Positions 1 to 64,000 of a DNA stretch of 64,000 bases are shown piece after piece (the stretch's first letter is position 1; each line of letters opens with the position of its first letter). The notes under the pieces were generated by a model. It was not told where the DNA came from and did not search any database. It worked only from the letters and a program-made list of their open reading frames with translations. The position numbers and the translations under genes were made by a program. Source of the stretch: Pedococcus aerophilus (lineage in GTDB: Bacteria > Actinomycetota > Actinomycetes > Actinomycetales > Dermatophilaceae); contig NZ_BAAARN010000001.1 of assembly GCF_039532215.1 (NCBI RefSeq), forward strand, positions 683,036 to 747,035. Reading direction: 5' to 3'.

Positions 1-121
1 CGGTCGGGTCCTCCCCGAACACGTCGTCGCCGACGGCGGCGGTGGCCATGGCGTGGCGCATCGCCTCCGTCGGCCGCGTCAGGGTGTCGGACAGCAGGTC
101 GACGTCGACGGCAGTGGTCAT
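1..121 (-). CDS. Threonine aldolase / beta-eliminating lyase, N-terminal fragment (cut by window edge)
   Basis: Only the first 40 codons lie in the window; the gene continues past position 1. The reading frame from ATG at 121 gives an N-terminus with the pattern [15 protein letters not shown] followed by [11 protein letters not shown], the characteristic opening of PLP-dependent threonine aldolases (LtaE family), which cleave L-threonine or L-allo-threonine to glycine and acetaldehyde in the cytosol. It starts 8 bp after the aroG stop codon on the same strand, so it is probably co-transcribed with aroG. The PLP lysine and the rest of the fold are outside the window. The family call rests on this short but distinctive stretch. 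Confidence 0.8.
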
Positions 122-129
122 CAGGGCGG

Positions 130-1482
130 TCAGTCCTTGGAGAGCATCTCGGCGACGAGGAACGCCAGCTCCAGGCTCTGCTGGTGGTTGAGACGGGGGT
201 CGCAGACCGTCTCGTAGCGCTTGTTGAGGTCGGCGTCGAGGATCTTCTCGGCGCCACCGATGCACTCGGTGACGTCGTTGCCGGTGAGCTCGACGTGGAT
301 GCCGCCGGGGACCGTGCCGAGGCCCTGGTGGACCTCGAAGAACCCGCGCACCTCCTCGACGACGTCCTCGAAGTCGCGCGTCTTGTAGCCGCTGGCCGAC
401 TCGAAGGTGTTGCCGTGCATGGGGTCGCAGATCCAAGTGACCTGCGCGCCCGAGGCGGTGATCTTCTCGACGAGGGTGGGCAGCGCCTCCCGGACGGTCT
501 TGGCACCCATCCGGGTGATGAACGTCAGGCGACCGGGCTCACGGTCCGGGTCGACCTTGTCGATGAGCCGCAGGACGTCGTCGACCTCGGCCTTGGCCGA
601 CAGCTTCACCCCGATGGGGTTGAGGACCTTGGAGACGAAGTCGACGTGCGCACCGTCGAGGTCGCGGGTGCGCTCGCCGACCCAGATGAAGTGGCCGCTG
701 GTGTCGTAGAGCTCACCGGTGCGGCTGTCGACGCGGGTCAGCGGGCGCTCGTAGTCGAGCAGCAGCGCCTCGTGCGCCGAGAAGAACTCGGTCGTGCGCA
801 TCGCGTCGAAGTCGGCGCCACAGGCCGACATGAACTTCATCGCCTTGTCGATGTCCTTGGCCAGGCGCTCGTAGCGGCTGTTGGCCGAGTTGGAGACGAA
901 GCCCTTGTTCCAGTCGTGGACGTGGCGCAGGTCGGCGAAGCCACCCATGGTGAAGGCGCGCACGAGGTTCAGCGTCGCCGAGCTCGCGTGGTACGCCTTG
1001 ACGAGGCGCTGCGGGTCCGGGGTGCGCGACTCGAGGGTGAAGTCGAAGTCGTTGACCATGTCGCCGCGGTAGGCCGGCAGGGTCACACCCTCACGGGTCT
1101 CGTCGCCGCTGCTGCGGGGCTTGGCGTACTGCCCCGCCATCCGACCGACCTTGACCACCGGCACCGAGGCGCCGTAGGTGAGGACGGCAGCCATCTGCAG
1201 GATCGTCTTGACGCGGTCACGGATGTTGTCGGCGGTCGCCGCGGCGAACGTCTCGGCGCAGTCGCCGCCCTGCAGGACGAAGGCCTCGCCGCGCGCGGCA
1301 GCGGCCATCCGCGACTTCAGGACGTCGCACTCGCCCGCGAACACCAGCGGCGGATACGACGCGAGCTCGGCGACAGCGCTGGAGAGTCGGGCGGCGTCGG
1401 GCCAGACCGGCTGCTGGGCGGCCGGGAGGTCGGCGCCGGCCGCGAGGCTGGCGAGGGCGTCATGGTGCTGCGTGGTGCTCAC
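130..1482 (-). CDS. aroG: Class II 3-deoxy-D-arabino-heptulosonate 7-phosphate (DAHP) synthase
   Basis: This cytosolic enzyme condenses phosphoenolpyruvate with erythrose 4-phosphate, the first step of the shikimate pathway to Phe, Tyr and Trp. At 450 aa it has the length of plant-type class II enzymes. QGGDCAE (about residues 71-77, supplying the metal-ligand Cys), [13 protein letters not shown] (112-124), a [11 protein letters not shown] segment, ITRMGAK and CDPMHGNT are all present, so the active site looks intact. The GTG start at 1482 is preceded by TATCCT with 6 nt between, so the transcript is probably leaderless. In M. tuberculosis (Rv2178c) this enzyme is feedback-inhibited and partners with chorismate mutase; no chorismate mutase gene is visible here. 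Confidence 0.96.
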
Positions 1483-1565
1483 CCGTCAAGGATAGGTGCG
1501 CGCCGGACCGCTCCGTCCGCCAGCCCGCATCCCGGTCACCGCGCAACCCCGGTATGGCGCCTGCC

Positions 1566-2282
1566 TCAGGCCTCGGGGGTGTCCAGTCCCCTGGCGATGG
1601 CGAACCGGACCAGCTCGATGCGGTTGTGCATCTGCAGCTTGCCCAGGGTGTTCTGCACGTGGTTCTGCACGGTGCGGTGGGAGATGAACAGCTCCGACGC
1701 GATCTCCTTGTAGGACATGCCTGTCGCGACGAGCTTGAGCACCTCGGTCTCGCGCTCGGTGAGCTCGGGGATGGGGCGCGAGGGGTCGGCCTGCGGCTGG
1801 GTCGACAGCTTGCGGAACTCGCCCAGGACCAGCCCGGCCAGGCCCGGCGTGAACACCGCCTCGCCGCGGGCGGTGGCCTCGACCGCCGCCACGATCTCCT
1901 CGCGGGACGCGGACTTCACGAGGTACCCGGTCGCCCCGGCCTTGACCGCCTCGAGGACGTCCTGCTGCTCACCGGACGCCGACAGCACCAGCACCCGGGT
2001 CTCCAGCGAGCCGAGGGCGGCGCAGACCTCGTGCCCCCGCATGCCCGGCAGGTTGAGGTCGAGGACGAGCACGTCCGGGCGGGTCGCCCTGGTCCGGTTC
2101 ACCGCCGACGGGCCGTCGTCCGCCGTGGCCAGGACCGTCATGCCCGCCTCGGCGAGGTCGCGGGCGACCGCGTCCCGCCAGAGCGGGTGGTCGTCTGCGA
2201 CGACCACCCTGAGCGGCACGGACTCCTGCGCCGCGCCGTCCGCCCCCTGCGCCCCGACCTGCCCCTGCGACTGCACGTTCAT
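1566..2282 (-). CDS. NarL/FixJ-family response regulator (MacR-like)
   Basis: The 238-aa protein from ATG at 2282 has a receiver domain (about residues 23-145) with the acidic pair D30-D31, the phosphoacceptor D75 in LVLDLNLPG, and a C-terminal LuxR-type helix-turn-helix (about 170-215; LTERETEVLKLVATGMSYKEIA). It is a DNA-binding transcription factor activated by phosphorylation. Its ATG overlaps the stop of the upstream histidine kinase (ATGA), so the two are translationally coupled and surely partners. Reading further upstream in frame gives only Gly/Arg-rich antisense-like sequence, so 2282 is preferred. In Streptomyces the MacRS system sits near the same aroH and glucokinase neighbours (recalled synteny); targets here are unknown. 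Confidence 0.93.
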   Translation of the reverse strand: MNVQSQGQVGAQGADGAAQESVPLRVVVADDHPLWRDAVARDLAEAGMTVLATADDGPSAVNRTRATRPDVLVLDLNLPGMRGHEVCAALGSLETRVLVLSASGEQQDVLEAVKAGATGYLVKSASREEIVAAVEATARGEAVFTPGLAGLVLGEFRKLSTQPQADPSRPIPELTERETEVLKLVATGMSYKEIASELFISHRTVQNHVQNTLGKLQMHNRIELVRFAIARGLDTPEA

Positions 2283-3481
2283 GCCACCCCTCCACCGCGA
2301 GCGCCCGACCTGGGCGCCCGCATCGTCACCGTCGTCCCGGAACCCTCCCGGCCCGAGTACACCGCTTCTCCCCCGAGGTCCGACAAGCGCCCCCGGATGC
2401 TCGAGGAGGCACCCAACCGCCCGGCGGCGGCCGCCTCGTCGAGGCGCCCGGGCGCCATACCGGTGCCGTTGTCCCTCACCGTCAGGGCCACGACCTCCCC
2501 CTCGTCCTCGACCAGCACCCACGCCTCGGCGGCCTCCCCGGCGTGCTGGTGCACATTGTCCAGGGCCGCTCCCACCGCAGCCACGAGCTCGCCGGCGACA
2601 CGCGGTGGCACGAGCACGGGGTCGGCGGGGGCGACGAGGTGGACCCGTCCCTCGGCGAACCGTGCGAGCTGCTGGCGCAGGTCGACGTCGCCGTGCACCG
2701 CGGAGGCCGACTCGTCGGGTGTCGTGCCGCTCACCAGTGCCCTCAGCAGCCGCTCCTGGTCGGCCGCCATGCCACCGAGCTGCATGGCTTCACCGCCGAG
2801 CTGGGCGCCCCTCCGGTTGATGAACGCCAGGGTCTGCAGCACGCCGTCGTGGACCGTGCGGGCGAGTCGCTCGCGCTCCCGCACCTGCGCCTCGAGCGCG
2901 AGCGCCTCCCGCAGCTTGGTGTGCCCCTCGCGGGCGAGGTCGACGGCGTAGCCGATCAGCGTCCCGATGAGCAGCAGCAGGACGATGTTGTTGATCGTGT
3001 TGGGGGTGGCCCGCCCGACCTCGACGAGGTCGACGACGCCGATGAACACCGACGCGACGACCCCGCCCTTGCGGCCGAGCAGCACCGCCGCCGAGACCAC
3101 ACCTGCCGCGGGCCAGAACGTCGGCAGGGTCCGCGACCCGGCCTCGATGGCCTCGGCGGAGTCGACCAACCGCGTCGCGAGGATCGCTGCGGCGGCGAGC
3201 ACCAGCTCGACGACCACGAGAGACAGCCGGCGACGGCGGTAGAAGACGAGAAACACCGTCCACACGCCGAGGACGGCGAGGACGGCCCATCCCAGGGCCG
3301 GCCGGACGAGGTCCTGGGGGCGGTCCCACAGCGAGTACGCGGCATACGCCAACGCGATCGGGCGGAAGACGTCGATGCCCTTCCAGAAGGCCGACACGAC
3401 CTCGGGCTGGGAGTCGGGCACGGCCACGAGGCGCAGGCGCGTGCCGTGGCCACCCCGCGCTGCGCCGTCCCCCCGTGACAT
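2279..3481 (-). CDS. Membrane sensor histidine kinase (MacS-like, HisKA_3 type)
   Basis: A 400-aa protein with about five to six hydrophobic segments (roughly residues 40-180), including WAVLAVLGVWTVFLVF and NNIVLLLLIGTLIGYAV, followed by a short DHp helix. It carries the phosphoacceptor H211 in ERLARTVHDGVLQTL and a C-terminal HATPase_c domain with ALDNVHQHA (N box) and DNGTGM (G box). It autophosphorylates and passes phosphate to the coupled regulator. The start ATG at 3481 has an AGGGGGA Shine-Dalgarno 5 nt upstream; the longer in-frame reading overlaps the acyltransferase gene and has no better ribosome site. The gene lies 22 bp after the acyltransferase stop, so they may share a transcript. 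The signal sensed is unknown. Confidence 0.92.
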   Translation of the reverse strand: MSRGDGAARGGHGTRLRLVAVPDSQPEVVSAFWKGIDVFRPIALAYAAYSLWDRPQDLVRPALGWAVLAVLGVWTVFLVFYRRRRLSLVVVELVLAAAAILATRLVDSAEAIEAGSRTLPTFWPAAGVVSAAVLLGRKGGVVASVFIGVVDLVEVGRATPNTINNIVLLLLIGTLIGYAVDLAREGHTKLREALALEAQVRERERLARTVHDGVLQTLAFINRRGAQLGGEAMQLGGMAADQERLLRALVSGTTPDESASAVHGDVDLRQQLARFAEGRVHLVAPADPVLVPPRVAGELVAAVGAALDNVHQHAGEAAEAWVLVEDEGEVVALTVRDNGTGMAPGRLDEAAAAGRLGASSSIRGRLSDLGGEAVYSGREGSGTTVTMRAPRSGARGGGVA

Positions 3482-3503
3482 CGCGTCCCCCTGCGTCAAG
3501 GGC

Positions 3504-4412
3504 TCAGCTGGCCTCGCGGCGGCGGCGCCGACCGCGGGAGTCGTCCTCGTCGTCGGCTTCGAGCCCGCCACCACGCTCGGTGTTCTCGTCGATGTCGGCG
3601 GCGGCGTCGTCGACCCGTCGGCGGGCCCGGCGGATGGCCTCGTCGTCGTGGGCGTCCAAGGCCTCCTCGAGCTCCTTGGCGGCCGAACCCGGCAGGGCGG
3701 CCTCCTGCAGCTCGCGGGCCTTGGTCTTCGCAGCGGCCAGGATGCGGTCCTTCATCGACGTGGCGTACATGTCGACGTACTCCTGGCCGGACAGCAGCAT
3801 CAGCTCGTACATGATCTCGTCGGTGATCGAGCGCAGGACGAACCGGTCGTCCTCCATGCCCTCGTAGCGCGAGAAGTCCAGCGGCTTGCCGATCTTCACG
3901 CCGATGCGCATCAGCTTGGGGATCTTCTTGCCGGTGGGCTGGGCCTTGTCGGTGCCGATCATCGCGACGGGCAGGACGACGACGCCACCCTCGAGCGCCA
4001 TCCGCGCGACACCGGTACGCCCTCGGTAGAGACGACCGTCGGGGCTGCGGGTGCCCTCGGGGTAGATGCCGAGCATCTCGCCGCGGCGCAGGACGCGCAG
4101 GCCGGAGCGCAGCGCGGCCTCACCGGCGCGGCCGCCGGAGCGGTCGACGGGCAGCTGGCCGACACCGCGGAAGAAGGCCGCCGTGAGGCGGCCCTTGATC
4201 CCTCGACCGGTGAAGTAGTCCGACTTCGCCAGGAAGGTCATCCGCCGTGGGACGACGAGCGGCAGGAAGATCGAGTCGGAGAACGACAGGTGGTTGCTCG
4301 CGAAGATGACGGCCCCGTCCTCGGGGATGTTCTCCTCGCCCTCGACCCACGGCCGGAACAACAGCTTGAGGATCGGGCCGAGCACGACCGTCTTGAGAAC
4401 CCAGTAGAACAA
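3504..4412 (-). CDS. Lysophospholipid acyltransferase family protein (PlsC-like)
   Basis: This protein transfers an acyl chain to a lysophospholipid or glycerol-phosphate acceptor at the inner face of the membrane. The N-terminal hydrophobic helix (YWVLKTVVLGPILKLLF) precedes the HX4D catalytic motif NHLSFSD (H41, D46), a phosphate-binding PEGTRSPDGRL motif, and a charged C-terminal tail rich in Arg, Asp and Glu (about the last 60 residues). I chose TTG at 4412 because GGAGGTGA lies 4 nt upstream and the product begins MFYWVLK, as in relatives; a longer frame to 4490 lacks such a site and runs into the divergent promoter region. The M. tuberculosis counterpart in the same neighbourhood is Rv2182c. 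Exact acceptor specificity is not determinable. Confidence 0.9.
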   Translation of the reverse strand: MFYWVLKTVVLGPILKLLFRPWVEGEENIPEDGAVIFASNHLSFSDSIFLPLVVPRRMTFLAKSDYFTGRGIKGRLTAAFFRGVGQLPVDRSGGRAGEAALRSGLRVLRRGEMLGIYPEGTRSPDGRLYRGRTGVARMALEGGVVVLPVAMIGTDKAQPTGKKIPKLMRIGVKIGKPLDFSRYEGMEDDRFVLRSITDEIMYELMLLSGQEYVDMYATSMKDRILAAAKTKARELQEAALPGSAAKELEEALDAHDDEAIRRARRRVDDAAADIDENTERGGGLEADDEDDSRGRRRRREAS

Positions 4413-4524
4413 CCGTTCACCTCCATGTGACGCGGTGAACTCTACGGCACTATCGACGACCGCCGCGGTGCGTGACAGGATGCGCGCCAACGTCCGTCCG
4501 CGGCCCGCCCAAGGAGCGCTCCTC

Positions 4525-5280
4525 TTGTCCGTCCGACCCGGTGCAGAGCCCTACTCCCACGACGGCACCGGTGACCACGCCCGGACCGGCATCGTCCTCG
4601 CCCACGGCTTCACCGGCAGCCCTGCGAGCATGCGCCCGTGGGGCCAGTTCCTCGCCGAGGCCGGGTACACCGTGCGGGTCCCCCGTCTGCCCGGCCACGG
4701 CACGACGTGGCAGGAGATGAACCGCACCCGGTGGCAGGACTGGTATGCCGCCGTGGACAGCGCGTTCCGCGAGCTACACGAGCAGTGCGACCAGGTGTTC
4801 GTCGCAGGGCTCTCGATGGGAGGTGCCCTCGCGACCCGGCTCGCGCAGGAGCACGGTCCGAGGGTGAGGGGCCTGATGCTCGTCAACCCGGCGTACAAGG
4901 TGGACGACATCCGCCTGCGCGCCCTGCCGGTCCTGCAGACCGTCCTGCCCTCCTTGCCCGGCATCGGCAACGACATCAAGAAGGCTGGCGAGGACGAGGT
5001 CTGCTACGACCGCATCCCGCTCAAGGCGCTGTTCTCCCAGACCCGGCTGTGGGCCACGGTCGTCCGCGACCTGCCCGAGGTGACCCAGCCGGTCGTCCTG
5101 TGGCACAGCGTCGAGGACCACATCGTGCCCACCTCGAGCTCGGAGCTGTTCCTCTCCCGGGTCTCCAGCACCGACGTCACCGAGAACGTCCTGCACGACA
5201 GCTACCACGTGGCTACCCTCGACCACGACGCGCCACGTATCTTTGAGGAGTCGGTGCAGTTCATCGAGCGGCTCAGCTGA
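4525..5280 (+). CDS. Alpha/beta-hydrolase, Est30-like carboxylesterase
   Basis: A 251-aa cytosolic serine hydrolase with an oxyanion-hole segment LAHGFTGSP (about residues 25-33), the nucleophile S97 in GLSMGG, an acidic residue in SVEDHIVP and the catalytic His in DSYHVATLDHD near the C-terminus, so the triad is complete. Short lid and length resemble Geobacillus Est30 monoacylglycerol/carboxyl esterases. TTG at 4525 is preferred because AAGGAG lies 8 nt upstream and the product starts MSVRPGAEPY, the usual family start. It is divergent from the acyltransferase across 112 bp, which suggests shared promoter space and perhaps a common role in lipid turnover (inference). It does not contain a signal peptide. 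Confidence 0.9.
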   Translation: MSVRPGAEPYSHDGTGDHARTGIVLAHGFTGSPASMRPWGQFLAEAGYTVRVPRLPGHGTTWQEMNRTRWQDWYAAVDSAFRELHEQCDQVFVAGLSMGGALATRLAQEHGPRVRGLMLVNPAYKVDDIRLRALPVLQTVLPSLPGIGNDIKKAGEDEVCYDRIPLKALFSQTRLWATVVRDLPEVTQPVVLWHSVEDHIVPTSSSELFLSRVSSTDVTENVLHDSYHVATLDHDAPRIFEESVQFIERLS

Positions 5281-5315
5281 TCGCGCAGCCCTCCTCAGCA
5301 GGAAGCAGGTCTGTC

Positions 5316-5807
5316 ATGGGCGACAAGGACGTGGACGCGCAGTTCGCGGACATCGTCGCGCACTGGGACGAGGTCCAGTCGCTTCCCGACAAGCCGCACC
5401 ACACCGGGGTGAACCCCGCGCTGGAACCCGACACCCACGTCAACCCGCCGCCGACGCGCCCGTTCGTCGTCTGGCGCGGTGCCGAGATCGAGCAGGAGCC
5501 CGAGGCCGAGGAGGACGAGCAGGAGCAGGCACCCGCCGAGCTCATGGACCTCGACGAGGAGGAGCACTTCGAGCCCGGCCCGACCGCTCCCCTGCCGCCG
5601 CAGGAGGACGTGCAGTTCTGGGGCATCGTCGTCGGTCTCGTCGTCGGCCCGATCGTGCTGCTCTGGCTCGTGCTGTTCCGCCCCGACGTCAGCGACTGGT
5701 GGACCCTGGGCGCCCTGGCCATGACCATCGGTGGGTTCGTGCTGCTGGTGCTCCGCCAGCCCCGCGACCGCGACGAGAACGACCCCGACAACGGGGCTCG
5801 CGTCTAG
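5316..5807 (+). CDS. Conserved actinobacterial membrane protein with two C-terminal helices
   Basis: I do not recognise a function. The 163-aa product has a hydrophilic, strongly acidic N-terminal half (runs of Glu/Asp around residues 50-85, Pro-rich around 35-48) and two hydrophobic segments at about 101-125 (FWGIVVGLVVGPIVLLWLVLF) and 130-148 (WTLGALAMTIGGFVLLVL), ending in a polar tail. The topology suggests a cytosolic N-terminal arm anchored by a helical hairpin. It follows the esterase by 35 bp on the same strand and is likely co-transcribed. Similar acidic-arm-plus-hairpin proteins are common in Micrococcales. Start ATG at 5316 has AGCAGG upstream. Confidence 0.75.
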   Translation: MGDKDVDAQFADIVAHWDEVQSLPDKPHHTGVNPALEPDTHVNPPPTRPFVVWRGAEIEQEPEAEEDEQEQAPAELMDLDEEEHFEPGPTAPLPPQEDVQFWGIVVGLVVGPIVLLWLVLFRPDVSDWWTLGALAMTIGGFVLLVLRQPRDRDENDPDNGARV

Positions 5808-5863
5808 CTCGAGCACGACGTCGCCGACGCGGGGCTGCACCACGCCCGCTTGCTCGGCACACA

Positions 5864-5908
5864 GGTAAATAATTGGCGAACATGCGGTTCGCGTAGAGAA
5901 TATTTACC
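5864..5908. promoter_or_regulatory. Nested palindrome in an AT-rich island upstream of the secreted 152-aa protein
   Basis: The outer arms GGTAAATA (5864-5871) and TATTTACC (5901-5908) are perfect inverted repeats. Inside them GCGAAC (5876-5881) and GTTCGC (5887-5892) form a second perfect inverted repeat around the 5-nt loop ATGCG. The stretch is far more AT-rich than anything nearby and contains TAGAGAAT and TATTTA, plausible -10 elements. It lies about 100 bp before the ATG at 6005. Two nested palindromes in a promoter suggest an operator for a dimeric or tetrameric regulator, or a structured 5' region. Confidence 0.55.
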
Positions 5909-6004
5909 AAGCGGAGGTCCGGACCGCGTTCGCCGGTGGATAACTTTCCCAGCGTTCGGGGGGACATTGGGGTCTCCCCGACCCAGCAGAGGGGAAAGAC
6001 CTGA

Positions 6005-6463
6005 ATGAAGAAGTTCTCGCGCGCCGTCAGTGGCGCAGCAGTGGTCGGCATCGCCACCGTCTTGGCAGGGGCCGCCGCCACGAGTGCCGAGGCAGCGCCC
6101 CCGCCGGTGCAGCGGCTGCACCCTGACCGCGGCGCCGCCGGCATGACCTACAAGATCGGCACGATCTACCAGAACAGCAACGGGGACGGCGCCCGGATCG
6201 AGTGGTACGGCGGCGCCCAGTGCGACGCCGAGGTCACGGGGGCGGCCGACTACGCGGAGATCTCCCTGTCGCAGGAGGACTTCGACAACCGCACGTCCTC
6301 GCTCAACGACTACGCCAACTGCGACACGGCGCTCTACCAGTTCGACAACTTCGAGGGCGAGCACACCTCCGACCCGGGTAGCCCGTACTTCAACGCCGGC
6401 CCCGGCTCCCCGTACAACCTGAGCGGGTGGAACGACCGCGCCAGCTCCATCAAGTGGGACTGA
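6005..6463 (+). CDS. Secreted beta/gamma-crystallin-like protein, peptidase inhibitor I36 type
   Basis: A 152-aa protein with a typical signal peptide (MKKFSRAV, hydrophobic core, cleavage likely after SAEA near residue 32) and a small mature domain. The C-terminal half, with LYQFDNFEGEH and a final GWNDRASSIKWD, matches the Greek-key pattern of actinobacterial I36-family (SMI-like) inhibitors and related crystallin-fold proteins. Two cysteines (in AQCDAE and YANCDTA) could form a disulfide outside the cell. Whether it inhibits a protease is not visible; a snapalysin gene is encoded 10 kb away. The upstream AT-rich nested palindrome suggests tight control. GC content and codon use are otherwise like neighbours. 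Confidence 0.8.
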   Translation: MKKFSRAVSGAAVVGIATVLAGAAATSAEAAPPPVQRLHPDRGAAGMTYKIGTIYQNSNGDGARIEWYGGAQCDAEVTGAADYAEISLSQEDFDNRTSSLNDYANCDTALYQFDNFEGEHTSDPGSPYFNAGPGSPYNLSGWNDRASSIKWD

Positions 6464-6483
6464 GCACCATCACGACGCGGGGG

Positions 6484-7359
6484 GTGGCCCGGCTCGTCCG
6501 GACCACCCTCCGCGGGGTGTCCCTCCTCGCCGTGACGACGGTGACCTTGGCCTGCGTCTCCTGCTGCTCGGCTCCCGATCGAGTGCCCGTCGATGACCCC
6601 GTCGCCGATCCGAAGGTGCCCGCGGACATCGTGCTGCCCTTCGACGCCTACCAGGTCCCACCGGAAGCACAGCGCCTGGAGAACGACGCCTACCGAGAAC
6701 TGGTCCGCCGCTGTGCTGCGGACCATGGCGTTGCCCTGACGATGCCGCCCGCCGAGATCCCCGTCGACTCCAATGCCCGTCGTTACGGCCTGTTCGACGC
6801 CGAGCGCGCCCGCACCCACGGGTACCTCGGACAGACGCTCTTCCTCGACTCGGTCAGAGCAGGTGAGTGGCGGCCCAGTGCGACCCAGAAGGCTGTGCTC
6901 ACGGGCGAGTCCGTGCCGGGGTCGCAGGTCGACGTTCCAGAGGGGGGATGCGCTCGGCAGGCCGAGACGACCCTCGGGCTCCCTGACAGCACGATGGCCG
7001 ATGTCGAGGCGGCCGGACTGTCCACGATCGACAGGGCGGCCTCGGATCCGGAGGTCCTGGCAGCCGAGCGTCGGTGGAGTCGATGCCTCGCCGAACAGGG
7101 CCTGTCCTTCACGCGCACCTTCGACCCCTCCAACCACCGCTGGCCACAGCCTCGGGGCTCGGCGCAGGAGGTGCGCACCGCGACCGCAGACGTCAGGTGC
7201 AAGCAGTCCACGTCGCTCGTCGCCGCATGGCTCAACGCCGAGAGCCGCGCCCAACGTCAGGTGATCGCTGACGACCCGGGCGCCTTCAGCGCCTTGAGGT
7301 CATGGCGCGACGCACGCCTGGCGAAGGCCCGAGCTGTTCTCTCCGAGGCCGCGAGGTAG
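6484..7359 (+). CDS. Putative exported lipoprotein, cysteine-paired, function unknown
   Basis: The product is about 291 aa with an Arg-containing N-region, a hydrophobic stretch (VSLLAVTTVTLAC) and closely spaced cysteines (LACVSCC), suggesting a lipoprotein signal although the lipobox TLAC is imperfect. The mature part carries separated cysteines in RRCAADHG, EGGCARQAE, SRCLAEQG and VRCKQST, likely two disulfides. Such Cys-patterned secreted proteins occur widely in Actinobacteria without known function. The start is uncertain: GTG at 6484 or 6517 fits a signal peptide; the longer frame from 6427 would overlap the preceding coding sequence. The gene may be transcribed with the crystallin-like gene. 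Confidence 0.7.
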   Translation: MARLVRTTLRGVSLLAVTTVTLACVSCCSAPDRVPVDDPVADPKVPADIVLPFDAYQVPPEAQRLENDAYRELVRRCAADHGVALTMPPAEIPVDSNARRYGLFDAERARTHGYLGQTLFLDSVRAGEWRPSATQKAVLTGESVPGSQVDVPEGGCARQAETTLGLPDSTMADVEAAGLSTIDRAASDPEVLAAERRWSRCLAEQGLSFTRTFDPSNHRWPQPRGSAQEVRTATADVRCKQSTSLVAAWLNAESRAQRQVIADDPGAFSALRSWRDARLAKARAVLSEAAR

Positions 7360-7366
7360 CGGGGTC

Positions 7367-7395
7367 GTGCGCCGAGGCCCGAGGCCTCGGCGCAC
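7367..7395. terminator. Perfect hairpin between convergent genes
   Basis: GTGCGCCGAGGCC (7367-7379) and GGCCTCGGCGCAC (7383-7395) are perfectly complementary around a CGA loop. It fills the gap between the stop at 7359 on the plus strand and the stop at 7398 on the minus strand and can terminate both transcripts. There is no T-tract, as is usual in high-GC actinobacteria. Confidence 0.8.
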
Positions 7396-7397
7396 GT

Positions 7398-8123
7398 CTA
7401 GCTCGCGGCCTCGTCCGGACCGGTCTCGACCTCCGCGGACGGAACCGCCTGCGGGTCGAGGTCGACATCGACCCAGGTGGGTCGGTGGTCGCTGGCCGCG
7501 ACGAGGTCGGCGGCGTCGAGCGGCACCTCGCGGTGGGGCAGGACGGTGAGGTCGCGTGAGGCGAAGATGACGTCGAGCACCTTCCGCGGCGCCCTTGCGG
7601 GGTAGGTCGGCGTGGTGGGCGACACCAGGTGCAGCGGCGAGGCGAAGACCTGCCACGCGCGCCCCGTCTCCACCTCGTTGAGGTCGCCGGCGAGCAGCAC
7701 GGGCCCACCACCGGACACGCCTCGCAGGATCTGACCGGCGTGCCGCTCGCGCTCGGCGGCGTCGAGGCTGAGGTGGACCGAGGCCACCACGAGCGGTTCG
7801 TGGCCGGCGGGCGCGACGCGCGCGACGGCATACCCGCGGGTGCGCTGCAGGGTGGCCACGCGCAGGCGGTGGTGACGCGACTCCCGCACGTCGACGCGCA
7901 GCGAGGTGAGGATGGTGGTGCCGCCGCTGCCGCGGTGGCGACCCGACCAGTAGAGCCCGCACTCCGCAGCGAAGGCGGAGACCTGCCACGACCCGAACAG
8001 CCGGCGCGGCACCTCCTGGAGGCACAGCACATCCGGGTCGATCGCCCGGATGACCCGGGCCGCCGCATGCCGGTCCAGGGTGAGGTCCTTGAGGTTGTAG
8101 GACGCCACCCGCATGGTGCTCAT
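7398..8123 (-). CDS. Endonuclease/exonuclease/phosphatase (EEP) family protein
   Basis: A 241-aa metal-dependent phosphodiesterase-fold protein. It opens with MRVASYNLKDL, has the LCLQEVPRRL motif (catalytic Glu), VASVHLSLDAAER, LLAGDLNEVE (GDxN) and ends with SDHRPTWVDVDL (SDH), i.e. the full DNase I/exonuclease III catalytic set. The substrate may be DNA, a phosphorylated sugar or a lipid headgroup; the family does not say. There is no signal peptide. Its ATG (8123) overlaps the stop of the upstream ROK gene (ATGA), so it is the last member of a coupled series. MSTMRV offers two adjacent start codons (8123, 8114). Confidence 0.88.
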   Translation of the reverse strand: MSTMRVASYNLKDLTLDRHAAARVIRAIDPDVLCLQEVPRRLFGSWQVSAFAAECGLYWSGRHRGSGGTTILTSLRVDVRESRHHRLRVATLQRTRGYAVARVAPAGHEPLVVASVHLSLDAAERERHAGQILRGVSGGGPVLLAGDLNEVETGRAWQVFASPLHLVSPTTPTYPARAPRKVLDVIFASRDLTVLPHREVPLDAADLVAASDHRPTWVDVDLDPQAVPSAEVETGPDEAAS

Positions 8124-9085
8124 GCGTCGCGACGGGCCAGGTCGGCCGCCCCGATGAGGCCGGCGTCGTTGCCGAGCTGGGCCGCGACGATGCGCGCCTC
8201 GGGACGGTAGCCACGACCGGTGAGGTGGCGGCGGAACGTCGTGCGCGCCGGGTCGAGCAGCAGGTCGCCCGCGGCGCTGACGCCGCCGCCGACGACGAAC
8301 GTGCCGGGGTCGAAGGCCGCCGCCAGGTTGGCGATCCCGACGCCGAGCCAAGTGCCGATCTCGCCGAGCAGCTCGGTGGCCGTGGGGTCACCCTCCTGTG
8401 CCGCCTCGGTGATGAGCGGGCCGGTGAGGGCCATCGGGTCACCGTCGACCCGCGCCAGCAGGTCGGAGGCGACCGGGCTGTTCGCGGTCATGAGCGAGCG
8501 CGCCTCGCGGACGAGGGCGTTGCCGGAGGCGTACTGCTCCCAGCACCCTCGGTTGCCGCACTCGCAGCGCTGGCCGCCGGGAACGACCTGCATGTGGCCG
8601 AACTCGCCGGCGATGCCGTACTTGCCACGGACGACCTGGCCGTCGAACAGCAGCGCACCGCCGATGCCCGTGCCGAGCGTGATCATCATCAGGTGCGTCT
8701 CGCCCTGCGCGGCACCGAAGCGCCACTCGGCCCAGGCTGCGGCGTTGGCGTCGTTGTCGACCGAGATCGGGACGGGCACGCGGCGCTGGAGGTTCGCCTC
8801 GAGGGGCTCTCCCCGCCAGGACAGGTGGGGGGCGAAGACGACGGTGGCCCGGTCCGCGGCGACGAATCCGGCAGCGCCGATGCCGACGGCGACGACCTCG
8901 TCCTTCGCGGTCTCCAACAGCTCGGTGACCACCTCGACGATGGTGTTCTCGACGACCCCGGGGCTCTTCGACCGGTGCGGGGTGTCGCGTCGCGCGCGGG
9001 CGATGATCGTGCCGTCCTCGGCGACGAGTCCTCCGGCCACCTTGGTGCCGCCGATGTCGATGCCGACCGCGAGCCGCTCGCTCAT
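8120..9085 (-). CDS. ROK-family glucokinase, second paralog
   Basis: A 321-aa ATP-dependent sugar kinase. The N-terminal phosphate loop GIDIGGTKVAGG (about 8-19), the catalytic Asp in ISVDNDANAAAWAEW, the adenosine motif LGTGIGGALL, and the ROK zinc signature GEFGHMQV...CECGNRGCWEQYASG are all intact. It lacks an N-terminal helix-turn-helix, so it is an enzyme rather than a NagC-type repressor. It overlaps its upstream paralog by 4 bp and the downstream EEP gene by 4 bp. Two intact ROK kinases in tandem suggest divergence in sugar (glucose versus another hexose or amino sugar) or phosphodonor; the sequence does not settle which. Confidence 0.9.
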   Translation of the reverse strand: MSERLAVGIDIGGTKVAGGLVAEDGTIIARARRDTPHRSKSPGVVENTIVEVVTELLETAKDEVVAVGIGAAGFVAADRATVVFAPHLSWRGEPLEANLQRRVPVPISVDNDANAAAWAEWRFGAAQGETHLMMITLGTGIGGALLFDGQVVRGKYGIAGEFGHMQVVPGGQRCECGNRGCWEQYASGNALVREARSLMTANSPVASDLLARVDGDPMALTGPLITEAAQEGDPTATELLGEIGTWLGVGIANLAAAFDPGTFVVGGGVSAAGDLLLDPARTTFRRHLTGRGYRPEARIVAAQLGNDAGLIGAADLARRDA

Positions 9086-10038
9086 GAACCGATCCCCTCC
9101 GCCGCGAGCGCCGCGGCGCCGATGAGGCCTGCGTCGTTGCCGAGCGCCGCCGGGACGAACTCTGCCACCGGACGGTGCCCGCGGCCCGTCAGGTTCCTCG
9201 CGTATGCCGCGCGGGCGGGTTCGATGAGCAGGTCACCTGCCGCGACCACACCGCCGCCGATGACGATCAGCTCGGGGTCGAGGATCGCCGACACGGAGGC
9301 CGCACCCTCACCGAGCCAGCGCCCCAGGTCGGCGAGCAGCTCGACCGCGGCGGCGTCGCCGGACTGGGCGACGGTGGTGACCATGTGGCCGCGCAGGGCG
9401 GCGGGGTCGCCGCCGCACGCCTCGGACAGCGCAGCACCGTGCGGGGTGCCCGACGCGACGAGCTCCCGGGCCTCCCGCACCAGCGCGTTGCCCGAGGCGT
9501 AGACCTCCCAGCAGCCGCGGTTGCCGCAGCCGCAGCGGATGCCGTCGGGGACGACGCGCATGTGACCCAGCTCGCCGCCGACGCCGTAGGCGCCGCGAAG
9601 GAGCCGGGAGTCGACGACGACGCCGCCCCCGATGCCGGTGCCGACGGTGACGAGGACCATGTCGTCGGCCTCGTGCGCCGCGCCGTAGCGGAACTCGCCC
9701 CACGCCGCGGCGTTGGCGTCGTTCTCGATGATCACGGGGAAGTCGACCAGCGCCTCGAGCCGACGCTTGAGCGGCTCGTCCCGCCAGGCGAGGTTGGGTG
9801 CGAAGAGGACCGTGGAGCCGGTGCGGTCGACGAACCCGGCGCACGCCACGCCGACCGCCACGACGTCGGACCTCGGCTCGGCGAGCTCGTTGACCAGGTC
9901 GGCCACGTCGTGGGCGATCTGGTCGGGGTCCTGCGCCGGGGTGTCCCGACGGGTCCTGGCCAGGATCTCGCCGGTCGCCGAGACGACACCGGCGGCGATC
10001 TTCGTGCCGCCGATGTCCACGCCGATCGTCACGCTCAT
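9082..10038 (-). CDS. glkA: ROK-family glucokinase (GlkA-like)
   Basis: A 318-aa ROK kinase converting glucose to glucose 6-phosphate. It begins MSVTIGVDIGGTKIAAGVV, close to Streptomyces GlkA (from memory, SCO2126), and contains VIIENDANAAAWGEF with the catalytic Asp, VTVGTGIGGGVV, and the Cys-rich zinc site GELGHMRV...CGCGNRGCWEVYASG. In Streptomyces GlkA also mediates carbon catabolite control. Here it is coupled at both ends (ATGA) to the second ROK gene downstream and the zinc-ribbon gene upstream. I consider this copy the likelier housekeeping glucokinase of the two. Confidence 0.9.
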   Translation of the reverse strand: MSVTIGVDIGGTKIAAGVVSATGEILARTRRDTPAQDPDQIAHDVADLVNELAEPRSDVVAVGVACAGFVDRTGSTVLFAPNLAWRDEPLKRRLEALVDFPVIIENDANAAAWGEFRYGAAHEADDMVLVTVGTGIGGGVVVDSRLLRGAYGVGGELGHMRVVPDGIRCGCGNRGCWEVYASGNALVREARELVASGTPHGAALSEACGGDPAALRGHMVTTVAQSGDAAAVELLADLGRWLGEGAASVSAILDPELIVIGGGVVAAGDLLIEPARAAYARNLTGRGHRPVAEFVPAALGNDAGLIGAAALAAEGIGS

Positions 10039-10616
10039 CGGGTTGCGCTCCCTTGGTCCTCGTCGTCGATGGTGATGTCCTGCACCCGCGGTCCGCGGGT
10101 CCTGGGGTCGTGCCGTGCCGTGGGCCCGCCGGGGGTTCCCGGAGGGGTCCCGGAGGCGGAGCGCGTCTGCGTCGCCACGTCACGCAGGGCCGTGGCCAGC
10201 GCACCGGCCAGGTCTGCGAGCCGGTCGACCGTCTCGGGTCGCACGGACCGGAGCAGCCCGATCCCCTGGCACAACGGGCACCACTGGCAGGTGACGGCCT
10301 GGCCGGTGCCGTTGGCGGCACCACACTGGTCGCAGTGCCCGGGCCCGTGCGACCGCGTCTCACCCGGCGGCACGGTGCCCGACTCGCCGGACGCCTCCTG
10401 GGCATCCGGGACGTCCGGTGCGTCCGGGACGTCCGGTGCGTCCGGGACGTCGGGGACGTCCGGGTCGGAGGCGTGGGCATGAGCCGGTGCGGCGCCATAC
10501 CCGCTCGTGCTCACCCACCCCCCGAGGGCGTCGAGCAGCCGGGCAGCCTCCTCGGCCACCGAGCCCACCGGCTTCACCGGGTCCACCGGGGGCTGGGGCT
10601 CGTCCTGGTCAGCCAC
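10035..10616 (-). CDS. Zinc-ribbon protein with a DVPDAP repeat linker
   Basis: Function unknown. The 193-aa product, read from GTG at 10616 (overlapping the ArsA stop as GTGGCTGA), starts with a Pro-rich acidic segment and a short helix (VAEEAARLLDALGGW). A low-complexity stretch of Asp-Val-Pro-Asp and Asp-Ala-Pro-Asp units (about residues 55-75) comes from an 18-bp DNA repeat. A zinc-ribbon-like region follows (CDQCGAANG, CQWCPLCQG), then a helical segment (TVDRLADLAGALATALRDVA) and a polar tail. It sits between the ArsA ATPase and the glucokinases, coupled to both, so it probably works with one of them, for example as an adaptor (inference). Confidence 0.75.
   Translation of the reverse strand: MADQDEPQPPVDPVKPVGSVAEEAARLLDALGGWVSTSGYGAAPAHAHASDPDVPDVPDAPDVPDAPDVPDAQEASGESGTVPPGETRSHGPGHCDQCGAANGTGQAVTCQWCPLCQGIGLLRSVRPETVDRLADLAGALATALRDVATQTRSASGTPPGTPGGPTARHDPRTRGPRVQDITIDDEDQGSATR
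10405..10458. repeat. 18-bp in-frame tandem repeat inside the zinc-ribbon gene
   Basis: The unit TCCGGGACGTCCGGTGCG occurs at 10405-10422 and 10423-10440, with a degenerate third copy at 10441-10458. Read on the minus strand it encodes the hexapeptide-period acidic/proline linker. The period of 18 keeps the frame, so copy number could vary without breaking the gene. Confidence 0.85.
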
Positions 10617-11847
10617 GCGGCCACACCTCCTCGTCGGGGACGAAGCGGACCTGGAGCACGCCCTCGCGCACCGAGGCCCCGTCGACCACGCATCGTTGCA
10701 GAGCAGCAGGGAGGGTGAGGACGCGACGGTGCTCGCCCACCGCCACGAGCAGCTCGTCGTCGCGGCGCTGCAGCCCGAGGTCGCGGGCATGGGCCAGCGG
10801 CAACGGCAGGGTGAGGGTGAACCCCTCGTCGGTCCGCTCGACGGTCATGCCGCGGTGGGTGACCGGCGCCAGCAGGTCCTGCGCGTCGTCGCCACCGTGG
10901 GCCCGGCCCAGCTCTGCGAGCGCCTCGACCCCGATCGGTTCGGCGGCGAGGTAGGGCGCGACGACGACCGGCAGCCCGGCGAAGGACTCGCGCACCTCGA
11001 CCAGCCCGGCCTGCTGGGCGGTGTTCCACCCGGTGCGCCAAGGGTCGGGCGTTGCGGCCACGTCGGACGGCTGCGCCGCGTCGGACGACTCGGCGGCACC
11101 GGGGAAGATGCGGTTGACGACGACCGCGTCGACGACGAACCCGTACAGCGACAGGGACGTCCACGTCCGACGGGACTCGGCGATGACGACCCGCTCCGGC
11201 GTCAGCACCAGGCGCACCGACGTCTCGTCACCGGTGAGGATGCGGTGGACCTGGCGCATCTGCCGCTGCCAGCCGGTGACCGCCTCGATCACCGCCGGCT
11301 CGGGCAGCGGCACGCCCGCGGCGGCAGCGGCGGCAGGACGCAACGTGCGGATCAGCCCGCGCTGCGCCGGGAGCAACCGGTCGAGGTGCCACGCCAGTGC
11401 CTCCGGGAGAGCCAGCAGGCGCAACGTCTCGGCCGTCGGCGCACAGTCCACGACGACGAGGTCCCACGGCCCGGACTCGACCTGCGCCCGCATCTCGAGC
11501 AGCGCCGCGACCTCCTCCGCCCCGGGCAGTCGGGTGAGCTCCTCGGCGACGACGGTGTCGATGCCGAGGGTCCCGAGGACCGACAGGAGGTAGTCCTGGA
11601 CGACGCGCCAGGACTCCCCGAGCAGGTGGGGCGGGCTGATCTGCAGCGCTGACAGGCCCGGCTCGACCTCGACCGGCTGCCCTGCTGCGGCCCAGAGCTC
11701 GACGCCCAGGGCGTCGCCGAGGGAGTGCGCCGCGTCGGTCGACATGACCAGCGTCTTGACGCCACCGCGGGCAGCACGGACAGCGGTCGCCGCGGCGGTC
11801 GTGGTCTTGCCCACCCCGCCCTTGCCGGTGAAGAGGATGACGCGCAT
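10609..11847 (-). CDS. ArsA-family ATPase
   Basis: A 412-aa cytosolic P-loop ATPase starting MRVILFTGKGGVGKTT (deviant Walker A, 5-16), followed by STDAAHSLGDALG (switch I) and VVVDCAPTAETLRLL (switch II), the hallmarks of ArsA/GET3-type ATPases. It is a single-domain protein, so it would work as a dimer. No arsenite pump or sensor is nearby, and M. tuberculosis has such a gene beside an SRPBCC gene and fadD15 (Rv2184c, from memory), so an arsenic role is unlikely. A client-protein or lipid-related role is possible but unproven. The C-terminal third (LTLPLPLAHARDLGL...) has a beta-rich, HSP20-like look. Confidence 0.88.
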   Translation of the reverse strand: MRVILFTGKGGVGKTTTAAATAVRAARGGVKTLVMSTDAAHSLGDALGVELWAAAGQPVEVEPGLSALQISPPHLLGESWRVVQDYLLSVLGTLGIDTVVAEELTRLPGAEEVAALLEMRAQVESGPWDLVVVDCAPTAETLRLLALPEALAWHLDRLLPAQRGLIRTLRPAAAAAAGVPLPEPAVIEAVTGWQRQMRQVHRILTGDETSVRLVLTPERVVIAESRRTWTSLSLYGFVVDAVVVNRIFPGAAESSDAAQPSDVAATPDPWRTGWNTAQQAGLVEVRESFAGLPVVVAPYLAAEPIGVEALAELGRAHGGDDAQDLLAPVTHRGMTVERTDEGFTLTLPLPLAHARDLGLQRRDDELLVAVGEHRRVLTLPAALQRCVVDGASVREGVLQVRFVPDEEVWPRG

Positions 11848-11871
11848 GTGGTGTGACCGGCTGGCGCCGGG

Positions 11872-12318
11872 TCAGCCCTCGACGCGCTTCTTGAGCTCCT
11901 TGAGCGCGGTGTCGATGATGACCTTCTCGGCCTTGCGCTTGAGCATGCCGAGCATGGGGATCTTCACGTCCACCGCGAGGCGGTACGTCACCGTGGTGCC
12001 CGTCTTCCCTTGCGCCGCAAGGGTGTACGAGCCGTTCATGGCCTTGAGGACGTTGGCTTCGACGAGCGACCAGGACACCACCCCGGTGCCGTTCTTCTTG
12101 ACGTCCCACTCGTAGTCCAGGACGTAGGTGTCCTTGATGGCGCCGGCGTCGAGCGTGAACTGGACCTGGTCCGCCCAGCCGTCGCCCTCCTCGGTCAGGA
12201 CGCTGACCTTCTTCACCTCGGTGGCCCACTCGGGGTAGCTCTCGAAGTCGGCGATGACGTCCAGGACCTCGCCGGGGGTGGCGGCGATGTCGATGCTGGA
12301 CTCGGTGCGGTCGGCCAT
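11872..12318 (-). CDS. SRPBCC (START-like) family protein
   Basis: A 148-aa helix-grip protein: SSIDIAATPGEVLDVIADFESYPEW is the standard opening of polyketide-cyclase/dehydrase-like SRPBCC proteins, followed by alternating strands and a long C-terminal helix (KRKAEKVIIDTALKELKKRVEG). Such folds bind hydrophobic ligands. It lies 24 bp upstream of the ArsA gene on the same strand; the equivalent M. tuberculosis pair is Rv2185c-Rv2184c. The ATG at 12318 is preceded by TAGCCT with 7 nt between, giving a probable leaderless start inside the 3' end of the upstream gene, so this gene can be transcribed independently. Confidence 0.9.
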   Translation of the reverse strand: MADRTESSIDIAATPGEVLDVIADFESYPEWATEVKKVSVLTEEGDGWADQVQFTLDAGAIKDTYVLDYEWDVKKNGTGVVSWSLVEANVLKAMNGSYTLAAQGKTGTTVTYRLAVDVKIPMLGMLKRKAEKVIIDTALKELKKRVEG

Positions 12319-12328
12319 GCGCCGAAGG

Positions 12329-12679
12329 CTACAACGAGTTGTCTTCGAGCCTGTCCTTCAGCCCGTGCACCGCCCGCTTCCACCGGAGCACGTGCCGCGT
12401 GGCCACGTCGCGCGGGGCCATGGGCTGGCGGTGGCCGCGCAGGTAGTGGTGCACCACAGCGCCCTCCCACCAGGGCTCGATCCAGACCTCCATCTCCCCG
12501 ACGACCTGACCCGTCACGGTCCACCGGATGCCCTTCACCCCGCGGTCGCGCACGACCTCGCGCCGGACGTGCGGCCAGACCTGGTCGGCCCACGCCTGGT
12601 CGTCGAGCTGGGCGCGGATCACCCCCGGGGCCGCGTCGACAAAGGTCTCGTCGACGACGTCGATGCGCGTGTCCTTCAC
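12329..12679 (-). CDS. Small SRPBCC-like (polyketide cyclase/dehydrase-type) protein
   Basis: A 116-aa protein beginning MKDTRIDVVDETFVDAAPGVIRAQLDDQAWADQ, which fits the first strand and helices of the SRPBCC fold, then strands around GIRWTVTGQVVGEMEVWIE and VVHHYLRG, and a terminal helix (HVLRWKRAVHGLKDRLED). No catalytic residues are evident. It precedes a second SRPBCC gene by only 10 bp; the two may form a heterodimer or bind related ligands. The GTG at 12679 has a weak -10-like AACACT 7 nt upstream. It is divergent from the fadD gene across 128 bp. Confidence 0.8.
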   Translation of the reverse strand: MKDTRIDVVDETFVDAAPGVIRAQLDDQAWADQVWPHVRREVVRDRGVKGIRWTVTGQVVGEMEVWIEPWWEGAVVHHYLRGHRQPMAPRDVATRHVLRWKRAVHGLKDRLEDNSL

Positions 12680-12807
12680 GACCGCCAGTGTTCCGCACCG
12701 TGCACGACTCGTCGCGGCGCGCCCTCCCCAGCGCTGCTACCCATCGGTAGGCTGTCCTCGAGGGCCCACCCCTCCAGGCCAGTGACGCCGCCGTCAAAGG
12801 AGACTCC

Positions 12808-14607
12808 GTGCAGGAACACCTCGCGCCCCCGCTCGTCGAGCCGCAGACAGAGGGCAGCCTCGCCGACCTGCCCGCCCGCAACGCGGCCACCAACCCCCGG
12901 AACGTCGCGTTCTCCCGCCGGGAGGGCTCCCGGTGGGTCGACGTCACCGCGGGCGAGTTCAACGACGACGTCCGCGCGGTGGCCAAGGGCCTGCTCGTCG
13001 CAGGAATCTCCCCCGGTGACCGCGTCGCCATCATGTGCAAGACGCGCTACGAGTGGACCCTGACCGACTTCGCCGTCTGGACCGCCGGCGGCGTCACCGT
13101 GCCGATCTACGAGACCTCCTCGGCGGAGCAGGTGGCCTGGATCCTCGCCGACTCCGGCGCCAGCGGGATCATGCTCGAGACGCCGTCCCACCAGGCGACT
13201 CTCGAGGAGGTGCGCTCCGAGCTTCCCGGCCTGCACCACGTGTGGCAGGTCGACGCCGGCGCCATCACCGAGCTGAAGCAGGCGGGGGCATCCGTCAGCG
13301 ACGAGGACCTCGCCGCGGCGACGGCCGGGGTGAACCGCGCCAGCACCGCCACGATCATCTACACGTCCGGCACGACCGGGCGCCCCAAGGGTGTCCAGCT
13401 GACGCACGACAACTTCATGGCGCTCGCCGACAACGCGATCACCAAGCTCAAGGAGGTCGTCAAGGCCGACAACGCCTCGACGCTGCTGTTCCTGCCGCTG
13501 GCCCACGTGTTCGCGCGCTTCATCCAGATCCTGTGCGTCACGGGTGAGGCGAAGATGGGCCACAGCGCCGACATCAAGAACCTCCTGGCCGACTTCGGCG
13601 ACTTCAAGCCGACCTTCATCCTGTCGGTGCCCCGGGTCTTCGAGAAGATCTACAACTCCGCCGAGGCCAAGGCCACCGCCGACGGCAAGGGCAAGATCTT
13701 CGCCACCGCCGCCGAGACCGCGATCGCCTGGTCGGCGGCGCAGGACACCGGGGGCGCCGGCCTGGGCCTCAAGGTCAAGCACGGCGTCTTCGACAAGCTC
13801 GTCTACACCAAGCTCCGTGCCGCCATGGGTGGGCAGGTCATGTATGCCGTGTCCGGCGGCGCACCGCTCGGCACCCGCCTCGGCCACTTCTTCCGCGGCA
13901 TCGGCGTCACTGTCCTGGAGGGCTACGGCCTCACGGAGACGACCGCGCCGGCGACGGTCAACGTCCCCGACCGCGTCAAGATCGGCACCGTCGGTGCACC
14001 CCTGCCCGGCGTCGGCATCCGCATCGCCGACGACGGCGAGATCCTCATCCGCGGCAACAACGTCTTCGCCAGCTACCACAACAACCCCGACGCGACGGCC
14101 GGCGCGATGCAGGACGGCTGGTTCCACACCGGCGACATCGGGGAGCTCGACGAGGACGGCTACCTCAAGATCACCGGACGCAAGAAGGAGCTGCTCGTCA
14201 CCGCCGGCGGCAAGAACGTCGCCCCCGCGGCGCTCGAGGACCGCCTGCGCGCCCACCCCCTGGTCTCGCAGTGCATCGTCGTCGGTGACCAGAAGCCGTT
14301 CATCGCCGCCCTCCTCACCCTCGACGAGGAGATGTACCCCGCCTGGGCCAAGAACAACGGCATCGAGGGCGTCACCTTCGCGCAGGCGCACACCCACGAG
14401 ACCGTGCTCAAGGCGCTCCAGGACGCCGTCGACGACGCGAACAAGTCGGTGTCCAAGGCCGAGTCGATCCGCAAGTTCGCCGTCCTCGAGGACGACTTCA
14501 CCGAGGACAACGGCTACCTCACGCCCAGCCTCAAGCTCAAGCGCAACATCGTGATGAAGGACTTCCACGACCAGGTGGAGGCCCTGTACTCCGGGGCGAA
14601 GGAGTGA
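12808..14607 (+). CDS. fadD: Long-chain fatty-acid--CoA ligase (AMP-binding, FadD15-like)
   Basis: A 599-aa acyl-activating enzyme forming acyl-CoA through an acyl-adenylate. The P-loop-like motif YTSGTTGRPKG (about 186-196), the adenylate motif GYGLTETTAP (about 372), the hinge region DGWFHTGDIGELDEDGYLKITGRKKE and a C-terminal KLKRN stretch are intact. GTG at 12808 is chosen because AAAGGAG lies 5 nt upstream. The insertion of a long middle region is typical of long-chain enzymes. M. tuberculosis fadD15 occupies the equivalent place beside the SRPBCC/ArsA pair, which suggests that the divergent genes act in the same lipid-related process (inference). Confidence 0.94.
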   Translation: MQEHLAPPLVEPQTEGSLADLPARNAATNPRNVAFSRREGSRWVDVTAGEFNDDVRAVAKGLLVAGISPGDRVAIMCKTRYEWTLTDFAVWTAGGVTVPIYETSSAEQVAWILADSGASGIMLETPSHQATLEEVRSELPGLHHVWQVDAGAITELKQAGASVSDEDLAAATAGVNRASTATIIYTSGTTGRPKGVQLTHDNFMALADNAITKLKEVVKADNASTLLFLPLAHVFARFIQILCVTGEAKMGHSADIKNLLADFGDFKPTFILSVPRVFEKIYNSAEAKATADGKGKIFATAAETAIAWSAAQDTGGAGLGLKVKHGVFDKLVYTKLRAAMGGQVMYAVSGGAPLGTRLGHFFRGIGVTVLEGYGLTETTAPATVNVPDRVKIGTVGAPLPGVGIRIADDGEILIRGNNVFASYHNNPDATAGAMQDGWFHTGDIGELDEDGYLKITGRKKELLVTAGGKNVAPAALEDRLRAHPLVSQCIVVGDQKPFIAALLTLDEEMYPAWAKNNGIEGVTFAQAHTHETVLKALQDAVDDANKSVSKAESIRKFAVLEDDFTEDNGYLTPSLKLKRNIVMKDFHDQVEALYSGAKE

Positions 14608-14623
14608 CCTCTACGGTCTAGGC

Positions 14624-16075
14624 ATGCCCCACGGCACCAGCACGCACCGTGCCCGCGCGCACTCCAGCTCACCGAGCAGCGCCCACCCCAGCCAGGCCAT
14701 CGTCTTCGCGGTGGCCTGGCTGGTGTTCTTCACCGTCCTGCAGTGGAGCGTGGTCCGCTACCGCATCCCCATCGTGGCCACGCTCACGCTGGCCACCGTG
14801 GCGCTGGGGCTGTGGCAGTGGCGGGGGTGGCAGGTCCAGCTGACCCGACCCGCGGTCGCCCTGGCGCTGACCGGTGCGGCCCTCGCCACGCTGACCGTCC
14901 CGTTGTTCAGCTACCTCGCCCCCACCGGTCTCGCCGTCGCCTCGAGCTTGCTCGTGCTCGGTCCGCTCGCGTGCGCGGCCCTGCTCTGGACGAACGGCCG
15001 CGGAGCGGCGCGGTCCACCCGCGCCGCCGGTGGGCTCGCAGTCCTCGCGTATGCCGCCGCTGCCGCGACTGCCGTCATCTCCTCACCCCGCCCGCAGATC
15101 GACGTCTGGGTGACGCTCCAGCAGGCCAGCGACGGCCTGGGCCGCGGCGAGAACTTCTACGCGATGAACTGGACCGGCTCCCCCGGCATCCAGGACGCGT
15201 TCACCTACCTGCCGTGGACGGCGGTGCTGCTCGCCCCGGGACGCTGGCTCCTCGGCGACGTGCGGTGGGCACTGGCCTTCTGGACCCTGGTCGGCGTCGT
15301 GGGGGTCTGGCTCCTGGCGCGCCATACGTCCCTCGGCGAAGGCCGGTCGCGCTCAGCGACCGGGGCGACCTCCGCAACCACCCCGGCGACGACGTCGTGG
15401 ACGTGGACCGCGGCTGCGGTCACCGCCCTGCTGCTCCTCGCGCCCGGCACCCTCACCCAGCTCGACCAGGCGTGGACCGAACCGTTGCTGCTCACCGGCC
15501 TCGTGTGGTGGGCCGTCCTCGTGCAACGCGGAAAAGCATGGTGGGCGGTCATCCCGCTGGCGCTGGCCTGCGCGAGCAAGCAGCACCTCGCGCTGCTCCT
15601 GCCGATCCTCCTGGTGTGGCGACCGTTCGGCTGGCGCCGGACCATCGCCACGGGTGCGCTCACCGGTGCGCTGCTGGCGCCGTGGTTCCTCGCGAGCCCG
15701 CCGGACTTCTTGCACGACACCATCACGCTCCTGCTGTCGTTCCACCCGATCAAGTTCGCGAACACGCTCTACCTGTTGGCGCTCAACACCTTTGGCGTGA
15801 CGCTGCCGTTCTACGTCACCGGCGTGGTCGTCCTCGGCACGCTGGGCGCGGTCGTGTGGACCGTGTGGCGGCGCCAGCCCGACCTCGGCTCGCTGCTGAG
15901 GTGGCTGGCCGTCGTGCTGCTCGCGGCGAACCTCGTGAACAAGCAGGCGTTCTACAACCAGTTCTGGCTCGTGGGCGCCCTGGTCGTGGTGTCGTTGGCC
16001 GTCCCGGTGGTGGCCCGGACACGGCAGAGCGCGCCCGCCCACGGGGGTGGGGGGCGCGACCGGTCGCCGCGCTGA
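14624..16075 (+). CDS. Multispanning membrane protein, GT-C/GT87-like glycosyltransferase candidate
   Basis: A 483-aa protein with about ten to twelve transmembrane segments. The first extracellular-type loop, RPQIDVWVTLQQASDGLGRGENFYAM, followed by FTYLPWTAVLLAPGRWLLGD, resembles polyprenol-phosphate-dependent mannosyltransferases and DUF2029-type proteins, in which an early Asp is catalytic (here IDVW). A Ser/Thr/Ala-rich cytoplasmic loop lies near residue 240. In M. tuberculosis a related mannosyltransferase, Rv2181, is in the same gene neighbourhood (recalled). The ATG at 14624 follows TACGGT by 6 nt, so it has its own leaderless promoter only 4 bp after the fadD stop. Donor and acceptor are unknown. 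Confidence 0.72.
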   Translation: MPHGTSTHRARAHSSSPSSAHPSQAIVFAVAWLVFFTVLQWSVVRYRIPIVATLTLATVALGLWQWRGWQVQLTRPAVALALTGAALATLTVPLFSYLAPTGLAVASSLLVLGPLACAALLWTNGRGAARSTRAAGGLAVLAYAAAAATAVISSPRPQIDVWVTLQQASDGLGRGENFYAMNWTGSPGIQDAFTYLPWTAVLLAPGRWLLGDVRWALAFWTLVGVVGVWLLARHTSLGEGRSRSATGATSATTPATTSWTWTAAAVTALLLLAPGTLTQLDQAWTEPLLLTGLVWWAVLVQRGKAWWAVIPLALACASKQHLALLLPILLVWRPFGWRRTIATGALTGALLAPWFLASPPDFLHDTITLLLSFHPIKFANTLYLLALNTFGVTLPFYVTGVVVLGTLGAVVWTVWRRQPDLGSLLRWLAVVLLAANLVNKQAFYNQFWLVGALVVVSLAVPVVARTRQSAPAHGGGGRDRSPR

Positions 16076-16092
16076 GCAGCGACGGCCCTCGG

Positions 16093-16782
16093 TCAGCGGA
16101 TCTTCGCGAACGCCCCCACATCGGCGAATCCGTTGGCCCAGAGGGTGTTCACCTCGGACGCCTCGACGGAGTCCGGGTAGGGGTTGGTGCACGACGGGCC
16201 GGGGCCACCGCCGGACATCAGCTTCGAGCAGGGCTGGGTGTAGCGGTCGGGCAGGCCGAGCGCGTGACCGGTCTCGTGCGTGACGATGCGCAGCGGCGCG
16301 TAGGTGTTGGCCTGGTCGTAGTCCATGAAGATGTAGCCGCTGCCGTGGCCGTCGCCGTAGTAGTACGAGCCGCTGGGGTCACTGCCCTCGTAGTAGCTGA
16401 GGCTGGCGTTCGATGCCGTCCCCTCGACGAGTCGGACGTTGCTGACCCGCGAGTTCCAGATGGCGGCGCCCTGGTCGATGAGCGAGTCGAACGACGGGGC
16501 GTTGGAGTCGTCGTAGTAGACGGTCGTCACCGCGGAGGCGGCGGACTGGCGCCCGGCAGCCTTGTCCTTGGCCGCCTTGGCGATCGCGGCGTCGAGGTTC
16601 CTCTGGAGCCGCTCGTTCTGCGCCTTCTCGCGCTCGTTCGGCAGATAGCTGCTCGTGCGGGCGGCCGAGCTCGCGCCGTCCGGGGCAGGTGCCGCCCCGA
16701 TCGAGGCCGGTGCGGCGGCCAGCGCCGCGCCGGAGGCGAGTGCGGCGGTGGCCGCGACGAGGGTGAGGCGGTACTTCGACAT
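16093..16782 (-). CDS. Snapalysin-type secreted zinc metalloprotease (M7)
   Basis: A 229-aa exported protease with an Ala-rich signal peptide (cleavage near residue 30), a propeptide of about 50 residues with a basic, helical segment ([20 protein letters not shown]), and a catalytic domain. The zinc site is [11 protein letters not shown] (H169, E170, H173, D179), i.e. HExxHxxGxxD with Asp as third-ligand, diagnostic of snapalysins. It is followed by [14 protein letters not shown], with two Cys for a disulfide, and [19 protein letters not shown]. It degrades proteins outside the cell. ATG at 16782 has AGGAG 7 nt upstream. Convergent with the GT-C-like gene, 17 bp apart. Confidence 0.93.
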
Positions 16783-16948
16783 GTCCAGGCTCCTGTGGGA
16801 TCGGTGTCAGGTCGGTGCCGCCGACCGGTGTCGGCGGCACTGCTCCATTCCTAACCGGCAGGAGGTCCGGTGCCCGAAATGTCCGGGTCAAGGCTTCGCC
16901 AGAGCCCGACAGATCGACGTATGCCGCGTGTGCCGCAGGTCTGGAAGG

Positions 16949-17464
16949 TCAGGAGCGCGTCGCCGCGGCGTCCTGGACGTCCTCGACGAGTCGTTCCAGC
17001 GACGCGGGGTAGACCGCCTCGCCGGCTGCCCGCGTCGCCGCCGGGTCGATCCAGTCGATCCTGATCGTCGAACGGGACTCGAGGTCCTCGAACCCCGCCG
17101 GCTCCGCCTCGAAACGCTCGGTCAGCCAGCCGTAGAAGACCTGCTCCTGGTGGATGGTGCGTCCCTCGAAGGAGAAGCTGCCCCGGTCGTGGTGGAACGG
17201 CCCGAGGAGGTCCTCGGCCGTGATCGTGGCCCCGGTCTCCTCCCACACCTCGCGGACGGCGGCCCCGAGGTCGTCCTCGCCCGGCTCGACACCGCCACCG
17301 ATGGTGTACCAGTAGGCGTCCTCGGGGCGGTGCGGGTCGAAGCCCTGGATCATCAGGACGTGACCGTCCGGGTCGACGACCACGACACGGGCGGCACGCC
17401 GGTGCACGTCCGGGGCGGTGACGTCGGCGGTTGCCCTGCTCTCGCCCGTCCGCGAGCCGGTCAC
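16949..17464 (-). CDS. Nudix hydrolase
   Basis: A 171-aa cytosolic pyrophosphohydrolase. The Nudix box GGGVEPGEDDLGAAVREVWEETGA fits Gx5Ex7REUxEExGU completely, so metal binding should work. Upstream the protein has RRAARVVVVDPDGHVLMIQGFDP and the substrate (nucleoside diphosphate derivative) cannot be inferred. I place the start at GTG 17464 because it overlaps the stop of the preceding lipoprotein gene (GTGA), implying translational coupling; the longer frame has no advantage. A 166-bp gap separates it from snapalysin and contains no gene. Confidence 0.9.
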   Translation of the reverse strand: MTGSRTGESRATADVTAPDVHRRAARVVVVDPDGHVLMIQGFDPHRPEDAYWYTIGGGVEPGEDDLGAAVREVWEETGATITAEDLLGPFHHDRGSFSFEGRTIHQEQVFYGWLTERFEAEPAGFEDLESRSTIRIDWIDPAATRAAGEAVYPASLERLVEDVQDAAATRS

Positions 17465-18819
17465 GACGCGGCCAACCGGCGCAGGTAGGCCAGCCACTCA
17501 CGCGTGAAGGCGGCCTCGGTGGTCTTCAGGACGGTGCCGAAGGCCGCCGCCGTGACGGCGTCGGCGTCCGCCCCGGTGCCGGCCGAGCCCGGCGAGCCCG
17601 GCGCCGTCGCGGCGGCGAGGTAGAACCTCACCAGGCTCGCCTGACCCCTTCGGTCGACGATCCGGCAGACCGCCAACCAGGCGGCGTTGTAGCTGGGCGC
17701 GATCGTCGAACGACCGGGGTCGAAGTCACCCGCACCGGGCAGCGCCGTGGGACCGGAGCCGTCGCGCACCTGCTGGAGCAACGCGGCCGCGATGCGCTGT
17801 CGGGTGGCGTCGACGTCGCGGTACCCCACGTAGTCGGCCATCCCCTCGGAGAGCCAGAGCGGCACCTGTTTGGTGGTCGTGGCACGGATCGCCACATGGG
17901 TCGCCTCATGGCTGACGACCACCTGCTTGCCCGTCTGCTCGAGCGTCGCGAAGGCCTCGGGGTTGACCACGACACGGTCGGCACCGGCGCGACCCGCGGT
18001 GTCGAAGGGACCGTCGGTCACCGCGGCGACCTGGGCGACACCAGCCGGGTCCTGACCGACCTGCTCGGCCATCTGGGTCGCGGTCGCCGGCACCACGAGG
18101 ACGAGCCGGGCCCTCCAGGGCGCGGTCCAGACCTCTCGGACGGCGGTGACGGCCCGGTCTCCCAGGGCCAGGTAGGGCCGCAGCCTGCTCGCCGGACCCG
18201 AGCCGATGACCAGGGTCGTGGCGCTGCGGCTGACGGTGAGGCGGGGCAGGTCCCAGACCTGCACCTGGGTGCCTCCGTCGGTGTCGTCGGCGAGCTTCCA
18301 GCCGTCGGACCGTCGCACCACGGTGAAGTAGGACTCGAACTCGCGGGTGCCGGTGTCGAACCCGGCGAAGCTGTAGCGCCCGGCCACCCGGGACACCCAC
18401 GCCTGAGGTCCGAGCTGGGCCGTGCGCTCGACCGACAGCTCCGGCGCCGGCTCGGGGGTGCCGTACCGGAAGGTGCCGATCGGCAGCTTCCCCAAGGCCT
18501 GGAACTGGGCCAGCTGACGCAGGCCGAAGCCTGAGGTCGGGTCGTCGAGCGTGGCCCGGAAGGCTGCCTCGTCGCGGGCGCGGACGGCTGCGGCACGGCG
18601 CTCGAGCAGGGTGGCGAGGGCCTCCTCGCGGTCGACGGTCGGGGTGCTCGACCCCTGCTGCGTCGTGGTGGTCGCCGCCGAGGAGGACGAGGAGGACGAC
18701 GGCGGCGTCTCGGGATCGGAACATGCCGCGAGCCCCAGAACCAGGCAGATGGAGGCTGCGACGGGAGCCGCGAAGGTCGTGGGCCGCACGCCTCGTCGCT
18801 GCCCCGCCTTGGTCCGCAC
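17461..18819 (-). CDS. Exported lipoprotein with a gluzincin-like metallopeptidase domain
   Basis: A 452-aa protein with a lipobox (LVLGLAAC, Cys at about 33), a Ser/Thr-rich tether of about 30 residues, an NTF2-like or beta-rich middle region, and near residue 300 the motif VVSHEATHVAIRA followed by LSEGMADYVGYR. HEXXH plus a downstream Glu in a GMADY context is the pattern of gluzincins of the peptidase-MA-like clan, so it is probably a cell-surface zinc peptidase, although activity is unproven. The GTG at 18819 follows TACGAT by 6 nt, a leaderless promoter signal. It is translationally coupled to the Nudix gene, an odd pairing of surface and cytosolic proteins. Confidence 0.8.
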   Translation of the reverse strand: MRTKAGQRRGVRPTTFAAPVAASICLVLGLAACSDPETPPSSSSSSSAATTTTQQGSSTPTVDREEALATLLERRAAAVRARDEAAFRATLDDPTSGFGLRQLAQFQALGKLPIGTFRYGTPEPAPELSVERTAQLGPQAWVSRVAGRYSFAGFDTGTREFESYFTVVRRSDGWKLADDTDGGTQVQVWDLPRLTVSRSATTLVIGSGPASRLRPYLALGDRAVTAVREVWTAPWRARLVLVVPATATQMAEQVGQDPAGVAQVAAVTDGPFDTAGRAGADRVVVNPEAFATLEQTGKQVVVSHEATHVAIRATTTKQVPLWLSEGMADYVGYRDVDATRQRIAAALLQQVRDGSGPTALPGAGDFDPGRSTIAPSYNAAWLAVCRIVDRRGQASLVRFYLAAATAPGSPGSAGTGADADAVTAAAFGTVLKTTEAAFTREWLAYLRRLAAS

Positions 18820-18857
18820 GGCCCCATCGTAGGCAGGCGGCCGCCCGTGGGGTCGGC

Positions 18858-19079
18858 TCAGCCGACGGCGCGGACGTGGGCGGCCCAGGGCTCACGGCGA
18901 GCCGTGACGGTCCCGGCCTCCTGCGCCGACACGAGGCCGGCCGCGGCGAACCGCGTCACGGCCAGCCGCTCGGCGGCATCGAGGCCCAGCTCGGAGCTCG
19001 TGGGGGTGAGCAGCGCCGTGACCATGCAGTCATCGCAGTGCAGGTCACGCACGGGGCAGCTCTGGCAGTCGATGATCAT
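18858..19079 (-). CDS. Small conserved cysteine-rich actinobacterial protein
   Basis: Function unknown. The 73-aa product starts MIIDCQSCPVRDLHCDDCMVTALL, with four Cys in a CxxC-x6-CxxC arrangement that could bind zinc or an Fe-S cluster. A helical remainder (LDAAERLAVTRFAAAGLVSA) follows. I use ATG 19079 because GAGGAAGGGG lies just upstream and homologs begin with MIIDC; a longer frame to 19124 also exists. TAGCGT at about 19136-19141 could be its -10 box. It is divergent from the DEDD nuclease gene. Confidence 0.72.
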   Translation of the reverse strand: MIIDCQSCPVRDLHCDDCMVTALLTPTSSELGLDAAERLAVTRFAAAGLVSAQEAGTVTARREPWAAHVRAVG

Positions 19080-19264
19080 CGCGATCACCCCTTCCTCGTC
19101 GGCAGCTCGGTGGACCACTTCCACCTGACGACGACGCTACGAGACACCACCGACAACGCCCTCCGACGCCATGCGCAGCACCAGTCTCCGACGGGTGCGG
19201 GAGCCGACCGCCGCGCGCCTGCGTGGGGCTGTCACACCACCGGCATACCGTCAGGGACATGCAG

Positions 19265-20974
19265 ATGGTCCAGGGCACGTTCGACGACTTGGGCACGGCT
19301 CTGGCCGATGTCACGTTCGTCGTCGTCGACCTCGAGACCACCGGCGGCAGCCCTGCCGACTCCGCGATCACCGAGATCGGGGCGGTGAAGGTCCGCGGCG
19401 GCGAGGTGCTCGGCGAGTTCCAGACCCTCGTCAACCCGCACCTGCCCATCCCCCCGTTCATCCAGGCCCTCACCGGCATCACGACGGCGATGGTCGCCGA
19501 CGCCCCGCGCATCGAGTCGGCGCTGCCGGCGTTCATGGAGTTCGCGAAGGGCACCGTGCTGGTCGCCCACAACGCGCGCTTCGACATCGGGTTCCTCAAG
19601 ATGGCGGCCTCCGTGCAGGGCATCGAGTGGCCGCGCCACACCGTCCTCGACACCGTCCACCTCGCCCGTCAGCTCGTCACCCGCGACGAGGCCCGCAACC
19701 ACAAGCTGTCCACCCTGGCCGCCCTCTTCGGCGCCGGGACGACCCCGGACCACCGGGCACTGCACGACGCGCGGGCCACGGTCGACGTCCTGCACGCGCT
19801 GATCGGCCGCGTGGGCAGCCTCGGCGTCCACACCCTCGAGGAGCTGTCGAGCTACACCTCGCGCGTCAGCCCGGCCCAGCGACGCAAGCGCTGGCTGGCC
19901 GACGGCCTGCCCGACCAGCCGGGCGTCTACCTGTTCAAGGACGGTGCGGGCCGGGTCCTCTACGTCGGCACCTCGGTCAACATCCGCACCCGGGTGCGCA
20001 GCTACTTCACCGCCTCCGAGCACCGCACCCGGATGGCCGAGATGGTGCGGCTCGCCGAGAGCGTCACCCCGGTCGTCTGCGCCACCACCCTGGAGGCAGA
20101 GGTCCGCGAGCTGCGTCTCATCGCCGAGCACAAGCCGCGCTACAACCGGCGCTCCAAGACGCCCGAGCGCGCCACCTGGGTCAAGCTCACCGTCGAGGCC
20201 TTCCCCCGGCTGTCCATCGTCCGCGAGGTCCGGGCCGACGGCGCCAAGTACATCGGGCCCTTCGGCAGCCGGTCCTCCGCCGAGGCAGCCGTGGCCGCCG
20301 TGCACGAGGTGATCCCGTTGCGGCAGTGCGTGCAGCGCCTGTCCCCCACCCGCTTCGTCGGGTCGTGCGCCCTCGCCGACATGGGCCGCTGCGGCGCCCC
20401 CTGCACCGGGGCCCAGTCCGTGCAGCAGTACGACGTCGTGGTCCAGGAGGCCGTGCACGCGCTCGTCGGCGACTCCCGCGAGGTGGTGACCGCCCTGCGC
20501 GGTCGGATGGGCACCCTCGCCGAGCAGGAGCGCTACGAGGACGCCGGCACCCTGCGCGACCGCCTCCTCGCGCTCGTCCGCGGTATGGCGCGCGCGCAGC
20601 GGATCGCGCCGCTCGCCGCGAGCCCCGAGATCGTGGCGGCCCGGCGCGCGGCCACCGGCGGCTGGGAGCTCGTCGTCGTCCGTCACGGTCGCCTCGCCGC
20701 CTCGACCGTCTCCCCCCGGGGAGCCGACCCGATGCCCTACGTCGAGGCCATGCGCCAAGCCGCGGAGGTCGTCCTCCCGGCGCCCTGGCCGGCGCCGGCC
20801 GCGATCCCCGAGGAGACCGAGAAGATCCTGCGCTGGCTGGAGCAGCCCGGCGTCCGGGTCGTCGACGTGGAGGGTGAGTGGACCTGCCCTGTCGGGGGCG
20901 CTGCCGGTGCCCGCGCCGCCCTCGAGGGGACCTCCGAGCGCTCCCAGCGCTCGGCCTTCGTCGCTGCGTCCTAG
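19265..20974 (+). CDS. DEDD exonuclease fused to a GIY-YIG/UvrC-like nuclease
   Basis: A 569-aa fusion. The N-terminal DEDDh 3'-5' exonuclease, like DnaQ/PolC epsilon, has VVDLETTGGS (DxE), HNARFDIGFL and HRALHDARATVD (HxxxxD), about residues 15-180. A GIY-YIG domain follows at about 215-300 (PGVYLFKDGAGRVLYVGTS...RTRVRSYF), then the UvrC/Cho-like Cys-containing region (GRCGAPCTG) and a UVR-like helical segment (LAEQERYEDAGTLRDRL). It probably nicks and trims damaged DNA. M. tuberculosis Rv2191 has the same architecture beside trpD. Two ATGs compete (19259 and 19265); AGGG spacing favours 19265. Its stop TAG shares the CTAG palindrome with the convergent GH9 stop. Confidence 0.9.
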   Translation: MVQGTFDDLGTALADVTFVVVDLETTGGSPADSAITEIGAVKVRGGEVLGEFQTLVNPHLPIPPFIQALTGITTAMVADAPRIESALPAFMEFAKGTVLVAHNARFDIGFLKMAASVQGIEWPRHTVLDTVHLARQLVTRDEARNHKLSTLAALFGAGTTPDHRALHDARATVDVLHALIGRVGSLGVHTLEELSSYTSRVSPAQRRKRWLADGLPDQPGVYLFKDGAGRVLYVGTSVNIRTRVRSYFTASEHRTRMAEMVRLAESVTPVVCATTLEAEVRELRLIAEHKPRYNRRSKTPERATWVKLTVEAFPRLSIVREVRADGAKYIGPFGSRSSAEAAVAAVHEVIPLRQCVQRLSPTRFVGSCALADMGRCGAPCTGAQSVQQYDVVVQEAVHALVGDSREVVTALRGRMGTLAEQERYEDAGTLRDRLLALVRGMARAQRIAPLAASPEIVAARRAATGGWELVVVRHGRLAASTVSPRGADPMPYVEAMRQAAEVVLPAPWPAPAAIPEETEKILRWLEQPGVRVVDVEGEWTCPVGGAAGARAALEGTSERSQRSAFVAAS

Positions 20975-22731
20975 GTAGACGGCGCGGCTGGGCCGTTGCG
21001 AGCCCGTGTCTGCGCCGCGAGCCACGCCGCCACGAACACGAGAGCAGCGTTCCAGCGGATGCAGACGTCGTTGGTCACCTCAGAGGTCGGCTCGTCCAGG
21101 TAGCACCACTGAGGTGGCAGGCCCCGGAGTCGGTCGTCGTAGTGAAAGCCGGGGCTGGGCACCGAGTTCGCGCCGCCCGCGAGGGCCCCACGGGGTGGCG
21201 GCGGCAGAGCAGGGTCGAGCGCCTGCCCGAACAACCGGGTGCGCTGCCGACGGCTGTCGTCCACGCCGAACCCCGTGACGTAGCACTGTCCCAAGGCATT
21301 GCGGCCCAGGACGTGGTCGAGCCCTTCGGCCACGGCAGTCGCTGCCACGCGACCAGGAGCGAGGTGGTGGCCGACGGCGATGACGACGAGGTTGTTGAGC
21401 AACCGCCCATTCGAACCCCACGTCCATCCCGCGTCCGGCGCGTACGGCTGACCCCACGCCTGCTGCTCCTGCAGCCGCACGAGTCGTTCGGCCGCCACCA
21501 CAACGGACTCGTCGACGCTCTCCTTCTCCTCCAGACTCGTACCGTGCAGGGACAGGTCGAGTCGTGCCGGAGCAGCCATGGCATCGAAGTCGAACCCGAG
21601 CGGGGAGAACACCTCCGCGTGGTGCCATGGCGACCGTTGCAGCCGGGTGAGGTCCTCGCTCGAACGTCCCGCCAGCCACAGCTCAACAGTCGCCCAGTAC
21701 TCGTCATCGGTCGTGTCTGCGTCACCGTAGGGACCGCCACCGAACTGTGATCCACCCGCGGGGGCGGCGAGGTGGGGGTGGGCAGCCACCGCTGCGGCTG
21801 CTCTGCGCGCCGTAGCCAGGAGGGGTACGGCACAGCTGCGATCGAACGCCCTGAGGACCCGGGCCCCTTGCGCGGCCACGGCAGCGAGGTGCCACGTGGC
21901 AGAGGTCGACGGCCGGTGCAGCACCCGGACGGTCGGGTCGACGTGAGGCAGGCCCGGCAGGGGGGACCACGTCGTGCCATGGACCTTGTGGAACGCCATG
22001 CCGGCCAGCGGCGATCCCGTCGGCACCTGCATCCGGCAGACCCATTCGAGCTGCCAGTGGCACTCCTCCACGAGCGCCTCCCGGGTCGATGACGGGAGCA
22101 GGTCGCCGAGGAGGTCGAGCGTCATCAGCAGCTGCCACAGGGCGGTGCTGCCGCTGGTCACGTACTTGCCGTGGTCCCCAGCGTCGTACCAACCGCCGGA
22201 GACGTCGAAGGTTCCCGGACAGGTCCATCCCGGGTAGAGCGCTGAGGCCTCCGGACCAGTCCAGGCAGGGACTGCGGTGTCGCCGGTGTTGGGGGCGACC
22301 CCGAGGTGGCCGGCCGGCCGAGCGTGGGCACCGAACTCCTCCGGGACCGCGTCCCCGGATCGCATCAGCCGGAACACGTGCAGCGCCTCGTCGGCGAGCT
22401 CGGCGTGCGGGTTCGCACCCAGGGGGAACGCGTGACTGACGAGCTCCCCCACACGGACGCGGTAGCCCGACCCCTCACCCTTCACCGTGGAGAAGTCGAC
22501 GAGGTGAAGGGTGAAGCCCGAGGTGGGTTCCGGACGAGCCGGCCACGGACGCGTCATGCCGGCAAGGACCTCACGACCATCGCGGTCCTCGACCACGAAG
22601 TCCTGTGGCTCCTGCTCCAGGCACAGGACCGTGGCGACCTTTCGTGCCCATCGGGGGTACCCCATCTGGTTGAGTCGCACGGCTGGACGTCGTCTGACGG
22701 CAGCCGTCGGTGAGAACGGTGGCCACGACAT
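20971..22731 (-). CDS. Glycoside hydrolase family 9 protein without a signal peptide
   Basis: A 586-aa protein with an N-terminal Ig-like CelD_N domain (about 15-105: AVRLNQMGYPRWARKVA) and an alpha/alpha-barrel GH9 domain with GGWYDAGDHGKYV (catalytic-base Asps, about 180-192) and, near the C-terminus, DEPTSEVTND with the general-acid Glu. Endoglucanases usually carry PHHR in the substrate cleft; the matching place here reads DSRRQRTRLF, so substrate recognition is probably altered. No export signal is present, so it may act on imported oligosaccharides. ATG 22731 is chosen because TACGGT (22739-22744) lies 7 nt upstream; an upstream GTG (22740) falls inside that -10 box. Confidence 0.85.
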   Translation of the reverse strand: MSWPPFSPTAAVRRRPAVRLNQMGYPRWARKVATVLCLEQEPQDFVVEDRDGREVLAGMTRPWPARPEPTSGFTLHLVDFSTVKGEGSGYRVRVGELVSHAFPLGANPHAELADEALHVFRLMRSGDAVPEEFGAHARPAGHLGVAPNTGDTAVPAWTGPEASALYPGWTCPGTFDVSGGWYDAGDHGKYVTSGSTALWQLLMTLDLLGDLLPSSTREALVEECHWQLEWVCRMQVPTGSPLAGMAFHKVHGTTWSPLPGLPHVDPTVRVLHRPSTSATWHLAAVAAQGARVLRAFDRSCAVPLLATARRAAAAVAAHPHLAAPAGGSQFGGGPYGDADTTDDEYWATVELWLAGRSSEDLTRLQRSPWHHAEVFSPLGFDFDAMAAPARLDLSLHGTSLEEKESVDESVVVAAERLVRLQEQQAWGQPYAPDAGWTWGSNGRLLNNLVVIAVGHHLAPGRVAATAVAEGLDHVLGRNALGQCYVTGFGVDDSRRQRTRLFGQALDPALPPPPRGALAGGANSVPSPGFHYDDRLRGLPPQWCYLDEPTSEVTNDVCIRWNAALVFVAAWLAAQTRARNGPAAPST

Positions 22732-22738
22732 ACGTCTC

Positions 22739-22769
22739 ACCGTAGGTGTCTCGCCGATACAGTGGGCTC
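22739..22769. promoter_or_regulatory. Back-to-back leaderless promoters of GH9 (minus) and Lrp-like gene (plus)
   Basis: On the minus strand TACGGT (22744 to 22739) is followed after 7 nt by ATG 22731. On the plus strand TACAGT (22758-22763) is followed after 6 nt by GTG 22770. Both fit the TANNNT -10 consensus of actinobacterial housekeeping sigma factors, and both imply transcripts starting at the start codon. Only 38 bp separate the two genes, so the promoters must overlap. Confidence 0.65.
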
Positions 22770-23054
22770 GTGATCTCCGCCATCGTCCTCATCAACGCCG
22801 AAGTCGACCGGATCCCCGAGGTCGCCCAGGCGATCGCCGAGTTGGACGGGGTCAGCGAGGTCTACTCCGTGGCCGGTGATGCTGACCTCATCGCCCTGGT
22901 CCGCGTGCGCGCCCACGAGGAGCTGCACGACGTCATCGCCGGGCGGCTCAACAAGGTCGAAGGAGTCACTGGCACCAACACGCACATCGCGTTCCGGACC
23001 TACTCCAAGCACGACCTCGAGGCAGCCTTCAGCCTGGGGCTCGACGGCGACTGA
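22770..23054 (+). CDS. Stand-alone Lrp/AsnC ligand-binding (RAM) domain protein
   Basis: A 94-aa protein consisting only of the alpha/beta sandwich that Lrp/AsnC regulators use to bind amino acids and oligomerise: ISAIVLINAEVDRIPEVAQAI, GVSEVYSVAGDADLIALVRV and VEGVTGTNTHIAFRTYS. The DNA-binding helix-turn-helix is absent and no truncated HTH is present upstream, so this is a genuine single-domain family, known in actinobacteria near trpD and cytochrome oxidase genes. It may sense an amino acid or modulate full-length Lrp partners. GTG 22770 is set by the leaderless promoter TACAGT. Confidence 0.9.
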   Translation: MISAIVLINAEVDRIPEVAQAIAELDGVSEVYSVAGDADLIALVRVRAHEELHDVIAGRLNKVEGVTGTNTHIAFRTYSKHDLEAAFSLGLDGD

Positions 23055-23224
23055 CCTGCACTCGACAGGACGCCCCGACGGCTCGTCCGAACCACAGCCG
23101 GGTCGTGCGGCCGACCGGCTGATCTGAGTACCAAAGCGCATCCACCGCAGGGCCCAACGCTCCACACTCGTGCCACCGCGCACGGTGTGCGCTGCTCCCC
23201 CCGGAACGACCGATGCGAGGACCG

Positions 23225-25762
23225 ATGGCTCCGATCCCCTGCCCGTCCTGCGGCCAGGCCCTGCCGGCCCAGCCCGTCCGGTGCCCCAGCTGCCAGCTGC
23301 CCCTGACCGGCCCCGAGGCAGCCCTGCTGTGGCAGCTCGACCAGCGCCTCGCCGCGCTGCAGGTCGAACGCCTCGAGGTCATCGCAGCCCTGCGCGCCCG
23401 CGGCACCCAGCCCGCCGCGAGCCCTTCCTCCTCGAGCCCTTCCTCCTCAAGAACTGCCACCGCCCACCCGACCGTCCCTGGTCACTCCGCAGCCTTCCCC
23501 TCACCGACGGTCGTCACCGCTGACGGGTTCACCGCTGCACCGGCTCCCGTGTCCTCGCAGGCACCGACCGCCCGCCGCAGCTGGAGCACCCAGCAGACGC
23601 TGCTCGCCATCGGCGTGCTGCTCGTCCTCGTCGCGTCGTCCATCGCGCTTGCGGTCGCCTGGTTCGTCATCGGTCGGTACGGCCAGGTCATCGTCATGGG
23701 TGGTCTCACCAGCCTCGCCGCGTGGTCCTCCCTGCGGCTGTCCCGCCGCGGGCTCTCGAGCAGCGCCGAGGCCCTCGCCCTCGTCGCCGGCGGGCTGATG
23801 CTGCTCGACGCGACCGCGGCCCGACGGTTCGGACTGCTGGGACTGGACTCCCTGGACGCGCGTGCCTACACCGCCGTCCTCGGACTCCTCGTCGCCGTGG
23901 TCCTGGCGGCCCTGCACCGGCGCGACCGTCGGATCGCGGCGTTCGCACTGGCCTCCCTCACCTCCGCCTCCGTCGGCTGGGCCGGACTGGTGGCCCTCGC
24001 CGACGCCGCCGCGACCGGTGCCACCATCGCGCTCGCCGGAGCAGTCGTCTTCGGCGCCGCCCGGGTGCTCCTGCCGGAGTCGCTGGGCCTGACGCGTCGA
24101 GCAGCGGCCGGACCCGCCTCCGGCTGGGCGGCCGTGGCGCTGCTGACCGCCACCGGCGGTGCGCTCGCGTCAGCCAGCCAGCACCCGGGTCCGCGCGTGA
24201 CCTTCGCCGGCCTCGCGTGCGTCGCCCTGCTGGCAGTCCTCGCCACTGCCGGAGCCCTGACCGTGCGCCGGGTCGTCGATGGGCGCGCGACGGAGCTCGG
24301 CTCCCGCGCCGCCGTCCGCGCCGACTGGGCCAAGCGTGCGCTCACGGGTGACTGGCGCGCCGTCGGCCTCGTCGCCCTCGTCGCCAGCCTCGCGGTTCCT
24401 GCGGCCGTCGGGACGCTGGGCCTCCAGGTGGGCGCTGTCGGCACCGCCGTCCTCGCCGTCGTCACCGGTGCGGCAGCGGTCGCGCTGCTGGTACTGCGTC
24501 CGGCCACTCGCTCCACCGGTGACCGCTGGCTCCTCGGCCAGGCCGGACTCGCCGTGCTGCTGCTCGTCGGCGTCGCCGTCGCCCACGGCTCGGACGTCCC
24601 GACCACGATCACCCTGCTCGTCGTCTCCGCCGTGGCGACCGCGACCGCCGTCCTGCGTCCGTCCTGGCGTGCAGCGGCGGTCGGGACGGCAGCCCTTGCC
24701 CTGCTCGGTGCGGTCACCCTCGCGTCCGGGTTGGGCTCGCCCACCCTCCAGGTGCTGACCGTCACGACCCTCGCCCTCGTCCTCGCGGCCGCCGCCCTCG
24801 CCCGGCCGGGCCGCAGCGAAGAGCTCCCGCTCGGCGCCGTCGCGGGGCTGGCCTTCGCCCTGGCCCTTCTCCAGGCGGTCGGTCTCGGCCTGTCCGAGGG
24901 CATCGTCGCCACCGTGCTGACGGCCCTGACCGTCGCCACCATCGCCGCCGCCGTCCTTCGCGAGCTCGTCCGCCCCGTGGCGGAAGCCGTCGCGGCCGTC
25001 ACCGGGACGAGCGCCCTGTGGCTCGCGGGCGGGCTGGGCTCCCCCGACGTCCAGTGGATCCTGCTCGCCCTCGTCGCGGCCCTGCTGGTCGCGCTGGCGA
25101 GCTGGCGCCGCGGAACCCTGGACGAGGTGGTGCTCGGCACCGGTGCTGCGCTCACCTCCATCGCCACCGTCGCCGTGGCGCTCGACCGTTCGTGGCCGCA
25201 CGCAGCAGCCGGCGCCGCGGCTGCATACGGGCTCATCGCCGTCGCGTATGCCGCACCGCCGCACCGCCGCGCCGTCGTCACCGCCGCGGTGGTCGGGCTC
25301 ACCGGAGCCACCTGGATCGAGCTGCTCGACGCCGACGTCACGCGGCTGGAGGCGTACACCGTCCCGCTGGCGCTGCTCCTGCTCGCTGCCGGGCTCTGGT
25401 CGCACCGGGAGCTCGGCGACCGGTCCTGGACCGTGGCGGGACCTGGCCTGGCCGTGGCACTGCTGCCGTCGGCGCTGGCCACGGCCGTCGGGGACGACCT
25501 GCCACGAGCGCTGGCCACGGTCACCCTGGGAGCCGGGCTGCTGGCCCTCGGCGCCTGGCGGCGCTGGCAGTCGCTGGTGGTGCTGGGCGCCCTCGCGGCA
25601 GCCCTCGTCGCGGTGACCCAGCTCGGGCCGATGACCCTGCGGGCCCCACGGTTCCTCACCCTCGGCACCGTCGGCGTCGCGCTGCTCCTGGTCGGGGCGC
25701 GGTACGAGCAGAGCCGGGCCGGCGCCCGCAACGCCGTCAGCTGGCTGAGCTCGATGTCCTGA
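23225..25762 (+). CDS. Giant membrane protein with N-terminal zinc ribbon (SCO7613 C-terminal domain type)
   Basis: About 845 aa. The N-terminus has a double CxxC zinc ribbon (CPSCGQALPAQPVRCPSCQLPL, residues 6-27), then a helical segment (LWQLDQRLAALQVERLEVIAALR), a Ser/Thr/Pro-rich linker with a short repeat (PSSSSPSSS), and roughly twenty or more hydrophobic helices to the end, mostly Ala/Leu/Val with little polar content. This is the architecture of actinobacterial SCO7613-C-terminal-domain membrane proteins, whose function is unknown. ATG 23225 or 23213 are both possible starts. Repeated helix pairs suggest internal duplication. It separates the Lrp-like gene from trpD. Confidence 0.8.
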   Translation: MAPIPCPSCGQALPAQPVRCPSCQLPLTGPEAALLWQLDQRLAALQVERLEVIAALRARGTQPAASPSSSSPSSSRTATAHPTVPGHSAAFPSPTVVTADGFTAAPAPVSSQAPTARRSWSTQQTLLAIGVLLVLVASSIALAVAWFVIGRYGQVIVMGGLTSLAAWSSLRLSRRGLSSSAEALALVAGGLMLLDATAARRFGLLGLDSLDARAYTAVLGLLVAVVLAALHRRDRRIAAFALASLTSASVGWAGLVALADAAATGATIALAGAVVFGAARVLLPESLGLTRRAAAGPASGWAAVALLTATGGALASASQHPGPRVTFAGLACVALLAVLATAGALTVRRVVDGRATELGSRAAVRADWAKRALTGDWRAVGLVALVASLAVPAAVGTLGLQVGAVGTAVLAVVTGAAAVALLVLRPATRSTGDRWLLGQAGLAVLLLVGVAVAHGSDVPTTITLLVVSAVATATAVLRPSWRAAAVGTAALALLGAVTLASGLGSPTLQVLTVTTLALVLAAAALARPGRSEELPLGAVAGLAFALALLQAVGLGLSEGIVATVLTALTVATIAAAVLRELVRPVAEAVAAVTGTSALWLAGGLGSPDVQWILLALVAALLVALASWRRGTLDEVVLGTGAALTSIATVAVALDRSWPHAAAGAAAAYGLIAVAYAAPPHRRAVVTAAVVGLTGATWIELLDADVTRLEAYTVPLALLLLAAGLWSHRELGDRSWTVAGPGLAVALLPSALATAVGDDLPRALATVTLGAGLLALGAWRRWQSLVVLGALAAALVAVTQLGPMTLRAPRFLTLGTVGVALLLVGARYEQSRAGARNAVSWLSSMS

Positions 25763-25845
25763 CCGCGTCGTCCCGGACGGACCGCCGGATTCGGAGGCCA
25801 GCCGGGTTCTCGGCGACGTCGGGGACGTCGTGGACGTCAGGACCG

Positions 25846-26904
25846 TCAGGCCCGGGTGGCCGCGGCCCAGTCCGTGAGCTTCTGGGCGGCCGCACCGGAG
25901 TCCAGCGCCTGCTCGGCGCGGTCCATCCCGGCACGTACCCCGGCGACGAAGTCCTCGTCGGAGGTGCCGCGGTCGGGTTCGGTGAGGGCCAGCGCGATCC
26001 CGGCGTTGAGGACCACGGCGTCACGCACCGCACCCCGGCTGCCGTCGAAGAGGTCCCTGGCGACCTGGGCGTTGTGCGCCGCGTCGGCCCCCCGGAGCGC
26101 CTCGATCGGCTGTCGCTCCAGGCCGAGGTCCGACGGGTCGAGCGTGCGCTTGGTGATCGTGCCACCGCGCACCCACCACACCGTGGAGGTGGTGCTCAGC
26201 GTGAGCTCGTCGAGGCCGTCGTCGCCGCGGAAGACTGCCGCGTCCTTGCCGCGGTCAGCGAAGACACCTGCCATCAGGGTGGCGAGCCGCGGGTCGGCGA
26301 CGCCGACGGCTGCATACGTGGGCTGGGCCGGGTTGGTGAGCGGGCCGAGGGCGTTGAACGTCGTCCCGACGCCGAGTCCGCTGCGGGCCGCGGCGGCGTG
26401 ACGCATGGCGGGGTGGAAGGTCTGGGCGAAGCAGAAGGTGATGCCGGCCTCGCCGGCGACCTGCTGCACGCGCTCGGGCGTCAGGGTCAGGCTGACCCCG
26501 AGCGCCTCGAGGACGTCGGCGGAGCCGGACGAGGACGACGCGGCGCGGTTCCCGTGCTTGACGACCCGGATGCCGCTGGCCGCGATGACGACGGACGCCA
26601 TGGTGGAGATGTTGACGGTGTGCGAACGGTCACCGCCGGTGCCGACGATGTCGAGGCTGGGCTCGGGGACGACGATCCGGTTGGCGTGCGCCAGCATCAT
26701 GTCGGCGAGGCCACGCAGCTCCTCGACGGTCTCGCCCTTGGCGCGCAGCGCGATGAGGAAACCGGCGACCTGCACGGCCGACGCCTCGCCACTCATCACC
26801 TGGTCCATCGCCCAGGACGCCTGGTCGCCGGTGAGGTGCTCGCCGGCGAGCAGCCGCGAGAGCAGGTCTGGCCAGGTGTAGGCGGACCCGACCGGGACGG
26901 TCAC
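25846..26904 (-). CDS. trpD: Anthranilate phosphoribosyltransferase
   Basis: A 352-aa cytosolic enzyme joining anthranilate and PRPP in tryptophan synthesis. The glycine-rich loop DIVGTGGDRSHTVNIST, KHGNRAASSSSGSADVLEALG, FAQTFHPAMRH and LGPLTNP are the conserved PRPP/anthranilate motifs and look intact. GTG 26904 overlaps no other frame but lies 5 bp after the receiver gene's stop, so the two are probably co-transcribed. No other trp genes are in the window; an isolated trpD next to ctaE is the normal actinobacterial arrangement (Rv2192c-Rv2193). An 83-bp gap with repeated GACGTC separates it from the convergent membrane-protein gene. Confidence 0.95.
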   Translation of the reverse strand: MTVPVGSAYTWPDLLSRLLAGEHLTGDQASWAMDQVMSGEASAVQVAGFLIALRAKGETVEELRGLADMMLAHANRIVVPEPSLDIVGTGGDRSHTVNISTMASVVIAASGIRVVKHGNRAASSSSGSADVLEALGVSLTLTPERVQQVAGEAGITFCFAQTFHPAMRHAAAARSGLGVGTTFNALGPLTNPAQPTYAAVGVADPRLATLMAGVFADRGKDAAVFRGDDGLDELTLSTTSTVWWVRGGTITKRTLDPSDLGLERQPIEALRGADAAHNAQVARDLFDGSRGAVRDAVVLNAGIALALTEPDRGTSDEDFVAGVRAGMDRAEQALDSGAAAQKLTDWAAATRA

Positions 26905-26909
26905 GGGAC

Positions 26910-27362
26910 TCAGGACGCGCTCGGGCGCCCGCGTCGACCGAGCTCCGCCACGGCACCAGCCAGGGCGATCGGGTCGAGCGGGTGCGGCACGGCCAGGTCG
27001 GCGAGGGACCACGTCGCGAGCCAGCCGTCCTGCGGGCGGCCGGTGAGCACGAGGACCGGGGGGCAGTTGAAGATCTCGCTCTTCAGCTGACGGCACAGTC
27101 CGAGGCCACCGATGGGAGAGGTCTCGCCGTCGAGGACCAGCACGTCGAACTGCGTCGACTCGACGGCCTCGATGACGGCGGCGGCCGTCGCGCACTCGCG
27201 CCACGAGGACACCTCGACGTCCCGGGCCGGGCGCCGACCCACGTTGACGCGCACGGCGTCACGGGTGGTCCGGTCGTCGCTGTAGAGGAGCACCGAGATC
27301 TGGCGAGCCGTGGACCCCGTGGAGGGGGTCGGGTCGGCGGCGGTCGCGTGCGAAGCGGTCAT
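26910..27362 (-). CDS. Stand-alone receiver-domain protein, atypical
   Basis: A 150-aa protein with one CheY-like domain: [13 protein letters not shown] supplies the acidic pair (D29, D30), [10 protein letters not shown] the phosphoacceptor Asp (D78), [11 protein letters not shown] the Thr. The conserved Lys of the last loop is replaced: the sequence reads LAVPHPLDP where KP is expected, so signalling may be phosphorylation-independent or altered. No output domain follows. The ATG 27362 lies 7 nt after TAGCAT, a leaderless promoter. It is divergent from ctaE across a 272-bp region filled by an 11-bp tandem array. Confidence 0.8.
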
Positions 27363-27462
27363 GGCGCAGATGCTACCCGTGCCGCGCCGTCGAGCCGTGG
27401 CGCACCTCACCCGTGGGCGCGGGAGCGCTGCGCGACGCCGGCTCGGCGCAGCGACCTCCTGC

Positions 27463-27583
27463 TGTGCGGGCGCCGTCGAGTGGCTGTCGAGGCGATCTCG
27501 AGGCGCTGTCGGGACGATGTCCGGGCGTTGTCGACGCCAGATCGTGGGGCTGTCGAGGCGCTGTCAGGACTCTGTCGGGCATC
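27463..27583. repeat. Eleven-copy, 11-bp degenerate tandem array upstream of ctaE
   Basis: Units of exactly 11 bp start at 27463, 27474, 27485, 27496, 27507, 27518, 27529, 27540, 27551, 27562 and 27573. The consensus is TGTCGRGGCGC: T at position 3 is in 11 of 11 units, C at position 4 and G at position 7 in 10 of 11, T at position 1 and G at position 2 in 9 of 11. Two units (27485, 27551) differ only at the last base. A period of 11 does not keep a reading frame, so this is not a coding repeat. The array lies between the divergent receiver gene and ctaE, ending 38 bp before the ctaE -10 box. Confidence 0.85.
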
Positions 27584-27621
27584 CGCCGGGGGGTCGGCGG
27601 TGTGCCCGTCCGGGAATGGGC

Positions 27622-27634
27622 AATAATGGCGCTC
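27622..27634 (+). promoter_or_regulatory. Leaderless-type -10 box of ctaE
   Basis: AATAAT at 27622-27627 matches TATAAT in five of six places and is followed by 7 nt (GGCGCTC) and then GTG 27635. In this GC-rich context the AT-rich hexamer stands out. It argues that ctaE starts at GTG 27635 rather than at ATG 27626, which overlaps the box. Confidence 0.6.
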
Positions 27635-28297
27635 GTGGCGACAGCATCCGTGACTTCCGACGTCCCCCGACCGACCGGGAGCATTCCCGGTCACGGGCCC
27701 GTGTCCCGACCCAACATGGTGTCGGTCGGCACCATCGTCTGGCTCGCCAGCGAGCTGATGTTCTTCGCGGGCCTGTTCGCGATGTACTTCACGATCCGCT
27801 CGGTCGAGCCCGACCTGTGGGCGGAGAAGACGGCGATCCTCAACGTCCCCTTCGCCACGATCAACACGATCATCCTCGTGATCTCCTCCGTGTGGTGCCA
27901 GCTCGGCGTCCACGCCGCGGAGCACGGCAAGCCGCACCGCGGCAACGCCAGCCTCCTGTCCGTCAAGGAGTGGGGCATGCGCGAGTGGTACGTCCTCACC
28001 TATCTCTTCGGCGCGATCTTCGTGTCGGGCCAGGTGCTGGAGTACTCCGAGCTCGTCCACGAGAACATCACGCTCTCCAGCGAGGCCTACGGCTCGGTCT
28101 TCTACCTGACCACCGGCTTCCACGCGCTGCACGTGACGGGTGGGCTGCTCGCCTTCCTGCTCATCATCGGCCGCACGTTCACGACGCGGCACTACAGCCA
28201 CGCCCAGGCCGCTGGCGCGGTCGTGACCTCCTACTACTGGCACTTCGTCGACGTGGTGTGGATCGCGCTGTTCGCGACGATCTACCTGCTGAAGTGA
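27635..28297 (+). CDS. ctaE: Cytochrome c oxidase (aa3) subunit III
   Basis: A 220-aa integral membrane subunit with about five helices: [29 protein letters not shown] opens the first, [38 protein letters not shown] and [22 protein letters not shown] follow. These are characteristic subunit III motifs, including the conserved Glu in WLASELMFF and the WHFVDVVW signature. It belongs to the O2-reducing arm of the bcc-aa3 supercomplex. It heads a plus-strand series with qcrC, qcrA and qcrB, which is the standard actinobacterial arrangement and ensures stoichiometric assembly. The upstream 11-bp array may control the whole operon. Confidence 0.96.
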
Positions 28298-28370
28298 CCT
28301 GCACCGCGATGACCTCGCACCAGGCCAGCCCCCTGACCGCCCTGCCCGCACCCACCGACAGGACCGCACC

Positions 28371-29156
28371 GTGAACGCCCTGGCCGCCCGCCGCCGACAC
28401 CCTGCCGCGATCGCCCTGCTCATCCTCCTCGGCCTCGTCGTCACCGGCGTCGCCTACTCCACCTTCGCCCCGAAGCAGGCCGACGCGGCCACCGCCTCGG
28501 CGAGCCAGGTGGAGGAGGGCAAGAAGCTCTTCCTCTCCAACTGCTCCACGTGCCACGGCATGCAGGCCCAGGGCAGCAAGGCGGGCCCGAGCCTCGCCGG
28601 TGTCGGCGCGGCTTCCGTGGACTTCCAGATGGGCACCGGTCGTATGCCACTCGCCGCCCCCGGCGTGCAGGCTCCCCGGGTCGACGAGGTCCGCTTCAGC
28701 GAGGAGGAGATCGCTGCCGTGGCCGCGTACATCGCCTCCCTGGCTCCCGGCCCGGCCGTTCCGGACGCCGAGTACTCCAGTGGCGAGGGTGGCGACGTCG
28801 CCAAGGGCGCGGAGCTGTTCCGCGTCAACTGCGCCATGTGCCACAACTTCGCCGGTTCCGGTGGAGCGCTGACCCGCGGCAAGTACGCCCCGGCCCTGCG
28901 CGACATCGAAGGGAAGCACATCTACGAGGCCATGGTCACCGGACCCCAGTCCATGCCCGTCTTCAGCGACACCAACATCTCCCCGGAGTCCAAGAACGAC
29001 ATCGTCGCCTACCTCCACTCGGTCGACAAGCAGGAGAACGTCGGGGGCATGAACCTCGGCAACCTCGGCCCGGTGTCCGAGGGACTGTTCGTCTGGGTCT
29101 TCGGACTCGGCCTGATGGTCGCCTTCGCGGTGTGGCTGGGCAAGAAGGCCGCGTGA
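28371..29156 (+). CDS. qcrC: Menaquinol:cytochrome c reductase diheme cytochrome c subunit
   Basis: A 261-aa membrane-anchored cytochrome cc. A basic N-terminus and signal-anchor (AIALLILLGLVVTGVAYS) lead to two heme c sites, CSTCH (58-62) and CAMCH (154-158), with likely axial Met residues in TGRMPL and QSMPVF, then a C-terminal helix (LFVWVFGLGLMVAFAVWL). Two hemes on one subunit let electrons pass directly from the bc1 part to CtaC without a soluble cytochrome c, as known for actinobacteria. GTG 28371 has AGGA 8 nt upstream. Confidence 0.96.
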   Translation: MNALAARRRHPAAIALLILLGLVVTGVAYSTFAPKQADAATASASQVEEGKKLFLSNCSTCHGMQAQGSKAGPSLAGVGAASVDFQMGTGRMPLAAPGVQAPRVDEVRFSEEEIAAVAAYIASLAPGPAVPDAEYSSGEGGDVAKGAELFRVNCAMCHNFAGSGGALTRGKYAPALRDIEGKHIYEAMVTGPQSMPVFSDTNISPESKNDIVAYLHSVDKQENVGGMNLGNLGPVSEGLFVWVFGLGLMVAFAVWLGKKAA

Positions 29157-29241
29157 TGCGAATGTCACACGAGGTGGCCACATCCGCGCCCGAGGCGCAC
29201 CATGGAACTCACGACTGCAACGCGACAGGATCGATCTCACG

Positions 29242-30330
29242 ATGAGCGATAACGGCACGCCCCACGGCGAGGTCGTCGGCACGGCCTCCGACGGGTACGG
29301 CGCTTCGGCGGTCCGGCTGGACCAGGGGCACATCGAAGGCACCGGGGGTCTCCCCGAGCGCTTCGAGAACCCCGGCCTCCCGCCGCACGTCGACCGCATG
29401 GCCGACCGCGACGAGAAGGCCGCCAAGCGGGCCGAGAAGCAGGTGGCCACGCTGTTCGGGCTCTCCAGCCTCGCGACGGTGGTCTTCATCATCACCTTCT
29501 TCGCCATCGACCCGGAGAGCACCGCCTTCATCCCCGGCATCGGTGAGGCGAGCCTCTACAACGTCGTCATCGGCGTCACCATGGCCGTCGCCCTCCTGGG
29601 CGTGGGGCTGGGTGCGGTGCACTGGGCCAAGACGCTCATGCCTGACGCCGAGTCGGTCGAGTACCGCCACCCGCAGCGGGCCAAGGACGAGGACCGCCAG
29701 CGCGTGGTCTCCGAGCTCACAGCCGGCGGCGACAAGGCCCAGCTCGGCCGTCGACCGTTGATCAAGTACTCCCTGCTCGGCGCGCTCGCGCTGCCGCCCA
29801 TCACGCTGGTCGTCCCGCTGGTGGCCGGCCTCGGCCCGGTGCCGAAGGACGAGCTCTCCACGACCATCTGGAAGAAGGGCGACCGGCTGGTCCGCGACCC
29901 CGAGCGCACGCCGATCCGCGCCGACCAGGTCACCATCGGCTCGGTCTTCCACGTCCTGCCGGAGTCCATCGAGGAGTCCGAGCACGTGCTCGAGGACAAG
30001 GCCAAGGCCGCCGTCCTGGTCATGCGCCTCAACCCCGAGGACATCAAGCCCCAGAAGGAGCGCGACTGGGGCCACGAGGGCATCGTCGCGTACTCCAAGA
30101 TCTGCACCCACGTCGGTTGCCCCGTGGGTCTCTACGAGCAGCAGACGCACCACCTGCTGTGCCCCTGCCACCAGTCGACGTTCGACGTGACGCAGGACTG
30201 CAAGGTCATCTTCGGCCCGGCCAAGCGAGCTCTGCCGCAGCTGAAGATCACCGTTGATTCCGAGGGTTACCTGGTGGCCGACTCGCCTTTCCGCGAGGCT
30301 GTCGGCCCGAGCTTCTGGGAGCGTGGATGA
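29242..30330 (+). CDS. qcrA: Menaquinol:cytochrome c reductase Rieske iron-sulfur subunit
   Basis: A 362-aa actinobacterial-type Rieske protein with three hydrophobic segments (about 75-95, 110-130, 180-200) rather than one, then a C-terminal [2Fe-2S] domain with CTHVGC and CPCHQSTFD supplying the two Cys and two His ligands plus the disulfide Cys pair. It takes electrons from menaquinol and hands them to QcrC. The ATG 29242 has AGGA upstream. The stop overlaps the qcrB start (ATGA). An 85-bp gap after qcrC has no gene. Confidence 0.96.
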   Translation: MSDNGTPHGEVVGTASDGYGASAVRLDQGHIEGTGGLPERFENPGLPPHVDRMADRDEKAAKRAEKQVATLFGLSSLATVVFIITFFAIDPESTAFIPGIGEASLYNVVIGVTMAVALLGVGLGAVHWAKTLMPDAESVEYRHPQRAKDEDRQRVVSELTAGGDKAQLGRRPLIKYSLLGALALPPITLVVPLVAGLGPVPKDELSTTIWKKGDRLVRDPERTPIRADQVTIGSVFHVLPESIEESEHVLEDKAKAAVLVMRLNPEDIKPQKERDWGHEGIVAYSKICTHVGCPVGLYEQQTHHLLCPCHQSTFDVTQDCKVIFGPAKRALPQLKITVDSEGYLVADSPFREAVGPSFWERG

Positions 30331-32081
30331 GCACTCACACCGCACCGAGCGCCGATCGGCTTCGTGCCGACGACCACCGGCCCGAGGCTCCTGCCTCCCC
30401 GGGTGCCAAGGCCGTCGGCGGCGTCGCCGGCTGGCTCGACGACCGCACGGGCGCCGCCAAGCCCATCGGCTACCTCATGAAGAAGGTCTTCCCCGACCAC
30501 TGGTCCTTCATGCTGGGCGAAGTCGCCATGTACTCGATGATCATCTGCCTGATCACCGGGACCTTCCTGACGTTCTGGTACATCCCCAGCGCCGGGCAGA
30601 TCGTCTACGACGGCTCCTACCTCCCGCTGCGTGGTGTCACGGTCTCCGAGGCGTACGCCTCGACGGTCGACATCTCCTTCGACATCCGTGGCGGGCTGCT
30701 GATCCGGCAGATCCACCACTGGGCCGCGCTGATGTTCATCGTCGCCATCTCCGTGCACATGCTGCGCGTCTTCTTCACCGGTGCGTTCCGCAAGCCGCGT
30801 GAGATCAACTGGGTCATCGGCTGCATCCTGTCGATGCTGGCCCTCGTCGAGGGCTTCGCCGGCTACTCCCTCCCGGACGACCTGCTCTCCGGCACGGGCC
30901 TGCGGGCCGCAGAGGGCTTCATGCGCTCGGTCCCCGTGGTCGGCTCGTACCTGTCGTACTTCTTGTTCGACGGAGCCTTCCCCGGCGAGGCGATCATCCC
31001 CCGCCTCTACTCGGTCCACGTGCTGCTGCTCCCGGCGATCCTCGTCGGCCTCTTCGTCGCCCACATCGGCCTGGTCTTCATCCACAAGCACACCCAGTAC
31101 CCCGGACCGGGCAAGACCAACGACAACGTCGTCGGCTTCCCCGTCATGCCGGTCTATGCGGCCAAGGCCGGTGGCTTCTTCTTCATCGTCTTCGGCGCCA
31201 CGGTGCTCATCTCCGCCCTGGTGACGATCAACCCCATCTGGGCGTACGGGCCGTACGACCCCTCGGCGGTGACCGCCGGCGCCCAGCCCGACTGGTACAT
31301 GGGCTTCGCCGACGGCGCGCTTCGCCTGCTGCCCGGGTGGCTGGAGTTCGAGGCCTTCGGGTTCACGTTCAGCTTCAACGTCATGATCGGTGCCATCCTG
31401 CTCATCCCCGTCATGTACGGGCTGATGGCCGCCTACCCGTTCCTCGAGCGCTGGGTCACCGGTGACGAGCGCGAGCACCACCTGCTCGACCGTCCCCGGA
31501 ACAACCCGACGCGCACCGGTCTCGGGGTGGGCGCGCTGACGATGTACGGCGTGCTGATGTTCGCCTCCGCCAACGACCTCATGGCGATCAAGCTGGGCCT
31601 GTCGATCAACGACCTGACCCACATCTTCCGTCTCGGGTTCTTCGTCTTCCCGGTCATCGCGTTCTGGGTCACGAAGCGGATCTGCCTGTCGCTGCAGCGC
31701 CGCGACCGCGACCTGGTGCTGCACGGTCGCGAGACCGGCCGCATCGTCCGCACCGCCGACGGCAAGTTCTTCGAGCAGCACGAGCCGCTCGACGAGTACA
31801 CCCGCTGGCTGCTGGTGCAGCACGAGAAGCAGGAGCCCCTGCAGCTCACGGCTGGTGCCGACGAGCACGGTGTCGTCTCCCCCACCGCGGGCAAGGAGAA
31901 GCTGCGCGCCAAGCTGTCCTCGTTCTACTTCAAGGACCGCATCGACCCCGTCACTCCGGCCGAGCTCGCAGCGGCCCACCACGACGGGCACGCCCTGGAG
32001 TCGATCGAGGCGGCCCCGCAGGAAGAGACCTCGCGGCCGGCTCTCGAGAGCTCGCGCCGGGAGCCGGGCAAGCGCCCCTGA
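30327..32081 (+). CDS. qcrB: Menaquinol:cytochrome c reductase cytochrome b subunit
   Basis: A 584-aa polytopic protein binding both b hemes and the quinol sites. FWYIPSAGQIVYDGSYLPL, the His-containing helices (IRQIHHWAALMFIVAISVHMLRV and a second pair near SVHVLLLPAILVGLFVAHI), and the PDWYMGFADGALRLLP loop (the PEWY-like Qo motif, here PDWY) are present. The C-terminal tail of about 150 residues is an actinobacterial extension. In M. tuberculosis this subunit is the target of Q203-type inhibitors. Coupled to qcrA by a 4-bp overlap and followed by a strong hairpin. Confidence 0.96.
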   Translation: MSTHTAPSADRLRADDHRPEAPASPGAKAVGGVAGWLDDRTGAAKPIGYLMKKVFPDHWSFMLGEVAMYSMIICLITGTFLTFWYIPSAGQIVYDGSYLPLRGVTVSEAYASTVDISFDIRGGLLIRQIHHWAALMFIVAISVHMLRVFFTGAFRKPREINWVIGCILSMLALVEGFAGYSLPDDLLSGTGLRAAEGFMRSVPVVGSYLSYFLFDGAFPGEAIIPRLYSVHVLLLPAILVGLFVAHIGLVFIHKHTQYPGPGKTNDNVVGFPVMPVYAAKAGGFFFIVFGATVLISALVTINPIWAYGPYDPSAVTAGAQPDWYMGFADGALRLLPGWLEFEAFGFTFSFNVMIGAILLIPVMYGLMAAYPFLERWVTGDEREHHLLDRPRNNPTRTGLGVGALTMYGVLMFASANDLMAIKLGLSINDLTHIFRLGFFVFPVIAFWVTKRICLSLQRRDRDLVLHGRETGRIVRTADGKFFEQHEPLDEYTRWLLVQHEKQEPLQLTAGADEHGVVSPTAGKEKLRAKLSSFYFKDRIDPVTPAELAAAHHDGHALESIEAAPQEETSRPALESSRREPGKRP

Positions 32082-32115
32082 CGCGTTCCCGGGTCACGAC
32101 CCAGATCGACATCCA

Positions 32116-32152
32116 GGTATGCCGCCTGCTCCCCCGGAGCAGGCGGCATACC
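32116..32152. terminator. 17-bp perfect hairpin after qcrB
   Basis: GGTATGCCGCCTGCTCC (32116-32132) pairs without mismatch to 32136-32152 around a CCC loop. It lies 35 bp after the qcrB stop and should end the ctaE-qcrCAB transcript. Each arm contains one copy of the window-wide 9-mer GTATGCCGC in opposite orientation. Confidence 0.85.
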
Positions 32153-32220
32153 GCTGTCTGGGGGTGCCCGCTCCGGGGGTGCCTGCCGTCCGCGCCTGAC
32201 CTCCATGGCAGGCTGGGATC

Positions 32221-32571
32221 GTGGTGGAGATGGGGACGCGCGAGTTCGAGCAGGCGGTCGGTGACGCCCTCGACGAGGTGCCGCCCGAGCTGATGGCCCT
32301 GCTCGACAACGTGGTGTTCCTCATCGAGGACGAACCACCACCTGAGGACCCGGACCTGCTCGGGGTCTACGACGGCACGCCCCTGACCGAGCGCGGTGAC
32401 GCCTGGGCCGGCGCGCTCCCCGATCGCATCACGATCTTCCGGGGCCCGCTGTGCCGGATGTGCGAGGACCGCGACGAGCTGCTCGACGAGATCGCCGTGA
32501 CCGTGGTCCACGAGATCGCCCACCACTTCGGCATCGACGACGAGCGGCTGCACGCCCTGGGATGGGGCTGA
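32221..32571 (+). CDS. Minimal zincin-like metallopeptidase family protein
   Basis: A 116-aa cytosolic protein: FEQAVGDALDEVPPELMALLDNVVFLIEDEP followed by LPDRITIFRGPL and the zinc motif VVHEIAHHFGIDDERL (HExxHxxGxxD). This is the DUF1025-type small metallopeptidase family, wide-spread in actinobacteria, with unknown substrate. Two adjacent GTGs (32221, 32224) and an ATG (32230) could start it. It follows the qcrB terminator, so it has its own promoter or depends on readthrough. Confidence 0.85.
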   Translation: MVEMGTREFEQAVGDALDEVPPELMALLDNVVFLIEDEPPPEDPDLLGVYDGTPLTERGDAWAGALPDRITIFRGPLCRMCEDRDELLDEIAVTVVHEIAHHFGIDDERLHALGWG

Positions 32572-32579
32572 CACAGCCC

Positions 32580-32681
32580 CTCAGGGCTTGTCGCTGCGCC
32601 TCACAGCCTGTCGGCTTCCCGGAGCCTCACAGCCCGTCGGCTTCCCGAAGTGGCTCGGGGACGGGTCGGGGACGGGTCGGG
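32580..32681. repeat. Cluster of short tandem repeats between convergent genes
   Basis: A 25-26-bp unit beginning CTCACAGCC occurs at 32600-32624 and 32626-32650 with two differences, preceded by a degenerate partial copy from 32580. It is followed by GGGGACGGGTC twice in tandem (period 11) up to the stop of the L,D-transpeptidase gene. No gene fits here; it may be a degenerate terminator zone. Confidence 0.7.
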
Positions 32682-32682
32682 G

Positions 32683-33930
32683 TCAGACGAGGGCGCTCTG
32701 GGCCTTCCAGCCCTTGTACGAGTACTGCCACACGCCGATGCCCTCGGTCGGCAGGAACGGTCGGTTGGAGCCGGTGAACTTCACGACATCGCCGACCTTG
32801 GAGTTCTCGAACATCCACTGCGCGTTCGCCAGCGACATGTTCACGCAGCCGTGGCTGACGTTGGCGCTGCCCTGGGCGCCGACCGACCACGGCGCGGCGT
32901 GCAGGTACTCACCGGTCCAGGTGACGCGCAGGTTCCACTTGGTGTCGATCTTGTAGTAGCCCGGCTTCCCCTTGGGGATCCCGATGGTGGTCGAGTCCAT
33001 GGTGACCTCGCCCTCCTTGCGGATGATGACCTTGGTGCCGGAGCGGGTCTCGGTGAGCTTGCCGGGCCGCCCGGTGCTCACGGGGATGACCTTGACGACC
33101 TCTCCCCCGCGCCGCACCGTCATGGTGTGCGCCTTGATGTCCACGGTGGAGACCATGGCCGAACCGACCGTGAAGCTCGCGCTGTCGTCGTTGCCGATCC
33201 ACTTGTCCGGTCCGGTCTGCAGCCCGGTGAGCGGTGCGCTGACGCTGACCGTGGTGCCGGGCTTCCAGTAGCTCGAGGGGCGCCACATGAGCTGGCGGCT
33301 GTCGAGCCAGCCCCAGGCGCCGGGCTGCTTGGGGTTCGTGGTGACCTTGACGCGCTTCTCGACCTCGGCGCGCATCTTCGCCGTCGTGACGGCGGAGTCG
33401 AACTGGATGGCGACGGGCATGCCGACACCGACCGTGGCACCGGAGTTGAGGATGCCGTAGGTCGCAGTGACCTTGGGCTTGAGGGTGGAGAAGGTCGATG
33501 TGGTCGTCGACGGCGTGCCGTCCTCGCCCTTGGCCGCTGCCGTGACCGTGTAGCCGGTGCTCGGGGCGAGCCGTGCCGTGCTGGTCCAGGCACCGTCGGA
33601 GCCGACCTCGCCCTTGACCTCGGCGCCCTTGGCATCGGTGACGGTGACGGTGTCGAGCGAACCGGTGACGGCCTTGACGACGACGGGCTGGTCGGGCTTG
33701 ACGCCCTTGGTCCCGTCCGCGGGCGTGACGTCGAGCTCGGCGGGGGTGCTGGTGGGGCTCGGGGAGCTCGACGAGGACGAGCTGCCGGAGGAGCCATCCG
33801 AGGCGCTGCCGGCCACCGGGTCGGTCGCCGGGCCGGTGGAGCTGCCCGAGCATCCTGCGAGGAGCGCGACCGCGGCCAGGGCTCCCGCCGCTGCCGTCAG
33901 GCTCCGTGACCGGTGTGTCGTACGCACCAC
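32683..33930 (-). CDS. L,D-transpeptidase lipoprotein with Ig-like domains (LdtMt2-like)
   Basis: A 415-aa cell-wall enzyme that forms 3-3 peptidoglycan cross-links. A lipobox (AVALLAGC, Cys about 26) and a Ser-rich tether anchor it outside the membrane. Two bacterial Ig-like domains (about 70-255) carry the YkuD domain, with HAAPWSVG and the catalytic SHGCVNMS (Cys362, with its His). This is the architecture of mycobacterial LdtMt2. GTG 33930 or 33927 may start it, with AGGGAG upstream. It is convergent with the small metallopeptidase gene and is the only obvious cell-wall enzyme in the window. Confidence 0.93.
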   Translation of the reverse strand: MVRTTHRSRSLTAAAGALAAVALLAGCSGSSTGPATDPVAGSASDGSSGSSSSSSSPSPTSTPAELDVTPADGTKGVKPDQPVVVKAVTGSLDTVTVTDAKGAEVKGEVGSDGAWTSTARLAPSTGYTVTAAAKGEDGTPSTTTSTFSTLKPKVTATYGILNSGATVGVGMPVAIQFDSAVTTAKMRAEVEKRVKVTTNPKQPGAWGWLDSRQLMWRPSSYWKPGTTVSVSAPLTGLQTGPDKWIGNDDSASFTVGSAMVSTVDIKAHTMTVRRGGEVVKVIPVSTGRPGKLTETRSGTKVIIRKEGEVTMDSTTIGIPKGKPGYYKIDTKWNLRVTWTGEYLHAAPWSVGAQGSANVSHGCVNMSLANAQWMFENSKVGDVVKFTGSNRPFLPTEGIGVWQYSYKGWKAQSALV

Positions 33931-34236
33931 GTGTGAACTCCCTGTGTCCCTGCGCCGCAGCAGCAGCGCATCCTGCTCGTGCCTGGTCCTCGGGGGACCG
34001 CTGCACGCTCCCCCGTGTCGACAGACGCCGCAGGACCGCTCACGGTTGTCGTCGGTCTGTCACCGTCTGTGGTCGGCCCTGATGCGGCCGCGATGTTGGA
34101 ACAACCGAGCACGGCTGCGCAACGTTGATCCGCCGGGCCTGCGCGTGCGCCCAGGCCTCTCGGAGAACGGCAGCCTTCCCTGGCCCACCACGGCCACCCC
34201 ATTGGCCGCGTCGCCATCGTACCTTCCCCCGGCACG
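33931..34236. other. Intergenic region between the L,D-transpeptidase and ctaF genes
   Basis: About 300 bp without a convincing gene. It should contain the promoter of the L,D-transpeptidase gene (transcribed leftward) and the 3' region of the leftward ctaC-ctaD-ctaF transcript. I see short repeated TCNGTCTGT-like words around 34050-34075 but no clear -10 box or structured RNA. Confidence 0.5.
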
Positions 34237-34277
34237 ACGACGGCGCCCCCTCCGCCATGCGGAAGGGACGCCGTCGT
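34237..34277 (-). terminator. Hairpin downstream of ctaF
   Basis: ACGACGGCG (34237-34245) pairs with CGCCGTCGT (34269-34277), with further pairing of TCCGC and GCGGA inside and small bulges. It lies 12 bp beyond the ctaF stop in the direction of transcription and probably terminates ctaC-ctaD-ctaF. Confidence 0.7.
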
Positions 34278-34289
34278 GGGTGGCAGCGG

Positions 34290-34691
34290 TCAGACCGCGT
34301 GCGGACCCTTGAAGTACTCGAACGTCCACCCGACCAGGGCGACCACGCCGAACGAGGCACCGATGATGAACAGCCACCAGCCGACCGCGAGGCCGAGGAA
34401 GCAGACCGCGCCCGCAGCGGCCAGCGGCAGGGGCCACCAGGAGTGCGGGCTGAAGAAGCCGTACTCACCCTCCTGCTCGGCGATCTCGCCGCTGGGGTTG
34501 TCCTCGGGACGCTCGGGCAGGCGACGAGCCGTGGCCCACAGGTAGAAGGCGATCATGATGCCCAGACCGGAGGACAGGAACAGCCCGGCGGGACCGACCG
34601 GCTCCTTCCACTCCGTGAAGATGCCGTAGGCCAGGCCCACGGGCGCGAAGAACGCCGCGAGGATGACGAAGAGCTTGTACTCGATCTTCAT
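34290..34691 (-). CDS. ctaF: Cytochrome c oxidase subunit IV, actinobacterial type
   Basis: A 133-aa membrane protein with four helices: the first two around YKLFVILAAFFAPVGLAYGIF and GLFLSSGLGIMIAFYLWATA, then a loop with ERPEDNPSGEIAEQEGEYGFFSPHSWWPL and the last two helices. The GEYGFFSPHSWWPL segment is diagnostic for CtaF, the small subunit of the actinobacterial aa3 oxidase (Rv2199c type). It starts 2 bp after the ctaD stop, so they are co-translated. It stabilises the oxidase in the supercomplex. Confidence 0.95.
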   Translation of the reverse strand: MKIEYKLFVILAAFFAPVGLAYGIFTEWKEPVGPAGLFLSSGLGIMIAFYLWATARRLPERPEDNPSGEIAEQEGEYGFFSPHSWWPLPLAAAGAVCFLGLAVGWWLFIIGASFGVVALVGWTFEYFKGPHAV

Positions 34692-34693
34692 GG

Positions 34694-36493
34694 TCAGTCG
34701 CGCTCCTCGTGGAACCGGGGGTTCACGTCCGTGTCGTACGCACCGGTGGCGTGGGCGTGCTCGCCCTCGCCGACCTCGGCCGGCCCGATGATCCGCGTCA
34801 GGGTGTCGGGGTCGGCCTGCAACCCACCGGCGGGGGCCGCCTCGGGGTGGTGCAGGTCGAACGCCGGACGCTCGGAGCGGATGCGCGGGATGGTGTCGAA
34901 GTTGTGCCGCGGCGGCGGGCACGAGGTCGCCCACTCGAGCGAGGCGCCATACCCCCACGGGTCGTCGGTCTCGACGAGCGGCGCGGTGCGCCACGTCTTC
35001 CACACGTTGTAGAGGAACGGCAGGGTCGAGGCCGCGAGCAGGAAGGCACCGAACGTCGAGATCTGGTTCTCGATGGTGAAGCCGTCCTCGGGCAGGTAGT
35101 CGGCGTAGCGACGGGGCATGCCGTCGATGCCGAGCACGTGCTGGATGAGGAAGGTCGTGTGGAAACCGAAGAACAGCATCCAGAAGTGGATCTTGCCGAG
35201 GGTCTCGTCGAGCATGCGCCCGGTGAACTTCGGCCACCAGAAGTAGAAGCCGGCGAACATCGCGAACACCACGGTCCCGAAGACGACGTAGTGGAAGTGC
35301 GCCACGACGAAGTAGCTGTCCGAGAGGTGGAAGTCCAGGGCGGGGCTGGACAGGATGATGCCCGTCAGGCCACCGAACAGGAACGTCACGAGGAAGCCGA
35401 TCGACCAGAGCATCGGCGTCTCGAACGACAGCTTGCCGCCCCACATGGTGCCGATCCAGTTGAAGAACTTCACCCCGGTCGGCACGGCGATGAGCATCGT
35501 CATGACCGCGAAGAACGGCAGGAGCACTTGTCCCGTGGCGTACATGTGGTGGGCCCAGACCGTGACGGACAGCGCCGCGATGCCGATCGTCGCGAAGACG
35601 AGGGTCTTGTAGCCGAAGATCGGCTTGCGCGAGAAGACCGGCAGGATCTCGGAGATGATGCCGAAGAAGGGCAGGGCGATGATGTAGACCTCTGGGTGCC
35701 CGAAGAACCAGAACAGGTGCTGCCAGAGCATCGGCCCACCGTTCCCCGGGTCGAACACGTGCGCCCCGAACTTGCGGTCGGCGCCGAGCGCGAGCAGCGC
35801 GGAGGCGAGCACCGGGAAGGCCATCAGCACCAGCAGCGAGGTGATGAGGATGGTCCAGGTGAAGATCGGCATCCGGAACATCGTCATGCCGGGCGCGCGC
35901 ATGCAGATGATCGTGGTGATGAAGTTGACGGCACCGAGGATGGTTCCGAAACCACCGAGCGCCAGGCCGAAGACCCACAGGTCGCCACCGAGGCCGGGGC
36001 TGTTGGAGGCGTCGGACAGCGGGGCGTAGGCGAACCAGCCGAAGGAGGCGGCGCCGGACGGCGTGAGGAAGCCCGCCGAGGCGATGAGCCCGCCGAAGAG
36101 GTAGAGCCAGTAGGCGAACATGTTCAGGCGCGGGAAGGCGACGTCAGGCGCACCGATCTGGATCGGCATGAGCGCGTTGGCGAACCCGGCGAACAGCGGC
36201 GTCGCGAACAGCAGCAGCATGATCGTGCCGTGCATCGTGAACAGCTGGTTGAACTGGTCGGGGTTGTCGACGACCTGCAGGCCCGGCTGGAAGAGCTCGG
36301 CGCGGATGAGCAGCGCCAGCACACCACCGAACATGAAGAACGCGAACGAGGTGATGAAGTAGAGGTTGCCGATGACCTTGTGGTCGGTCGTCGTCATCCA
36401 CTTCACGACGGTCTGGCCCTTGGTGAGCCGACGCGTCGCCGTGGCCTCGGTCGAGCGGAAGTACGTCCCGGTCGACTCGGTGGCGGCTGCCAT
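34694..36493 (-). CDS. ctaD: Cytochrome c oxidase (aa3) subunit I
   Basis: A 599-aa, twelve-helix catalytic subunit. [14 protein letters not shown] contains the CuB His cross-linked to Tyr, [11 protein letters not shown] the two further CuB His, and [11 protein letters not shown] the heme a/a3 His pair, so all metal ligands are present. The K- and D-channel region looks standard. It reduces O2 and pumps protons. The start ATG shares one base with the ctaC stop (TGATG). A polar C-terminal tail of about 60 residues follows the last helix. In M. tuberculosis ctaD is elsewhere; here it sits between ctaC and ctaF. Confidence 0.97.
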
Positions 36494-37389
36494 CAGTTGC
36501 TCCCTGCACTAGGCACGAGGTTCTTGTCCTCGTTCATCAGCTTGTTGACGTTGAGGCTGTTGTCCAGCTGGCCCTCGTTGCCCTTCGCCTTGAGGTCGGC
36601 GATGTGGGCTTCGTACTCGGCCGGCGGAACGACCTTGACGTTGAAGAGCATCTGCGAGTGGTACGCACCGCAGAGCTCGGCGCACTTGCCCTTGAACGTG
36701 CCGACCTCGGTCGGCACGACCTGGAACTTGTTGACCCGGCCCGGGATCATGTCGAGCTTCTGCAGGAACGCCGGGACCCAGAACGAGTGGATGACGTCGC
36801 GCGAGGTGAGCACGAACTCGGTGCGCTGGCCCACGGGGAGGTACAGCGTCGGGAGGTTCTCCTCCGCCCCGGGCTCACCGGTGAGCTCGGCCTGCGTGCC
36901 GGTCTCGTAGGTCTGCTCGTTGACGTAGTTGAAGTCCCAGCTCCACTTCTTGCCGACGACGTTGACGACCACGTCGGGCTGCTTGGAGGTGTCCAGGAGC
37001 GTGGCCTCGTCACGGGCGGTGTAGTAGAAGAGCACCGCGATCATGAACACCGGGACGACGGTGTAGAGGATCTCCATCGGCACGTTGTAGCGCAGTTGCA
37101 CCGGGAGCTCGGTGTCGTCCTTCTTGCGGCGGTAGGCCACGACGCACCAGAGGATCAGGCCCCACGTGATGAGACCGACCGCGAGCGCCGCGATCCAGGC
37201 ACCGTTCCAGAGGGAGGTGACGACCTCACCACCTTCGGTGGCCGCACGCGGCAGGAAGCCGTCCTGGGCGCGACCGGCGCACCCGGACAGGACGAGCGTG
37301 GTGATCGCCAGGCCAAGGGCCGTGGCTGATCTCCTGCTAACAGACCGCCGCCGGCTAGGGCGCGGCGCAGAGACGTCGAGCTGACGCAA
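36493..37389 (-). CDS. ctaC: Cytochrome c oxidase (aa3) subunit II, lipoprotein
   Basis: A 298-aa subunit with a lipoprotein signal ([11 protein letters not shown]), two transmembrane helices (about 60-80 and 105-125) and an outside CuA domain with [12 protein letters not shown] and upstream HSFWVPAF supplying the CuA ligands. It receives electrons from QcrC. TTG 37389 is chosen because AAGAAGG lies 7 nt upstream, giving [18 protein letters not shown] 37422 is an alternative, and TAGGGT (37432-37437) may be the -10 box. It is the first gene of ctaC-ctaD-ctaF and is divergent from the desulfurase-like gene. Confidence 0.94.
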
Positions 37390-37473
37390 CGGTGCACCTT
37401 CTTCGAAACAGTGATGGGCCATCGACCACAAACCCTACTCCAGCCCGGACCGCTCCTCCGGTCAGGGGGCGGC

Positions 37474-37485
37474 TAACGTCGGGGT
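37474..37485 (+). promoter_or_regulatory. Leaderless-type -10 box of the desulfurase-like gene
   Basis: TAACGT (37474-37479) fits TANNNT and ends 6 nt before the start codon GTG at 37486. It supports that start over upstream codons and predicts a transcript without a 5' leader. Confidence 0.65.
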
Positions 37486-38676
37486 GTGGCGAACCCCTCC
37501 CCCGACGGCCTGCGCAGGGCGGTGCTGGACGCCGCTCCAGGCCCCCTCCACCCGGTCGCCGCGCAGACGCTGGCCGCCGCGATCGAGGCGGGATGGGCGG
37601 ACCCGCGCCGGCTCCACGGGGAGGGGCGGACCGCGCGGCGGCTGCTCGACGACTCCCGCGCCGTCCTCGCGGACGGACTCGGGGTCCGGCCCGAGGAGGT
37701 CACCTTCGCTCCGGACGGCCCCACCGCGGTTCGGTGGATGGCCCGAGGCCTGTCGTATGCCGCGCGGCGCCGTGGTGCGCGCGTGGTCACCTCGGCGGTC
37801 GAGCACTCCGCCGTCCTGCTCCCGGCCCGGCACGAGGCCGCCCTGTCCGGGGACCCGGCCCTCGCGGGCGTCGTCCCGGTCGACCGGCTGGGGCGGGTCG
37901 ACCTCGAGCGGTGGTCCCGCGAGGTGTCCGTCGACGGGACCGTCGCGGCCCTGCTGCAGCACGCCAACGGCGAGGTCGGCACCGTGCAACCGCTGGCAGC
38001 TGCCCGGGACGCCTGCCGATCGGCGGGGGTGCCGCTCGGCGTCGACGCCCAGGCCTCGCTCGGGCGGGTCGCACCACCGCAGGAATACGACGTGCTCGCC
38101 GGTGATGCCCAGTCCTGGGGCGGACCGGGCGGCCTCGGGGTCCTCGTCGTCCCCGAACGCACTCGCTGGCTGCTTCCCGGCCCAGCGGACCCCGACGCCG
38201 CCCTGCACGGCCCGAGCCGGCACACCCCGTGGGTGCCGTTGGCGCTGGCCGCTGCCGAGGCGTGGCAGCAGACAGCGGTCACCCGCACGGCTGACGCGGC
38301 CGAGGCCCACCGGCTCGTCGACGAGCTGCGCGCGGCCGCCGCGCGGGTCGCGGACGTCGAGGTGGTCGGCGACCCCACCGAGCGGCTCCCCCACGTCGTC
38401 ACCTTCTCGGCCCTGTACGCCGACGGCGAGGCCCTCGTGCGCGAGTTCGACCGTCGGGGCTTCGCCGTCTCGTCGGGGTCCGCCTGCACGTCGAGCACCC
38501 TCGAGCCGAGCCACGTGCTGGCGGCCATGGGCGCGCTGACCCACGGCAACACCAGGGTGACCCTGCCCCTGGCTGCCGTGTCACCCACCCGCGCCGACGA
38601 CGTCCGAGCCTTCGCCGACCACGTCGCCCCGGCCGTCGCCTCGGTCCGCGCCGAGCTCGGGGCCGACCACCTGTGA
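37486..38676 (+). CDS. Cysteine desulfurase-like aminotransferase class V protein lacking the PLP lysine
   Basis: A 396-aa fold-type I protein aligned easily with IscS/NifS: the ring-stacking His (EH, H107), the Asn of ANGEVG (N161), the pyridine-N Asp (VDAQAS, D187) and the persulfide Cys loop SSGSACTSSTLEPSHVLAAMG (C334) are kept. Where IscS has SGHKIYGPKGIG the ungapped alignment reads DAQSWGGPGGLG, so the Schiff-base Lys is Ser210 and the preceding His is Gln209. Classical PLP desulfuration should therefore be impossible. It is coupled by GTGA to a TusA-like gene, suggesting a persulfide relay or scaffold. I recall relatives with the SWGGP pattern, so this may be a family trait. Confidence 0.85.
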   Translation: MANPSPDGLRRAVLDAAPGPLHPVAAQTLAAAIEAGWADPRRLHGEGRTARRLLDDSRAVLADGLGVRPEEVTFAPDGPTAVRWMARGLSYAARRRGARVVTSAVEHSAVLLPARHEAALSGDPALAGVVPVDRLGRVDLERWSREVSVDGTVAALLQHANGEVGTVQPLAAARDACRSAGVPLGVDAQASLGRVAPPQEYDVLAGDAQSWGGPGGLGVLVVPERTRWLLPGPADPDAALHGPSRHTPWVPLALAAAEAWQQTAVTRTADAAEAHRLVDELRAAAARVADVEVVGDPTERLPHVVTFSALYADGEALVREFDRRGFAVSSGSACTSSTLEPSHVLAAMGALTHGNTRVTLPLAAVSPTRADDVRAFADHVAPAVASVRAELGADHL

Positions 38677-38972
38677 GCAGCGGCGAGGACGTCGACCCCA
38701 CCAGGGGTGGTGGGCACGCAGGCCCCGAGGTGGTCGTCGTCGACGCCCGCGGCCTGCGCTGCCCGCTGCCGGTGATCCGGCTCGCCCAGCAGGTCCGTGA
38801 CCTCGCGCCCGGGACGCTGGTCGAGGTGTGGGCCACGGACCCGGCAGCAGCCGCGGACGTCCCGGCCTGGTGCCGGATGCGGGGCCAGGAGCTCGTCTCC
38901 GCCGAGGAGCGGGAGGTGGGCGAGGGAGGTGCGCACGCGGCATACCTCGTCCGGGTGGTCGCGCCGCGCTGA
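38673..38972 (+). CDS. TusA-family sulfur carrier protein
   Basis: A 99-aa protein with VVDARGLRCPLPVIRLAQQV (the TusA CPxP motif with the sulfur-carrying Cys), ATDPAAAADVPAWCRMRGQEL and a final beta strand. An extra N-terminal acidic stretch of about 20 residues precedes the domain. TusA proteins accept persulfide sulfur from cysteine desulfurases and pass it on for tRNA thiolation, molybdenum cofactor or other uses. Its GTG overlaps the stop of the desulfurase-like gene, a direct operon link. The second Cys (AWCRM) is also family-typical. Confidence 0.9.
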   Translation: MSSGEDVDPTRGGGHAGPEVVVVDARGLRCPLPVIRLAQQVRDLAPGTLVEVWATDPAAAADVPAWCRMRGQELVSAEEREVGEGGAHAAYLVRVVAPR

Positions 38973-38978
38973 GGCGGG

Positions 38979-39659
38979 CTAGGCGCCGAAGGTCGGCGGG
39001 TCGAGCTCCATGGCGCGCTCGAGCCGGGCGAGGTAGTCCTCGCGGCTCACCGTGACCACCCCGAGGGTCTGGAGGTGGTCGGTCGACCACTGCACATCGA
39101 TGAGGCGCCGGTCGTCGCCGTCGGCGAAGACGTACCCGGCCATGGCGAGCACCGCGGCCTTGGACGCGTCGGTGACCCGGTGGAACATCGACTCCCCGGC
39201 GAACAGCCCCCCGACGGCGAGGCCGTAGAGGCCGCCGACGAGCTCGCCGTCGCGCCACGTCTCGATGCTGTGGGCCCAGCCGAGGGCGTGCAGCTCGGTG
39301 TAGGCGTCGACGATCTCGTCCGTGATCCAGCGGCCGTCCCGGGACGGGTCAGCGCACGCGGCGACCACCTCGTCGAAAGCCGTGTCGACCCGCATCTCGA
39401 AGTGCCGCAACGACTTCCGCAAGGACCGGCTCGCGTGGACCCCTCCGGGGAGCAGCACACCGCGGGGGTCGGGCGACCACCAGCCCAGCGGGCGGTCGCC
39501 GTCCTCGCCGAGCCCCATCGGGAAGAGCCCGCTGCGGTAGGCCTCGAGCAGGGTGCCCGCGCGCAGGTCTCCCCCGACGGCGACGAGGTCCTCGCCGTCG
39601 TCGACCTCTGCGAGGTCGAACTCCCAGGGCGTCGGGAGCGGTTCGATGGGCTCGTTCAC
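38979..39659 (-). CDS. aat: Leucyl/phenylalanyl-tRNA--protein transferase
   Basis: A 226-aa cytosolic enzyme that adds Leu or Phe from aminoacyl-tRNA to N-terminal Arg/Lys of proteins, marking them for ClpAP/ClpS. Motifs: LVAVGGDLRAGTLLEAYRSGLFPM, WWSPDPRGVLLP, HSIETWRDGELVGGLYGLAVGGLFAGESMFH and LIDVQWSTDHLQTLG, all characteristic. GTG 39659 follows the adenosine-kinase-like gene's stop closely (2 bp), so they are co-transcribed. Convergent with the TusA-like gene, only 6 bp apart, with no room for a terminator. Confidence 0.95.
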   Translation of the reverse strand: MNEPIEPLPTPWEFDLAEVDDGEDLVAVGGDLRAGTLLEAYRSGLFPMGLGEDGDRPLGWWSPDPRGVLLPGGVHASRSLRKSLRHFEMRVDTAFDEVVAACADPSRDGRWITDEIVDAYTELHALGWAHSIETWRDGELVGGLYGLAVGGLFAGESMFHRVTDASKAAVLAMAGYVFADGDDRRLIDVQWSTDHLQTLGVVTVSREDYLARLERAMELDPPTFGA

Positions 39660-39661
39660 CG

Positions 39662-40648
39662 CTAGGGGGCGATGCAGGCGATGTGGGGCTCGATGGCGTC
39701 GGCGGAGTCCTGGCCGTAGGCGTCGGCGAGGCGCTGCAGGAAGCTCTGCTTCCCGAGGGTGTACTCCTGGGTCCCGACCGTCTCGATGACGTAGGTCGCC
39801 AGCATCGAGCCGAGCTCGGCGGAGTGCCTCAGGTCGAGGTCGACCGCGAGGCCCGTGAGGAAGCCCGCCCGGAAGGCGTCGCCGACACCGGTCGGGTCGG
39901 CGCGGCGCACCTCGCGGGCGACGTGCACCTCGATCGGCTCCTCGCCCCGGCGCTCGATCGTCACGCCGTCCTTGCCCTTGGTGATGACGCGCGTCGTGAC
40001 GCGGTCGGCGATCTCCTCGGGGCTCCAGCCGGTCTTCTGGGAGGTGAGCGCGGCCTCGTACTCGTTGGTGAGCAGGTAGTCCGCGCCGTCGATGAGCTGG
40101 CGGATCGTGGCACCGTCGGCGAATGCGAGCTGCTGGCTGGGGTCGGCGGCGAACGGGATGCCCCGCGACCGGCACTCACGGGTGTGGCGCAGCATCGCCT
40201 CGGGGTCGTTGGCACCCACGACGACGAGGTCGAGCCCGCCCACGCGGTCGGCGATCGGACCGAGCTCGATCGCCCGGGCCTCACTCATGGCACCGGCGTA
40301 GAAGGTGGCGATCTGCGCCATGTCCTCGTCGGTCGTGCAGACGAAGCGCGCCGTGTGCTTGGAGTCGGAGACGTGCACCGAGTGGCAGTCGACGCCGTGC
40401 CGCTCCAGCCAGCTGCGGTAGTCGGCGAAGTCCTCCCCGACCGCCCCCACGAGGATCGGGCGCTGGCCCAGGCCCGCCATCCCGAACGCGATGTTGGCCG
40501 CGACACCGCCGCGCCGGACCTCGAGGTCGTCGGCGAGGAAGGACAGCGAGACCTTGTCGAGCTGCTCGACGACGAGGGAGTCGCGGAACCTGCCCTTGAA
40601 GGTCATGAGGTGGTCGGTGGCGATGGACCCGGTGATGGCTATCTGCAC
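39662..40648 (-). CDS. PfkB-family carbohydrate/adenosine kinase
   Basis: A 328-aa ribokinase-fold kinase: ITGSIATDHLMTFKGRF at the N-terminus, RRGGVAANIAFGMAGLG, and the catalytic anion-hole motif ADPTGVGDAFRAGF (Asp base). The opening TGSIATDHLM and the gene position match the M. tuberculosis adenosine kinase (AdoK/CbhK, Rv2202c), which is bacterial-type and PfkB-like, so adenosine phosphorylation in purine salvage is a good guess but not proven by the sequence. GTG 40648 follows TAGGTT (40657-40662) by 8 nt, a leaderless signal. The antisense frame extending upstream to 40915 is not part of it. Confidence 0.88.
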   Translation of the reverse strand: MQIAITGSIATDHLMTFKGRFRDSLVVEQLDKVSLSFLADDLEVRRGGVAANIAFGMAGLGQRPILVGAVGEDFADYRSWLERHGVDCHSVHVSDSKHTARFVCTTDEDMAQIATFYAGAMSEARAIELGPIADRVGGLDLVVVGANDPEAMLRHTRECRSRGIPFAADPSQQLAFADGATIRQLIDGADYLLTNEYEAALTSQKTGWSPEEIADRVTTRVITKGKDGVTIERRGEEPIEVHVAREVRRADPTGVGDAFRAGFLTGLAVDLDLRHSAELGSMLATYVIETVGTQEYTLGKQSFLQRLADAYGQDSADAIEPHIACIAP

Positions 40649-40739
40649 AGCTCGGAAACCTACCCGGTCGCCGGCACCGCGGCAGCCAGTGGCCCGCGCA
40701 CCATTGCCCCGGTGACCGCGCCCGGAGGAGCATGCCCCC

Positions 40740-41465
40740 ATGAGCAACCTCAAGGACGACTTCTCGGGACTGCGCGCCATGTTCGTCAACTGCACGCTCA
40801 AGCGCTCCCCCGAGCAGAGCCACACCCAGGGCCTCGTCGATGCGAGCGCGGCCATCATGAGCCGCCACGGCGTGGAGGTGGAGCTCGTCCGCGCCGTGGA
40901 CCACGACATCGCCACGGGCGTCTACCTCGACATGACCGAGCACGGCTGGGAGCACGACGAGTGGCCACTGCTCTTCTCGCGCATCATCGCCGCCGACATC
41001 CTCGTCATCGCCGGCCCGATCTGGCTCGGTGACAACTCCTCCATCACCAAGCAGGTGATCGAACGGCTCTACGCCGGCTCCTCCATGACCAACGCCTCGG
41101 GCCAGTACGTCTACTACGGCAAGGTCGGTGGCGCGATCATCACCGGCAACGAGGACGGCATCAAGCACTGCGCGTCGAACATCCTCTACAGCCTCCAGCA
41201 CATCGGTTACGCGATCCCCCCGGGCGCCGACGCCGGCTGGATCGGTGAGGCCGGTCCCGGTCCCTCCTACCTCGACCCCGGGAGCGGCGGCCCGGACAAC
41301 GAGTTCACGAAGCGGAACACCACCTTCATGACGTGGAACCTCATGCACCTGGCGGCGATGTTCAAGGCCGCCGGCGGGTTCCCCGTGGGGGGCAACCAGC
41401 GCACCGAGTGGGACGCGGGCGCCCGGTTCGACTACGAGGAGCACCCCAACCCCGAGTACCGCTGA
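40740..41465 (+). CDS. Flavodoxin-like NAD(P)H-dependent oxidoreductase
   Basis: A 241-aa FMN-binding protein: AMFVNCTLKRSPEQSHT (phosphate loop), ADILVIAGPIWLGDNSSITKQVIERL (flavodoxin/WrbA-type dimethylbenzene-ring loop) and GKVGGAIITGNEDGIKHC. These fit NADPH-dependent FMN reductase-like proteins. A C-terminal extension of about 60 residues (AGPGPSYLDPGSGGPDNEF) is shared with a subgroup of unknown substrate. GGAGGAGC lies just before ATG 40740. It is divergent from the kinase gene and upstream of the PadR pair, but on its own transcript. Confidence 0.85.
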   Translation: MSNLKDDFSGLRAMFVNCTLKRSPEQSHTQGLVDASAAIMSRHGVEVELVRAVDHDIATGVYLDMTEHGWEHDEWPLLFSRIIAADILVIAGPIWLGDNSSITKQVIERLYAGSSMTNASGQYVYYGKVGGAIITGNEDGIKHCASNILYSLQHIGYAIPPGADAGWIGEAGPGPSYLDPGSGGPDNEFTKRNTTFMTWNLMHLAAMFKAAGGFPVGGNQRTEWDAGARFDYEEHPNPEYR

Positions 41466-41523
41466 GCCCGCCCGGGCACCCAGGCCTCGGGTGTCCGGCC
41501 GACTCCGTGCTGGACGAAACACT

Positions 41524-41557
41524 GGTACTTGACGATGCCTAGTACCGGGCATAGCCT
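41524..41557 (+). promoter_or_regulatory. padR promoter with overlapping inverted repeat (probable operator)
   Basis: TTGACG (41529-41534) and TAGCCT (41552-41557) are spaced 17 bp and the latter ends 6 nt before ATG 41564, so the transcript is leaderless. GGTACT (41524-41529) and AGTACC (41541-41546) form a perfect inverted repeat whose centres are 17 bp apart, overlapping the -35 box and spacer. Such placement is what a repressor would need; PadR family proteins usually autoregulate. Confidence 0.7.
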
Positions 41558-41563
41558 CCATCC

Positions 41564-41938
41564 ATGACGCACGACGCACAGATGCTGAAGGGGGTCCTGG
41601 CCCTCCTGCTCCTCAGCCTGCTCAGCAACGAGGAGGGCTACGGCTACAGCATCGTCACCCGGCTCCAGGACGCCGGGTTCGACGACCTCGCCGAGGGCAC
41701 GGTCTACCCCGCCCTCACCCGGCTCGAGGCGGCCGGCCTGCTCGACTCCCGGCTCGAGCGCTCGACCTCGGGCCCGGCCCGCAAGTACTACCGCACGACC
41801 GATCTCGGCCGCGCCGAGCTGGTGACCCGCGCCGACTCCTGGCGCACCCTGGTCGCCGCCGTGGACGTCGTCACGGCGCCCGCGCTGCCGGTCCGCTCCA
41901 CCACGTCCACGTCCGCACCACAGGGGGTCTCCCGATGA
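41564..41938 (+). CDS. PadR-family transcriptional regulator
   Basis: A 124-aa winged-helix repressor: LKGVLALLLLSLLSNEEGYGYSIVTRLQDAG, DLAEGTVYPALTRLEAAGLLDSRLERSTSGPARKYYRTTDLGRAEL is the classic PadR core, with the GTVYPALTRLE recognition helix and the wing. A Ser/Thr-rich tail of about 20 residues replaces a long C-terminal helix. It overlaps the following HAAS gene by 4 bp. PadR-HAAS pairs are common; the regulator probably responds to a ligand and controls its own operon via the inverted repeat just upstream. Confidence 0.93.
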   Translation: MTHDAQMLKGVLALLLLSLLSNEEGYGYSIVTRLQDAGFDDLAEGTVYPALTRLEAAGLLDSRLERSTSGPARKYYRTTDLGRAELVTRADSWRTLVAAVDVVTAPALPVRSTTSTSAPQGVSR

Positions 41939-42480
41939 ACCTGCTCGACCAGTCACGCATCGCCTGGGCCGTGTCCCGCTACGACTTCTGGATGGACAGC
42001 CGGGGGGTGCCGCGACGAGCTCGCAAGGAGCTGCGCCAAGAGCTCACCGCCAACCTCACGGACGCCACCGCGCACGCGGGCTCCCGGGCAGCCGTCCTCG
42101 CGATCGGCTCCCCCAGGGCCCTCGCCGAGGCCGCCGGCGAGGCGCACGAGGGACGTCCCCGGTGGTCCTACGCTGCCGGGGTCGCGGGCCTCGTCCTCGC
42201 GGCGCTGTCGTACGCCTGGATGTTCACCCTGTTCGGGTTCTCCGACGGCGTGATCGCCAGCGGGGTCACCGGTCGGGAGGTCTCGCAGACGTCCTTCCCC
42301 TGGGGCACCGAGCTCACGGCCACCGTGGAGCCCGGCAACACCGCCTTCAGCGTCGGTGGCACCTTTCCGTGGGTGATCGTCGTCGTGACGCTGCTCGTCT
42401 TCCTCCTCGCCGCCCAGCCGTGGCGCCCGTTCACCCGCGGTCGTCGTCGCTCGGCCGCCTCGACGCCCCAGCGCGCCTGA
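41935..42480 (+). CDS. HAAS-type membrane protein partner of PadR
   Basis: A 181-aa protein: a cytosolic N-terminal helical domain (about 1-70: RRARKELRQELTANLTDATAHAG...AIGSPRALAEAAGEAHEG), typical of HAAS domains that precede membrane proteins next to PadR, then two transmembrane helices (about 82-104, AGVAGLVLAALSYAWMFTLF; and 145-165, FPWVIVVVTLLVFLLAA) flanking an outside loop of about 40 residues. It probably senses an envelope condition and signals through PadR (inference). ATG 41935 overlaps the padR stop. A strong hairpin follows. Confidence 0.8.
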   Translation: MNLLDQSRIAWAVSRYDFWMDSRGVPRRARKELRQELTANLTDATAHAGSRAAVLAIGSPRALAEAAGEAHEGRPRWSYAAGVAGLVLAALSYAWMFTLFGFSDGVIASGVTGREVSQTSFPWGTELTATVEPGNTAFSVGGTFPWVIVVVTLLVFLLAAQPWRPFTRGRRRSAASTPQRA

Positions 42481-42541
42481 CTCCCCCCGGCAGCCCGACC
42501 ACGCGTCGTGGCCGCGCCGGCTCGCCCACGATCTCAGGACA

Positions 42542-42584
42542 CGACGAAGGGCCCCACCGTGCGGGTGGGGCCCTTCGTCGTGCG
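42542..42584. terminator. 19-bp perfect bidirectional hairpin
   Basis: CACGACGAAGGGCCCCACC (42542-42560) pairs perfectly with 42566-42584 around the loop GTGCG. It lies between the stops of the HAAS gene (42480) and erpA (42614), which converge, and can terminate both. Confidence 0.9.
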
Positions 42585-42613
42585 CGGCGTGGCCGCGGTG
42601 ACTCAGCAGCCGA

Positions 42614-43003
42614 TCAGCTGAAGGAGTCGCCGCAGGCGCAGGAGCTGCCGGCGTTGGGGTTGTCGATCGTGAAGCCCTGCTTCTCGATGGTGTCCGCGAA
42701 GTCGATGCTGGCGTTCTCGAGGTACGGAGCGCTCATGCGGTCGACGACGACCTCGACACCGTCGAAGTCACGGACGAGGTCACCGTCGAGGGTGCGCTCG
42801 TCGAAGTAGAGCTGGTAGATCAGGCCCGAGCAGCCGCCGGGCTGGACGCCGACGCGCAGGCGCAGGTCGTCACGACCCTCCTGCTCGAGCAGCGACTTGA
42901 CCTTGGCAGCGGCGACGTCGGAGAGGAGGACGCCGTGGGTCGCCTCGGCGGCCTCGGCAGGAGCCTCGGTGGTGGCCGGAGCGGTCTGGTCCTGAACACT
43001 CAT
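42614..43003 (-). CDS. erpA: Iron-sulfur cluster insertion protein ErpA (A-type carrier)
   Basis: A 129-aa HesB/IscA/ErpA protein that receives an Fe-S cluster from a scaffold and inserts it into client proteins. The three ligand Cys are GGCSG (C58) and the C-terminal CAC (C122, C124). An Ala/Glu/Thr-rich N-terminal extension of about 22 residues precedes the domain. It lies 104 bp downstream of glycerate kinase and 6 kb from ctaC, equivalent to Rv2204c. AAGGA lies 8 nt before ATG 43003. Clients nearby include the [4Fe-4S] NadA and the Rieske protein (inference). Confidence 0.95.
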   Translation of the reverse strand: MSVQDQTAPATTEAPAEAAEATHGVLLSDVAAAKVKSLLEQEGRDDLRLRVGVQPGGCSGLIYQLYFDERTLDGDLVRDFDGVEVVVDRMSAPYLENASIDFADTIEKQGFTIDNPNAGSSCACGDSFS

Positions 43004-43107
43004 CTGTTGCGTCCTTCATGTCGGTGGTCGGGGGTCGGCTGACCATCTCTGCCAACCCACGGTCTGCGGGATATGTTCCCTCCCGCTCCCACCACTGTAC
43101 GTCGTGG

Positions 43108-44274
43108 TCAGCGCTGGGGGGACCAGGTGGCCGCGACGCGTGCAGCGCGGGCCGCCAACGTCCCCACGGGGTCGGCCATCGCGGCCTCGACCTCGGCGGC
43201 CGAGTCGGCCACGGCGTAGGTCCCCGACAGGCCGAGCGTCATCGCCTCGCGGCGTCCCACGAGGGTCTGGCCGGCGATGACGACGCTGGGCGTCGCGGTC
43301 TCCAGCGCCAGCCCGGCCACCCCGGCGACGACCTTGCCCTGCAGGCTCTGCCAGTCGAAGCTGCCCTCGCCGGTGACCACGAGGTCGGCCGCGGCCACGA
43401 GCTCGCGCAGCCCCACGGCGGTCAGCACCTCGGTGACACCGCTGACCCGTCGCCCGCCGAGCAGGTAGAGCGCGTAGCCGAGTCCCCCGGCGGCCCCCGC
43501 GCCCGGCTGCTTGTCGAGGCGCAGCGGCTTGCCCGTCATCAGGTCGGTCGTCTCGGGCAGGGTGCGCCGCACCACCTCGACGTACCGGCCCAGCGCCCCC
43601 TCGAGGGCCTGTGCGAGCTCCGGCGAGGCGCCCTTCTGGGGTGCGAACACGGCCGAGGCGCCCTGAAGCCCGAGCAGCGGCGACTCCACGTCGCTGGCCA
43701 GCACCAGCTCGACCCCGGAGAACTTGCGACGCACGTCCTCGAGGCCGGTGAGGGCGTCGTCGGCGAGGTCCGCGAGCGCCATCCCTCCGCGGGCGAGCTC
43801 GGCGGGCCCACCCACTCCCAGTGCGGCGAGCAGCCCCGCCCCGCCGTCGTTGGTGCCGCTGCCGCCGAGCCCGACGACGATGCGGGTGGCCCCCTCGGCG
43901 AGGGCGGCGTCGAGCAGCTGGCCGACACCCCACGTGCTCGTCACGGCGGGGTTGCGTTCGTCGGCGGCCAGCAGGTGCAGCCCCGCGGCCTGCGCGGACT
44001 CGAGGTATGCCGTGCGGCCGGCGTCGCCCTCGACCACGAGGACCGCCGCGGGGACGTCACGACCGAGCGGGTCCGCGACCGTCACCGCGAGGGTGCGGGC
44101 CTGCGGCAGCGCGCCACCGAGGACGTCGAGGAAGCCGGGGCCCCCGTCCGAGAGCGGCACCAGGGTGAGGAGGTCGTGGGGTGCGGTCTGCCGCCAGCCC
44201 CGGGCCATGGCCTCCGCGGCCTGCTGGGCCGTGAGGGTGCCGGTGAAGCAGTCCGGGGCGATGACGACGTGCAC
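43108..44274 (-). CDS. Glycerate kinase (GarK/GlxK type)
   Basis: A 388-aa class II glycerate kinase (glycerate 2-kinase family): VVIAPDCFTGTLTAQQAAEAM at the start, GLGGSGTNDGGAGLLAALG, PQKGASPELAQALE and GEGSFDWQSLQGKV (the conserved GDG/E-type motif near the C-terminus). It phosphorylates D-glycerate from serine, glycolate or glyoxylate breakdown. GTG 44274 is chosen; CACAAT 6 nt upstream is a partial -10 match. The M. tuberculosis equivalent Rv2205c also sits beside erpA. The very long antisense frame spanning to 46626 is not real. Confidence 0.93.
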   Translation of the reverse strand: MHVVIAPDCFTGTLTAQQAAEAMARGWRQTAPHDLLTLVPLSDGGPGFLDVLGGALPQARTLAVTVADPLGRDVPAAVLVVEGDAGRTAYLESAQAAGLHLLAADERNPAVTSTWGVGQLLDAALAEGATRIVVGLGGSGTNDGGAGLLAALGVGGPAELARGGMALADLADDALTGLEDVRRKFSGVELVLASDVESPLLGLQGASAVFAPQKGASPELAQALEGALGRYVEVVRRTLPETTDLMTGKPLRLDKQPGAGAAGGLGYALYLLGGRRVSGVTEVLTAVGLRELVAAADLVVTGEGSFDWQSLQGKVVAGVAGLALETATPSVVIAGQTLVGRREAMTLGLSGTYAVADSAAEVEAAMADPVGTLAARAARVAATWSPQR

Positions 44275-44466
44275 CCGGTCATTGTGGCAGCGTCGCCGGG
44301 CCGACGTGACCGGCAGCATCGCCGGGCGACGCGACCGGGGTGTGACGGGGCGCCACCGGCAAACCCGACATTCTGGGCGCGCGCGACACACCACGGCGGG
44401 TGCGAGGTGCCTAGCCTCCGAAGGTCGGGGCGTCAACGGCGACGCCCTCGAGCAGGAGGTCCTCTC

Positions 44467-45693
44467 GTGGTCGTGTCCGTTCCCCTCCGCTGGCTGGCGA
44501 GCCTGGCGTCCGTCGTCCTCGCCTGCACCACCGCGTTCGTGGTGCTCGCCGCCGGCCCCGCCCAGGCGGCGACGCTGCAGCAGGTCACCTCGTTCGGGTC
44601 GAACCCCGGTGCCCTGTCGATGTACTCCTACCGCCCGGACGGGCTCCCCTCCGGCGCCCCGCTCGTGGTGGCCCTGCACGGCTGCACGCAGGACGCGAAC
44701 ACCTACTTCACCAACTCCGGCTGGCGCCAGCTCGCGGACCAGCGCGGGTTCGCGCTCGTCCTGCCGCAGCAGTCCACCGCCAACAACGCCAACAAGTGCT
44801 TCACCTGGTTCGACAACGCCGACACCGCACGTGGGTCGGGTGAGGCAGCCTCCATCGCGGCGATGGTCGACCACGCCGTGGCCAGCTACGGGACCGCCCC
44901 CTCGAAGGTCTACGTCACCGGCCTGTCGGCGGGCGGCGCGATGAGCGCGGTGATGCTGGCCGCCTACCCCGACAAGTTCGCCGCCGGGTCCGTCGTGGCC
45001 GGGATCGCCTACCGCTGCGCCACCACCGTCAGCTCCGCCTACTCGTGCATGAACCCCGGCGTGGACAAGACCCCGCAGGCCTGGGGCGACCTCGTCCGGG
45101 CCGCCTACCCCGGGTACTCCGGCCCGCGTCCGCGGGTCGCGATCTGGCAGGGCCAGTCCGACACGACGGTCGCCCCGGCCAACGGCGTGGAGCTGCGCGA
45201 CCAGTTCACCAACGTCCTGGGCGTCACGCAGACGCCGAGCGCCAGCGGCTCGCTGGACGCCAACACCACGTGGCAGGAGTTCGGCGCCGGTGCGGTGCGC
45301 CTGACCAAGATCACCGGCATGGGCCACGGGACCCCGGTCGACCCCGGCACCGGTCCGACGCAGTGCGGCACGGCCGGGGCCTACTTCCTCGACACCGTGT
45401 GCTCCGCCTACCACGACGCCGCGTTCTTCGGCCTCGGTGGCGGCGGGTCGACGACGACCACGTCGAGCACGTCCACCCCTCCGAGCACGACCTCGACGAC
45501 CACGCCCCCGACGTCGACGACGACCGCGGCGTGCATCACCTCGAGCAACTACGACCACGTGCAGGCGGGGCGGGCCTACACGTCCGGCGGCTACGCCCTC
45601 GCCGTCGGCTCCAACCAGAACCTCGGGCTCTACAACACGTTCTACACGGCGACCCTCAAGCAGTCCTCGCCCGGTTACTGGGAGAAGTGCTGA
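44467..45693 (+). CDS. Secreted PHB-depolymerase-family esterase with C-terminal binding domain
   Basis: A 408-aa exported serine esterase. A signal peptide ends near AAGPAQA (residue 36). The alpha/beta hydrolase domain has PLVVALHGCTQDANTYF (oxyanion hole), the nucleophile in GLSAGGAMSAVM, a likely acid in QGQSDTTVAP and the His in ITGMGHGTPVDP, so the triad is complete. A Thr/Ser-rich linker (about 325-350) leads to a C-terminal domain of about 55 residues with two Cys (ACITSSNYDHVQAGRAY...WEKC), the substrate-binding type found in PHB depolymerases. It likely degrades extracellular polyesters, or xylan esters. GGAGGT lies 6 nt before GTG 44467. Confidence 0.9.
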   Translation: MVVSVPLRWLASLASVVLACTTAFVVLAAGPAQAATLQQVTSFGSNPGALSMYSYRPDGLPSGAPLVVALHGCTQDANTYFTNSGWRQLADQRGFALVLPQQSTANNANKCFTWFDNADTARGSGEAASIAAMVDHAVASYGTAPSKVYVTGLSAGGAMSAVMLAAYPDKFAAGSVVAGIAYRCATTVSSAYSCMNPGVDKTPQAWGDLVRAAYPGYSGPRPRVAIWQGQSDTTVAPANGVELRDQFTNVLGVTQTPSASGSLDANTTWQEFGAGAVRLTKITGMGHGTPVDPGTGPTQCGTAGAYFLDTVCSAYHDAAFFGLGGGGSTTTTSSTSTPPSTTSTTTPPTSTTTAACITSSNYDHVQAGRAYTSGGYALAVGSNQNLGLYNTFYTATLKQSSPGYWEKC

Positions 45694-45837
45694 TCGGCCC
45701 GGCCGGACGGCGGTGACGACGTTCCCGCAGGTCAGGCGCCTGCGCCCGGCCCGCGGGACGTCGTCGGGGCGCCTTCTGGCGCCGTCGCACCGGCTCGGCG
45801 GTCCCCAGCACGCCACAAAAAGGAGGACACTGGACTG

Positions 45838-46059
45838 ATGCGCCCCCGACAGCCCGCCAAGAAGCCCGTCCTGAAGAACAGCCCGTTCCAGGCCAAACCG
45901 GCACCCGAGCTGCACGACTTCGCCGTCGACGACCGGGTGACCCACGACCGCCACGGCCTGGGCTCGGTCCTGCGGATCACCGGTGACCGCATGGAGGTCC
46001 GCTTCGGTCAGAGCACCGTGAGCGTGGCCCTCAACAGCACCAAGATCCACCCGCTCTAG
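45838..46059 (+). CDS. Small conserved basic protein
   Basis: A 73-aa protein with a basic Pro/Lys-rich N-terminus (RPRQPAKKPVLKNSPFQAKP) and a compact second half (FAVDDRVTHDRHGLGSVLRITGDRMEVRFGQSTVSVALNSTKIHPL), a five-strand pattern reminiscent of CarD/KOW-like SH3 barrels (DRVTHDRHGLGSV). A role with RNA polymerase or ribosomes would fit but is not shown. AAAGGAGG lies 11 nt upstream of ATG 45838, unusually far. I do not recognise a named family. Confidence 0.75.
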   Translation: MRPRQPAKKPVLKNSPFQAKPAPELHDFAVDDRVTHDRHGLGSVLRITGDRMEVRFGQSTVSVALNSTKIHPL

Positions 46060-46073
46060 ACCGCCACCCCCGC

Positions 46074-46853
46074 CTAGGGAACGAGCGAGGCGTCCAGCAG
46101 GCGCCTCGCCAGGCGGTCGTCTCCCTCGACGGCCAGCAGCCGGGTGTCGGCCCGGTGCCAGAGCGCGAGGTGGAGATGGGTCGCCGGTCCGCGGACGGTG
46201 GCCACGGCGTCGGCGGCGATCCCCGCCCGCACCACCGGCACCCCGTCGACCAGGGCCAGGGTCCACGCAGCGTCGACGTCGGTGCAGACGAACGCCACGG
46301 GTGCCGTTGCCGGGACGACGACCTCGGGTGGCTCGCCCACCCGTCGCACGAGCATCCGCGGCACGAAGACCTCGAGCACCTCGGCGACCCCGTCGGCGGA
46401 CTGCTCCACTGACACGCCGGGCACCGGGCCGACCTCGTGCGACACGTCGAGGGCTCCTGCTGCCACCAGGGCGTCGACGTGGTGGACCGTCGTCTCGTGC
46501 AGCTGGCGGCGTCGCCAGAACCGCACCGTCCCGTGACCCGGTTGCGCCGAGAAGCTCCAGGCCGCGTCGTCCGGGTGCCGCTCGGCGAGGGTCGAGACGA
46601 GCATCGCCGCGCTCTCGGCGTACCACCCCGCGAGGTCCCGCCCGGTGTCACGGCGAGGATAGGGATCGGGTGACGCACCCGTCCGGACCGCGACCTCGGC
46701 CCACCGGTGGACCCGCCCGAGGTGGTCGACGAGGTCGGTGACGTCCCAGCCGGGGCAGGTCGGCACGGGCGCCCCCGGGTCGAGCTCGGCCACGGTCGCG
46801 GCCATCGCCGTCGTGGCACGGTCCAGCGACCTCAGGGTGTCGGTGTCGTCCAT
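46074..46853 (-). CDS. Maleylpyruvate-isomerase-family mycothiol-dependent enzyme
   Basis: A 259-aa DinB-like four-helix protein: LDRATTAMAATVAELDPGAPVPTCPGWDVTDLVDHLGRVHRW is the diagnostic N-terminus with the metal-binding His of the DinB/MDMPI fold (HLGRVH), then a helical domain with a second His (ETTVHHVDAL) and a C-terminal MDMPI domain. Members use mycothiol as a cofactor, consistent with an actinobacterium. ATG 46853 follows TAGGGT by 6 nt, so it is probably leaderless. It is divergent from nadA. The true substrate is unknown. Confidence 0.9.
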   Translation of the reverse strand: MDDTDTLRSLDRATTAMAATVAELDPGAPVPTCPGWDVTDLVDHLGRVHRWAEVAVRTGASPDPYPRRDTGRDLAGWYAESAAMLVSTLAERHPDDAAWSFSAQPGHGTVRFWRRRQLHETTVHHVDALVAAGALDVSHEVGPVPGVSVEQSADGVAEVLEVFVPRMLVRRVGEPPEVVVPATAPVAFVCTDVDAAWTLALVDGVPVVRAGIAADAVATVRGPATHLHLALWHRADTRLLAVEGDDRLARRLLDASLVP

Positions 46854-46859
46854 GACCGG

Positions 46860-46926
46860 ACCCTAGGCCAGCCACGTCCCCGGGTGGGTGGCACGCGGTG
46901 CCCGCGCGGCGGCATACGATCGGCGC
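46860..46926. promoter_or_regulatory. Divergent leaderless promoters of the MDMPI gene (minus) and nadA (plus)
   Basis: On the minus strand TAGGGT (46865 to 46860) ends 6 nt before ATG 46853. On the plus strand TACGAT (46915-46920) ends 6 nt before GTG 46927. The nadA -10 box overlaps a copy of the recurring 9-mer (GCGGCATAC, 46909-46917). Confidence 0.65.
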
Positions 46927-48123
46927 GTGAGCACCTCGACGGACGCCTCCCCCACCACCCCCCTGCCCCTGCTGGTCCTGGGCCGTGGCCGCGACCTGCA
47001 CAGCGAGCGTGGGGTCGAGTGCCCCGGCGAACTCCCGGCCGCCTCCGACCCCGGTCTGGTCGAGCGGGCCCGGGCAGCGAAGGCCGCCCTGGGTGACCGG
47101 GTCTTCGTGCTGGGCCACCACTACCAGCGTGACGAGGTCATCGAGTTCGCCGACGTCACCGGCGACTCGTTCAAGCTGGCCAAGGACGCGGCGGCGCGCC
47201 CGGACGCGCCGTACATCGTCTTCTGCGGGGTGCACTTCATGGCCGAGTCGGCCGACATCCTCACCAGCGACGACCAGACGGTGATCCTGCCCGACCTCGC
47301 CGCCGGCTGCTCGATGGCCGACATGGCCGCGATCCGCCAGGTCGAGGACGCCTGGGAGGACCTCGTCGAAGCCGGGGTGGCCGACCAGACCGTCCCGGTG
47401 ACGTACATGAACTCCTCTGCCGCGATCAAGGCCTTCACCGGCCGGCACGGCGGCACCATCTGCACGTCCTCGAACGCGAAGACCGCGCTGCAGTGGGCGC
47501 TGGCCGAGAAGGGCGAGGGCGGCAAGGTGCTGTTCCTGCCCGACCAGCACCTCGGGCGCAACACGTTCGTGCGCGACCTCGGCGGCTCCCTCGACGGCTG
47601 CGTCGTCTTCGACCCGCACCAGCCGATGGGCGGCCTGACCCGCCAGGAGCTCCAGGACGCGACGATGATCCTGTGGCGCGGGCACTGCTCGGTGCACGGC
47701 CGGTTCAGCCTGGAGGCCGTCGAGCAGGCCCGACGCGACATCCCCGGCGTCAAGGTCATCGTCCACCCCGAGTGCCGCCACGAGGTCGTCGAGGCGGCCG
47801 ACGAGGTCGGCTCGACCGAGAAGATCATCAAGACCATCGCGGCGGCCCCGGACGGCACCTCCTGGGTGGTCGGCACCGAGCTCAACCTCGTCCGCCGGCT
47901 GGCGACGCAGTTCCCCGAGCAGCACATCGCGTTCCTCGAGAAGAACGTCTGCTACTGCTCGACGATGAACCGCATCGACCTGCCCCACCTGGTCTGGACG
48001 CTCGAGTCGCTCGTCGAGGGACGCGTGGTCAACCCGATCCGCGTCGACCCCGACGTCGCGCACCACGCCCGCGTGGCGCTGGACCAGATGCTGGCCCTGC
48101 CCGGGGAGACGCACAAGGACTAG
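46927..48123 (+). CDS. nadA: Quinolinate synthase
   Basis: A 398-aa [4Fe-4S] enzyme making quinolinate from iminoaspartate and dihydroxyacetone phosphate for NAD. VFVLGHHYQRDEVIEFAD at the start, YIVFCGVHFMAES, TYMNSSAAIKAF, HPECRHEV and KNVCYCSTMNRI are typical; the three cluster Cys are in FCGVH, HPECR and VCYC. GTG 46927 is set by TACGAT 6 nt upstream, which excludes the longer frame. nadB and nadC are not adjacent, so this copy stands alone. Its stop codon lies in the first of three GGACTAGT palindromes. Confidence 0.96.
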   Translation: MSTSTDASPTTPLPLLVLGRGRDLHSERGVECPGELPAASDPGLVERARAAKAALGDRVFVLGHHYQRDEVIEFADVTGDSFKLAKDAAARPDAPYIVFCGVHFMAESADILTSDDQTVILPDLAAGCSMADMAAIRQVEDAWEDLVEAGVADQTVPVTYMNSSAAIKAFTGRHGGTICTSSNAKTALQWALAEKGEGGKVLFLPDQHLGRNTFVRDLGGSLDGCVVFDPHQPMGGLTRQELQDATMILWRGHCSVHGRFSLEAVEQARRDIPGVKVIVHPECRHEVVEAADEVGSTEKIIKTIAAAPDGTSWVVGTELNLVRRLATQFPEQHIAFLEKNVCYCSTMNRIDLPHLVWTLESLVEGRVVNPIRVDPDVAHHARVALDQMLALPGETHKD

Positions 48124-48171
48124 TGCGGCCGCTGCTCCGGACTAGTCCGGGGTGGGTCGCGGGACTAGTCC
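48117..48171. repeat. Three GGACTAGT palindromes spaced 22-23 bp after nadA
   Basis: GGACTAGT occurs at 48117-48124, 48139-48146 and 48162-48169. The second is part of the perfect 14-bp palindrome CCGGACTAGTCCGG (48137-48150), the third of GGACTAGTCC (48162-48171). The first contains the nadA stop codon. Spacing of 22 and 23 bp is close to two helical turns. CTAG tetramers are otherwise rare. Confidence 0.75.
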
Positions 48172-48247
48172 TCGCGCGGGAGGCACAGGCCGAGCGGGGT
48201 CAACACACTGGGTGACTTGCAGGGGTCTCGACCGCAGGAGCACCCGG

Positions 48248-49438
48248 ATGGACAGCACCACCCTTCTCGGAAGACATCGGACACGACGCGTCGCCCTCAC
48301 CGGTGGCGCCTGCGCCGCGCTGGTCGCGGCCACCCTCGCAGCGACCGCTGCACCGGCCGGAGCGCACGGAGCCGGCGGCACCGGTTCGGGGACACATTCG
48401 GGGGCACATTCGGGGGCACCGACGAAGATCGCCTCCGGCCTGGACAACCCACGGCAGCTGGACGTCACCGGTCGCGGTGACGTCTACGTCGCCGAGGCCG
48501 GCCGCGGGGGTACCGGCCCGTGCATGCCCGGACCCGAGGGGGGCGAGGTGTGCCTGGGCACGACCGGTGCCGTCACCAAGGTCAGTGCCCGGGGACACCA
48601 GTCGCGCGTCGTGACCGGACTCCCGTCCCTGGCCGCCCCCGACGGCTCGGCCGCCAGCGGTCCCTCCGACGTCGAGTCCCTCGGCGGCCGCGTGATGGCC
48701 GTCCTGCTGGGGCTGGGCGCGCCCCCCGAGGTGCGCGACGGGCTCCCGGAGTCCGCGGCCCGGCTCGGCACCCTCCAGCTCGCCCGCGAGGGCGGTCAGC
48801 GCACCTGGACCATCGCCGACCTCGCCGCGCACGAGGCATCGGCCAACCCGATCCACGACCCTGACAGCAACCCCAGCTCGGTCGAGCGCTCCGGGTCCGG
48901 CTTCGTGGTCACCGACGCCGGCGGCAACGACCTGCTCACGACGAAGCACGGAAGGGTGAGCACCGCCGCCGTGTTCCAGGACCAGCTCGCCGAGGCTCCC
49001 CCGTTCCTCGGCCTGCCGCCCGGGACGATGATCCCCTCGCAGGCGGTGCCGACCGCGGTCACCAAGGGCCCCGACGGGGCGTGGTACGTCAGCCAGCTCA
49101 CCGGGTTCCCCTTCCCCGCCGGCGGCGCGAGCATCTTCCGCGTCGTCAAGGGGCAGGCACCGACGGTGTGGGCCACCGGCCTCACGAACGTCACCAGCCT
49201 GGGCTTCGACTCACGCGGCCACCTGTACGCCGTGCAGCTGGCCGACACGGGGCTGCTCGCCGCGGGTGAGGAACTCCCGTCCGGTTCGCTGGTCAAGGTC
49301 TCCCGCACCGGCGCCCACACGGTGGTGGCCGACGACCTGGCGGCGCCGTACGGCGTGGCCATCCGCGGCAGCTCGGCCTACGTCTCCACCTGCTCGGTGT
49401 GCCCGGGTGGCGGAGAGGTCTGGAGGTACCGCCTCTAG
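48248..49438 (+). CDS. ScyD/ScyE-like secreted beta-propeller protein
   Basis: A 396-aa exported protein: a signal peptide (RRVALTGG..., cleavage near AGAHG, residue 40), a short His/Gly/Ser linker with an in-frame repeat (GTHSGAHSGA), then repeated propeller-type strands (KIASGLDNPRQLDVTGRGDVYVAEAG, GAVTKVSARGHQSRVVTG, VTSLGFDSRGHLYAVQLA, SLVKVSRTGAHTVVADDLAAPYGVAI). Asp-Val-Tyr-Val repeats and a final STCSVCPGGGEVWRY match the ScyD/ScyE family. Two Cys pairs could be disulfides. Its role is unknown. AGGAG lies 7 nt before ATG 48248. Confidence 0.87.
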   Translation: MDSTTLLGRHRTRRVALTGGACAALVAATLAATAAPAGAHGAGGTGSGTHSGAHSGAPTKIASGLDNPRQLDVTGRGDVYVAEAGRGGTGPCMPGPEGGEVCLGTTGAVTKVSARGHQSRVVTGLPSLAAPDGSAASGPSDVESLGGRVMAVLLGLGAPPEVRDGLPESAARLGTLQLAREGGQRTWTIADLAAHEASANPIHDPDSNPSSVERSGSGFVVTDAGGNDLLTTKHGRVSTAAVFQDQLAEAPPFLGLPPGTMIPSQAVPTAVTKGPDGAWYVSQLTGFPFPAGGASIFRVVKGQAPTVWATGLTNVTSLGFDSRGHLYAVQLADTGLLAAGEELPSGSLVKVSRTGAHTVVADDLAAPYGVAIRGSSAYVSTCSVCPGGGEVWRYRL

Positions 49439-49492
49439 GACTCCGGCGCCGCGCGGGTGGGGCGCGACGCCGGGACGCACGCAGGGGGAGCC

Positions 49493-49603
49493 CCGGTCCG
49501 ACTCATCCCGGACCGGAGACCACTAGAGGGGGAAGGGTCCCCGTCACGGCCTCGCAGGGGCGACGTCGTGACGGGGACCAGCACCGTGTGCTGGTCCCCG
49601 TCA
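49493..49603. terminator. Two hairpins between convergent genes, the second perfect over 16 bp
   Basis: CCGGTCCG (49493-49500) and CGGACCGG (49509-49516) form a first small hairpin. TGACGGGGACCAGCAC (49569-49584) pairs perfectly with 49588-49603 around the loop CGT and is the likely bidirectional terminator for the ScyD-like gene and the helicase gene, which face each other. Confidence 0.85.
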
Positions 49604-49669
49604 GGTCCCGCCGGTCAGGCGGGGTGTCGTGCTGGGTGCGAGGTCTCGCGCAATGGTGCTGAGGGTGGC

Positions 49670-51223
49670 TCAGCGGCCGCGACCGCCACGGCTGCCGGCC
49701 GAGAACGCGGCGGCACCACCGGACGACGTCGAGTAGGCGGTGGTGGAGCCACCGGCGGCACGGCCGCCGGAGCGCTGACCGCCCGAGCGCTGGCCACCGG
49801 TCGAACCCTGACCGGACGCACGACCGCCGGAGCGACCACTGCCGGAACGGGCACCGCCGGAGGAGTCCTGCGCGCCTGCCGGACGACCGCCGCGGCGGCC
49901 GCCACCCGAGCGCGAGCCCTCGCCGGTGCGGGCCTCGCCGGAACGGGCACCGCCCCCGGTACGGCCGGCCCCACCTCGGCGGGACTGCCCGCCACCGGAC
50001 CGACCCTGGCCGGAGGGCTGGGCGGGCGCGGTGAGGACGAGGGGCTCGGTCTTGGTGCGCTCCCCCGGGGCGACCTCGAGCAGCATGGGGTGGCCGAGTC
50101 CGAGGCGCGTGGTCTTGGCCTTGATGCCGGCCTTGCTGGTCAGCACCCGCACGTCGGAGACCTGGTCGTCGGTCATCAGCGTGATGACGGTGCCGTCGGC
50201 GCCGGCGCGGGCGGTGCGTCCCGAGCGGTGCAGGTAGGCCTTGTGCTCGACCGGCGGGTCTGCGTGGATGACGAGGGCGACGTCGTCGACGTGGATCCCC
50301 CGGGCGGCGATGTCGGTGGCGACCAGCGTGGACGCCTTGCCCTCGTGGAAGGCCGCCATGTTGCGGTCACGGGCGCCCTGGCCGAGGTTGCCGTGCAGCT
50401 CGACGGCGGGCACGCCCGAGGCGTTGAGCTGCTTGGCCAGCTTCTTGGCACCGTGCTTGGTGCGCGTGAAGACGACCTTGCGACCGGGGGCCGAGGTGAG
50501 GTCCAGGAGCACGTCGAGGCGCGCGTCGCGGTGCACGTGGAAGACGTGGTGCGCCATCGTCGACACCGGCGACTGAGCCGAATCGGCCTGGTGCGTCACG
50601 GGATTGGACAGGTAGCGCTTGACGATGACGTCGATGCCGGCGTCCAGCGTCGCCGAGAACAGCAGCTTCTGGCCGTTTCGCGGGGTCTTGTCGAGGATGC
50701 GCTTCACACCGGGCAGGAAGCCCAGGTCGGCCATGTGGTCGGCCTCGTCGAGGATGGTGACCTCGATGCCGTCGAGGGTGAGTGCGCCCTGCTGCAGCAG
50801 GTCCTCGAGGCGACCCGGGCAGGCCAGCACGACGTCGACGCCCTTGCGCAGCGCCGAGACCTGCGGGTTCTGGCCGACGCCACCGAAGATGGTGACCGAC
50901 GAGATCCCGAGCGGCTCGGCCATGGGAGCCATGGCGGCCTGGATCTGGGTGACGAGCTCGCGGGTCGGGGCCAGGATCAGCGCACGCGGGCGACGCGACT
51001 GGCGAGGAGCCTTGGACGAGGAGAGCCTGGCCAGCATCGGCAGCAGGAACGCGTAGGTCTTGCCGGAGCCGGTGCGGCCCCGACCGAGGACGTCCCGACC
51101 GGCGAGCGAGTCGGGCAGCGTCGCGGTCTGGATGGGGGTCGGGACGGTGATGCCGCGTGCGGCGAGGACAGAAGCCAGGGCGTCAGGGACGCCGAGGCTC
51201 GGGAAGGTGGTGTCGACAGACAC
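49670..51223 (-). CDS. DEAD-box RNA helicase with a Gly/Arg/Ser-rich tail
   Basis: A 517-aa ATP-dependent helicase: Q motif (PSLGVPDALASVLAARGITVPTPIQ), motif I GRGRTGSGKT, motif Ia APTRELVTQ, motif II DEADH, motif III SATL, motif V VATDIAARGIHVD and motif VI HRSGRTARAG. The C-terminal 120 residues are RGG/RSGG repeats (about 400-517) that bind RNA and often drive condensate formation and cold-adaptive ribosome assembly. SD GGAG lies 7 nt before GTG 51223. The motif II sequence is DEADH rather than DEAD-x-M, still canonical. A 173-bp gap upstream has no gene and may hold a 5' UTR. Confidence 0.95.
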   Translation of the reverse strand: MSVDTTFPSLGVPDALASVLAARGITVPTPIQTATLPDSLAGRDVLGRGRTGSGKTYAFLLPMLARLSSSKAPRQSRRPRALILAPTRELVTQIQAAMAPMAEPLGISSVTIFGGVGQNPQVSALRKGVDVVLACPGRLEDLLQQGALTLDGIEVTILDEADHMADLGFLPGVKRILDKTPRNGQKLLFSATLDAGIDVIVKRYLSNPVTHQADSAQSPVSTMAHHVFHVHRDARLDVLLDLTSAPGRKVVFTRTKHGAKKLAKQLNASGVPAVELHGNLGQGARDRNMAAFHEGKASTLVATDIAARGIHVDDVALVIHADPPVEHKAYLHRSGRTARAGADGTVITLMTDDQVSDVRVLTSKAGIKAKTTRLGLGHPMLLEVAPGERTKTEPLVLTAPAQPSGQGRSGGGQSRRGGAGRTGGGARSGEARTGEGSRSGGGRRGGRPAGAQDSSGGARSGSGRSGGRASGQGSTGGQRSGGQRSGGRAAGGSTTAYSTSSGGAAAFSAGSRGGRGR

Positions 51224-51396
51224 AGAGGTACTCCAGAGCAGTCAAAGGGGTGTTCCGCCCGGCGCGAAACCGACGTGGGTTCGCAGCGCAAGAGCTTGAT
51301 CACGTGCCACGGCCCGAGGCAGAACTGTGCGGGCCGGTGGCACCACCCTATCGCCCCGCGGCCCTCCCGCTCGACCGCATGGTCCCCCGGTGCTGC

Positions 51397-52683
51397 TCAG
51401 GCGCTCGGGATCTCCTCGACCCGGAGCGTGAAGTCCCGGCGGCGCAGCCTGTCCACGAGCACGTCCCCGAGGGCGGTCGCAGGCGTGAGCACCCCTGCGG
51501 CAGGCGGCAGCCGGTCGCCGTCCAGGGCCAGCGCGAGAGCCGCCTCCCCGAGCATGACCGTGGTCGCGGCATACCCCGGATCCCCTTGTGCCGTCACGGT
51601 CGCGAGGTAACGGCGGCCGGTCTCCGTCGTGGTCCGGACCTTCATCGAGAACCAGCCGGTGCGGCGGGTCTTCTCGCTCGGGCCCTCGCCCGGCGAGGGC
51701 GCGATCCGGTCGAAGACGGGACGGGTGCGGTCGTCACCCATCGCCTTCATCGCCAGGCCGAGGCCCACCGTGAACGCGGTGGCCCGACCACGTGCGACAG
51801 GTCCGCGCCCGTAGGCCGACAGCTCGCGGTAACGGAACCGGCGACCGTAGGCGTGGTCGCGAAGAGCGTTGCTGCGCCTGACGATCCGCGTGTTGAAGCT
51901 GGCCATGACGAACGGCCCGACCCAGTCGCCGGTGTCGGCGTCGCGGAAGACCGCCATGGGGTCTCGCTCCTTGCCCAGGTCGGGCTCGGCGTTGCGGTCG
52001 GGACTCAGGCCGTAGGGGTCGAAGAGGGTCTTCACGGCACGACGGTCGGTCGACACGGCGTCGAGCTGGGCGCGGGAGGAGTCGACCGTGCCGCCGCTGA
52101 CGCCGCCCTTCGCCCTGGCGTGCAACGTGGTGTCGAGCAGTCCCCCGGCAGCATCGTGCTGCGCCTGCTGGTGCAGCAGGTGGACGGCGAGGTCGGACGG
52201 CACGGAGTCGTAGCCGCAGGCGGTGACGATGCGGGCACCGCTGGCCTTCGCCAGCGCGTCGCACTCGTCGATCGCCTTGCGCACGAACAAGATCTCGCCA
52301 GTCAGGTCGGCGTAGTGCGTGCCGGCCTCGGCGCAGGCCCGCGCGAGCGGCAGGCCGTAGCGCAGGTACGGGCCGACCGTGGTGGCGACGACGGTGGTGG
52401 AGGCGGCGAGGGACCGCAGCGCGACCTCGTCGACGGCGTCCGCCACGACCAGCGGCCAGTCGCGCGCTGCGCGCGGCAGGCCCCGGCGGACCTCCTCGAG
52501 CTTGGTGCGGGAGCGTCCTGCGAGGGCGATACGGGTGCCTGACGGGGCGTTGCGGGCGAGGTACTCCGCGAGGAGTCTGCCGACGAAGCCGGTGGCGCCG
52601 TAGACGACCACGTCGTGGGTGCGCCGCTCGGTGTCCCCGGCGTCTCGGACTTCGTGCCGCGCGTCGTGTCCTGCGTCGGTCAT
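51397..52683 (-). CDS. Saccharopine dehydrogenase-like / trans-acting enoyl reductase family protein
   Basis: A 428-aa Rossmann protein: VVVYGATGFVGRLLAEYLA (nucleotide-binding GxTGxxG), VVATTVGPYLRYGLPLARACAEAGTHYADLTGE and IVTACGYDSVPSDLAVHLL are signatures of the family that includes mycobacterial trans-acting enoyl reductases (Rv2449c/Rv2953 type), which act on lipid or polyketide intermediates. No polyketide genes are nearby, so substrate is unknown. ATG 52683 overlaps the GST-type gene's stop (ATGA), giving a two-gene operon with it. Confidence 0.87.
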   Translation of the reverse strand: MTDAGHDARHEVRDAGDTERRTHDVVVYGATGFVGRLLAEYLARNAPSGTRIALAGRSRTKLEEVRRGLPRAARDWPLVVADAVDEVALRSLAASTTVVATTVGPYLRYGLPLARACAEAGTHYADLTGEILFVRKAIDECDALAKASGARIVTACGYDSVPSDLAVHLLHQQAQHDAAGGLLDTTLHARAKGGVSGGTVDSSRAQLDAVSTDRRAVKTLFDPYGLSPDRNAEPDLGKERDPMAVFRDADTGDWVGPFVMASFNTRIVRRSNALRDHAYGRRFRYRELSAYGRGPVARGRATAFTVGLGLAMKAMGDDRTRPVFDRIAPSPGEGPSEKTRRTGWFSMKVRTTTETGRRYLATVTAQGDPGYAATTVMLGEAALALALDGDRLPPAAGVLTPATALGDVLVDRLRRRDFTLRVEEIPSA

Positions 52684-53699
52684 GCGCGCCCCTCGGCCGG
52701 GACGGCCTCCTCGTCGCGAACCGGCCCGGGCGGTGTCCCGTTGCCGAACGGGCTGCCGCCGAGCGACTCCCGCCCGTGCTCGGTCAGCCAGCCCGAGAGG
52801 TCGGGGCCGGCGGGGATGATCCCCGTGGGGTTGATGTCGTGGTGGACGACGTAGTAGTGCGCCTTGATCTGTGCGAAGTCCGTGGTGTCGCCGAACCCGG
52901 GCGTCTGGAACAGGTCGCGCGCGTAGGCCCACAGCACCGGCATCTCGCTCAGCTTCTGCCGGTTGCACTTGAAGTGCCCGTGGTAGACCGGGTCGAACCG
53001 CGCCAGCGTCGTGAACAACCGGACATCGGCCTCGGTGATGGTGTCGCCCATGAGGTAGCGGCGGTCGGCCAGCCGGTTCTCCAGCCAGTCCAGCGCCGTG
53101 AACAGCCGTTCGTACGCCTGGTCGTAGGCCTCCTGCGTCCCGGCGAACCCGCAGCGGTAGACCCCGTTGTTGACCTCGGTGTAGACGCGCTTCATCACCT
53201 CGTCCATCTCCTCGCGGAGCGCCTCGGGGTAGAGGTCGGGCGCACCCGCCCGGTGGTGCTCGCGCCACTGCGTCGAGAAGTCCAGGGTCATCTGGGCGAA
53301 GTCGTTGGTGACGACCTTGCCGCTGTCGACCTCGACGATCGCCGGCACGGTGATCCCCCGCGGGTAGCCGGGCTGGCGCTGCTCGTAGGCGTCCTTGAGC
53401 CGCGGGATGCCCAGCACCGGGTCGACCCCGCCGGGGTCGAGGTCGAACGTCCAGCTGTCCTCGTCGTGGGTCGGCCCGCACAGGCCGAGCGAGATCACGT
53501 CCTCGAGGCCCAGCAGTCGTCGCACGATGATCGTCCGGTTCGCCCACGGGCAGGCGCGTGCGGCGACGAGGCGGTAGCGCCCCGGCTCGACCGGCCAGTT
53601 CTCCTCGCCCTCGCCGTCCACGGTGATGCGGTCGTTGATGTAGCGCGTGTCGCGCTCGAACGACGGCTCGACGTAGCCCTTGCCCTTGCTCTCAGCCAT
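52680..53699 (-). CDS. Glutathionyl-hydroquinone reductase-type GST (YqjG-like)
   Basis: A 339-aa xi-class glutathione S-transferase-like protein: the thioredoxin-fold part has AARACPWANRTIIVR (catalytic Cys in CPWA), GITVPAIVEVDSGKVVTND, and an all-helical C-terminal domain (DWLENRLADRRYLMGDTITEADVRLFTTLARFD). YqjG proteins reductively deglutathionylate hydroquinones; in an actinobacterium mycothiol may replace glutathione (inference). ATG 53699 follows TAGGTT by 6 nt, a leaderless promoter. Coupled to the downstream oxidoreductase gene. Confidence 0.9.
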   Translation of the reverse strand: MAESKGKGYVEPSFERDTRYINDRITVDGEGEENWPVEPGRYRLVAARACPWANRTIIVRRLLGLEDVISLGLCGPTHDEDSWTFDLDPGGVDPVLGIPRLKDAYEQRQPGYPRGITVPAIVEVDSGKVVTNDFAQMTLDFSTQWREHHRAGAPDLYPEALREEMDEVMKRVYTEVNNGVYRCGFAGTQEAYDQAYERLFTALDWLENRLADRRYLMGDTITEADVRLFTTLARFDPVYHGHFKCNRQKLSEMPVLWAYARDLFQTPGFGDTTDFAQIKAHYYVVHHDINPTGIIPAGPDLSGWLTEHGRESLGGSPFGNGTPPGPVRDEEAVPAEGRA

Positions 53700-53759
53700 G
53701 TCACGAACCTAACCGCAGGAGCGCGCCACCGCAGGGGACGGGTACGGCGCCGCCTCGCT

Positions 53760-55124
53760 TCAGCGCGGCAGGGCGCCGAGGCGGGCCAGCAGGATCGCCT
53801 CCGCGACGCAGACCTTCTCGAACTCGCCGAGGTGCAGCGACTCGTTGGCACCGTGCGCCCGGGTGTCCGGGTCCTCGACGCCCGTGACGAGGATGGCCGC
53901 CTGCGGGAACTTCTCCGCGAACGCCGCGACGAAGGGGATCGAGCCGCCCACGCCGATGTCGACCGGCTCCACGCCCCACGCGTCGGTGAACGCGGCCCGC
54001 GTCTGGTCGTAGACCGGCCCGTTCGCGTCAGCGGCGAAGCCGGAGCCCTGGTCGTCGAGGTGGACCTCGACCCTGGCGCCCCACGGGATGTTGGCCTCGA
54101 CGTGGCGCTGCACGGCGGCATACGCGTCCAGGGGGTCCTCGTCCGGGGCGAGGCGGATGGACACCTTGGCGCTCGCGGTGGGCACGAGGGTGTTGGAGGA
54201 CTTCGCCACCGAGGGGGCGTCGATGCCGATGACGGTCGCCGTGGGCTTGGCCCAGATGCGGTCGAGCAGCGAGCCGGTGCCGATGACGTCGACGCCGTCG
54301 AGCAGGCCGGACTCCTCGCGCAGGCGCGCCTCGTCGAAGTCGAGGTTGCTGGCCGTGCCGGAGCGCAGCCCGGCGATGGCGACGTCGCCGGCGTCGTCGT
54401 GCAGCGTCGCGAGCAGGCGCACCAGGGCGGTGATCGCGTCGGGGACCGCCCCACCGAACATGCCCGAGTGGATGCCGTGGTCGAGGGTGGTGACGGTGAC
54501 GACGACGCGGATCAGCCCGCGCAGCGTCGTGGTGAGGGCGGGCTCACCGATGGCCCAGTTGGTCGAGTCGGCCAGGACGATGGCGTCGGCCCGCAGCTTC
54601 TCGCCGTGCCGCTCGAGGATGGTGGGCAGCGAGTCGGAGCCGATCTCCTCCTCGCCCTCGACGAAGACGGTGACCCCGACCGGCAACCGGCCATGGTGGG
54701 CCCGAAGAGCCGCGAGGTGGGCCATGATCCCGGCCTTGTCGTCGGCGGCGCCGCGGCCGTAGAGCCGCCCGTCGCGCTCGGTCGGCTCGAACGGTGCGCT
54801 GTCCCAGTCCTTGTCATCACCGGGCGGCTGCACGTCGTGGTGCGCGTAGAGCATCACGGTCGGCGCGCCCTCGGGCCCGTCGAGGTGCCCGATCACCGCG
54901 GGGCGACCGCCCTCGCGGACGATCTCGACCTCGAGGCCCTCGGCGCGCAGCAGCTCTGCGGTCGCCTCGGCGCTGGCCTCGACATGGGCCTGGTCGAAGG
55001 CGTCGAGGCTGACGCTCGGGATGCGGGTGAGCGCCTCGAGGTCGGCGCGCAGGCCGGGCATGAGGTCGGCCACCGTGGCCTTGAGGGCGGAAACCTGGTC
55101 GGTGCTCAGAACGTCGTCGGTCAC
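53760..55124 (-). CDS. M20-family dipeptidase
   Basis: A 454-aa zinc peptidase: MLYAHHDVQPPGDDKDW (first zinc His), GRGAADDKAGIMAHLAA (bridging Asp), VEGEEEIGSDSLP (catalytic and ligand Glu), a lid domain with HSGMFGGAVPDA and a terminal RAHGANESLHLGEF with the last His. It is the dipeptidase/Cys-Gly-type subfamily, perhaps acting on peptide debris or mycothiol-derived Cys conjugates. GTG 55124 is preferred because TAGGCT (55132-55137) ends 7 nt upstream, implying a leaderless transcript; the frame extends to 55187 but would overlap that promoter. Confidence 0.92.
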   Translation of the reverse strand: MTDDVLSTDQVSALKATVADLMPGLRADLEALTRIPSVSLDAFDQAHVEASAEATAELLRAEGLEVEIVREGGRPAVIGHLDGPEGAPTVMLYAHHDVQPPGDDKDWDSAPFEPTERDGRLYGRGAADDKAGIMAHLAALRAHHGRLPVGVTVFVEGEEEIGSDSLPTILERHGEKLRADAIVLADSTNWAIGEPALTTTLRGLIRVVVTVTTLDHGIHSGMFGGAVPDAITALVRLLATLHDDAGDVAIAGLRSGTASNLDFDEARLREESGLLDGVDVIGTGSLLDRIWAKPTATVIGIDAPSVAKSSNTLVPTASAKVSIRLAPDEDPLDAYAAVQRHVEANIPWGARVEVHLDDQGSGFAADANGPVYDQTRAAFTDAWGVEPVDIGVGGSIPFVAAFAEKFPQAAILVTGVEDPDTRAHGANESLHLGEFEKVCVAEAILLARLGALPR

Positions 55125-55131
55125 GGCCGCG

Positions 55132-55192
55132 AGCCTAACGGGACCGCCCGCGCGGTTGCGATTCCGGGGAACGGCACTCCACGGCATACAGT
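55132..55192. promoter_or_regulatory. Divergent leaderless promoters of the M20 (minus) and DUF3043 (plus) genes
   Basis: Minus strand: TAGGCT (55137 to 55132) with 7 nt to GTG 55124. Plus strand: TACAGT (55187-55192) with 6 nt to GTG 55199. The plus -10 box overlaps one recurring 9-mer copy (ACGGCATAC, 55181-55189). Only 74 bp separate the two genes. Confidence 0.65.
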
Positions 55193-55198
55193 GACCTC

Positions 55199-55780
55199 GT
55201 GTTTGGACGCAACAAGACTGTCAACGAGCAGCAGGCCGAAGCCATCGAGCGCGAGCACCGCGAGGGTGCCAAGAACCGGCCCACGCCCAAGCGCAAGGAC
55301 CAGGAGGCGGCCAACCGTCGCCCGTTGGTCGTCGCGGACCGCAAGGTGGCCAAGAACCAGGACCGCGCCAAGCGCCGAGAGGCCCAGCTGCTCCAGCGCC
55401 AGGCCATGGCGACCGGCGACGACGCCCACCTGCCGGCCCGTGACAAGGGCCCGGTCCGTCGCTACATCCGCGACTACGTCGACGCGCGCTGGAACCTCGG
55501 CGAGTTCATGCTGCCGGTGATGATCGTCGTGCTGGCGCTGTCATTCGTCCGCCTCCCCTGGGTCTTCCTCGTCGTCTCGCTCGGCGTCTACGGCCTGCTC
55601 TTCGCCGCCGCCATCGACTCGTGGCTGATGTGGCGCCGCCTCAAGCCGAAGCTCGTCGCCAAGTTCGGTGCCGACAAAGTCGGTCGCGGCCTCGCCATGT
55701 ACGCCGTGATGCGCGGCTTCCAGCTGCGCCGCTCGCGCATGCCGCGCGCGCTCGTCAAGCGCGGCGACTTCCCCACCTGA
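55199..55780 (+). CDS. DUF3043 domain membrane protein
   Basis: A 193-aa protein with a very basic, Lys/Arg-rich N-terminal half (PTPKRKDQEAANRRPLV, KNQDRAKRREAQ), then two transmembrane helices (about 103-120, MLPVMIVVLALSFVRLPW; and 121-140, VFLVVSLGVYGLLFAAAID) and a basic C-terminal tail. This is the actinobacterium-specific DUF3043 family of unknown function; the basic arm could bind nucleic acid or phospholipid. GTG 55199 is given by the leaderless promoter. Confidence 0.88.
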   Translation: MFGRNKTVNEQQAEAIEREHREGAKNRPTPKRKDQEAANRRPLVVADRKVAKNQDRAKRREAQLLQRQAMATGDDAHLPARDKGPVRRYIRDYVDARWNLGEFMLPVMIVVLALSFVRLPWVFLVVSLGVYGLLFAAAIDSWLMWRRLKPKLVAKFGADKVGRGLAMYAVMRGFQLRRSRMPRALVKRGDFPT

Positions 55781-55806
55781 CCCGGCCGACGGCCCCTGCG
55801 GCGTCG

Positions 55807-56022
55807 CTACTCCGCGGCGCGCAGGCTCATCGGGCCGTAGACGACGACACCCTCGCGGTGGAGCACGACGGCGTCCACGCCTGCCTCGCCGAGCTCGTGC
55901 CAGCTCTCCCCGAACCAGTTCTCCGCGTCCGACTGCGACGGGAACGCCGTAGTCACGAGCTCGTCGCCGGACAGCTCCTTGCCGTCGGCGTCGAGATAGG
56001 TCCAGGTCCAGGCTTCGCTCAT
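55807..56022 (-). CDS. Small conserved protein of unknown function
   Basis: A 71-aa product: WTWTYLDADGKELSGDELVTTAFPSQSDAENWFGESWHELGEAGVDAVVLHREGVVVYGPMSL. This pattern (strand, FPSQSDAENWFGESWHEL helix, strand) is common among actinobacteria with no known function. TACAGT (56030-56035, minus) ends 7 nt before ATG 56022, so the shorter start is favoured over an upstream one at 56094. Convergent with the DUF3043 gene, 26 bp apart. Confidence 0.8.
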   Translation of the reverse strand: MSEAWTWTYLDADGKELSGDELVTTAFPSQSDAENWFGESWHELGEAGVDAVVLHREGVVVYGPMSLRAAE

Positions 56023-56069
56023 GGCCGCCACTGTAGGCCGCACCCCCGTCGTCCGCCCGGACGGCGGCT

Positions 56070-56098
56070 TTGACACCTGCGGCCCCCGGTGCAACGGT
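56070..56098 (+). promoter_or_regulatory. Consensus -35 promoter of the double ABC ATPase gene
   Basis: TTGACA (56070-56075) is a perfect -35 hexamer. After a 17-bp spacer AACGGT (56093-56098) is the likely -10, ending 7 nt before GTG 56106. This again predicts a leaderless message and supports that start codon. Confidence 0.65.
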
Positions 56099-56105
56099 CG
56101 GGCCC

Positions 56106-57698
56106 GTGATCGTCCTCGAGGGTGTGTGCCTGGCGTATGGCGCGCAGTCGGCGCTGCGGGACGTCACGGTCCGCGTCCCCGAGGGTGAGCTCGTGCTCGT
56201 CGTCGGCCCGACCGGGTCGGGCAAGACCACGCTGCTGCGGGCCCTCGCCGACTCCGGGCACGCCCGGTCGGTCGTCTCTGCGGGACGGCTCGACATCGAC
56301 GGGACCGACCCGCGCACCGCTGAGCCGGCGACGCTGTCGGCCCTCGTCGGGTGGGTGGCGCAGGACCCGGCCACCGGGTTCGGCGCGCCGACGGTCGAGG
56401 CCGAGGTGGCCCGCCACGTGCGGGCGCACGACCACGACCTGCACGGCGGGCAGCGTCGTGTCGAGGAGACCCTCGACCTGCTCGGGCTGGCCCTGCTCCG
56501 GGACCGCCCGCTCACCGACCTCTCCGGCGGCGAGCAGCAACGCGTGGCCATCGCTGCGGCGCTCGTCACCGGCCCTCGTGTGCTGGTCCTGGACGAGCCG
56601 ACCTCGGCCCTGGACCCGGTCGCCGCCGAGGAGGTCCTGGCCACGCTGCACCGGCTCGTCCACGACGTCGGCGTCACGGTCCTGGTCTCCGAGCACCGGC
56701 TCGAACGCGTCGTCCACCACGCCGACTCCGTCCTGCTGGTCGGCGACGGGGTGGTGAGCGCGCTGCTCGGGACCGCGGAGGCGATGGCGCACTCGCAGGT
56801 CCACCCGCCGCTCGTCGACCTCGGTCGGGCCCTGGGCTGGGACCCGCTGCCCCTGTCCGTGCGCGACGCCCGCCGAGCGGCGCGTGGCCTGCAGGACACC
56901 CTCGACGGCCCGGCGACGACTGCGGCGAGAACGACGACGGAGCCTGCCGACCGCGGCGCCCCGGTGGTCCGCACCCGCGGGCTGGGCGTCGTCCGGGGAG
57001 ACACCGTCGCCCTCCGGGACGTCGGTCTCGCCCTGGCTCCCGGGGAGGTCGTCGCCCTCATGGGACGCAACGGGGCCGGCAAGTCCACCCTGCTGCACGC
57101 CCTGGCCGGTGACCTGCCACCGACCGCGGGGCGGGTCCACCGGGACGGCAGCACCGTGGTTGCCCTGTCGACCCAGGACCCGGGCGCGACGCTGGGTGCC
57201 GGACCCGACAGCTCGGTGGCCGAGGTCCTGCGCACCGCGGACCGGGCGCACGACCTCGACCCCGGGACCGCCGCGGTGGTCTTCGAGCGGCTGGCGCCCG
57301 GCGTGGACGCGGGCCGTGCGGTCGGTGCGCTCTCCCAGGGCCAGCGGATGGCCCTCGCCCTGGCGACCGTCCTCGCCCGGCGAGCGCCGCTCACCCTGCT
57401 CGACGAGCCCACCCGAGGGCTCGACTACGGGGCCAAGGCGCGCCTCGTCACCGTCCTTCGCGAGCTGGCACGGGACGGCGGCGCGGTCCTCGTCGCGACC
57501 CACGACGTCGAGCTCGCTGCCGAGGTCGCCGGTCGGGTGGTCGTGCTCGCCGAGGGCGAGGTCGTCGCCGACGGACCAGCGGTGACGGTGCTGCTCGACT
57601 CCCCCGCCTTCGCCCCACAGGTCGCCAAGGTGGTGCGCCCGGCGCCGTACCTGACCGTTGCCGCCCTCGTCGCCGGCCTGCCCGGGCGAGAGCGCTAG
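56106..57698 (+). CDS. ECF-type ABC transporter, fused double ATPase
   Basis: A 530-aa protein with two nucleotide-binding domains. NBD1: GPTGSGKTTLL (Walker A, about 34-44), LSGGEQQRVAIA, LVLDEPTSALDP. NBD2: GRNGAGKSTLL (about 318-328), LSQGQRMALALA, TLLDEPTRGLDYG. Both have signature and Walker B with Glu, so both should hydrolyse ATP; Q of the second signature replaces G. Fused duplicates of this kind energise energy-coupling-factor vitamin or metal importers with a membrane EcfT and a substrate S protein. Neither partner is in the window, so it is an orphan here or part of a distant system. Confidence 0.9.
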   Translation: MIVLEGVCLAYGAQSALRDVTVRVPEGELVLVVGPTGSGKTTLLRALADSGHARSVVSAGRLDIDGTDPRTAEPATLSALVGWVAQDPATGFGAPTVEAEVARHVRAHDHDLHGGQRRVEETLDLLGLALLRDRPLTDLSGGEQQRVAIAAALVTGPRVLVLDEPTSALDPVAAEEVLATLHRLVHDVGVTVLVSEHRLERVVHHADSVLLVGDGVVSALLGTAEAMAHSQVHPPLVDLGRALGWDPLPLSVRDARRAARGLQDTLDGPATTAARTTTEPADRGAPVVRTRGLGVVRGDTVALRDVGLALAPGEVVALMGRNGAGKSTLLHALAGDLPPTAGRVHRDGSTVVALSTQDPGATLGAGPDSSVAEVLRTADRAHDLDPGTAAVVFERLAPGVDAGRAVGALSQGQRMALALATVLARRAPLTLLDEPTRGLDYGAKARLVTVLRELARDGGAVLVATHDVELAAEVAGRVVVLAEGEVVADGPAVTVLLDSPAFAPQVAKVVRPAPYLTVAALVAGLPGRER

Positions 57699-57726
57699 CC
57701 GCCGTCGAGCGGCCCTGGGCCGAGCA

Positions 57727-58587
57727 TCACCCGCCGCTGGGGGGACCCGCCTCGACCCGGCGGCGCACCTCGGCCAGGCCCTCCGGCCCGGGTTGCACGC
57801 TCCACCAGCTCTCCACCCACCACGTCGCCCCGGCCTGCTCCCAGTCGGCGGGGGTGCCGTCGAGCTGGACGAACTCCCGCGTGCTGTCGGCCTCGACCAC
57901 GCGGTCGTAGCCCTCCCACGGCAACCCGGCGTCCTCGCGCATCCCGCGCACGATGCGCAGGACCTCGGCGAACGACTCTAGGTCGTAGGAAGGAGCACCC
58001 TTCTTGGCGTGCTCGTCGACGACCGTGGGCAGCAGGCCGTCCCACCGTGCCGCCCGCTGCAGCGAACGCTGCCTGTCGGCCCCCACGACGTGGGCGCCGA
58101 CGACCCACACAGGTGGGTGCGGCTGGTGCACGGGCGGCTTCGGCAGCATGAACTCGGTGGGCTTCGCGGAGTAGTGCCGGCCCTCGTGGCTGAACGGCTG
58201 GCCGTGGAAGAGGCCGGCGTAGACCGCGAGGCACTCGTCGAGCTTCTTCGCCCGCTCACCGCGCCCCTCGTCGGCCTCGAACGCCGTCCACCCCTCGTGC
58301 AGCGCCCCCAGCCCCACCGACATGATCGTCCGCCCACCGCTCAGGCGGTCCACGGTGCCGACGCGCGAGGCGAGGTCCCACGGTCGGTGCCGGGACGCCG
58401 GGGTCAGCAGGGTCCCGAGGCGGATGCGTGAGGTGACCATGGCGGCAGCCCCCAGCGTGACCCACGCCTCGGTGCCCCAGAGGGTCTCCCACGTGAAGAC
58501 CCCGTCCCACCCGTGCTGCTCCCCCAGCACGGCGAGCTCGGTGAACTCGAGGGCGTCGGCGAAGGGGACCACGAACCCGAACTTCAT
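57727..58587 (-). CDS. LLM-class flavin-dependent oxidoreductase
   Basis: A 286-aa luciferase-like TIM-barrel: MKFGFVVPFADALEFTELAVLGEQHGWDGVFTWET, SRIRLGTLLTPASRHRPWDLA and GGRTIMSVGLGALHEGWTAFE are typical of F420- or FMN-dependent actinobacterial enzymes. The substrate is unknown. TAGCGT (58594-58599, minus) ends 6 nt before ATG 58587, indicating a leaderless transcript. Convergent with the ABC ATPase gene, 28 bp apart, with no clear terminator. Confidence 0.92.
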   Translation of the reverse strand: MKFGFVVPFADALEFTELAVLGEQHGWDGVFTWETLWGTEAWVTLGAAAMVTSRIRLGTLLTPASRHRPWDLASRVGTVDRLSGGRTIMSVGLGALHEGWTAFEADEGRGERAKKLDECLAVYAGLFHGQPFSHEGRHYSAKPTEFMLPKPPVHQPHPPVWVVGAHVVGADRQRSLQRAARWDGLLPTVVDEHAKKGAPSYDLESFAEVLRIVRGMREDAGLPWEGYDRVVEADSTREFVQLDGTPADWEQAGATWWVESWWSVQPGPEGLAEVRRRVEAGPPSGG

Positions 58588-58640
58588 GCCGGCACGCTAC
58601 CCGCGGCCACCGACACCGTCACCGTCCGAGCGAGGATGAC

Positions 58641-59099
58641 TCAGGCGCGACGCACCAGCGGCTCGAGGACCACGTCGGTCGTCAGCGAGTTGGCGATGTA
58701 GCACTGGTCGTGCGCCTCGTGCAGGAGCCGCACGACGTCCTCGTCCGACACGGTGCCCGTCACCGTGACCACCGGGCGGAGCACGATCCGCGTGATCCTC
58801 ACCGGGGTCACGTCCTGCGGCATCTCGCCCGTCACGTCGTCCGCGTAGGCCACCACGTCGACCTCTGCCCGCGCCGCTACCGCGAGGAACGACAGCAGCT
58901 GGCAGGACGACGCGGCGAGGACGAGCAGCTGCTCGGGGTTCGGCAGGTCGGCGTCGCCGCGGAAGTGCGGGTCCGCCGACAGGTCGAGGCCGTCCGTCGC
59001 CGGCGGCAGGAACGCCGAGTGCGCCCGCGGGTAGTCGCGGTAGCCGACACCGGTGGACCCGTCCCACCGGACCTGCGCGCGGTACTCGTGCGGCGCCAT
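58641..59099 (-). CDS. OsmC/Ohr-family peroxide-resistance protein
   Basis: A 152-aa dimeric thiol peroxidase-like protein with the two active Cys: LAASSCQLLSFLAVA (peroxidatic) and HDQCYIANSL (resolving). The arrangement with ADLPNPEQLLVLAASSC matches OsmC-like, rather than Ohr, members. It protects against organic hydroperoxides. Its ATG lies inside a GTATGGCGC copy (59093-59101 on the other strand), i.e. the recurring 9-mer contains the start codon. GGGGAG is a good Shine-Dalgarno. 28 bp after gcvT on the same strand. Confidence 0.93.
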   Translation of the reverse strand: MAPHEYRAQVRWDGSTGVGYRDYPRAHSAFLPPATDGLDLSADPHFRGDADLPNPEQLLVLAASSCQLLSFLAVAARAEVDVVAYADDVTGEMPQDVTPVRITRIVLRPVVTVTGTVSDEDVVRLLHEAHDQCYIANSLTTDVVLEPLVRRA

Positions 59100-59127
59100 A
59101 CCTGCTCCCCTCGCCGCCGTCTCCAGA

Positions 59128-60234
59128 TCAGCCCTCGCGGACGTCCACGGTGACGAACGGGGGCTTGACGACGGTGGCGGTGACCTCGCGGCCGCGGACG
59201 TCGATGACGACCTCGGCGCCCTCGGCGACGGACGGAGCGAGCAGCGCGAGCGCGATGCCGTTCTTCAGGGTCGGGCTGAACGTCCCCGAGGTCACCTCGC
59301 CGACGACCGCACCGTCCGCCTTCACGGCGCACCCCGCACGGGGTATGCCGCGGCCGGTGGCAAGCAGGCCCCACGCCACCCGCTCGGGGCCTGCGGCCTT
59401 CTCGGCGACGAGGGCGTCCTTGCCCCAGAAGGCGTCCTTCTTCCAGCCGACCGCCCAGCCGACGCGGGCCTGGACCGGCGTGATCTCGGTGGACAGCTCG
59501 TGGCCGTGCAGCGCGTAGCCCATCTCGGTGCGCAGGGTGTCGCGGGCGCCGAGCCCGCAGGGCAGGCCGTCGTAGGGGGCTGCTGCCTCGGTCAGGGCGT
59601 CCCAGAGCTGGGCGGCGACGTCCCACGCGGGGACGAGCTCGTAGCCGCGCTCGCCGGTGTAGCCGGTGCGGCACACGATGACGGGCAGCCCGTTCCAGTC
59701 GGTCTCGACGAACGACATGTACTCGTGCCCGGTGGGCAGGCCGAGGGCGTCGAGCACCTCGTCGGACTTCGTCCCCTGGACGGCGATGACGCCGTAGGAC
59801 TCGTGCAGGTCCTCGACGACGATGCCCTCGGGCGCGGCGGCGGCGAGGCGACGGACCACCTCGGCGGTGTTGGCGGCGTTGGGGATGAGGAAGACGTCCT
59901 CGTCGGAGCGCAGGTAGGCGATGAGGTCGTCGACGACACCACCGTTCTCGTCGCAGCACAGGGTGTACTGCGCCTTGCCCTCGTGGATCCGGCCGAGGTC
60001 GTTGGCGAGGCAGGAGTTCACGAACTCACGCGCCCCCGGTCCCGACACCCGTGCCTTGCCCAGGTGCGAGACGTCGAAGATCCCGACGGACGAACGGACG
60101 GCCGTGTGCTCGCGGACGACTCCGCCACCGGGGTACTCGATCGGCATCTCCCAGCCACCGAAGTCGGCCATCTTGGCGCCCAGCGCCACGTGCCGGTCGT
60201 GCAGGGGGGAGGTCTTCAGGGCTGCGTCGCTCAT
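59128..60234 (-). CDS. gcvT: Glycine cleavage system aminomethyltransferase (T protein)
   Basis: A 368-aa enzyme transferring the methylamine carbon from the lipoylated H protein to tetrahydrofolate. It starts [29 protein letters not shown] and has [12 protein letters not shown]-type and [11 protein letters not shown] motifs, and the catalytic-site Asp region, all conserved. gcvH and gcvP are not nearby. TAGCGT ends 7 nt before ATG 60234, giving a leaderless start with no room for a glycine riboswitch. It sits beside OsmC and the leucyl aminopeptidase gene, as in M. tuberculosis Rv2211c-Rv2213. Confidence 0.96.
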
Positions 60235-60337
60235 GGGCCGAACGCTACCGCCCCGTCCGGCGGGCCCCCACCGGCACGGATATCCTCGGCGAGCAGGGCC
60301 AAACCCACCCCACGCACACCACGCAAAGGATGCGAAC

Positions 60338-61876
60338 GTGACCACCGTCAGCGTTTCCGACCGATCCGCCCACGACCTCAAGGCCGACGTCGTCGTGCTC
60401 GGCACGGTCGACGACTCGGGCTCCGCGGCCCTCGCCGCGGGCCACGGGCTCCCCCGCGACGCCGCCGCCCACGTGGCCGCGCAGCTCGCGGCCCTGCACG
60501 CGACCGGCAAGCCCGAGGAGGTCCTGACCCTCGCCGCCGTCCCGTCGGTCGCCGCCGCGCGGGTCGTCCTCACGGGCCTGGGTTCCGCGACCTCCCGCAC
60601 CACGTCCTTCGACGCCGAGGTCCTGCGCCGCGCTGCCGGTGCTGCCGTGCGCTCGCTGAAGAAGGCCCCCAAGGTCGTCCTGGCCCTGCCCACCTCCGGT
60701 GTCGAGTCCGTGGCCGCCGTGGCCGAGGGTGCCGCACTCGGCGCCTACCGCTACTCCAAGACCCAGGGCACCGACAAGAGCACGAGCTCGGCCGCCAAGG
60801 GCACCAAGGCGGCCGCGAAGGACGCGGGCGTCACGGCCATCACGGTGGTGACCGCCGACGCGCGCCTCAAGGCCGTCAAGGCCGCTGCCACCCGCGCCGC
60901 CGTCCTCGCCGACGCCAAGGCCTACGCCCGCGACCTGGTCAACACCCCGCCCAACGTGCTCTTCCCCCAGTCGTTCGCCGACTCGGTCAAGGCGCGCAAC
61001 ACCGCCGCCAAGGCCAAGGTGACCATCAAGGTCCTGGACGAGAAGGCGCTCGAGAAGGGCGGCTTCGGCGGCATCGTCGGCGTCGGGCAGGGCTCGGTCA
61101 ACCCGCCGCGCATCGTCACCCTCACCTGGGCCCCGGCGAAGGCGACCCACTCGGTGGCCCTCGTCGGCAAGGGCATCACCTTCGACTCGGGCGGCCTGTG
61201 CATCAAGCCCCCGGCCTCGATGCTCACGATGAAGTCCGACATGGCCGGCGCCGCCGCGGTCGCCGCGACGGTCTTCGCCGCCGCCCGGCTCGGCCTGCCC
61301 GTCAAGGTCACCGGCTACCTCTGCCTCGCCGAGAACATGCCGAGCGGCTCCGCGCAGCGCCCGGGCGACGTCGTGTCGATGCGCAACGGCACCACGGTCG
61401 AGATCCTCGACACCGACGCAGAGGGCCGCATGGTCCTCGGCGACGGCCTCGTCCTCGCGGGCGAGTCCAACCCCGACGCCATCGTCGACATCGCCACCCT
61501 CACCGGCGCGCAGATGGTCGCCCTCGGTGGCCGTGTCGCCGGGATCATGGCCAACGACGACGCCTTCCGCGACCGAGTCCGCGCGGCAGCCGACGGCTCC
61601 GGCGAGGCCGCCTGGCCCATGCCGCTCCCGAAGGACCTCCGCGCGCAGCTCGAGTCGGCCGTGGCCGACCTGTCCCACAAGGGTGAGCGCTGGGGCGGGA
61701 TGCTCACCGCCGGGCTGTTCCTCAGCGAGTTCGTCGACGAGTCGACCCCGTGGGCGCACGTCGACATCGCGGGCCCGTCCTTCAACGAGGGCTCGGCCTA
61801 CGGCTACACGCCCAAGGGCGCGACCGGCTACGGCGTCGGCACCCTGCTCTCGCTCGTGGAGGGCTACGCCGGCTGA
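60338..61876 (+). CDS. pepA: Leucyl aminopeptidase (M17)
   Basis: A 512-aa hexameric metallo-aminopeptidase: [15 protein letters not shown] (metal Lys/Asp), [27 protein letters not shown], and [14 protein letters not shown] (the NTDAEGR signature with D for N), so two-metal active site is intact. The N-terminal domain (about 1-180) is Ala/Lys-rich as in actinobacterial PepB. It trims N-terminal residues of peptides. GTG 60338 has AAAGGA 7 nt upstream. A strong hairpin follows 40 bp after the stop. Confidence 0.95.
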
Positions 61877-61915
61877 CGGCCACGCGCCATACGCGGCACC
61901 GCCGCTGCTCCACGC

Positions 61916-61950
61916 CAGAGGGGCCCGTCCGGATCGGACGGGCCCCTCTG
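61916..61950. terminator. 16-bp perfect hairpin after the aminopeptidase gene
   Basis: CAGAGGGGCCCGTCCG (61916-61931) pairs perfectly with 61935-61950 around the loop GAT. TGTGGATATATC follows, an unusually AT-rich tail. It can terminate the aminopeptidase transcript and the converging DUF5302 one. Confidence 0.9.
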
Positions 61951-61981
61951 TGGATATATCTGCACGCTCGCGCGCTGGTCG

Positions 61982-62188
61982 TCAGCCGCCGCTCTTGCGA
62001 CGGAACATCTGCTGCGTCGCGCTCGTCGCCGCACCCTGCGCGTGGTCGACCTTGCCGTGCTCGCTGTCGTCGGAGACGTCACGCCCGGCGTGGGACTGCT
62101 TCTTGTCGAGCGCTTCGCGGAACTTGCGCTTCATCTCCTCGCTGGGTCCCGTGCTCCCCTGGGACTTCGCACCGTCGGACTTGGCCAT
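61982..62188 (-). CDS. DUF5302 domain small protein
   Basis: A 68-aa hydrophilic protein: MAKSDGAKSQGSTGPSEEMKRKFREALDKKQ followed by a His/Gly-rich middle and the C-terminal QMFRRKSGG. The EEMKRKFREALDKK helix and the FRRKSGG end define the actinobacterial DUF5302 family, likely disordered and of unknown function. AGGAGGG lies 5 nt before ATG 62188, which fixes the start over a longer frame. Confidence 0.85.
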   Translation of the reverse strand: MAKSDGAKSQGSTGPSEEMKRKFREALDKKQSHAGRDVSDDSEHGKVDHAQGAATSATQQMFRRKSGG

Positions 62189-62331
62189 CGTGCCCTCCTG
62201 CTGCTCGTGCGGCGCGGGCCGCGTGCGGACCCGCCGTGGGTCAACCTTCGCATCCCGGCTCGGCAGGGCACCACCGCATATCCCGTCCGGCACCGTTCAC
62301 CACGCCCGATCACGCTGCGGCGTATGGCGCT

Positions 62332-62667
62332 TCAGCCCTTCTTGCGCTGCCGGGAGTTCCACTCGCGCATGCGTCCGGGGTACCCCGTCTGGAGGACGTC
62401 GTAGACCGGGACACCGAGGCTGCCTGCCAGCTCGAAGGCCGCCTGTCGCGACCCGGCCGCGCGACGCGTCCACTCACCGTCGTGGGCGATGAGGATGACC
62501 GTCGTGGCGGTGACGTTGGTGGGTGGCTCGACGTAGGCCTCGACCCCGCGCCGGCTCTCGGCGAACTCGGCGAGGTGCTTGCGCACCGCCTGCTGGTCCA
62601 CCGCCATGTTGGGCCCGTCGGAGGGACCACGTCCGGAGCCCTTGCGTCCCCGCTTCCACCACGCCAT
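62332..62667 (-). CDS. Conserved small protein, basic N-terminus
   Basis: A 111-aa protein: a basic WWKRGRKGSGRG start, a helix (DQQAVRKHLAEFAESRRG), strands with VEAYVEPPTNVTATTVILIAHDGEWTRRAAG and VPVYDVLQTGYPGRMREWNSRQRKKG. It resembles small actinobacterial proteins with a Rossmann-like core, but I cannot name a function. TATCGT (62674-62679, minus) ends 6 nt before ATG 62667. One recurring 9-mer copy (62322-62330) lies just after its stop. A 178-bp region upstream precedes lpdA. Confidence 0.78.
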   Translation of the reverse strand: MAWWKRGRKGSGRGPSDGPNMAVDQQAVRKHLAEFAESRRGVEAYVEPPTNVTATTVILIAHDGEWTRRAAGSRQAAFELAGSLGVPVYDVLQTGYPGRMREWNSRQRKKG

Positions 62668-62845
62668 GCGACAACGATACGGGGACAGGGCTGCCCGCCG
62701 TCGGCCATTGCGCCCGCGTGGACCTGCTTGCACCCCGGGCCTCAAACAGTGACAAGATGCACTGTGTCGATTCCGGGGTGGTCACGACCTGACTGCCTCA
62801 CGGACGACTGAGACCGTCCAGTGCCCACCACGCAAGGGAGCGAGC

Positions 62846-64000
62846 ATGTCGGCTGACGCCGAGACCACCTTCGATGTCGTCGTCCTGGGTGGAGGAAGTG
62901 GCGGCTACGCCTGCGCGTTCCGTGCCGCAGAGCTCGGGCTCAGCGTCGCGCTCGTCGAGAAGAACAAGCTCGGTGGCACCTGCCTGCACGTCGGGTGCAT
63001 CCCGACCAAGGCCCTCCTGCACGCCGCCGAGGTCGCCGACACCGCCCGCGAGGGTGCGCAGTTCGGCGTGAAGACGACCTTCGAGTCGGTCGACATGTCC
63101 GGCGTCAACGCCTACAAGGACGGTGTGATCGCCCGTCTCTACAAGGGGCTCCAGGGTCTGGCCAAGGCCCACAAGATCGAGCTCGTCGAGGGTGCGGGAC
63201 GCCTCGTCGACCGCTCCACCGTCGAGGTCGACGGACGCCGGGTCACCGGCCGCAACGTCGTCCTCGCCACCGGTTCCTACGCGAAGTCGCTGCCCGGCCT
63301 GGAGATCGGTGGTCGCATCATGACCAGCGAGCAGGCGCTGGCGCTCGACTTCGTCCCCCCGCGCGTCGTCGTCCTCGGTGGCGGTGTCATCGGGGTCGAG
63401 TTCGCCTCGGTGTTCCGTTCCTTCGGGTCCGAGGTGACCATCGTCGAGGCGCTCCCCCGGCTCGTGGCCGCGGAGGACGAGGCGGTCTCCAAGACGCTCG
63501 AGCGCTCGTTCCGCAAGCGCAAGATCGCGTTCAGGACGGGCGTGAAGTTCGCCGGTGCCACCCAGTCCGGTGACACCGTGACGGTGTCCCTCGAGGACGG
63601 CGGCACCATCGAGGCCGACCTGCTGCTCGTCGCCGTCGGCCGCGGTCCGGTCACCGAGGGCCTCGGGTATGCCGAGGCAGGCGTCACCCTGGACCGTGGA
63701 TTCGTCACGACCGACGAGCGACTGCGCACCGGAGTCGAGGGTGTCTACGCCGTCGGCGACATCGTGCCCGGGCTCCAGCTCGCCCACCGCGGGTTCGCCC
63801 AGGGCATCTTCGTCGCCGAGGAGATTGCCGGGCTCGCGCCCGCCGTGATCGACGAGATGGGCATCCCGCGCGTCACCTACTGCGACCCCGAGATCGCGTC
63901 GGTCGGTCTCACCGAGAAGCAGGCCACCGAGAAGTACGGCGAGGTCGAGACCTATGAGTACAACCTCGGGGGCAACGGCAAGTCCCAGATCCTCCAGACT
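62846..64000 (+). CDS. lpdA: Dihydrolipoyl dehydrogenase (E3), N-terminal 385 residues
   Basis: The gene runs off the window after residue 385 of a protein usually about 460 aa long. FDVVVLGGGSGGYACAFRAAELG (FAD site), GGTCLHVGCIPTKALLH (redox disulfide CxxxxC), ATGSYAKSLPG, VVLGGGVIGVEFASVFRSFGSEVTIVEA (NAD site) and GVYAVGDIVPGLQLAHRG are diagnostic. The enzyme reoxidises lipoyl groups of pyruvate/2-oxoglutarate dehydrogenase and the glycine cleavage H protein. AAGGGAG lies 6 nt before ATG 62846. The recalled M. tuberculosis neighbour is dlaT (Rv2215), so a dehydrogenase complex gene may follow beyond the window. Confidence 0.96.
   Translation, partial: MSADAETTFDVVVLGGGSGGYACAFRAAELGLSVALVEKNKLGGTCLHVGCIPTKALLHAAEVADTAREGAQFGVKTTFESVDMSGVNAYKDGVIARLYKGLQGLAKAHKIELVEGAGRLVDRSTVEVDGRRVTGRNVVLATGSYAKSLPGLEIGGRIMTSEQALALDFVPPRVVVLGGGVIGVEFASVFRSFGSEVTIVEALPRLVAAEDEAVSKTLERSFRKRKIAFRTGVKFAGATQSGDTVTVSLEDGGTIEADLLLVAVGRGPVTEGLGYAEAGVTLDRGFVTTDERLRTGVEGVYAVGDIVPGLQLAHRGFAQGIFVAEEIAGLAPAVIDEMGIPRVTYCDPEIASVGLTEKQATEKYGEVETYEYNLGGNGKSQILQT

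Follow-up and report, generated by a model that had tools for sequence, protein, structure and literature searches.

To our knowledge, uptake words have been described only from the Neisseriaceae and Pasteurellaceae, and neither uptake nor transformation has been reported for a member of the family considered here; Chi, KOPS and HIP1 are other short words in genome-wide excess. As the sources drawn on here describe it, the Neisseriaceae DUS is a 10–12-bp non-palindromic word with up to thousands of copies and eight dialects that follow phylogeny; its inverted pairs are associated with terminators, intragenic copies are common, and some members of the family carry no DUS at all (PMC3630211, PMC2346458). 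The Pasteurellaceae USS, in the account used here, has a 9-bp core and comes as two different words, one for each of two subclades within the family; competence genes are conserved among the members, with defects in some (PMC1626085). Micrococcus luteus is described as possessing comEA, comEC and tad genes while lacking com-pseudopilus genes (PMC4322843, PMC6370729), and as transforming with this kind of gene set (PMC4322843). Our literature search found no uptake word for Actinomycetota, and in a search on the 9-mers none of the 20 titles listed out of 110 papers concerned a genome-wide word.

The actinobacterial word GTATGSCGC, judged by analogy, most resembles the own-kind DNA recognition tags of some other bacteria. 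Like the DUS as described, it is a non-palindromic, multi-copy word with dialects, inverted pairs, intragenic copies and family members that lack it, and its inverted pairs form hairpins in the manner reported for DUS dialects (PMC3630211). Like the USS, it has a 9-bp core, one of two words in a family with conserved competence genes. The two USS words share ANNNGCGGT, however (PMC1626085), whereas the two actinobacterial words, GTATGSCGC and CGAAGGGGG, have no evident common core. With the Flp/Tad competence of M. luteus it shares comEA, comEC and tad genes and the lack of com-pseudopilus genes, but the portions of those accounts that we draw on mention no uptake word (PMC4322843, PMC6370729). 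Unlike Chi, KOPS and HIP1, it combines a lack of replichore polarity with a non-palindromic sequence and a presence that RecC does not match.

A recurrent word in the window and the genome

In the window, by which we mean the whole 64-kb stretch analysed, GTATGSC occurs 31 times (16 on the + and 15 on the − strand; mean 4.0 and largest 10 in 100 dinucleotide shuffles), and the full GTATGSCGC occurs 24 times (12 + and 12 −; dinucleotide shuffles 0.6, largest 3). The recurrence on both strands, the balanced orientation and all 31 positions reported by the sequence-only reading were borne out, minus-strand positions being the left ends of the 9-mers. GTATGGCGC lies at 1552..1560 (+), 2452..2460 (−), 10492..10500 (−), 15319..15327 (−), 20583..20591 (+), 34944..34952 (−), 56135..56143 (+), 59093..59101 (−), 61884..61892 (−) and 62322..62330 (+); among aligned congeners, 7 of 9 have GTATGCCG at the 2452 site and 7 of 8 have GTATGCCGC at the 10492 site. 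GTATGCCGC itself lies at 3339..3347 (−), 4743..4751 (+), 9202..9210 (+), 15049..15057 (+), 16919..16927 (+), 25246..25254 (+), 37755..37763 (+), 38937..38945 (−), 46909..46917 (−), 51566..51574 (−), 54115..54123 (−) and 59343..59351 (+). GTATGCCGT is found at 7825..7833 (−), where 9 of 10 aligned congeners have the same first 8 bases, and at 13842..13850 (+), 44005..44013 (+) and 55181..55189 (−), with GTATGCCGG at 19240..19248 (−) and GTATGCCGA at 63667..63675 (+). CG continues the word in 30 of 31 copies, the sole exception being the degenerate GTATGCCAC at 28642..28650 (+), just as claimed, and near copies GTATGCAGC were confirmed at 25220..25228 (−) and 26309..26317 (−). The + strand of the window has 28 TAT and 37 ATA; the assertion that about half of these triplets belong to the word stood, but the loci outside it number 34 rather than the ~28 counted by hand.

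The whole genome, which is Pedococcus-like and belongs to the Intrasporangiaceae/Dermatophilaceae, holds 1239 copies of GTATGSCGC (612 + 627) and 33 of the reversed word, an extreme excess of the kind seen for the 9–12-bp DUS/USS words. As in those systems, the strands are equal and show no replication-arm bias. The comparison with a third-order Markov model that the sequence-only reading had proposed gave 146 observed and 6.2 expected in 464 kb; orders 4, 5 and 6 expect 16, 36 and 66, higher orders increasingly containing the word itself. The core is sharp: leaving out GTATGGCGC, 17 of 26 one-base neighbours of GTATGCCGC have at most 4 copies, compared with 93 for GTATGCCGC itself, and the commonest of the others are those with T at position 9, in 29 copies, A at position 7, in 16, and G at position 2 or 4, in 16 each.

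Copies outside called genes account for 78 of 350 in 847 kb, 86.5% of which is covered by called genes. Both this enrichment between genes and the occurrence of inverted pairs as hairpins are found in DUS/USS. Neighbours less than 60 bp apart comprise 9 convergent, 2 divergent and no same-orientation pairs, and 10 of these 11 agree at position 6. In the window, the copies at 32117 (+) and 32143 (−) form such a pair (32117..32151, +), a hairpin with a 17-bp stem downstream of a qcrB-like cytochrome b gene; its predicted fold of −37.2 kcal/mol (z −8.8) and its position suggest a terminator-like element. Of the 11 genomes in the genus, 10 have similar hairpin matches elsewhere, with none among the matches listed for the other, G009. 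A hairpin role for more distant opposite pairs was rejected: neighbours 60–1000 bp apart match at position 6 in 44 of 77 cases, with 43.6 expected.

Dialects, losses and a second word

The word is patchily distributed in its family (of 186 genomes, 101 are high, 9 intermediate and 76 low), and none of 229 sampled genomes from other families of the same order is high. All 19 genomes of genera g62 and g66 hold only 5–25 copies of it but carry CGAAGGGGG in 797–1939 copies with balanced strands; the other 167 of the 186 family genomes have at most 80 copies of CGAAGGGGG. In a ComEC tree, g62 and g66 form one clade (support 99) beside a genome with the first word (support 84). Dialects are also evident: in genome G017, 98 of 133 copies carry C at −1, six Knoellia loci have T at +9 in 47 of 71, and G occupies position 6 in 111 of 350 own-genome copies versus 3 of 280 in G002. 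Dialects or alternative words among relatives are likewise a feature of DUS/USS. A comparison of sites across 10 congeners gave an equivocal result, with 71 of 158 conserved (0.45), compared with 0.32 for composition-matched 8-mers but 0.47 for 8-mers containing GTA/TAC.

Samples of 80 kb from four low genomes (G127, G180, G126 and G131) and of 40 kb from two others (G011 and G016) yielded no third word. Three words enriched in low-word genomes, GTACGGCG (G127), GTACGCCG (G131) and CGATGCGG (G126), showed no clear same-orientation exclusion. Gaps in the word pointed to one acquired-looking island with 15 copies in 80 kb (0.19 versus 0.41 per kb). It is uneven, however, and was not kept as evidence that foreign DNA lacks the word: its conjugation genes sit in bins of normal density, the 20 kb with relaxase and TrbL genes holding 8 copies.

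A putative uptake word, possibly read strand by strand

Same-orientation copies avoid each other within ~1 kb (13 pairs versus 68 expected), whereas opposite-orientation pairs in the same range, of which we saw 79, show no avoidance. This exclusion is strong here but weak in prophage-associated contigs with the Neisseria-type DUS (186 pairs versus 203). For the Haemophilus-type USS, in contrast to the orientation-specific pattern found here, neighbours in such contigs are excluded whatever their orientation (70 same and 65 opposite, with 120 expected of each), and same-orientation exclusion as such is not seen (70 pairs versus 67.5 in permutations). We had not met same-orientation exclusion as a kind of evidence before. 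With it, sequence alone shows if a word spread through a genome acts on each strand separately, and other words could be examined in the same way.

Among the four roles first proposed for the word (nucleoid, segregation, methylation or uptake), uptake fits best. We put at roughly 0.6 the probability that GTATGSCG(C) serves as the DNA-uptake sequence in a lineage of naturally transformable actinobacteria that uses a Tad/Flp pilus with ComEA and ComEC and reads the word strand by strand; uptake as a process, the existence of a receptor and the strand-by-strand mechanism are what we infer from the patterns above. A putative receptor belonging to the competence machinery (a pilus of Tad/Flp type, ComEA and ComEC) would bind the word, so that kin DNA would be preferentially imported and then recombined, and copies would consequently build up by biased replacement over evolutionary time. 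Copies in genes would arise through rare codons, and those between genes partly as inverted pairs doubling as terminator-like hairpins. If the word works in one orientation, a second same-orientation copy would give no gain, and each strand of a ~1-kb stretch would therefore need its own copy. Drift in receptor specificity could produce the dialects, and a single switch could have led to the unrelated CGAAGGGGG. More tentatively, we propose sequence-specific uptake in Actinomycetota in which sites avoid themselves per strand over a ~1-kb range, the unit of selection is the imported single strand or one direction from the site, and the receptor switched to an unrelated word in one clade.

The competence genes themselves do not discriminate between genomes, since nearly all members have them with or without the word. 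As in DUS/USS systems, the machinery is encoded in the genome, which has a comEA–comEC pair and TadE, but low-word genomes carry the same genes: of the 186 family genomes, 180 have ComEC and 181 have TadE, and tblastn shows ComEA in all 42 low-word and all 23 high-word loci examined. A comEC split between two frames occurs once among the 42 low loci, in none of the 23 high ones and once among 18 named loci that bear the word. No tracking of the word by competence genes is seen across these loci, and their loss as the cause of word loss is not supported. PilM, the type IVa pilus marker, has no match in 179 of 186 genomes, including this one, and is present in 7, so no minor pilin of the ComP kind is to be expected; a type IVa pilus as carrier with a ComP-type receptor is not supported, and the system differs in this respect, as in its phylum and its word, from the Neisseriaceae DUS. 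No receptor for the word was found. Should GTATGSCGC prove to be an uptake word, a large family of soil bacteria could be regarded as naturally transformable, addition of the word to DNA would offer a handle for their genetics, and two independent words, dialects and several losses would be at hand for tests of word evolution and receptor identity.

Other readings of the word

A role in chromosome organisation or epigenetics seems unlikely, whether the word is bound by a nucleoid protein peculiar to the family or is, in the manner of HIP1, what an orphan methyltransferase targets. Such a role would suit a genome-wide, strand-balanced, family-restricted and patchy word, and replacement of the word could mirror replacement of a DNA-binding protein. 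HIP1 is palindromic, however, and this word is not; the reading accounts less naturally for the strand-specific exclusion, for inverted pairs that resemble terminators and for orthologous sites that differ by dialect, a sharply defined non-palindromic word with dialects and wholesale replacement is less natural for methylation or nucleoid binding, and we know of no candidate protein.

We consider it rather improbable that the word is a Chi-like recombination hotspot, which at broken ends would regulate RecBCD or AdnAB as the helicase-nuclease; such a hotspot would be polar, each orientation guarding against entry from one side, and would make a second nearby copy redundant. This reading would account for strand-autonomous exclusion over ~1 kb and for the genome-wide spread. 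Escherichia coli Chi is skewed to the leading strand, whereas this word shows no such bias, with 72+/70− on one side of a dif-like site and 106+/102− on the other (847 kb). RecC, the Chi-reading subunit, is missing from 10 of the 11 genomes in the genus, this one included, all of which bear the word; G002 and every listed genome of g52 and g12, which have the same word, do carry it. Across the family, RecC matches occur in 42 of the 101 high genomes and in 45 of the 76 low ones and do not track the word. The RecBCD–Chi form is rejected on these two grounds, and loss within genera and replacement by CGAAGGGGG would be odd for a core repair signal.

A KOPS-like segregation signal read by FtsK, a role that the sequence-only reading had also raised, has almost no probability left: the word is short, frequent and non-palindromic, as such a signal would be, but the polar GGGGGAGT flips at the dif-like site in the same 847 kb, from 39+/0− before it to 1+/39− after, whereas the word stays balanced on both arms and is thus neither KOPS nor a strand-biased Chi.

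We dismiss the view that the word is a side effect of preferences in codons, dipeptides or composition, even though coding copies mainly read xxG-TAT-GSC-GC (Tyr-Gly/Ala-Ala) and Tyr-Ala-Ala is over-used (86 versus 47), because called genes hold 112 copies versus 5.2 (maximum 9) in 60 codon-aware synonymous shuffles and non-coding DNA holds 33 versus 0.9 (maximum 3) in 30 shuffles. The word is therefore under selection as DNA, as the sequence-only reading had held, and the Tyr-Ala preference that it offered as a counter-explanation failed: Tyr is encoded by TAT in 78 of 101 xxG-Tyr-[Gly/Ala]-Ala contexts but in only 77 of 2,508 cases elsewhere.

An over-represented word with a sharp core

The word GTATGSCGC, which the sequence-only reading had placed about 31 times in the window and attributed to selection on the DNA, is far more frequent than expected by chance. 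The shorter form GTATGSC occurs 31 times in the window against 4.0 expected, bearing out that count, and the full word occurs 24 times against 0.6 expected. Counted over the whole Pedococcus aerophilus genome (10 contigs, 4.02 Mb in total), as the same reading had proposed, GTATGSCGC is found 1239 times and the word read backwards 33 times. The window lies at G000:C1:683036-747035 of that genome. In 464 kb, called genes hold 112 copies against 5.2 after synonymous codon shuffling (maximum 9 in 60 shuffles; gene calls from a simple, purpose-made caller trained on the same sequence), and the non-coding part holds 33 against 0.9 under a second-order Markov model (maximum 3 in 30 runs). Tyrosine is encoded by TAT at 78 of 101 positions where the word can form in the main frame, and at 77 of 2,508 elsewhere. 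The excess over codon shuffles, the non-coding excess and the concentration of TAT therefore establish that the word is under selection or drive at the DNA level, as had been claimed.

The core is sharp. There are 93 perfect copies of GTATGCCGC, substitutions at positions 1, 5 and 8 occur only 0–2 times, and GC-richer one-base neighbors at positions 2–4 reach 6–16 copies. Position 6 is C in 93 copies and G in 53; at position 9, C is commonest, followed by T (29) and A (13). The 350 GTATGSCG sites in 847 kb of this genome are divided between strands (178+, 172−), with 183 sense, 89 antisense and 78 outside called genes, which make up 86.5% of the sequence. Adjacent copies less than 60 bp apart are convergent in nine cases, divergent in two and never of the same orientation. 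For the inverted pair at 32117–32151 of the window, folding predicts a hairpin with a stem of 17 bp, an energy of −37.2 kcal/mol and a z-score of −8.8. Ten of the genus's 11 genomes have short matches to this hairpin (query 1787–1842) listed at positions other than the orthologous one; G009 has none listed. Conservation among congeners, assessable at 19 of the 30 GTATGSCG sites in the window, is equivocal, with 71 of 158 cells identical (0.45); the comparators gave 0.32 for composition-matched 8-mers, 8/36 for GTACGSCG, 0.47 for 8-mers with GTA or TAC and 16/27 for other GTATG.

Exclusion between copies of the same orientation

Among pairs 60–1000 bp apart in the same 847 kb, 13 share an orientation (68 expected) and 79 are opposite (68 expected). 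When orientations were shuffled over fixed positions in 5000 trials, same-orientation pairs averaged 46 with a minimum of 30, so that 13 was never reached. Adjacent pairs are mostly opposite both inside one gene (35 opposite, 8 same) and otherwise placed (42 opposite, 2 same); as controls, 200 random frequent 8-mers of this genome have 45% of their adjacent pairs in opposite orientation, and the frequent word CTCGGCGA shows no same-orientation deficit (147, mean 141). The effect is fading at 1–1.5 kb (21, mean 31; 36/5000 shuffles as low) and gone at 1.5–3 kb (92, mean 97). Same-orientation pairs at 60–1000 bp are also depleted in the congener G002 (66, mean 106; 0/5000 as low), in G017 from another genus (57, mean 72; 26/5000) and in G095 (8, mean 14; 70/5000), and orientation shuffles give no clear sign of exclusion past 1 kb in these three genomes. 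Eighteen named family loci, which share regions and are not independent, show 21 such pairs (mean 47; 0/5000), no exclusion at 1–1.5 kb and some at 1.5–3 kb (65, mean 80; 61/5000). On these counts the two orientations behave as two independent, self-avoiding sets. Each strand, or each direction leading away from a site, may therefore depend on a copy of its own.

Known uptake words may be spaced differently. Haemophilus-type USS in 107 IMG/VR stretches are depleted in both orientations alike (70 same, 65 opposite, 120 expected each; shuffled mean for same 67.5), and Neisseria-type DUS in 120 stretches are mildly depleted (186 same, 221 opposite, 256 expected each; shuffled mean 203, 224/5000 as low), a weak comparison because the stretches are viral-collection contigs chosen for an inverted pair.

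Distribution, dialects and a second word

Pedococcus belongs to the Intrasporangiaceae in the NCBI taxonomy, a family that we take to be the Dermatophilaceae of GTDB. The 186 family genomes, all retained, comprise 101 high genomes from 30 genera, 9 intermediate and 76 low, where 'high' denotes at least 200 copies and three times the reversed word; these cut-offs are our own, and a few low genomes, such as three of genus g68, are borderline. In the order outside the family, none of 229 genomes is high (the clearest excess is 70 against 24, in G045), and in a phylum sample of 396 genomes only the family's own members are. GTATGSCG is present at 0.3–0.9 per kb in every one of the 18 named loci found via ComEC (L082–L099), which come from Pedococcus, Phycicoccus, Knoellia, Janibacter sp. 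HTCC2649, Leekyejoonella and MAGs. Copy number drops clearly inside two genera, to 17 in G065 against 387–884 in its four g50 congeners and to 9 in G127 against 528 and 1865 in its g26 congeners.

The word also has dialects. C precedes it in 98 of 133 cases in G017, T occupies position 9 in 47 of 71 across six Knoellia loci, and position 6 is G in 111 of 350 copies in P. aerophilus against 3 of 280 in G002. At two orthologous sites P. aerophilus has GTATGGCG where most aligned congeners (7 of 9 at one, 7 of 8 at the other) carry GTATGCCG.

A de novo search of the low genome G098 yielded a second word, CGAAGGGGG, with 37 copies in 80 kb against 2.2 expected. It is strand-balanced and present in 797–1860 copies in all 16 genomes of genus g62 and 1317–1939 in all three of g66, and in at most 80 copies in each of the remaining 167 of the 186 genomes. 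Genomes of both genera have only 5–25 GTATGSCGC. In one 80-kb G098 sample its core is sharp, with convergent hairpin-like pairs (three for CGAAGGGG), and same-orientation pairs of CGAAGGGG fall below expectation (6, mean 10.3; 91/5000 as low). In a phylogeny built from ComEC of 64 members of the family, with G127 left out, the genera with the second word form one clade (support 99) adjoining a genome with the first (support 84), and presence of the first word requires nine changes, at least six forced by well-supported branches. Pasteurellaceae, with their Hin and Apl types, offer a parallel for such a switch within one family (PMC1626085).

A separate pattern was seen in G131 (C1:200001-280000, L072–L075), where short words such as TCTCGATAC are clustered (14 in 80 kb against 0.2–0.3 expected), with inverted copies close by; these are probably a dispersed repeat family.

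DNA uptake as the probable role, and its alternatives

To our knowledge, the combination of extreme excess, a sharp non-palindromic core, strand balance, inverted terminator-like pairs, dialects, loss inside genera and replacement by a different word is known solely for uptake sequences (PMC3630211, PMC1626085, PMC2346458). We favor reading GTATGSCGC as an uptake sequence, with a probability of roughly 0.6. Literature searches covered the word itself, uptake sequences of Actinobacteria or Gram-positives, and genome words of the genera concerned; among the matches listed there was no description, most subscription journals and bioRxiv being outside the scope of the search.

Competence genes are present. 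In P. aerophilus, comEA (SLBB and HHH domains) adjoins comEC (competence and metallo-beta-lactamase domains), whose product is 81% identical over the best segment to ComEC of Phycicoccus sp. Root101 and 73–78% identical to those of Phycicoccus sp. Soil748, Pedococcus bigeumensis, Phycicoccus sp. Soil802 and Pedococcus cremeus, values that point to a Pedococcus-like member of the Intrasporangiaceae. Across the 186 family genomes, ComEC is found in 180, TadE in 181 and PilM in 7. The family set of comEA, comEC and tad matches the Micrococcus luteus transformation set, which has these genes without com-pilus genes (PMC4322843, PMC6370729). The comEC regions examined come from 42 of 76 low genomes, five of which carry the second word, and from 23 of the 101 high genomes, and ComEA is present in every one; the absence of any low–high difference in ComEA/ComEC frequency among these loci is against a simple story. 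comEC is in two frames in one of the 42 low loci (G127), none of the 23 high loci and one of the 18 named word-bearing loci (Leekyejoonella, L097). The genome of G127, whose split-frame locus is C1:100001-115000 (L077), consists of one contig and has the word at background level, and both its sampled congeners are high.

The rival that we retain is a Chi-like polar signal for AdnAB, which would yield the same exclusion between same-orientation copies; its leading-strand-biased form is disfavored by the balance of GTATGSCG on the two sides of a dif-like site (72+/70− and 106+/102−). This balance excludes a KOPS role, and the segregation function that the sequence-only reading had considered finds no support there. 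RecC matches occur in 90 of 186 family genomes (85 above the curated cut-off), among them 42 of the 101 high genomes and 45 of the 76 low ones; within the genus, 10 of 11 genomes, including P. aerophilus, have none, and G002 has one.

The same scan (G000:C1:1-847035; L001–L020, L101–L120 and the window) also returned GGGGGAGT, which is almost perfectly polar and switches sign at the dif-like site near C1:319975 (L016), called with what we take to be the dif pattern: 39+/0− up to the site and 1+/39− past it. GGGGGAGT is likely the FtsK-orienting, KOPS-like word of this lineage.

A GC-poor stretch chosen by its long gaps between copies, C1:490–570 kb (L105–L109), holds 15 copies in 80 kb (0.19 against 0.41 per kb overall), and supports little because its 20 kb with conjugation genes (TrwC relaxase and TrbL) have 8 copies, a normal density. 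C1:490000-570000 looks like an integrated conjugative element: besides the TrwC relaxase and TrbL genes it carries one for a P-type ATPase. Word density is patchy along its length.
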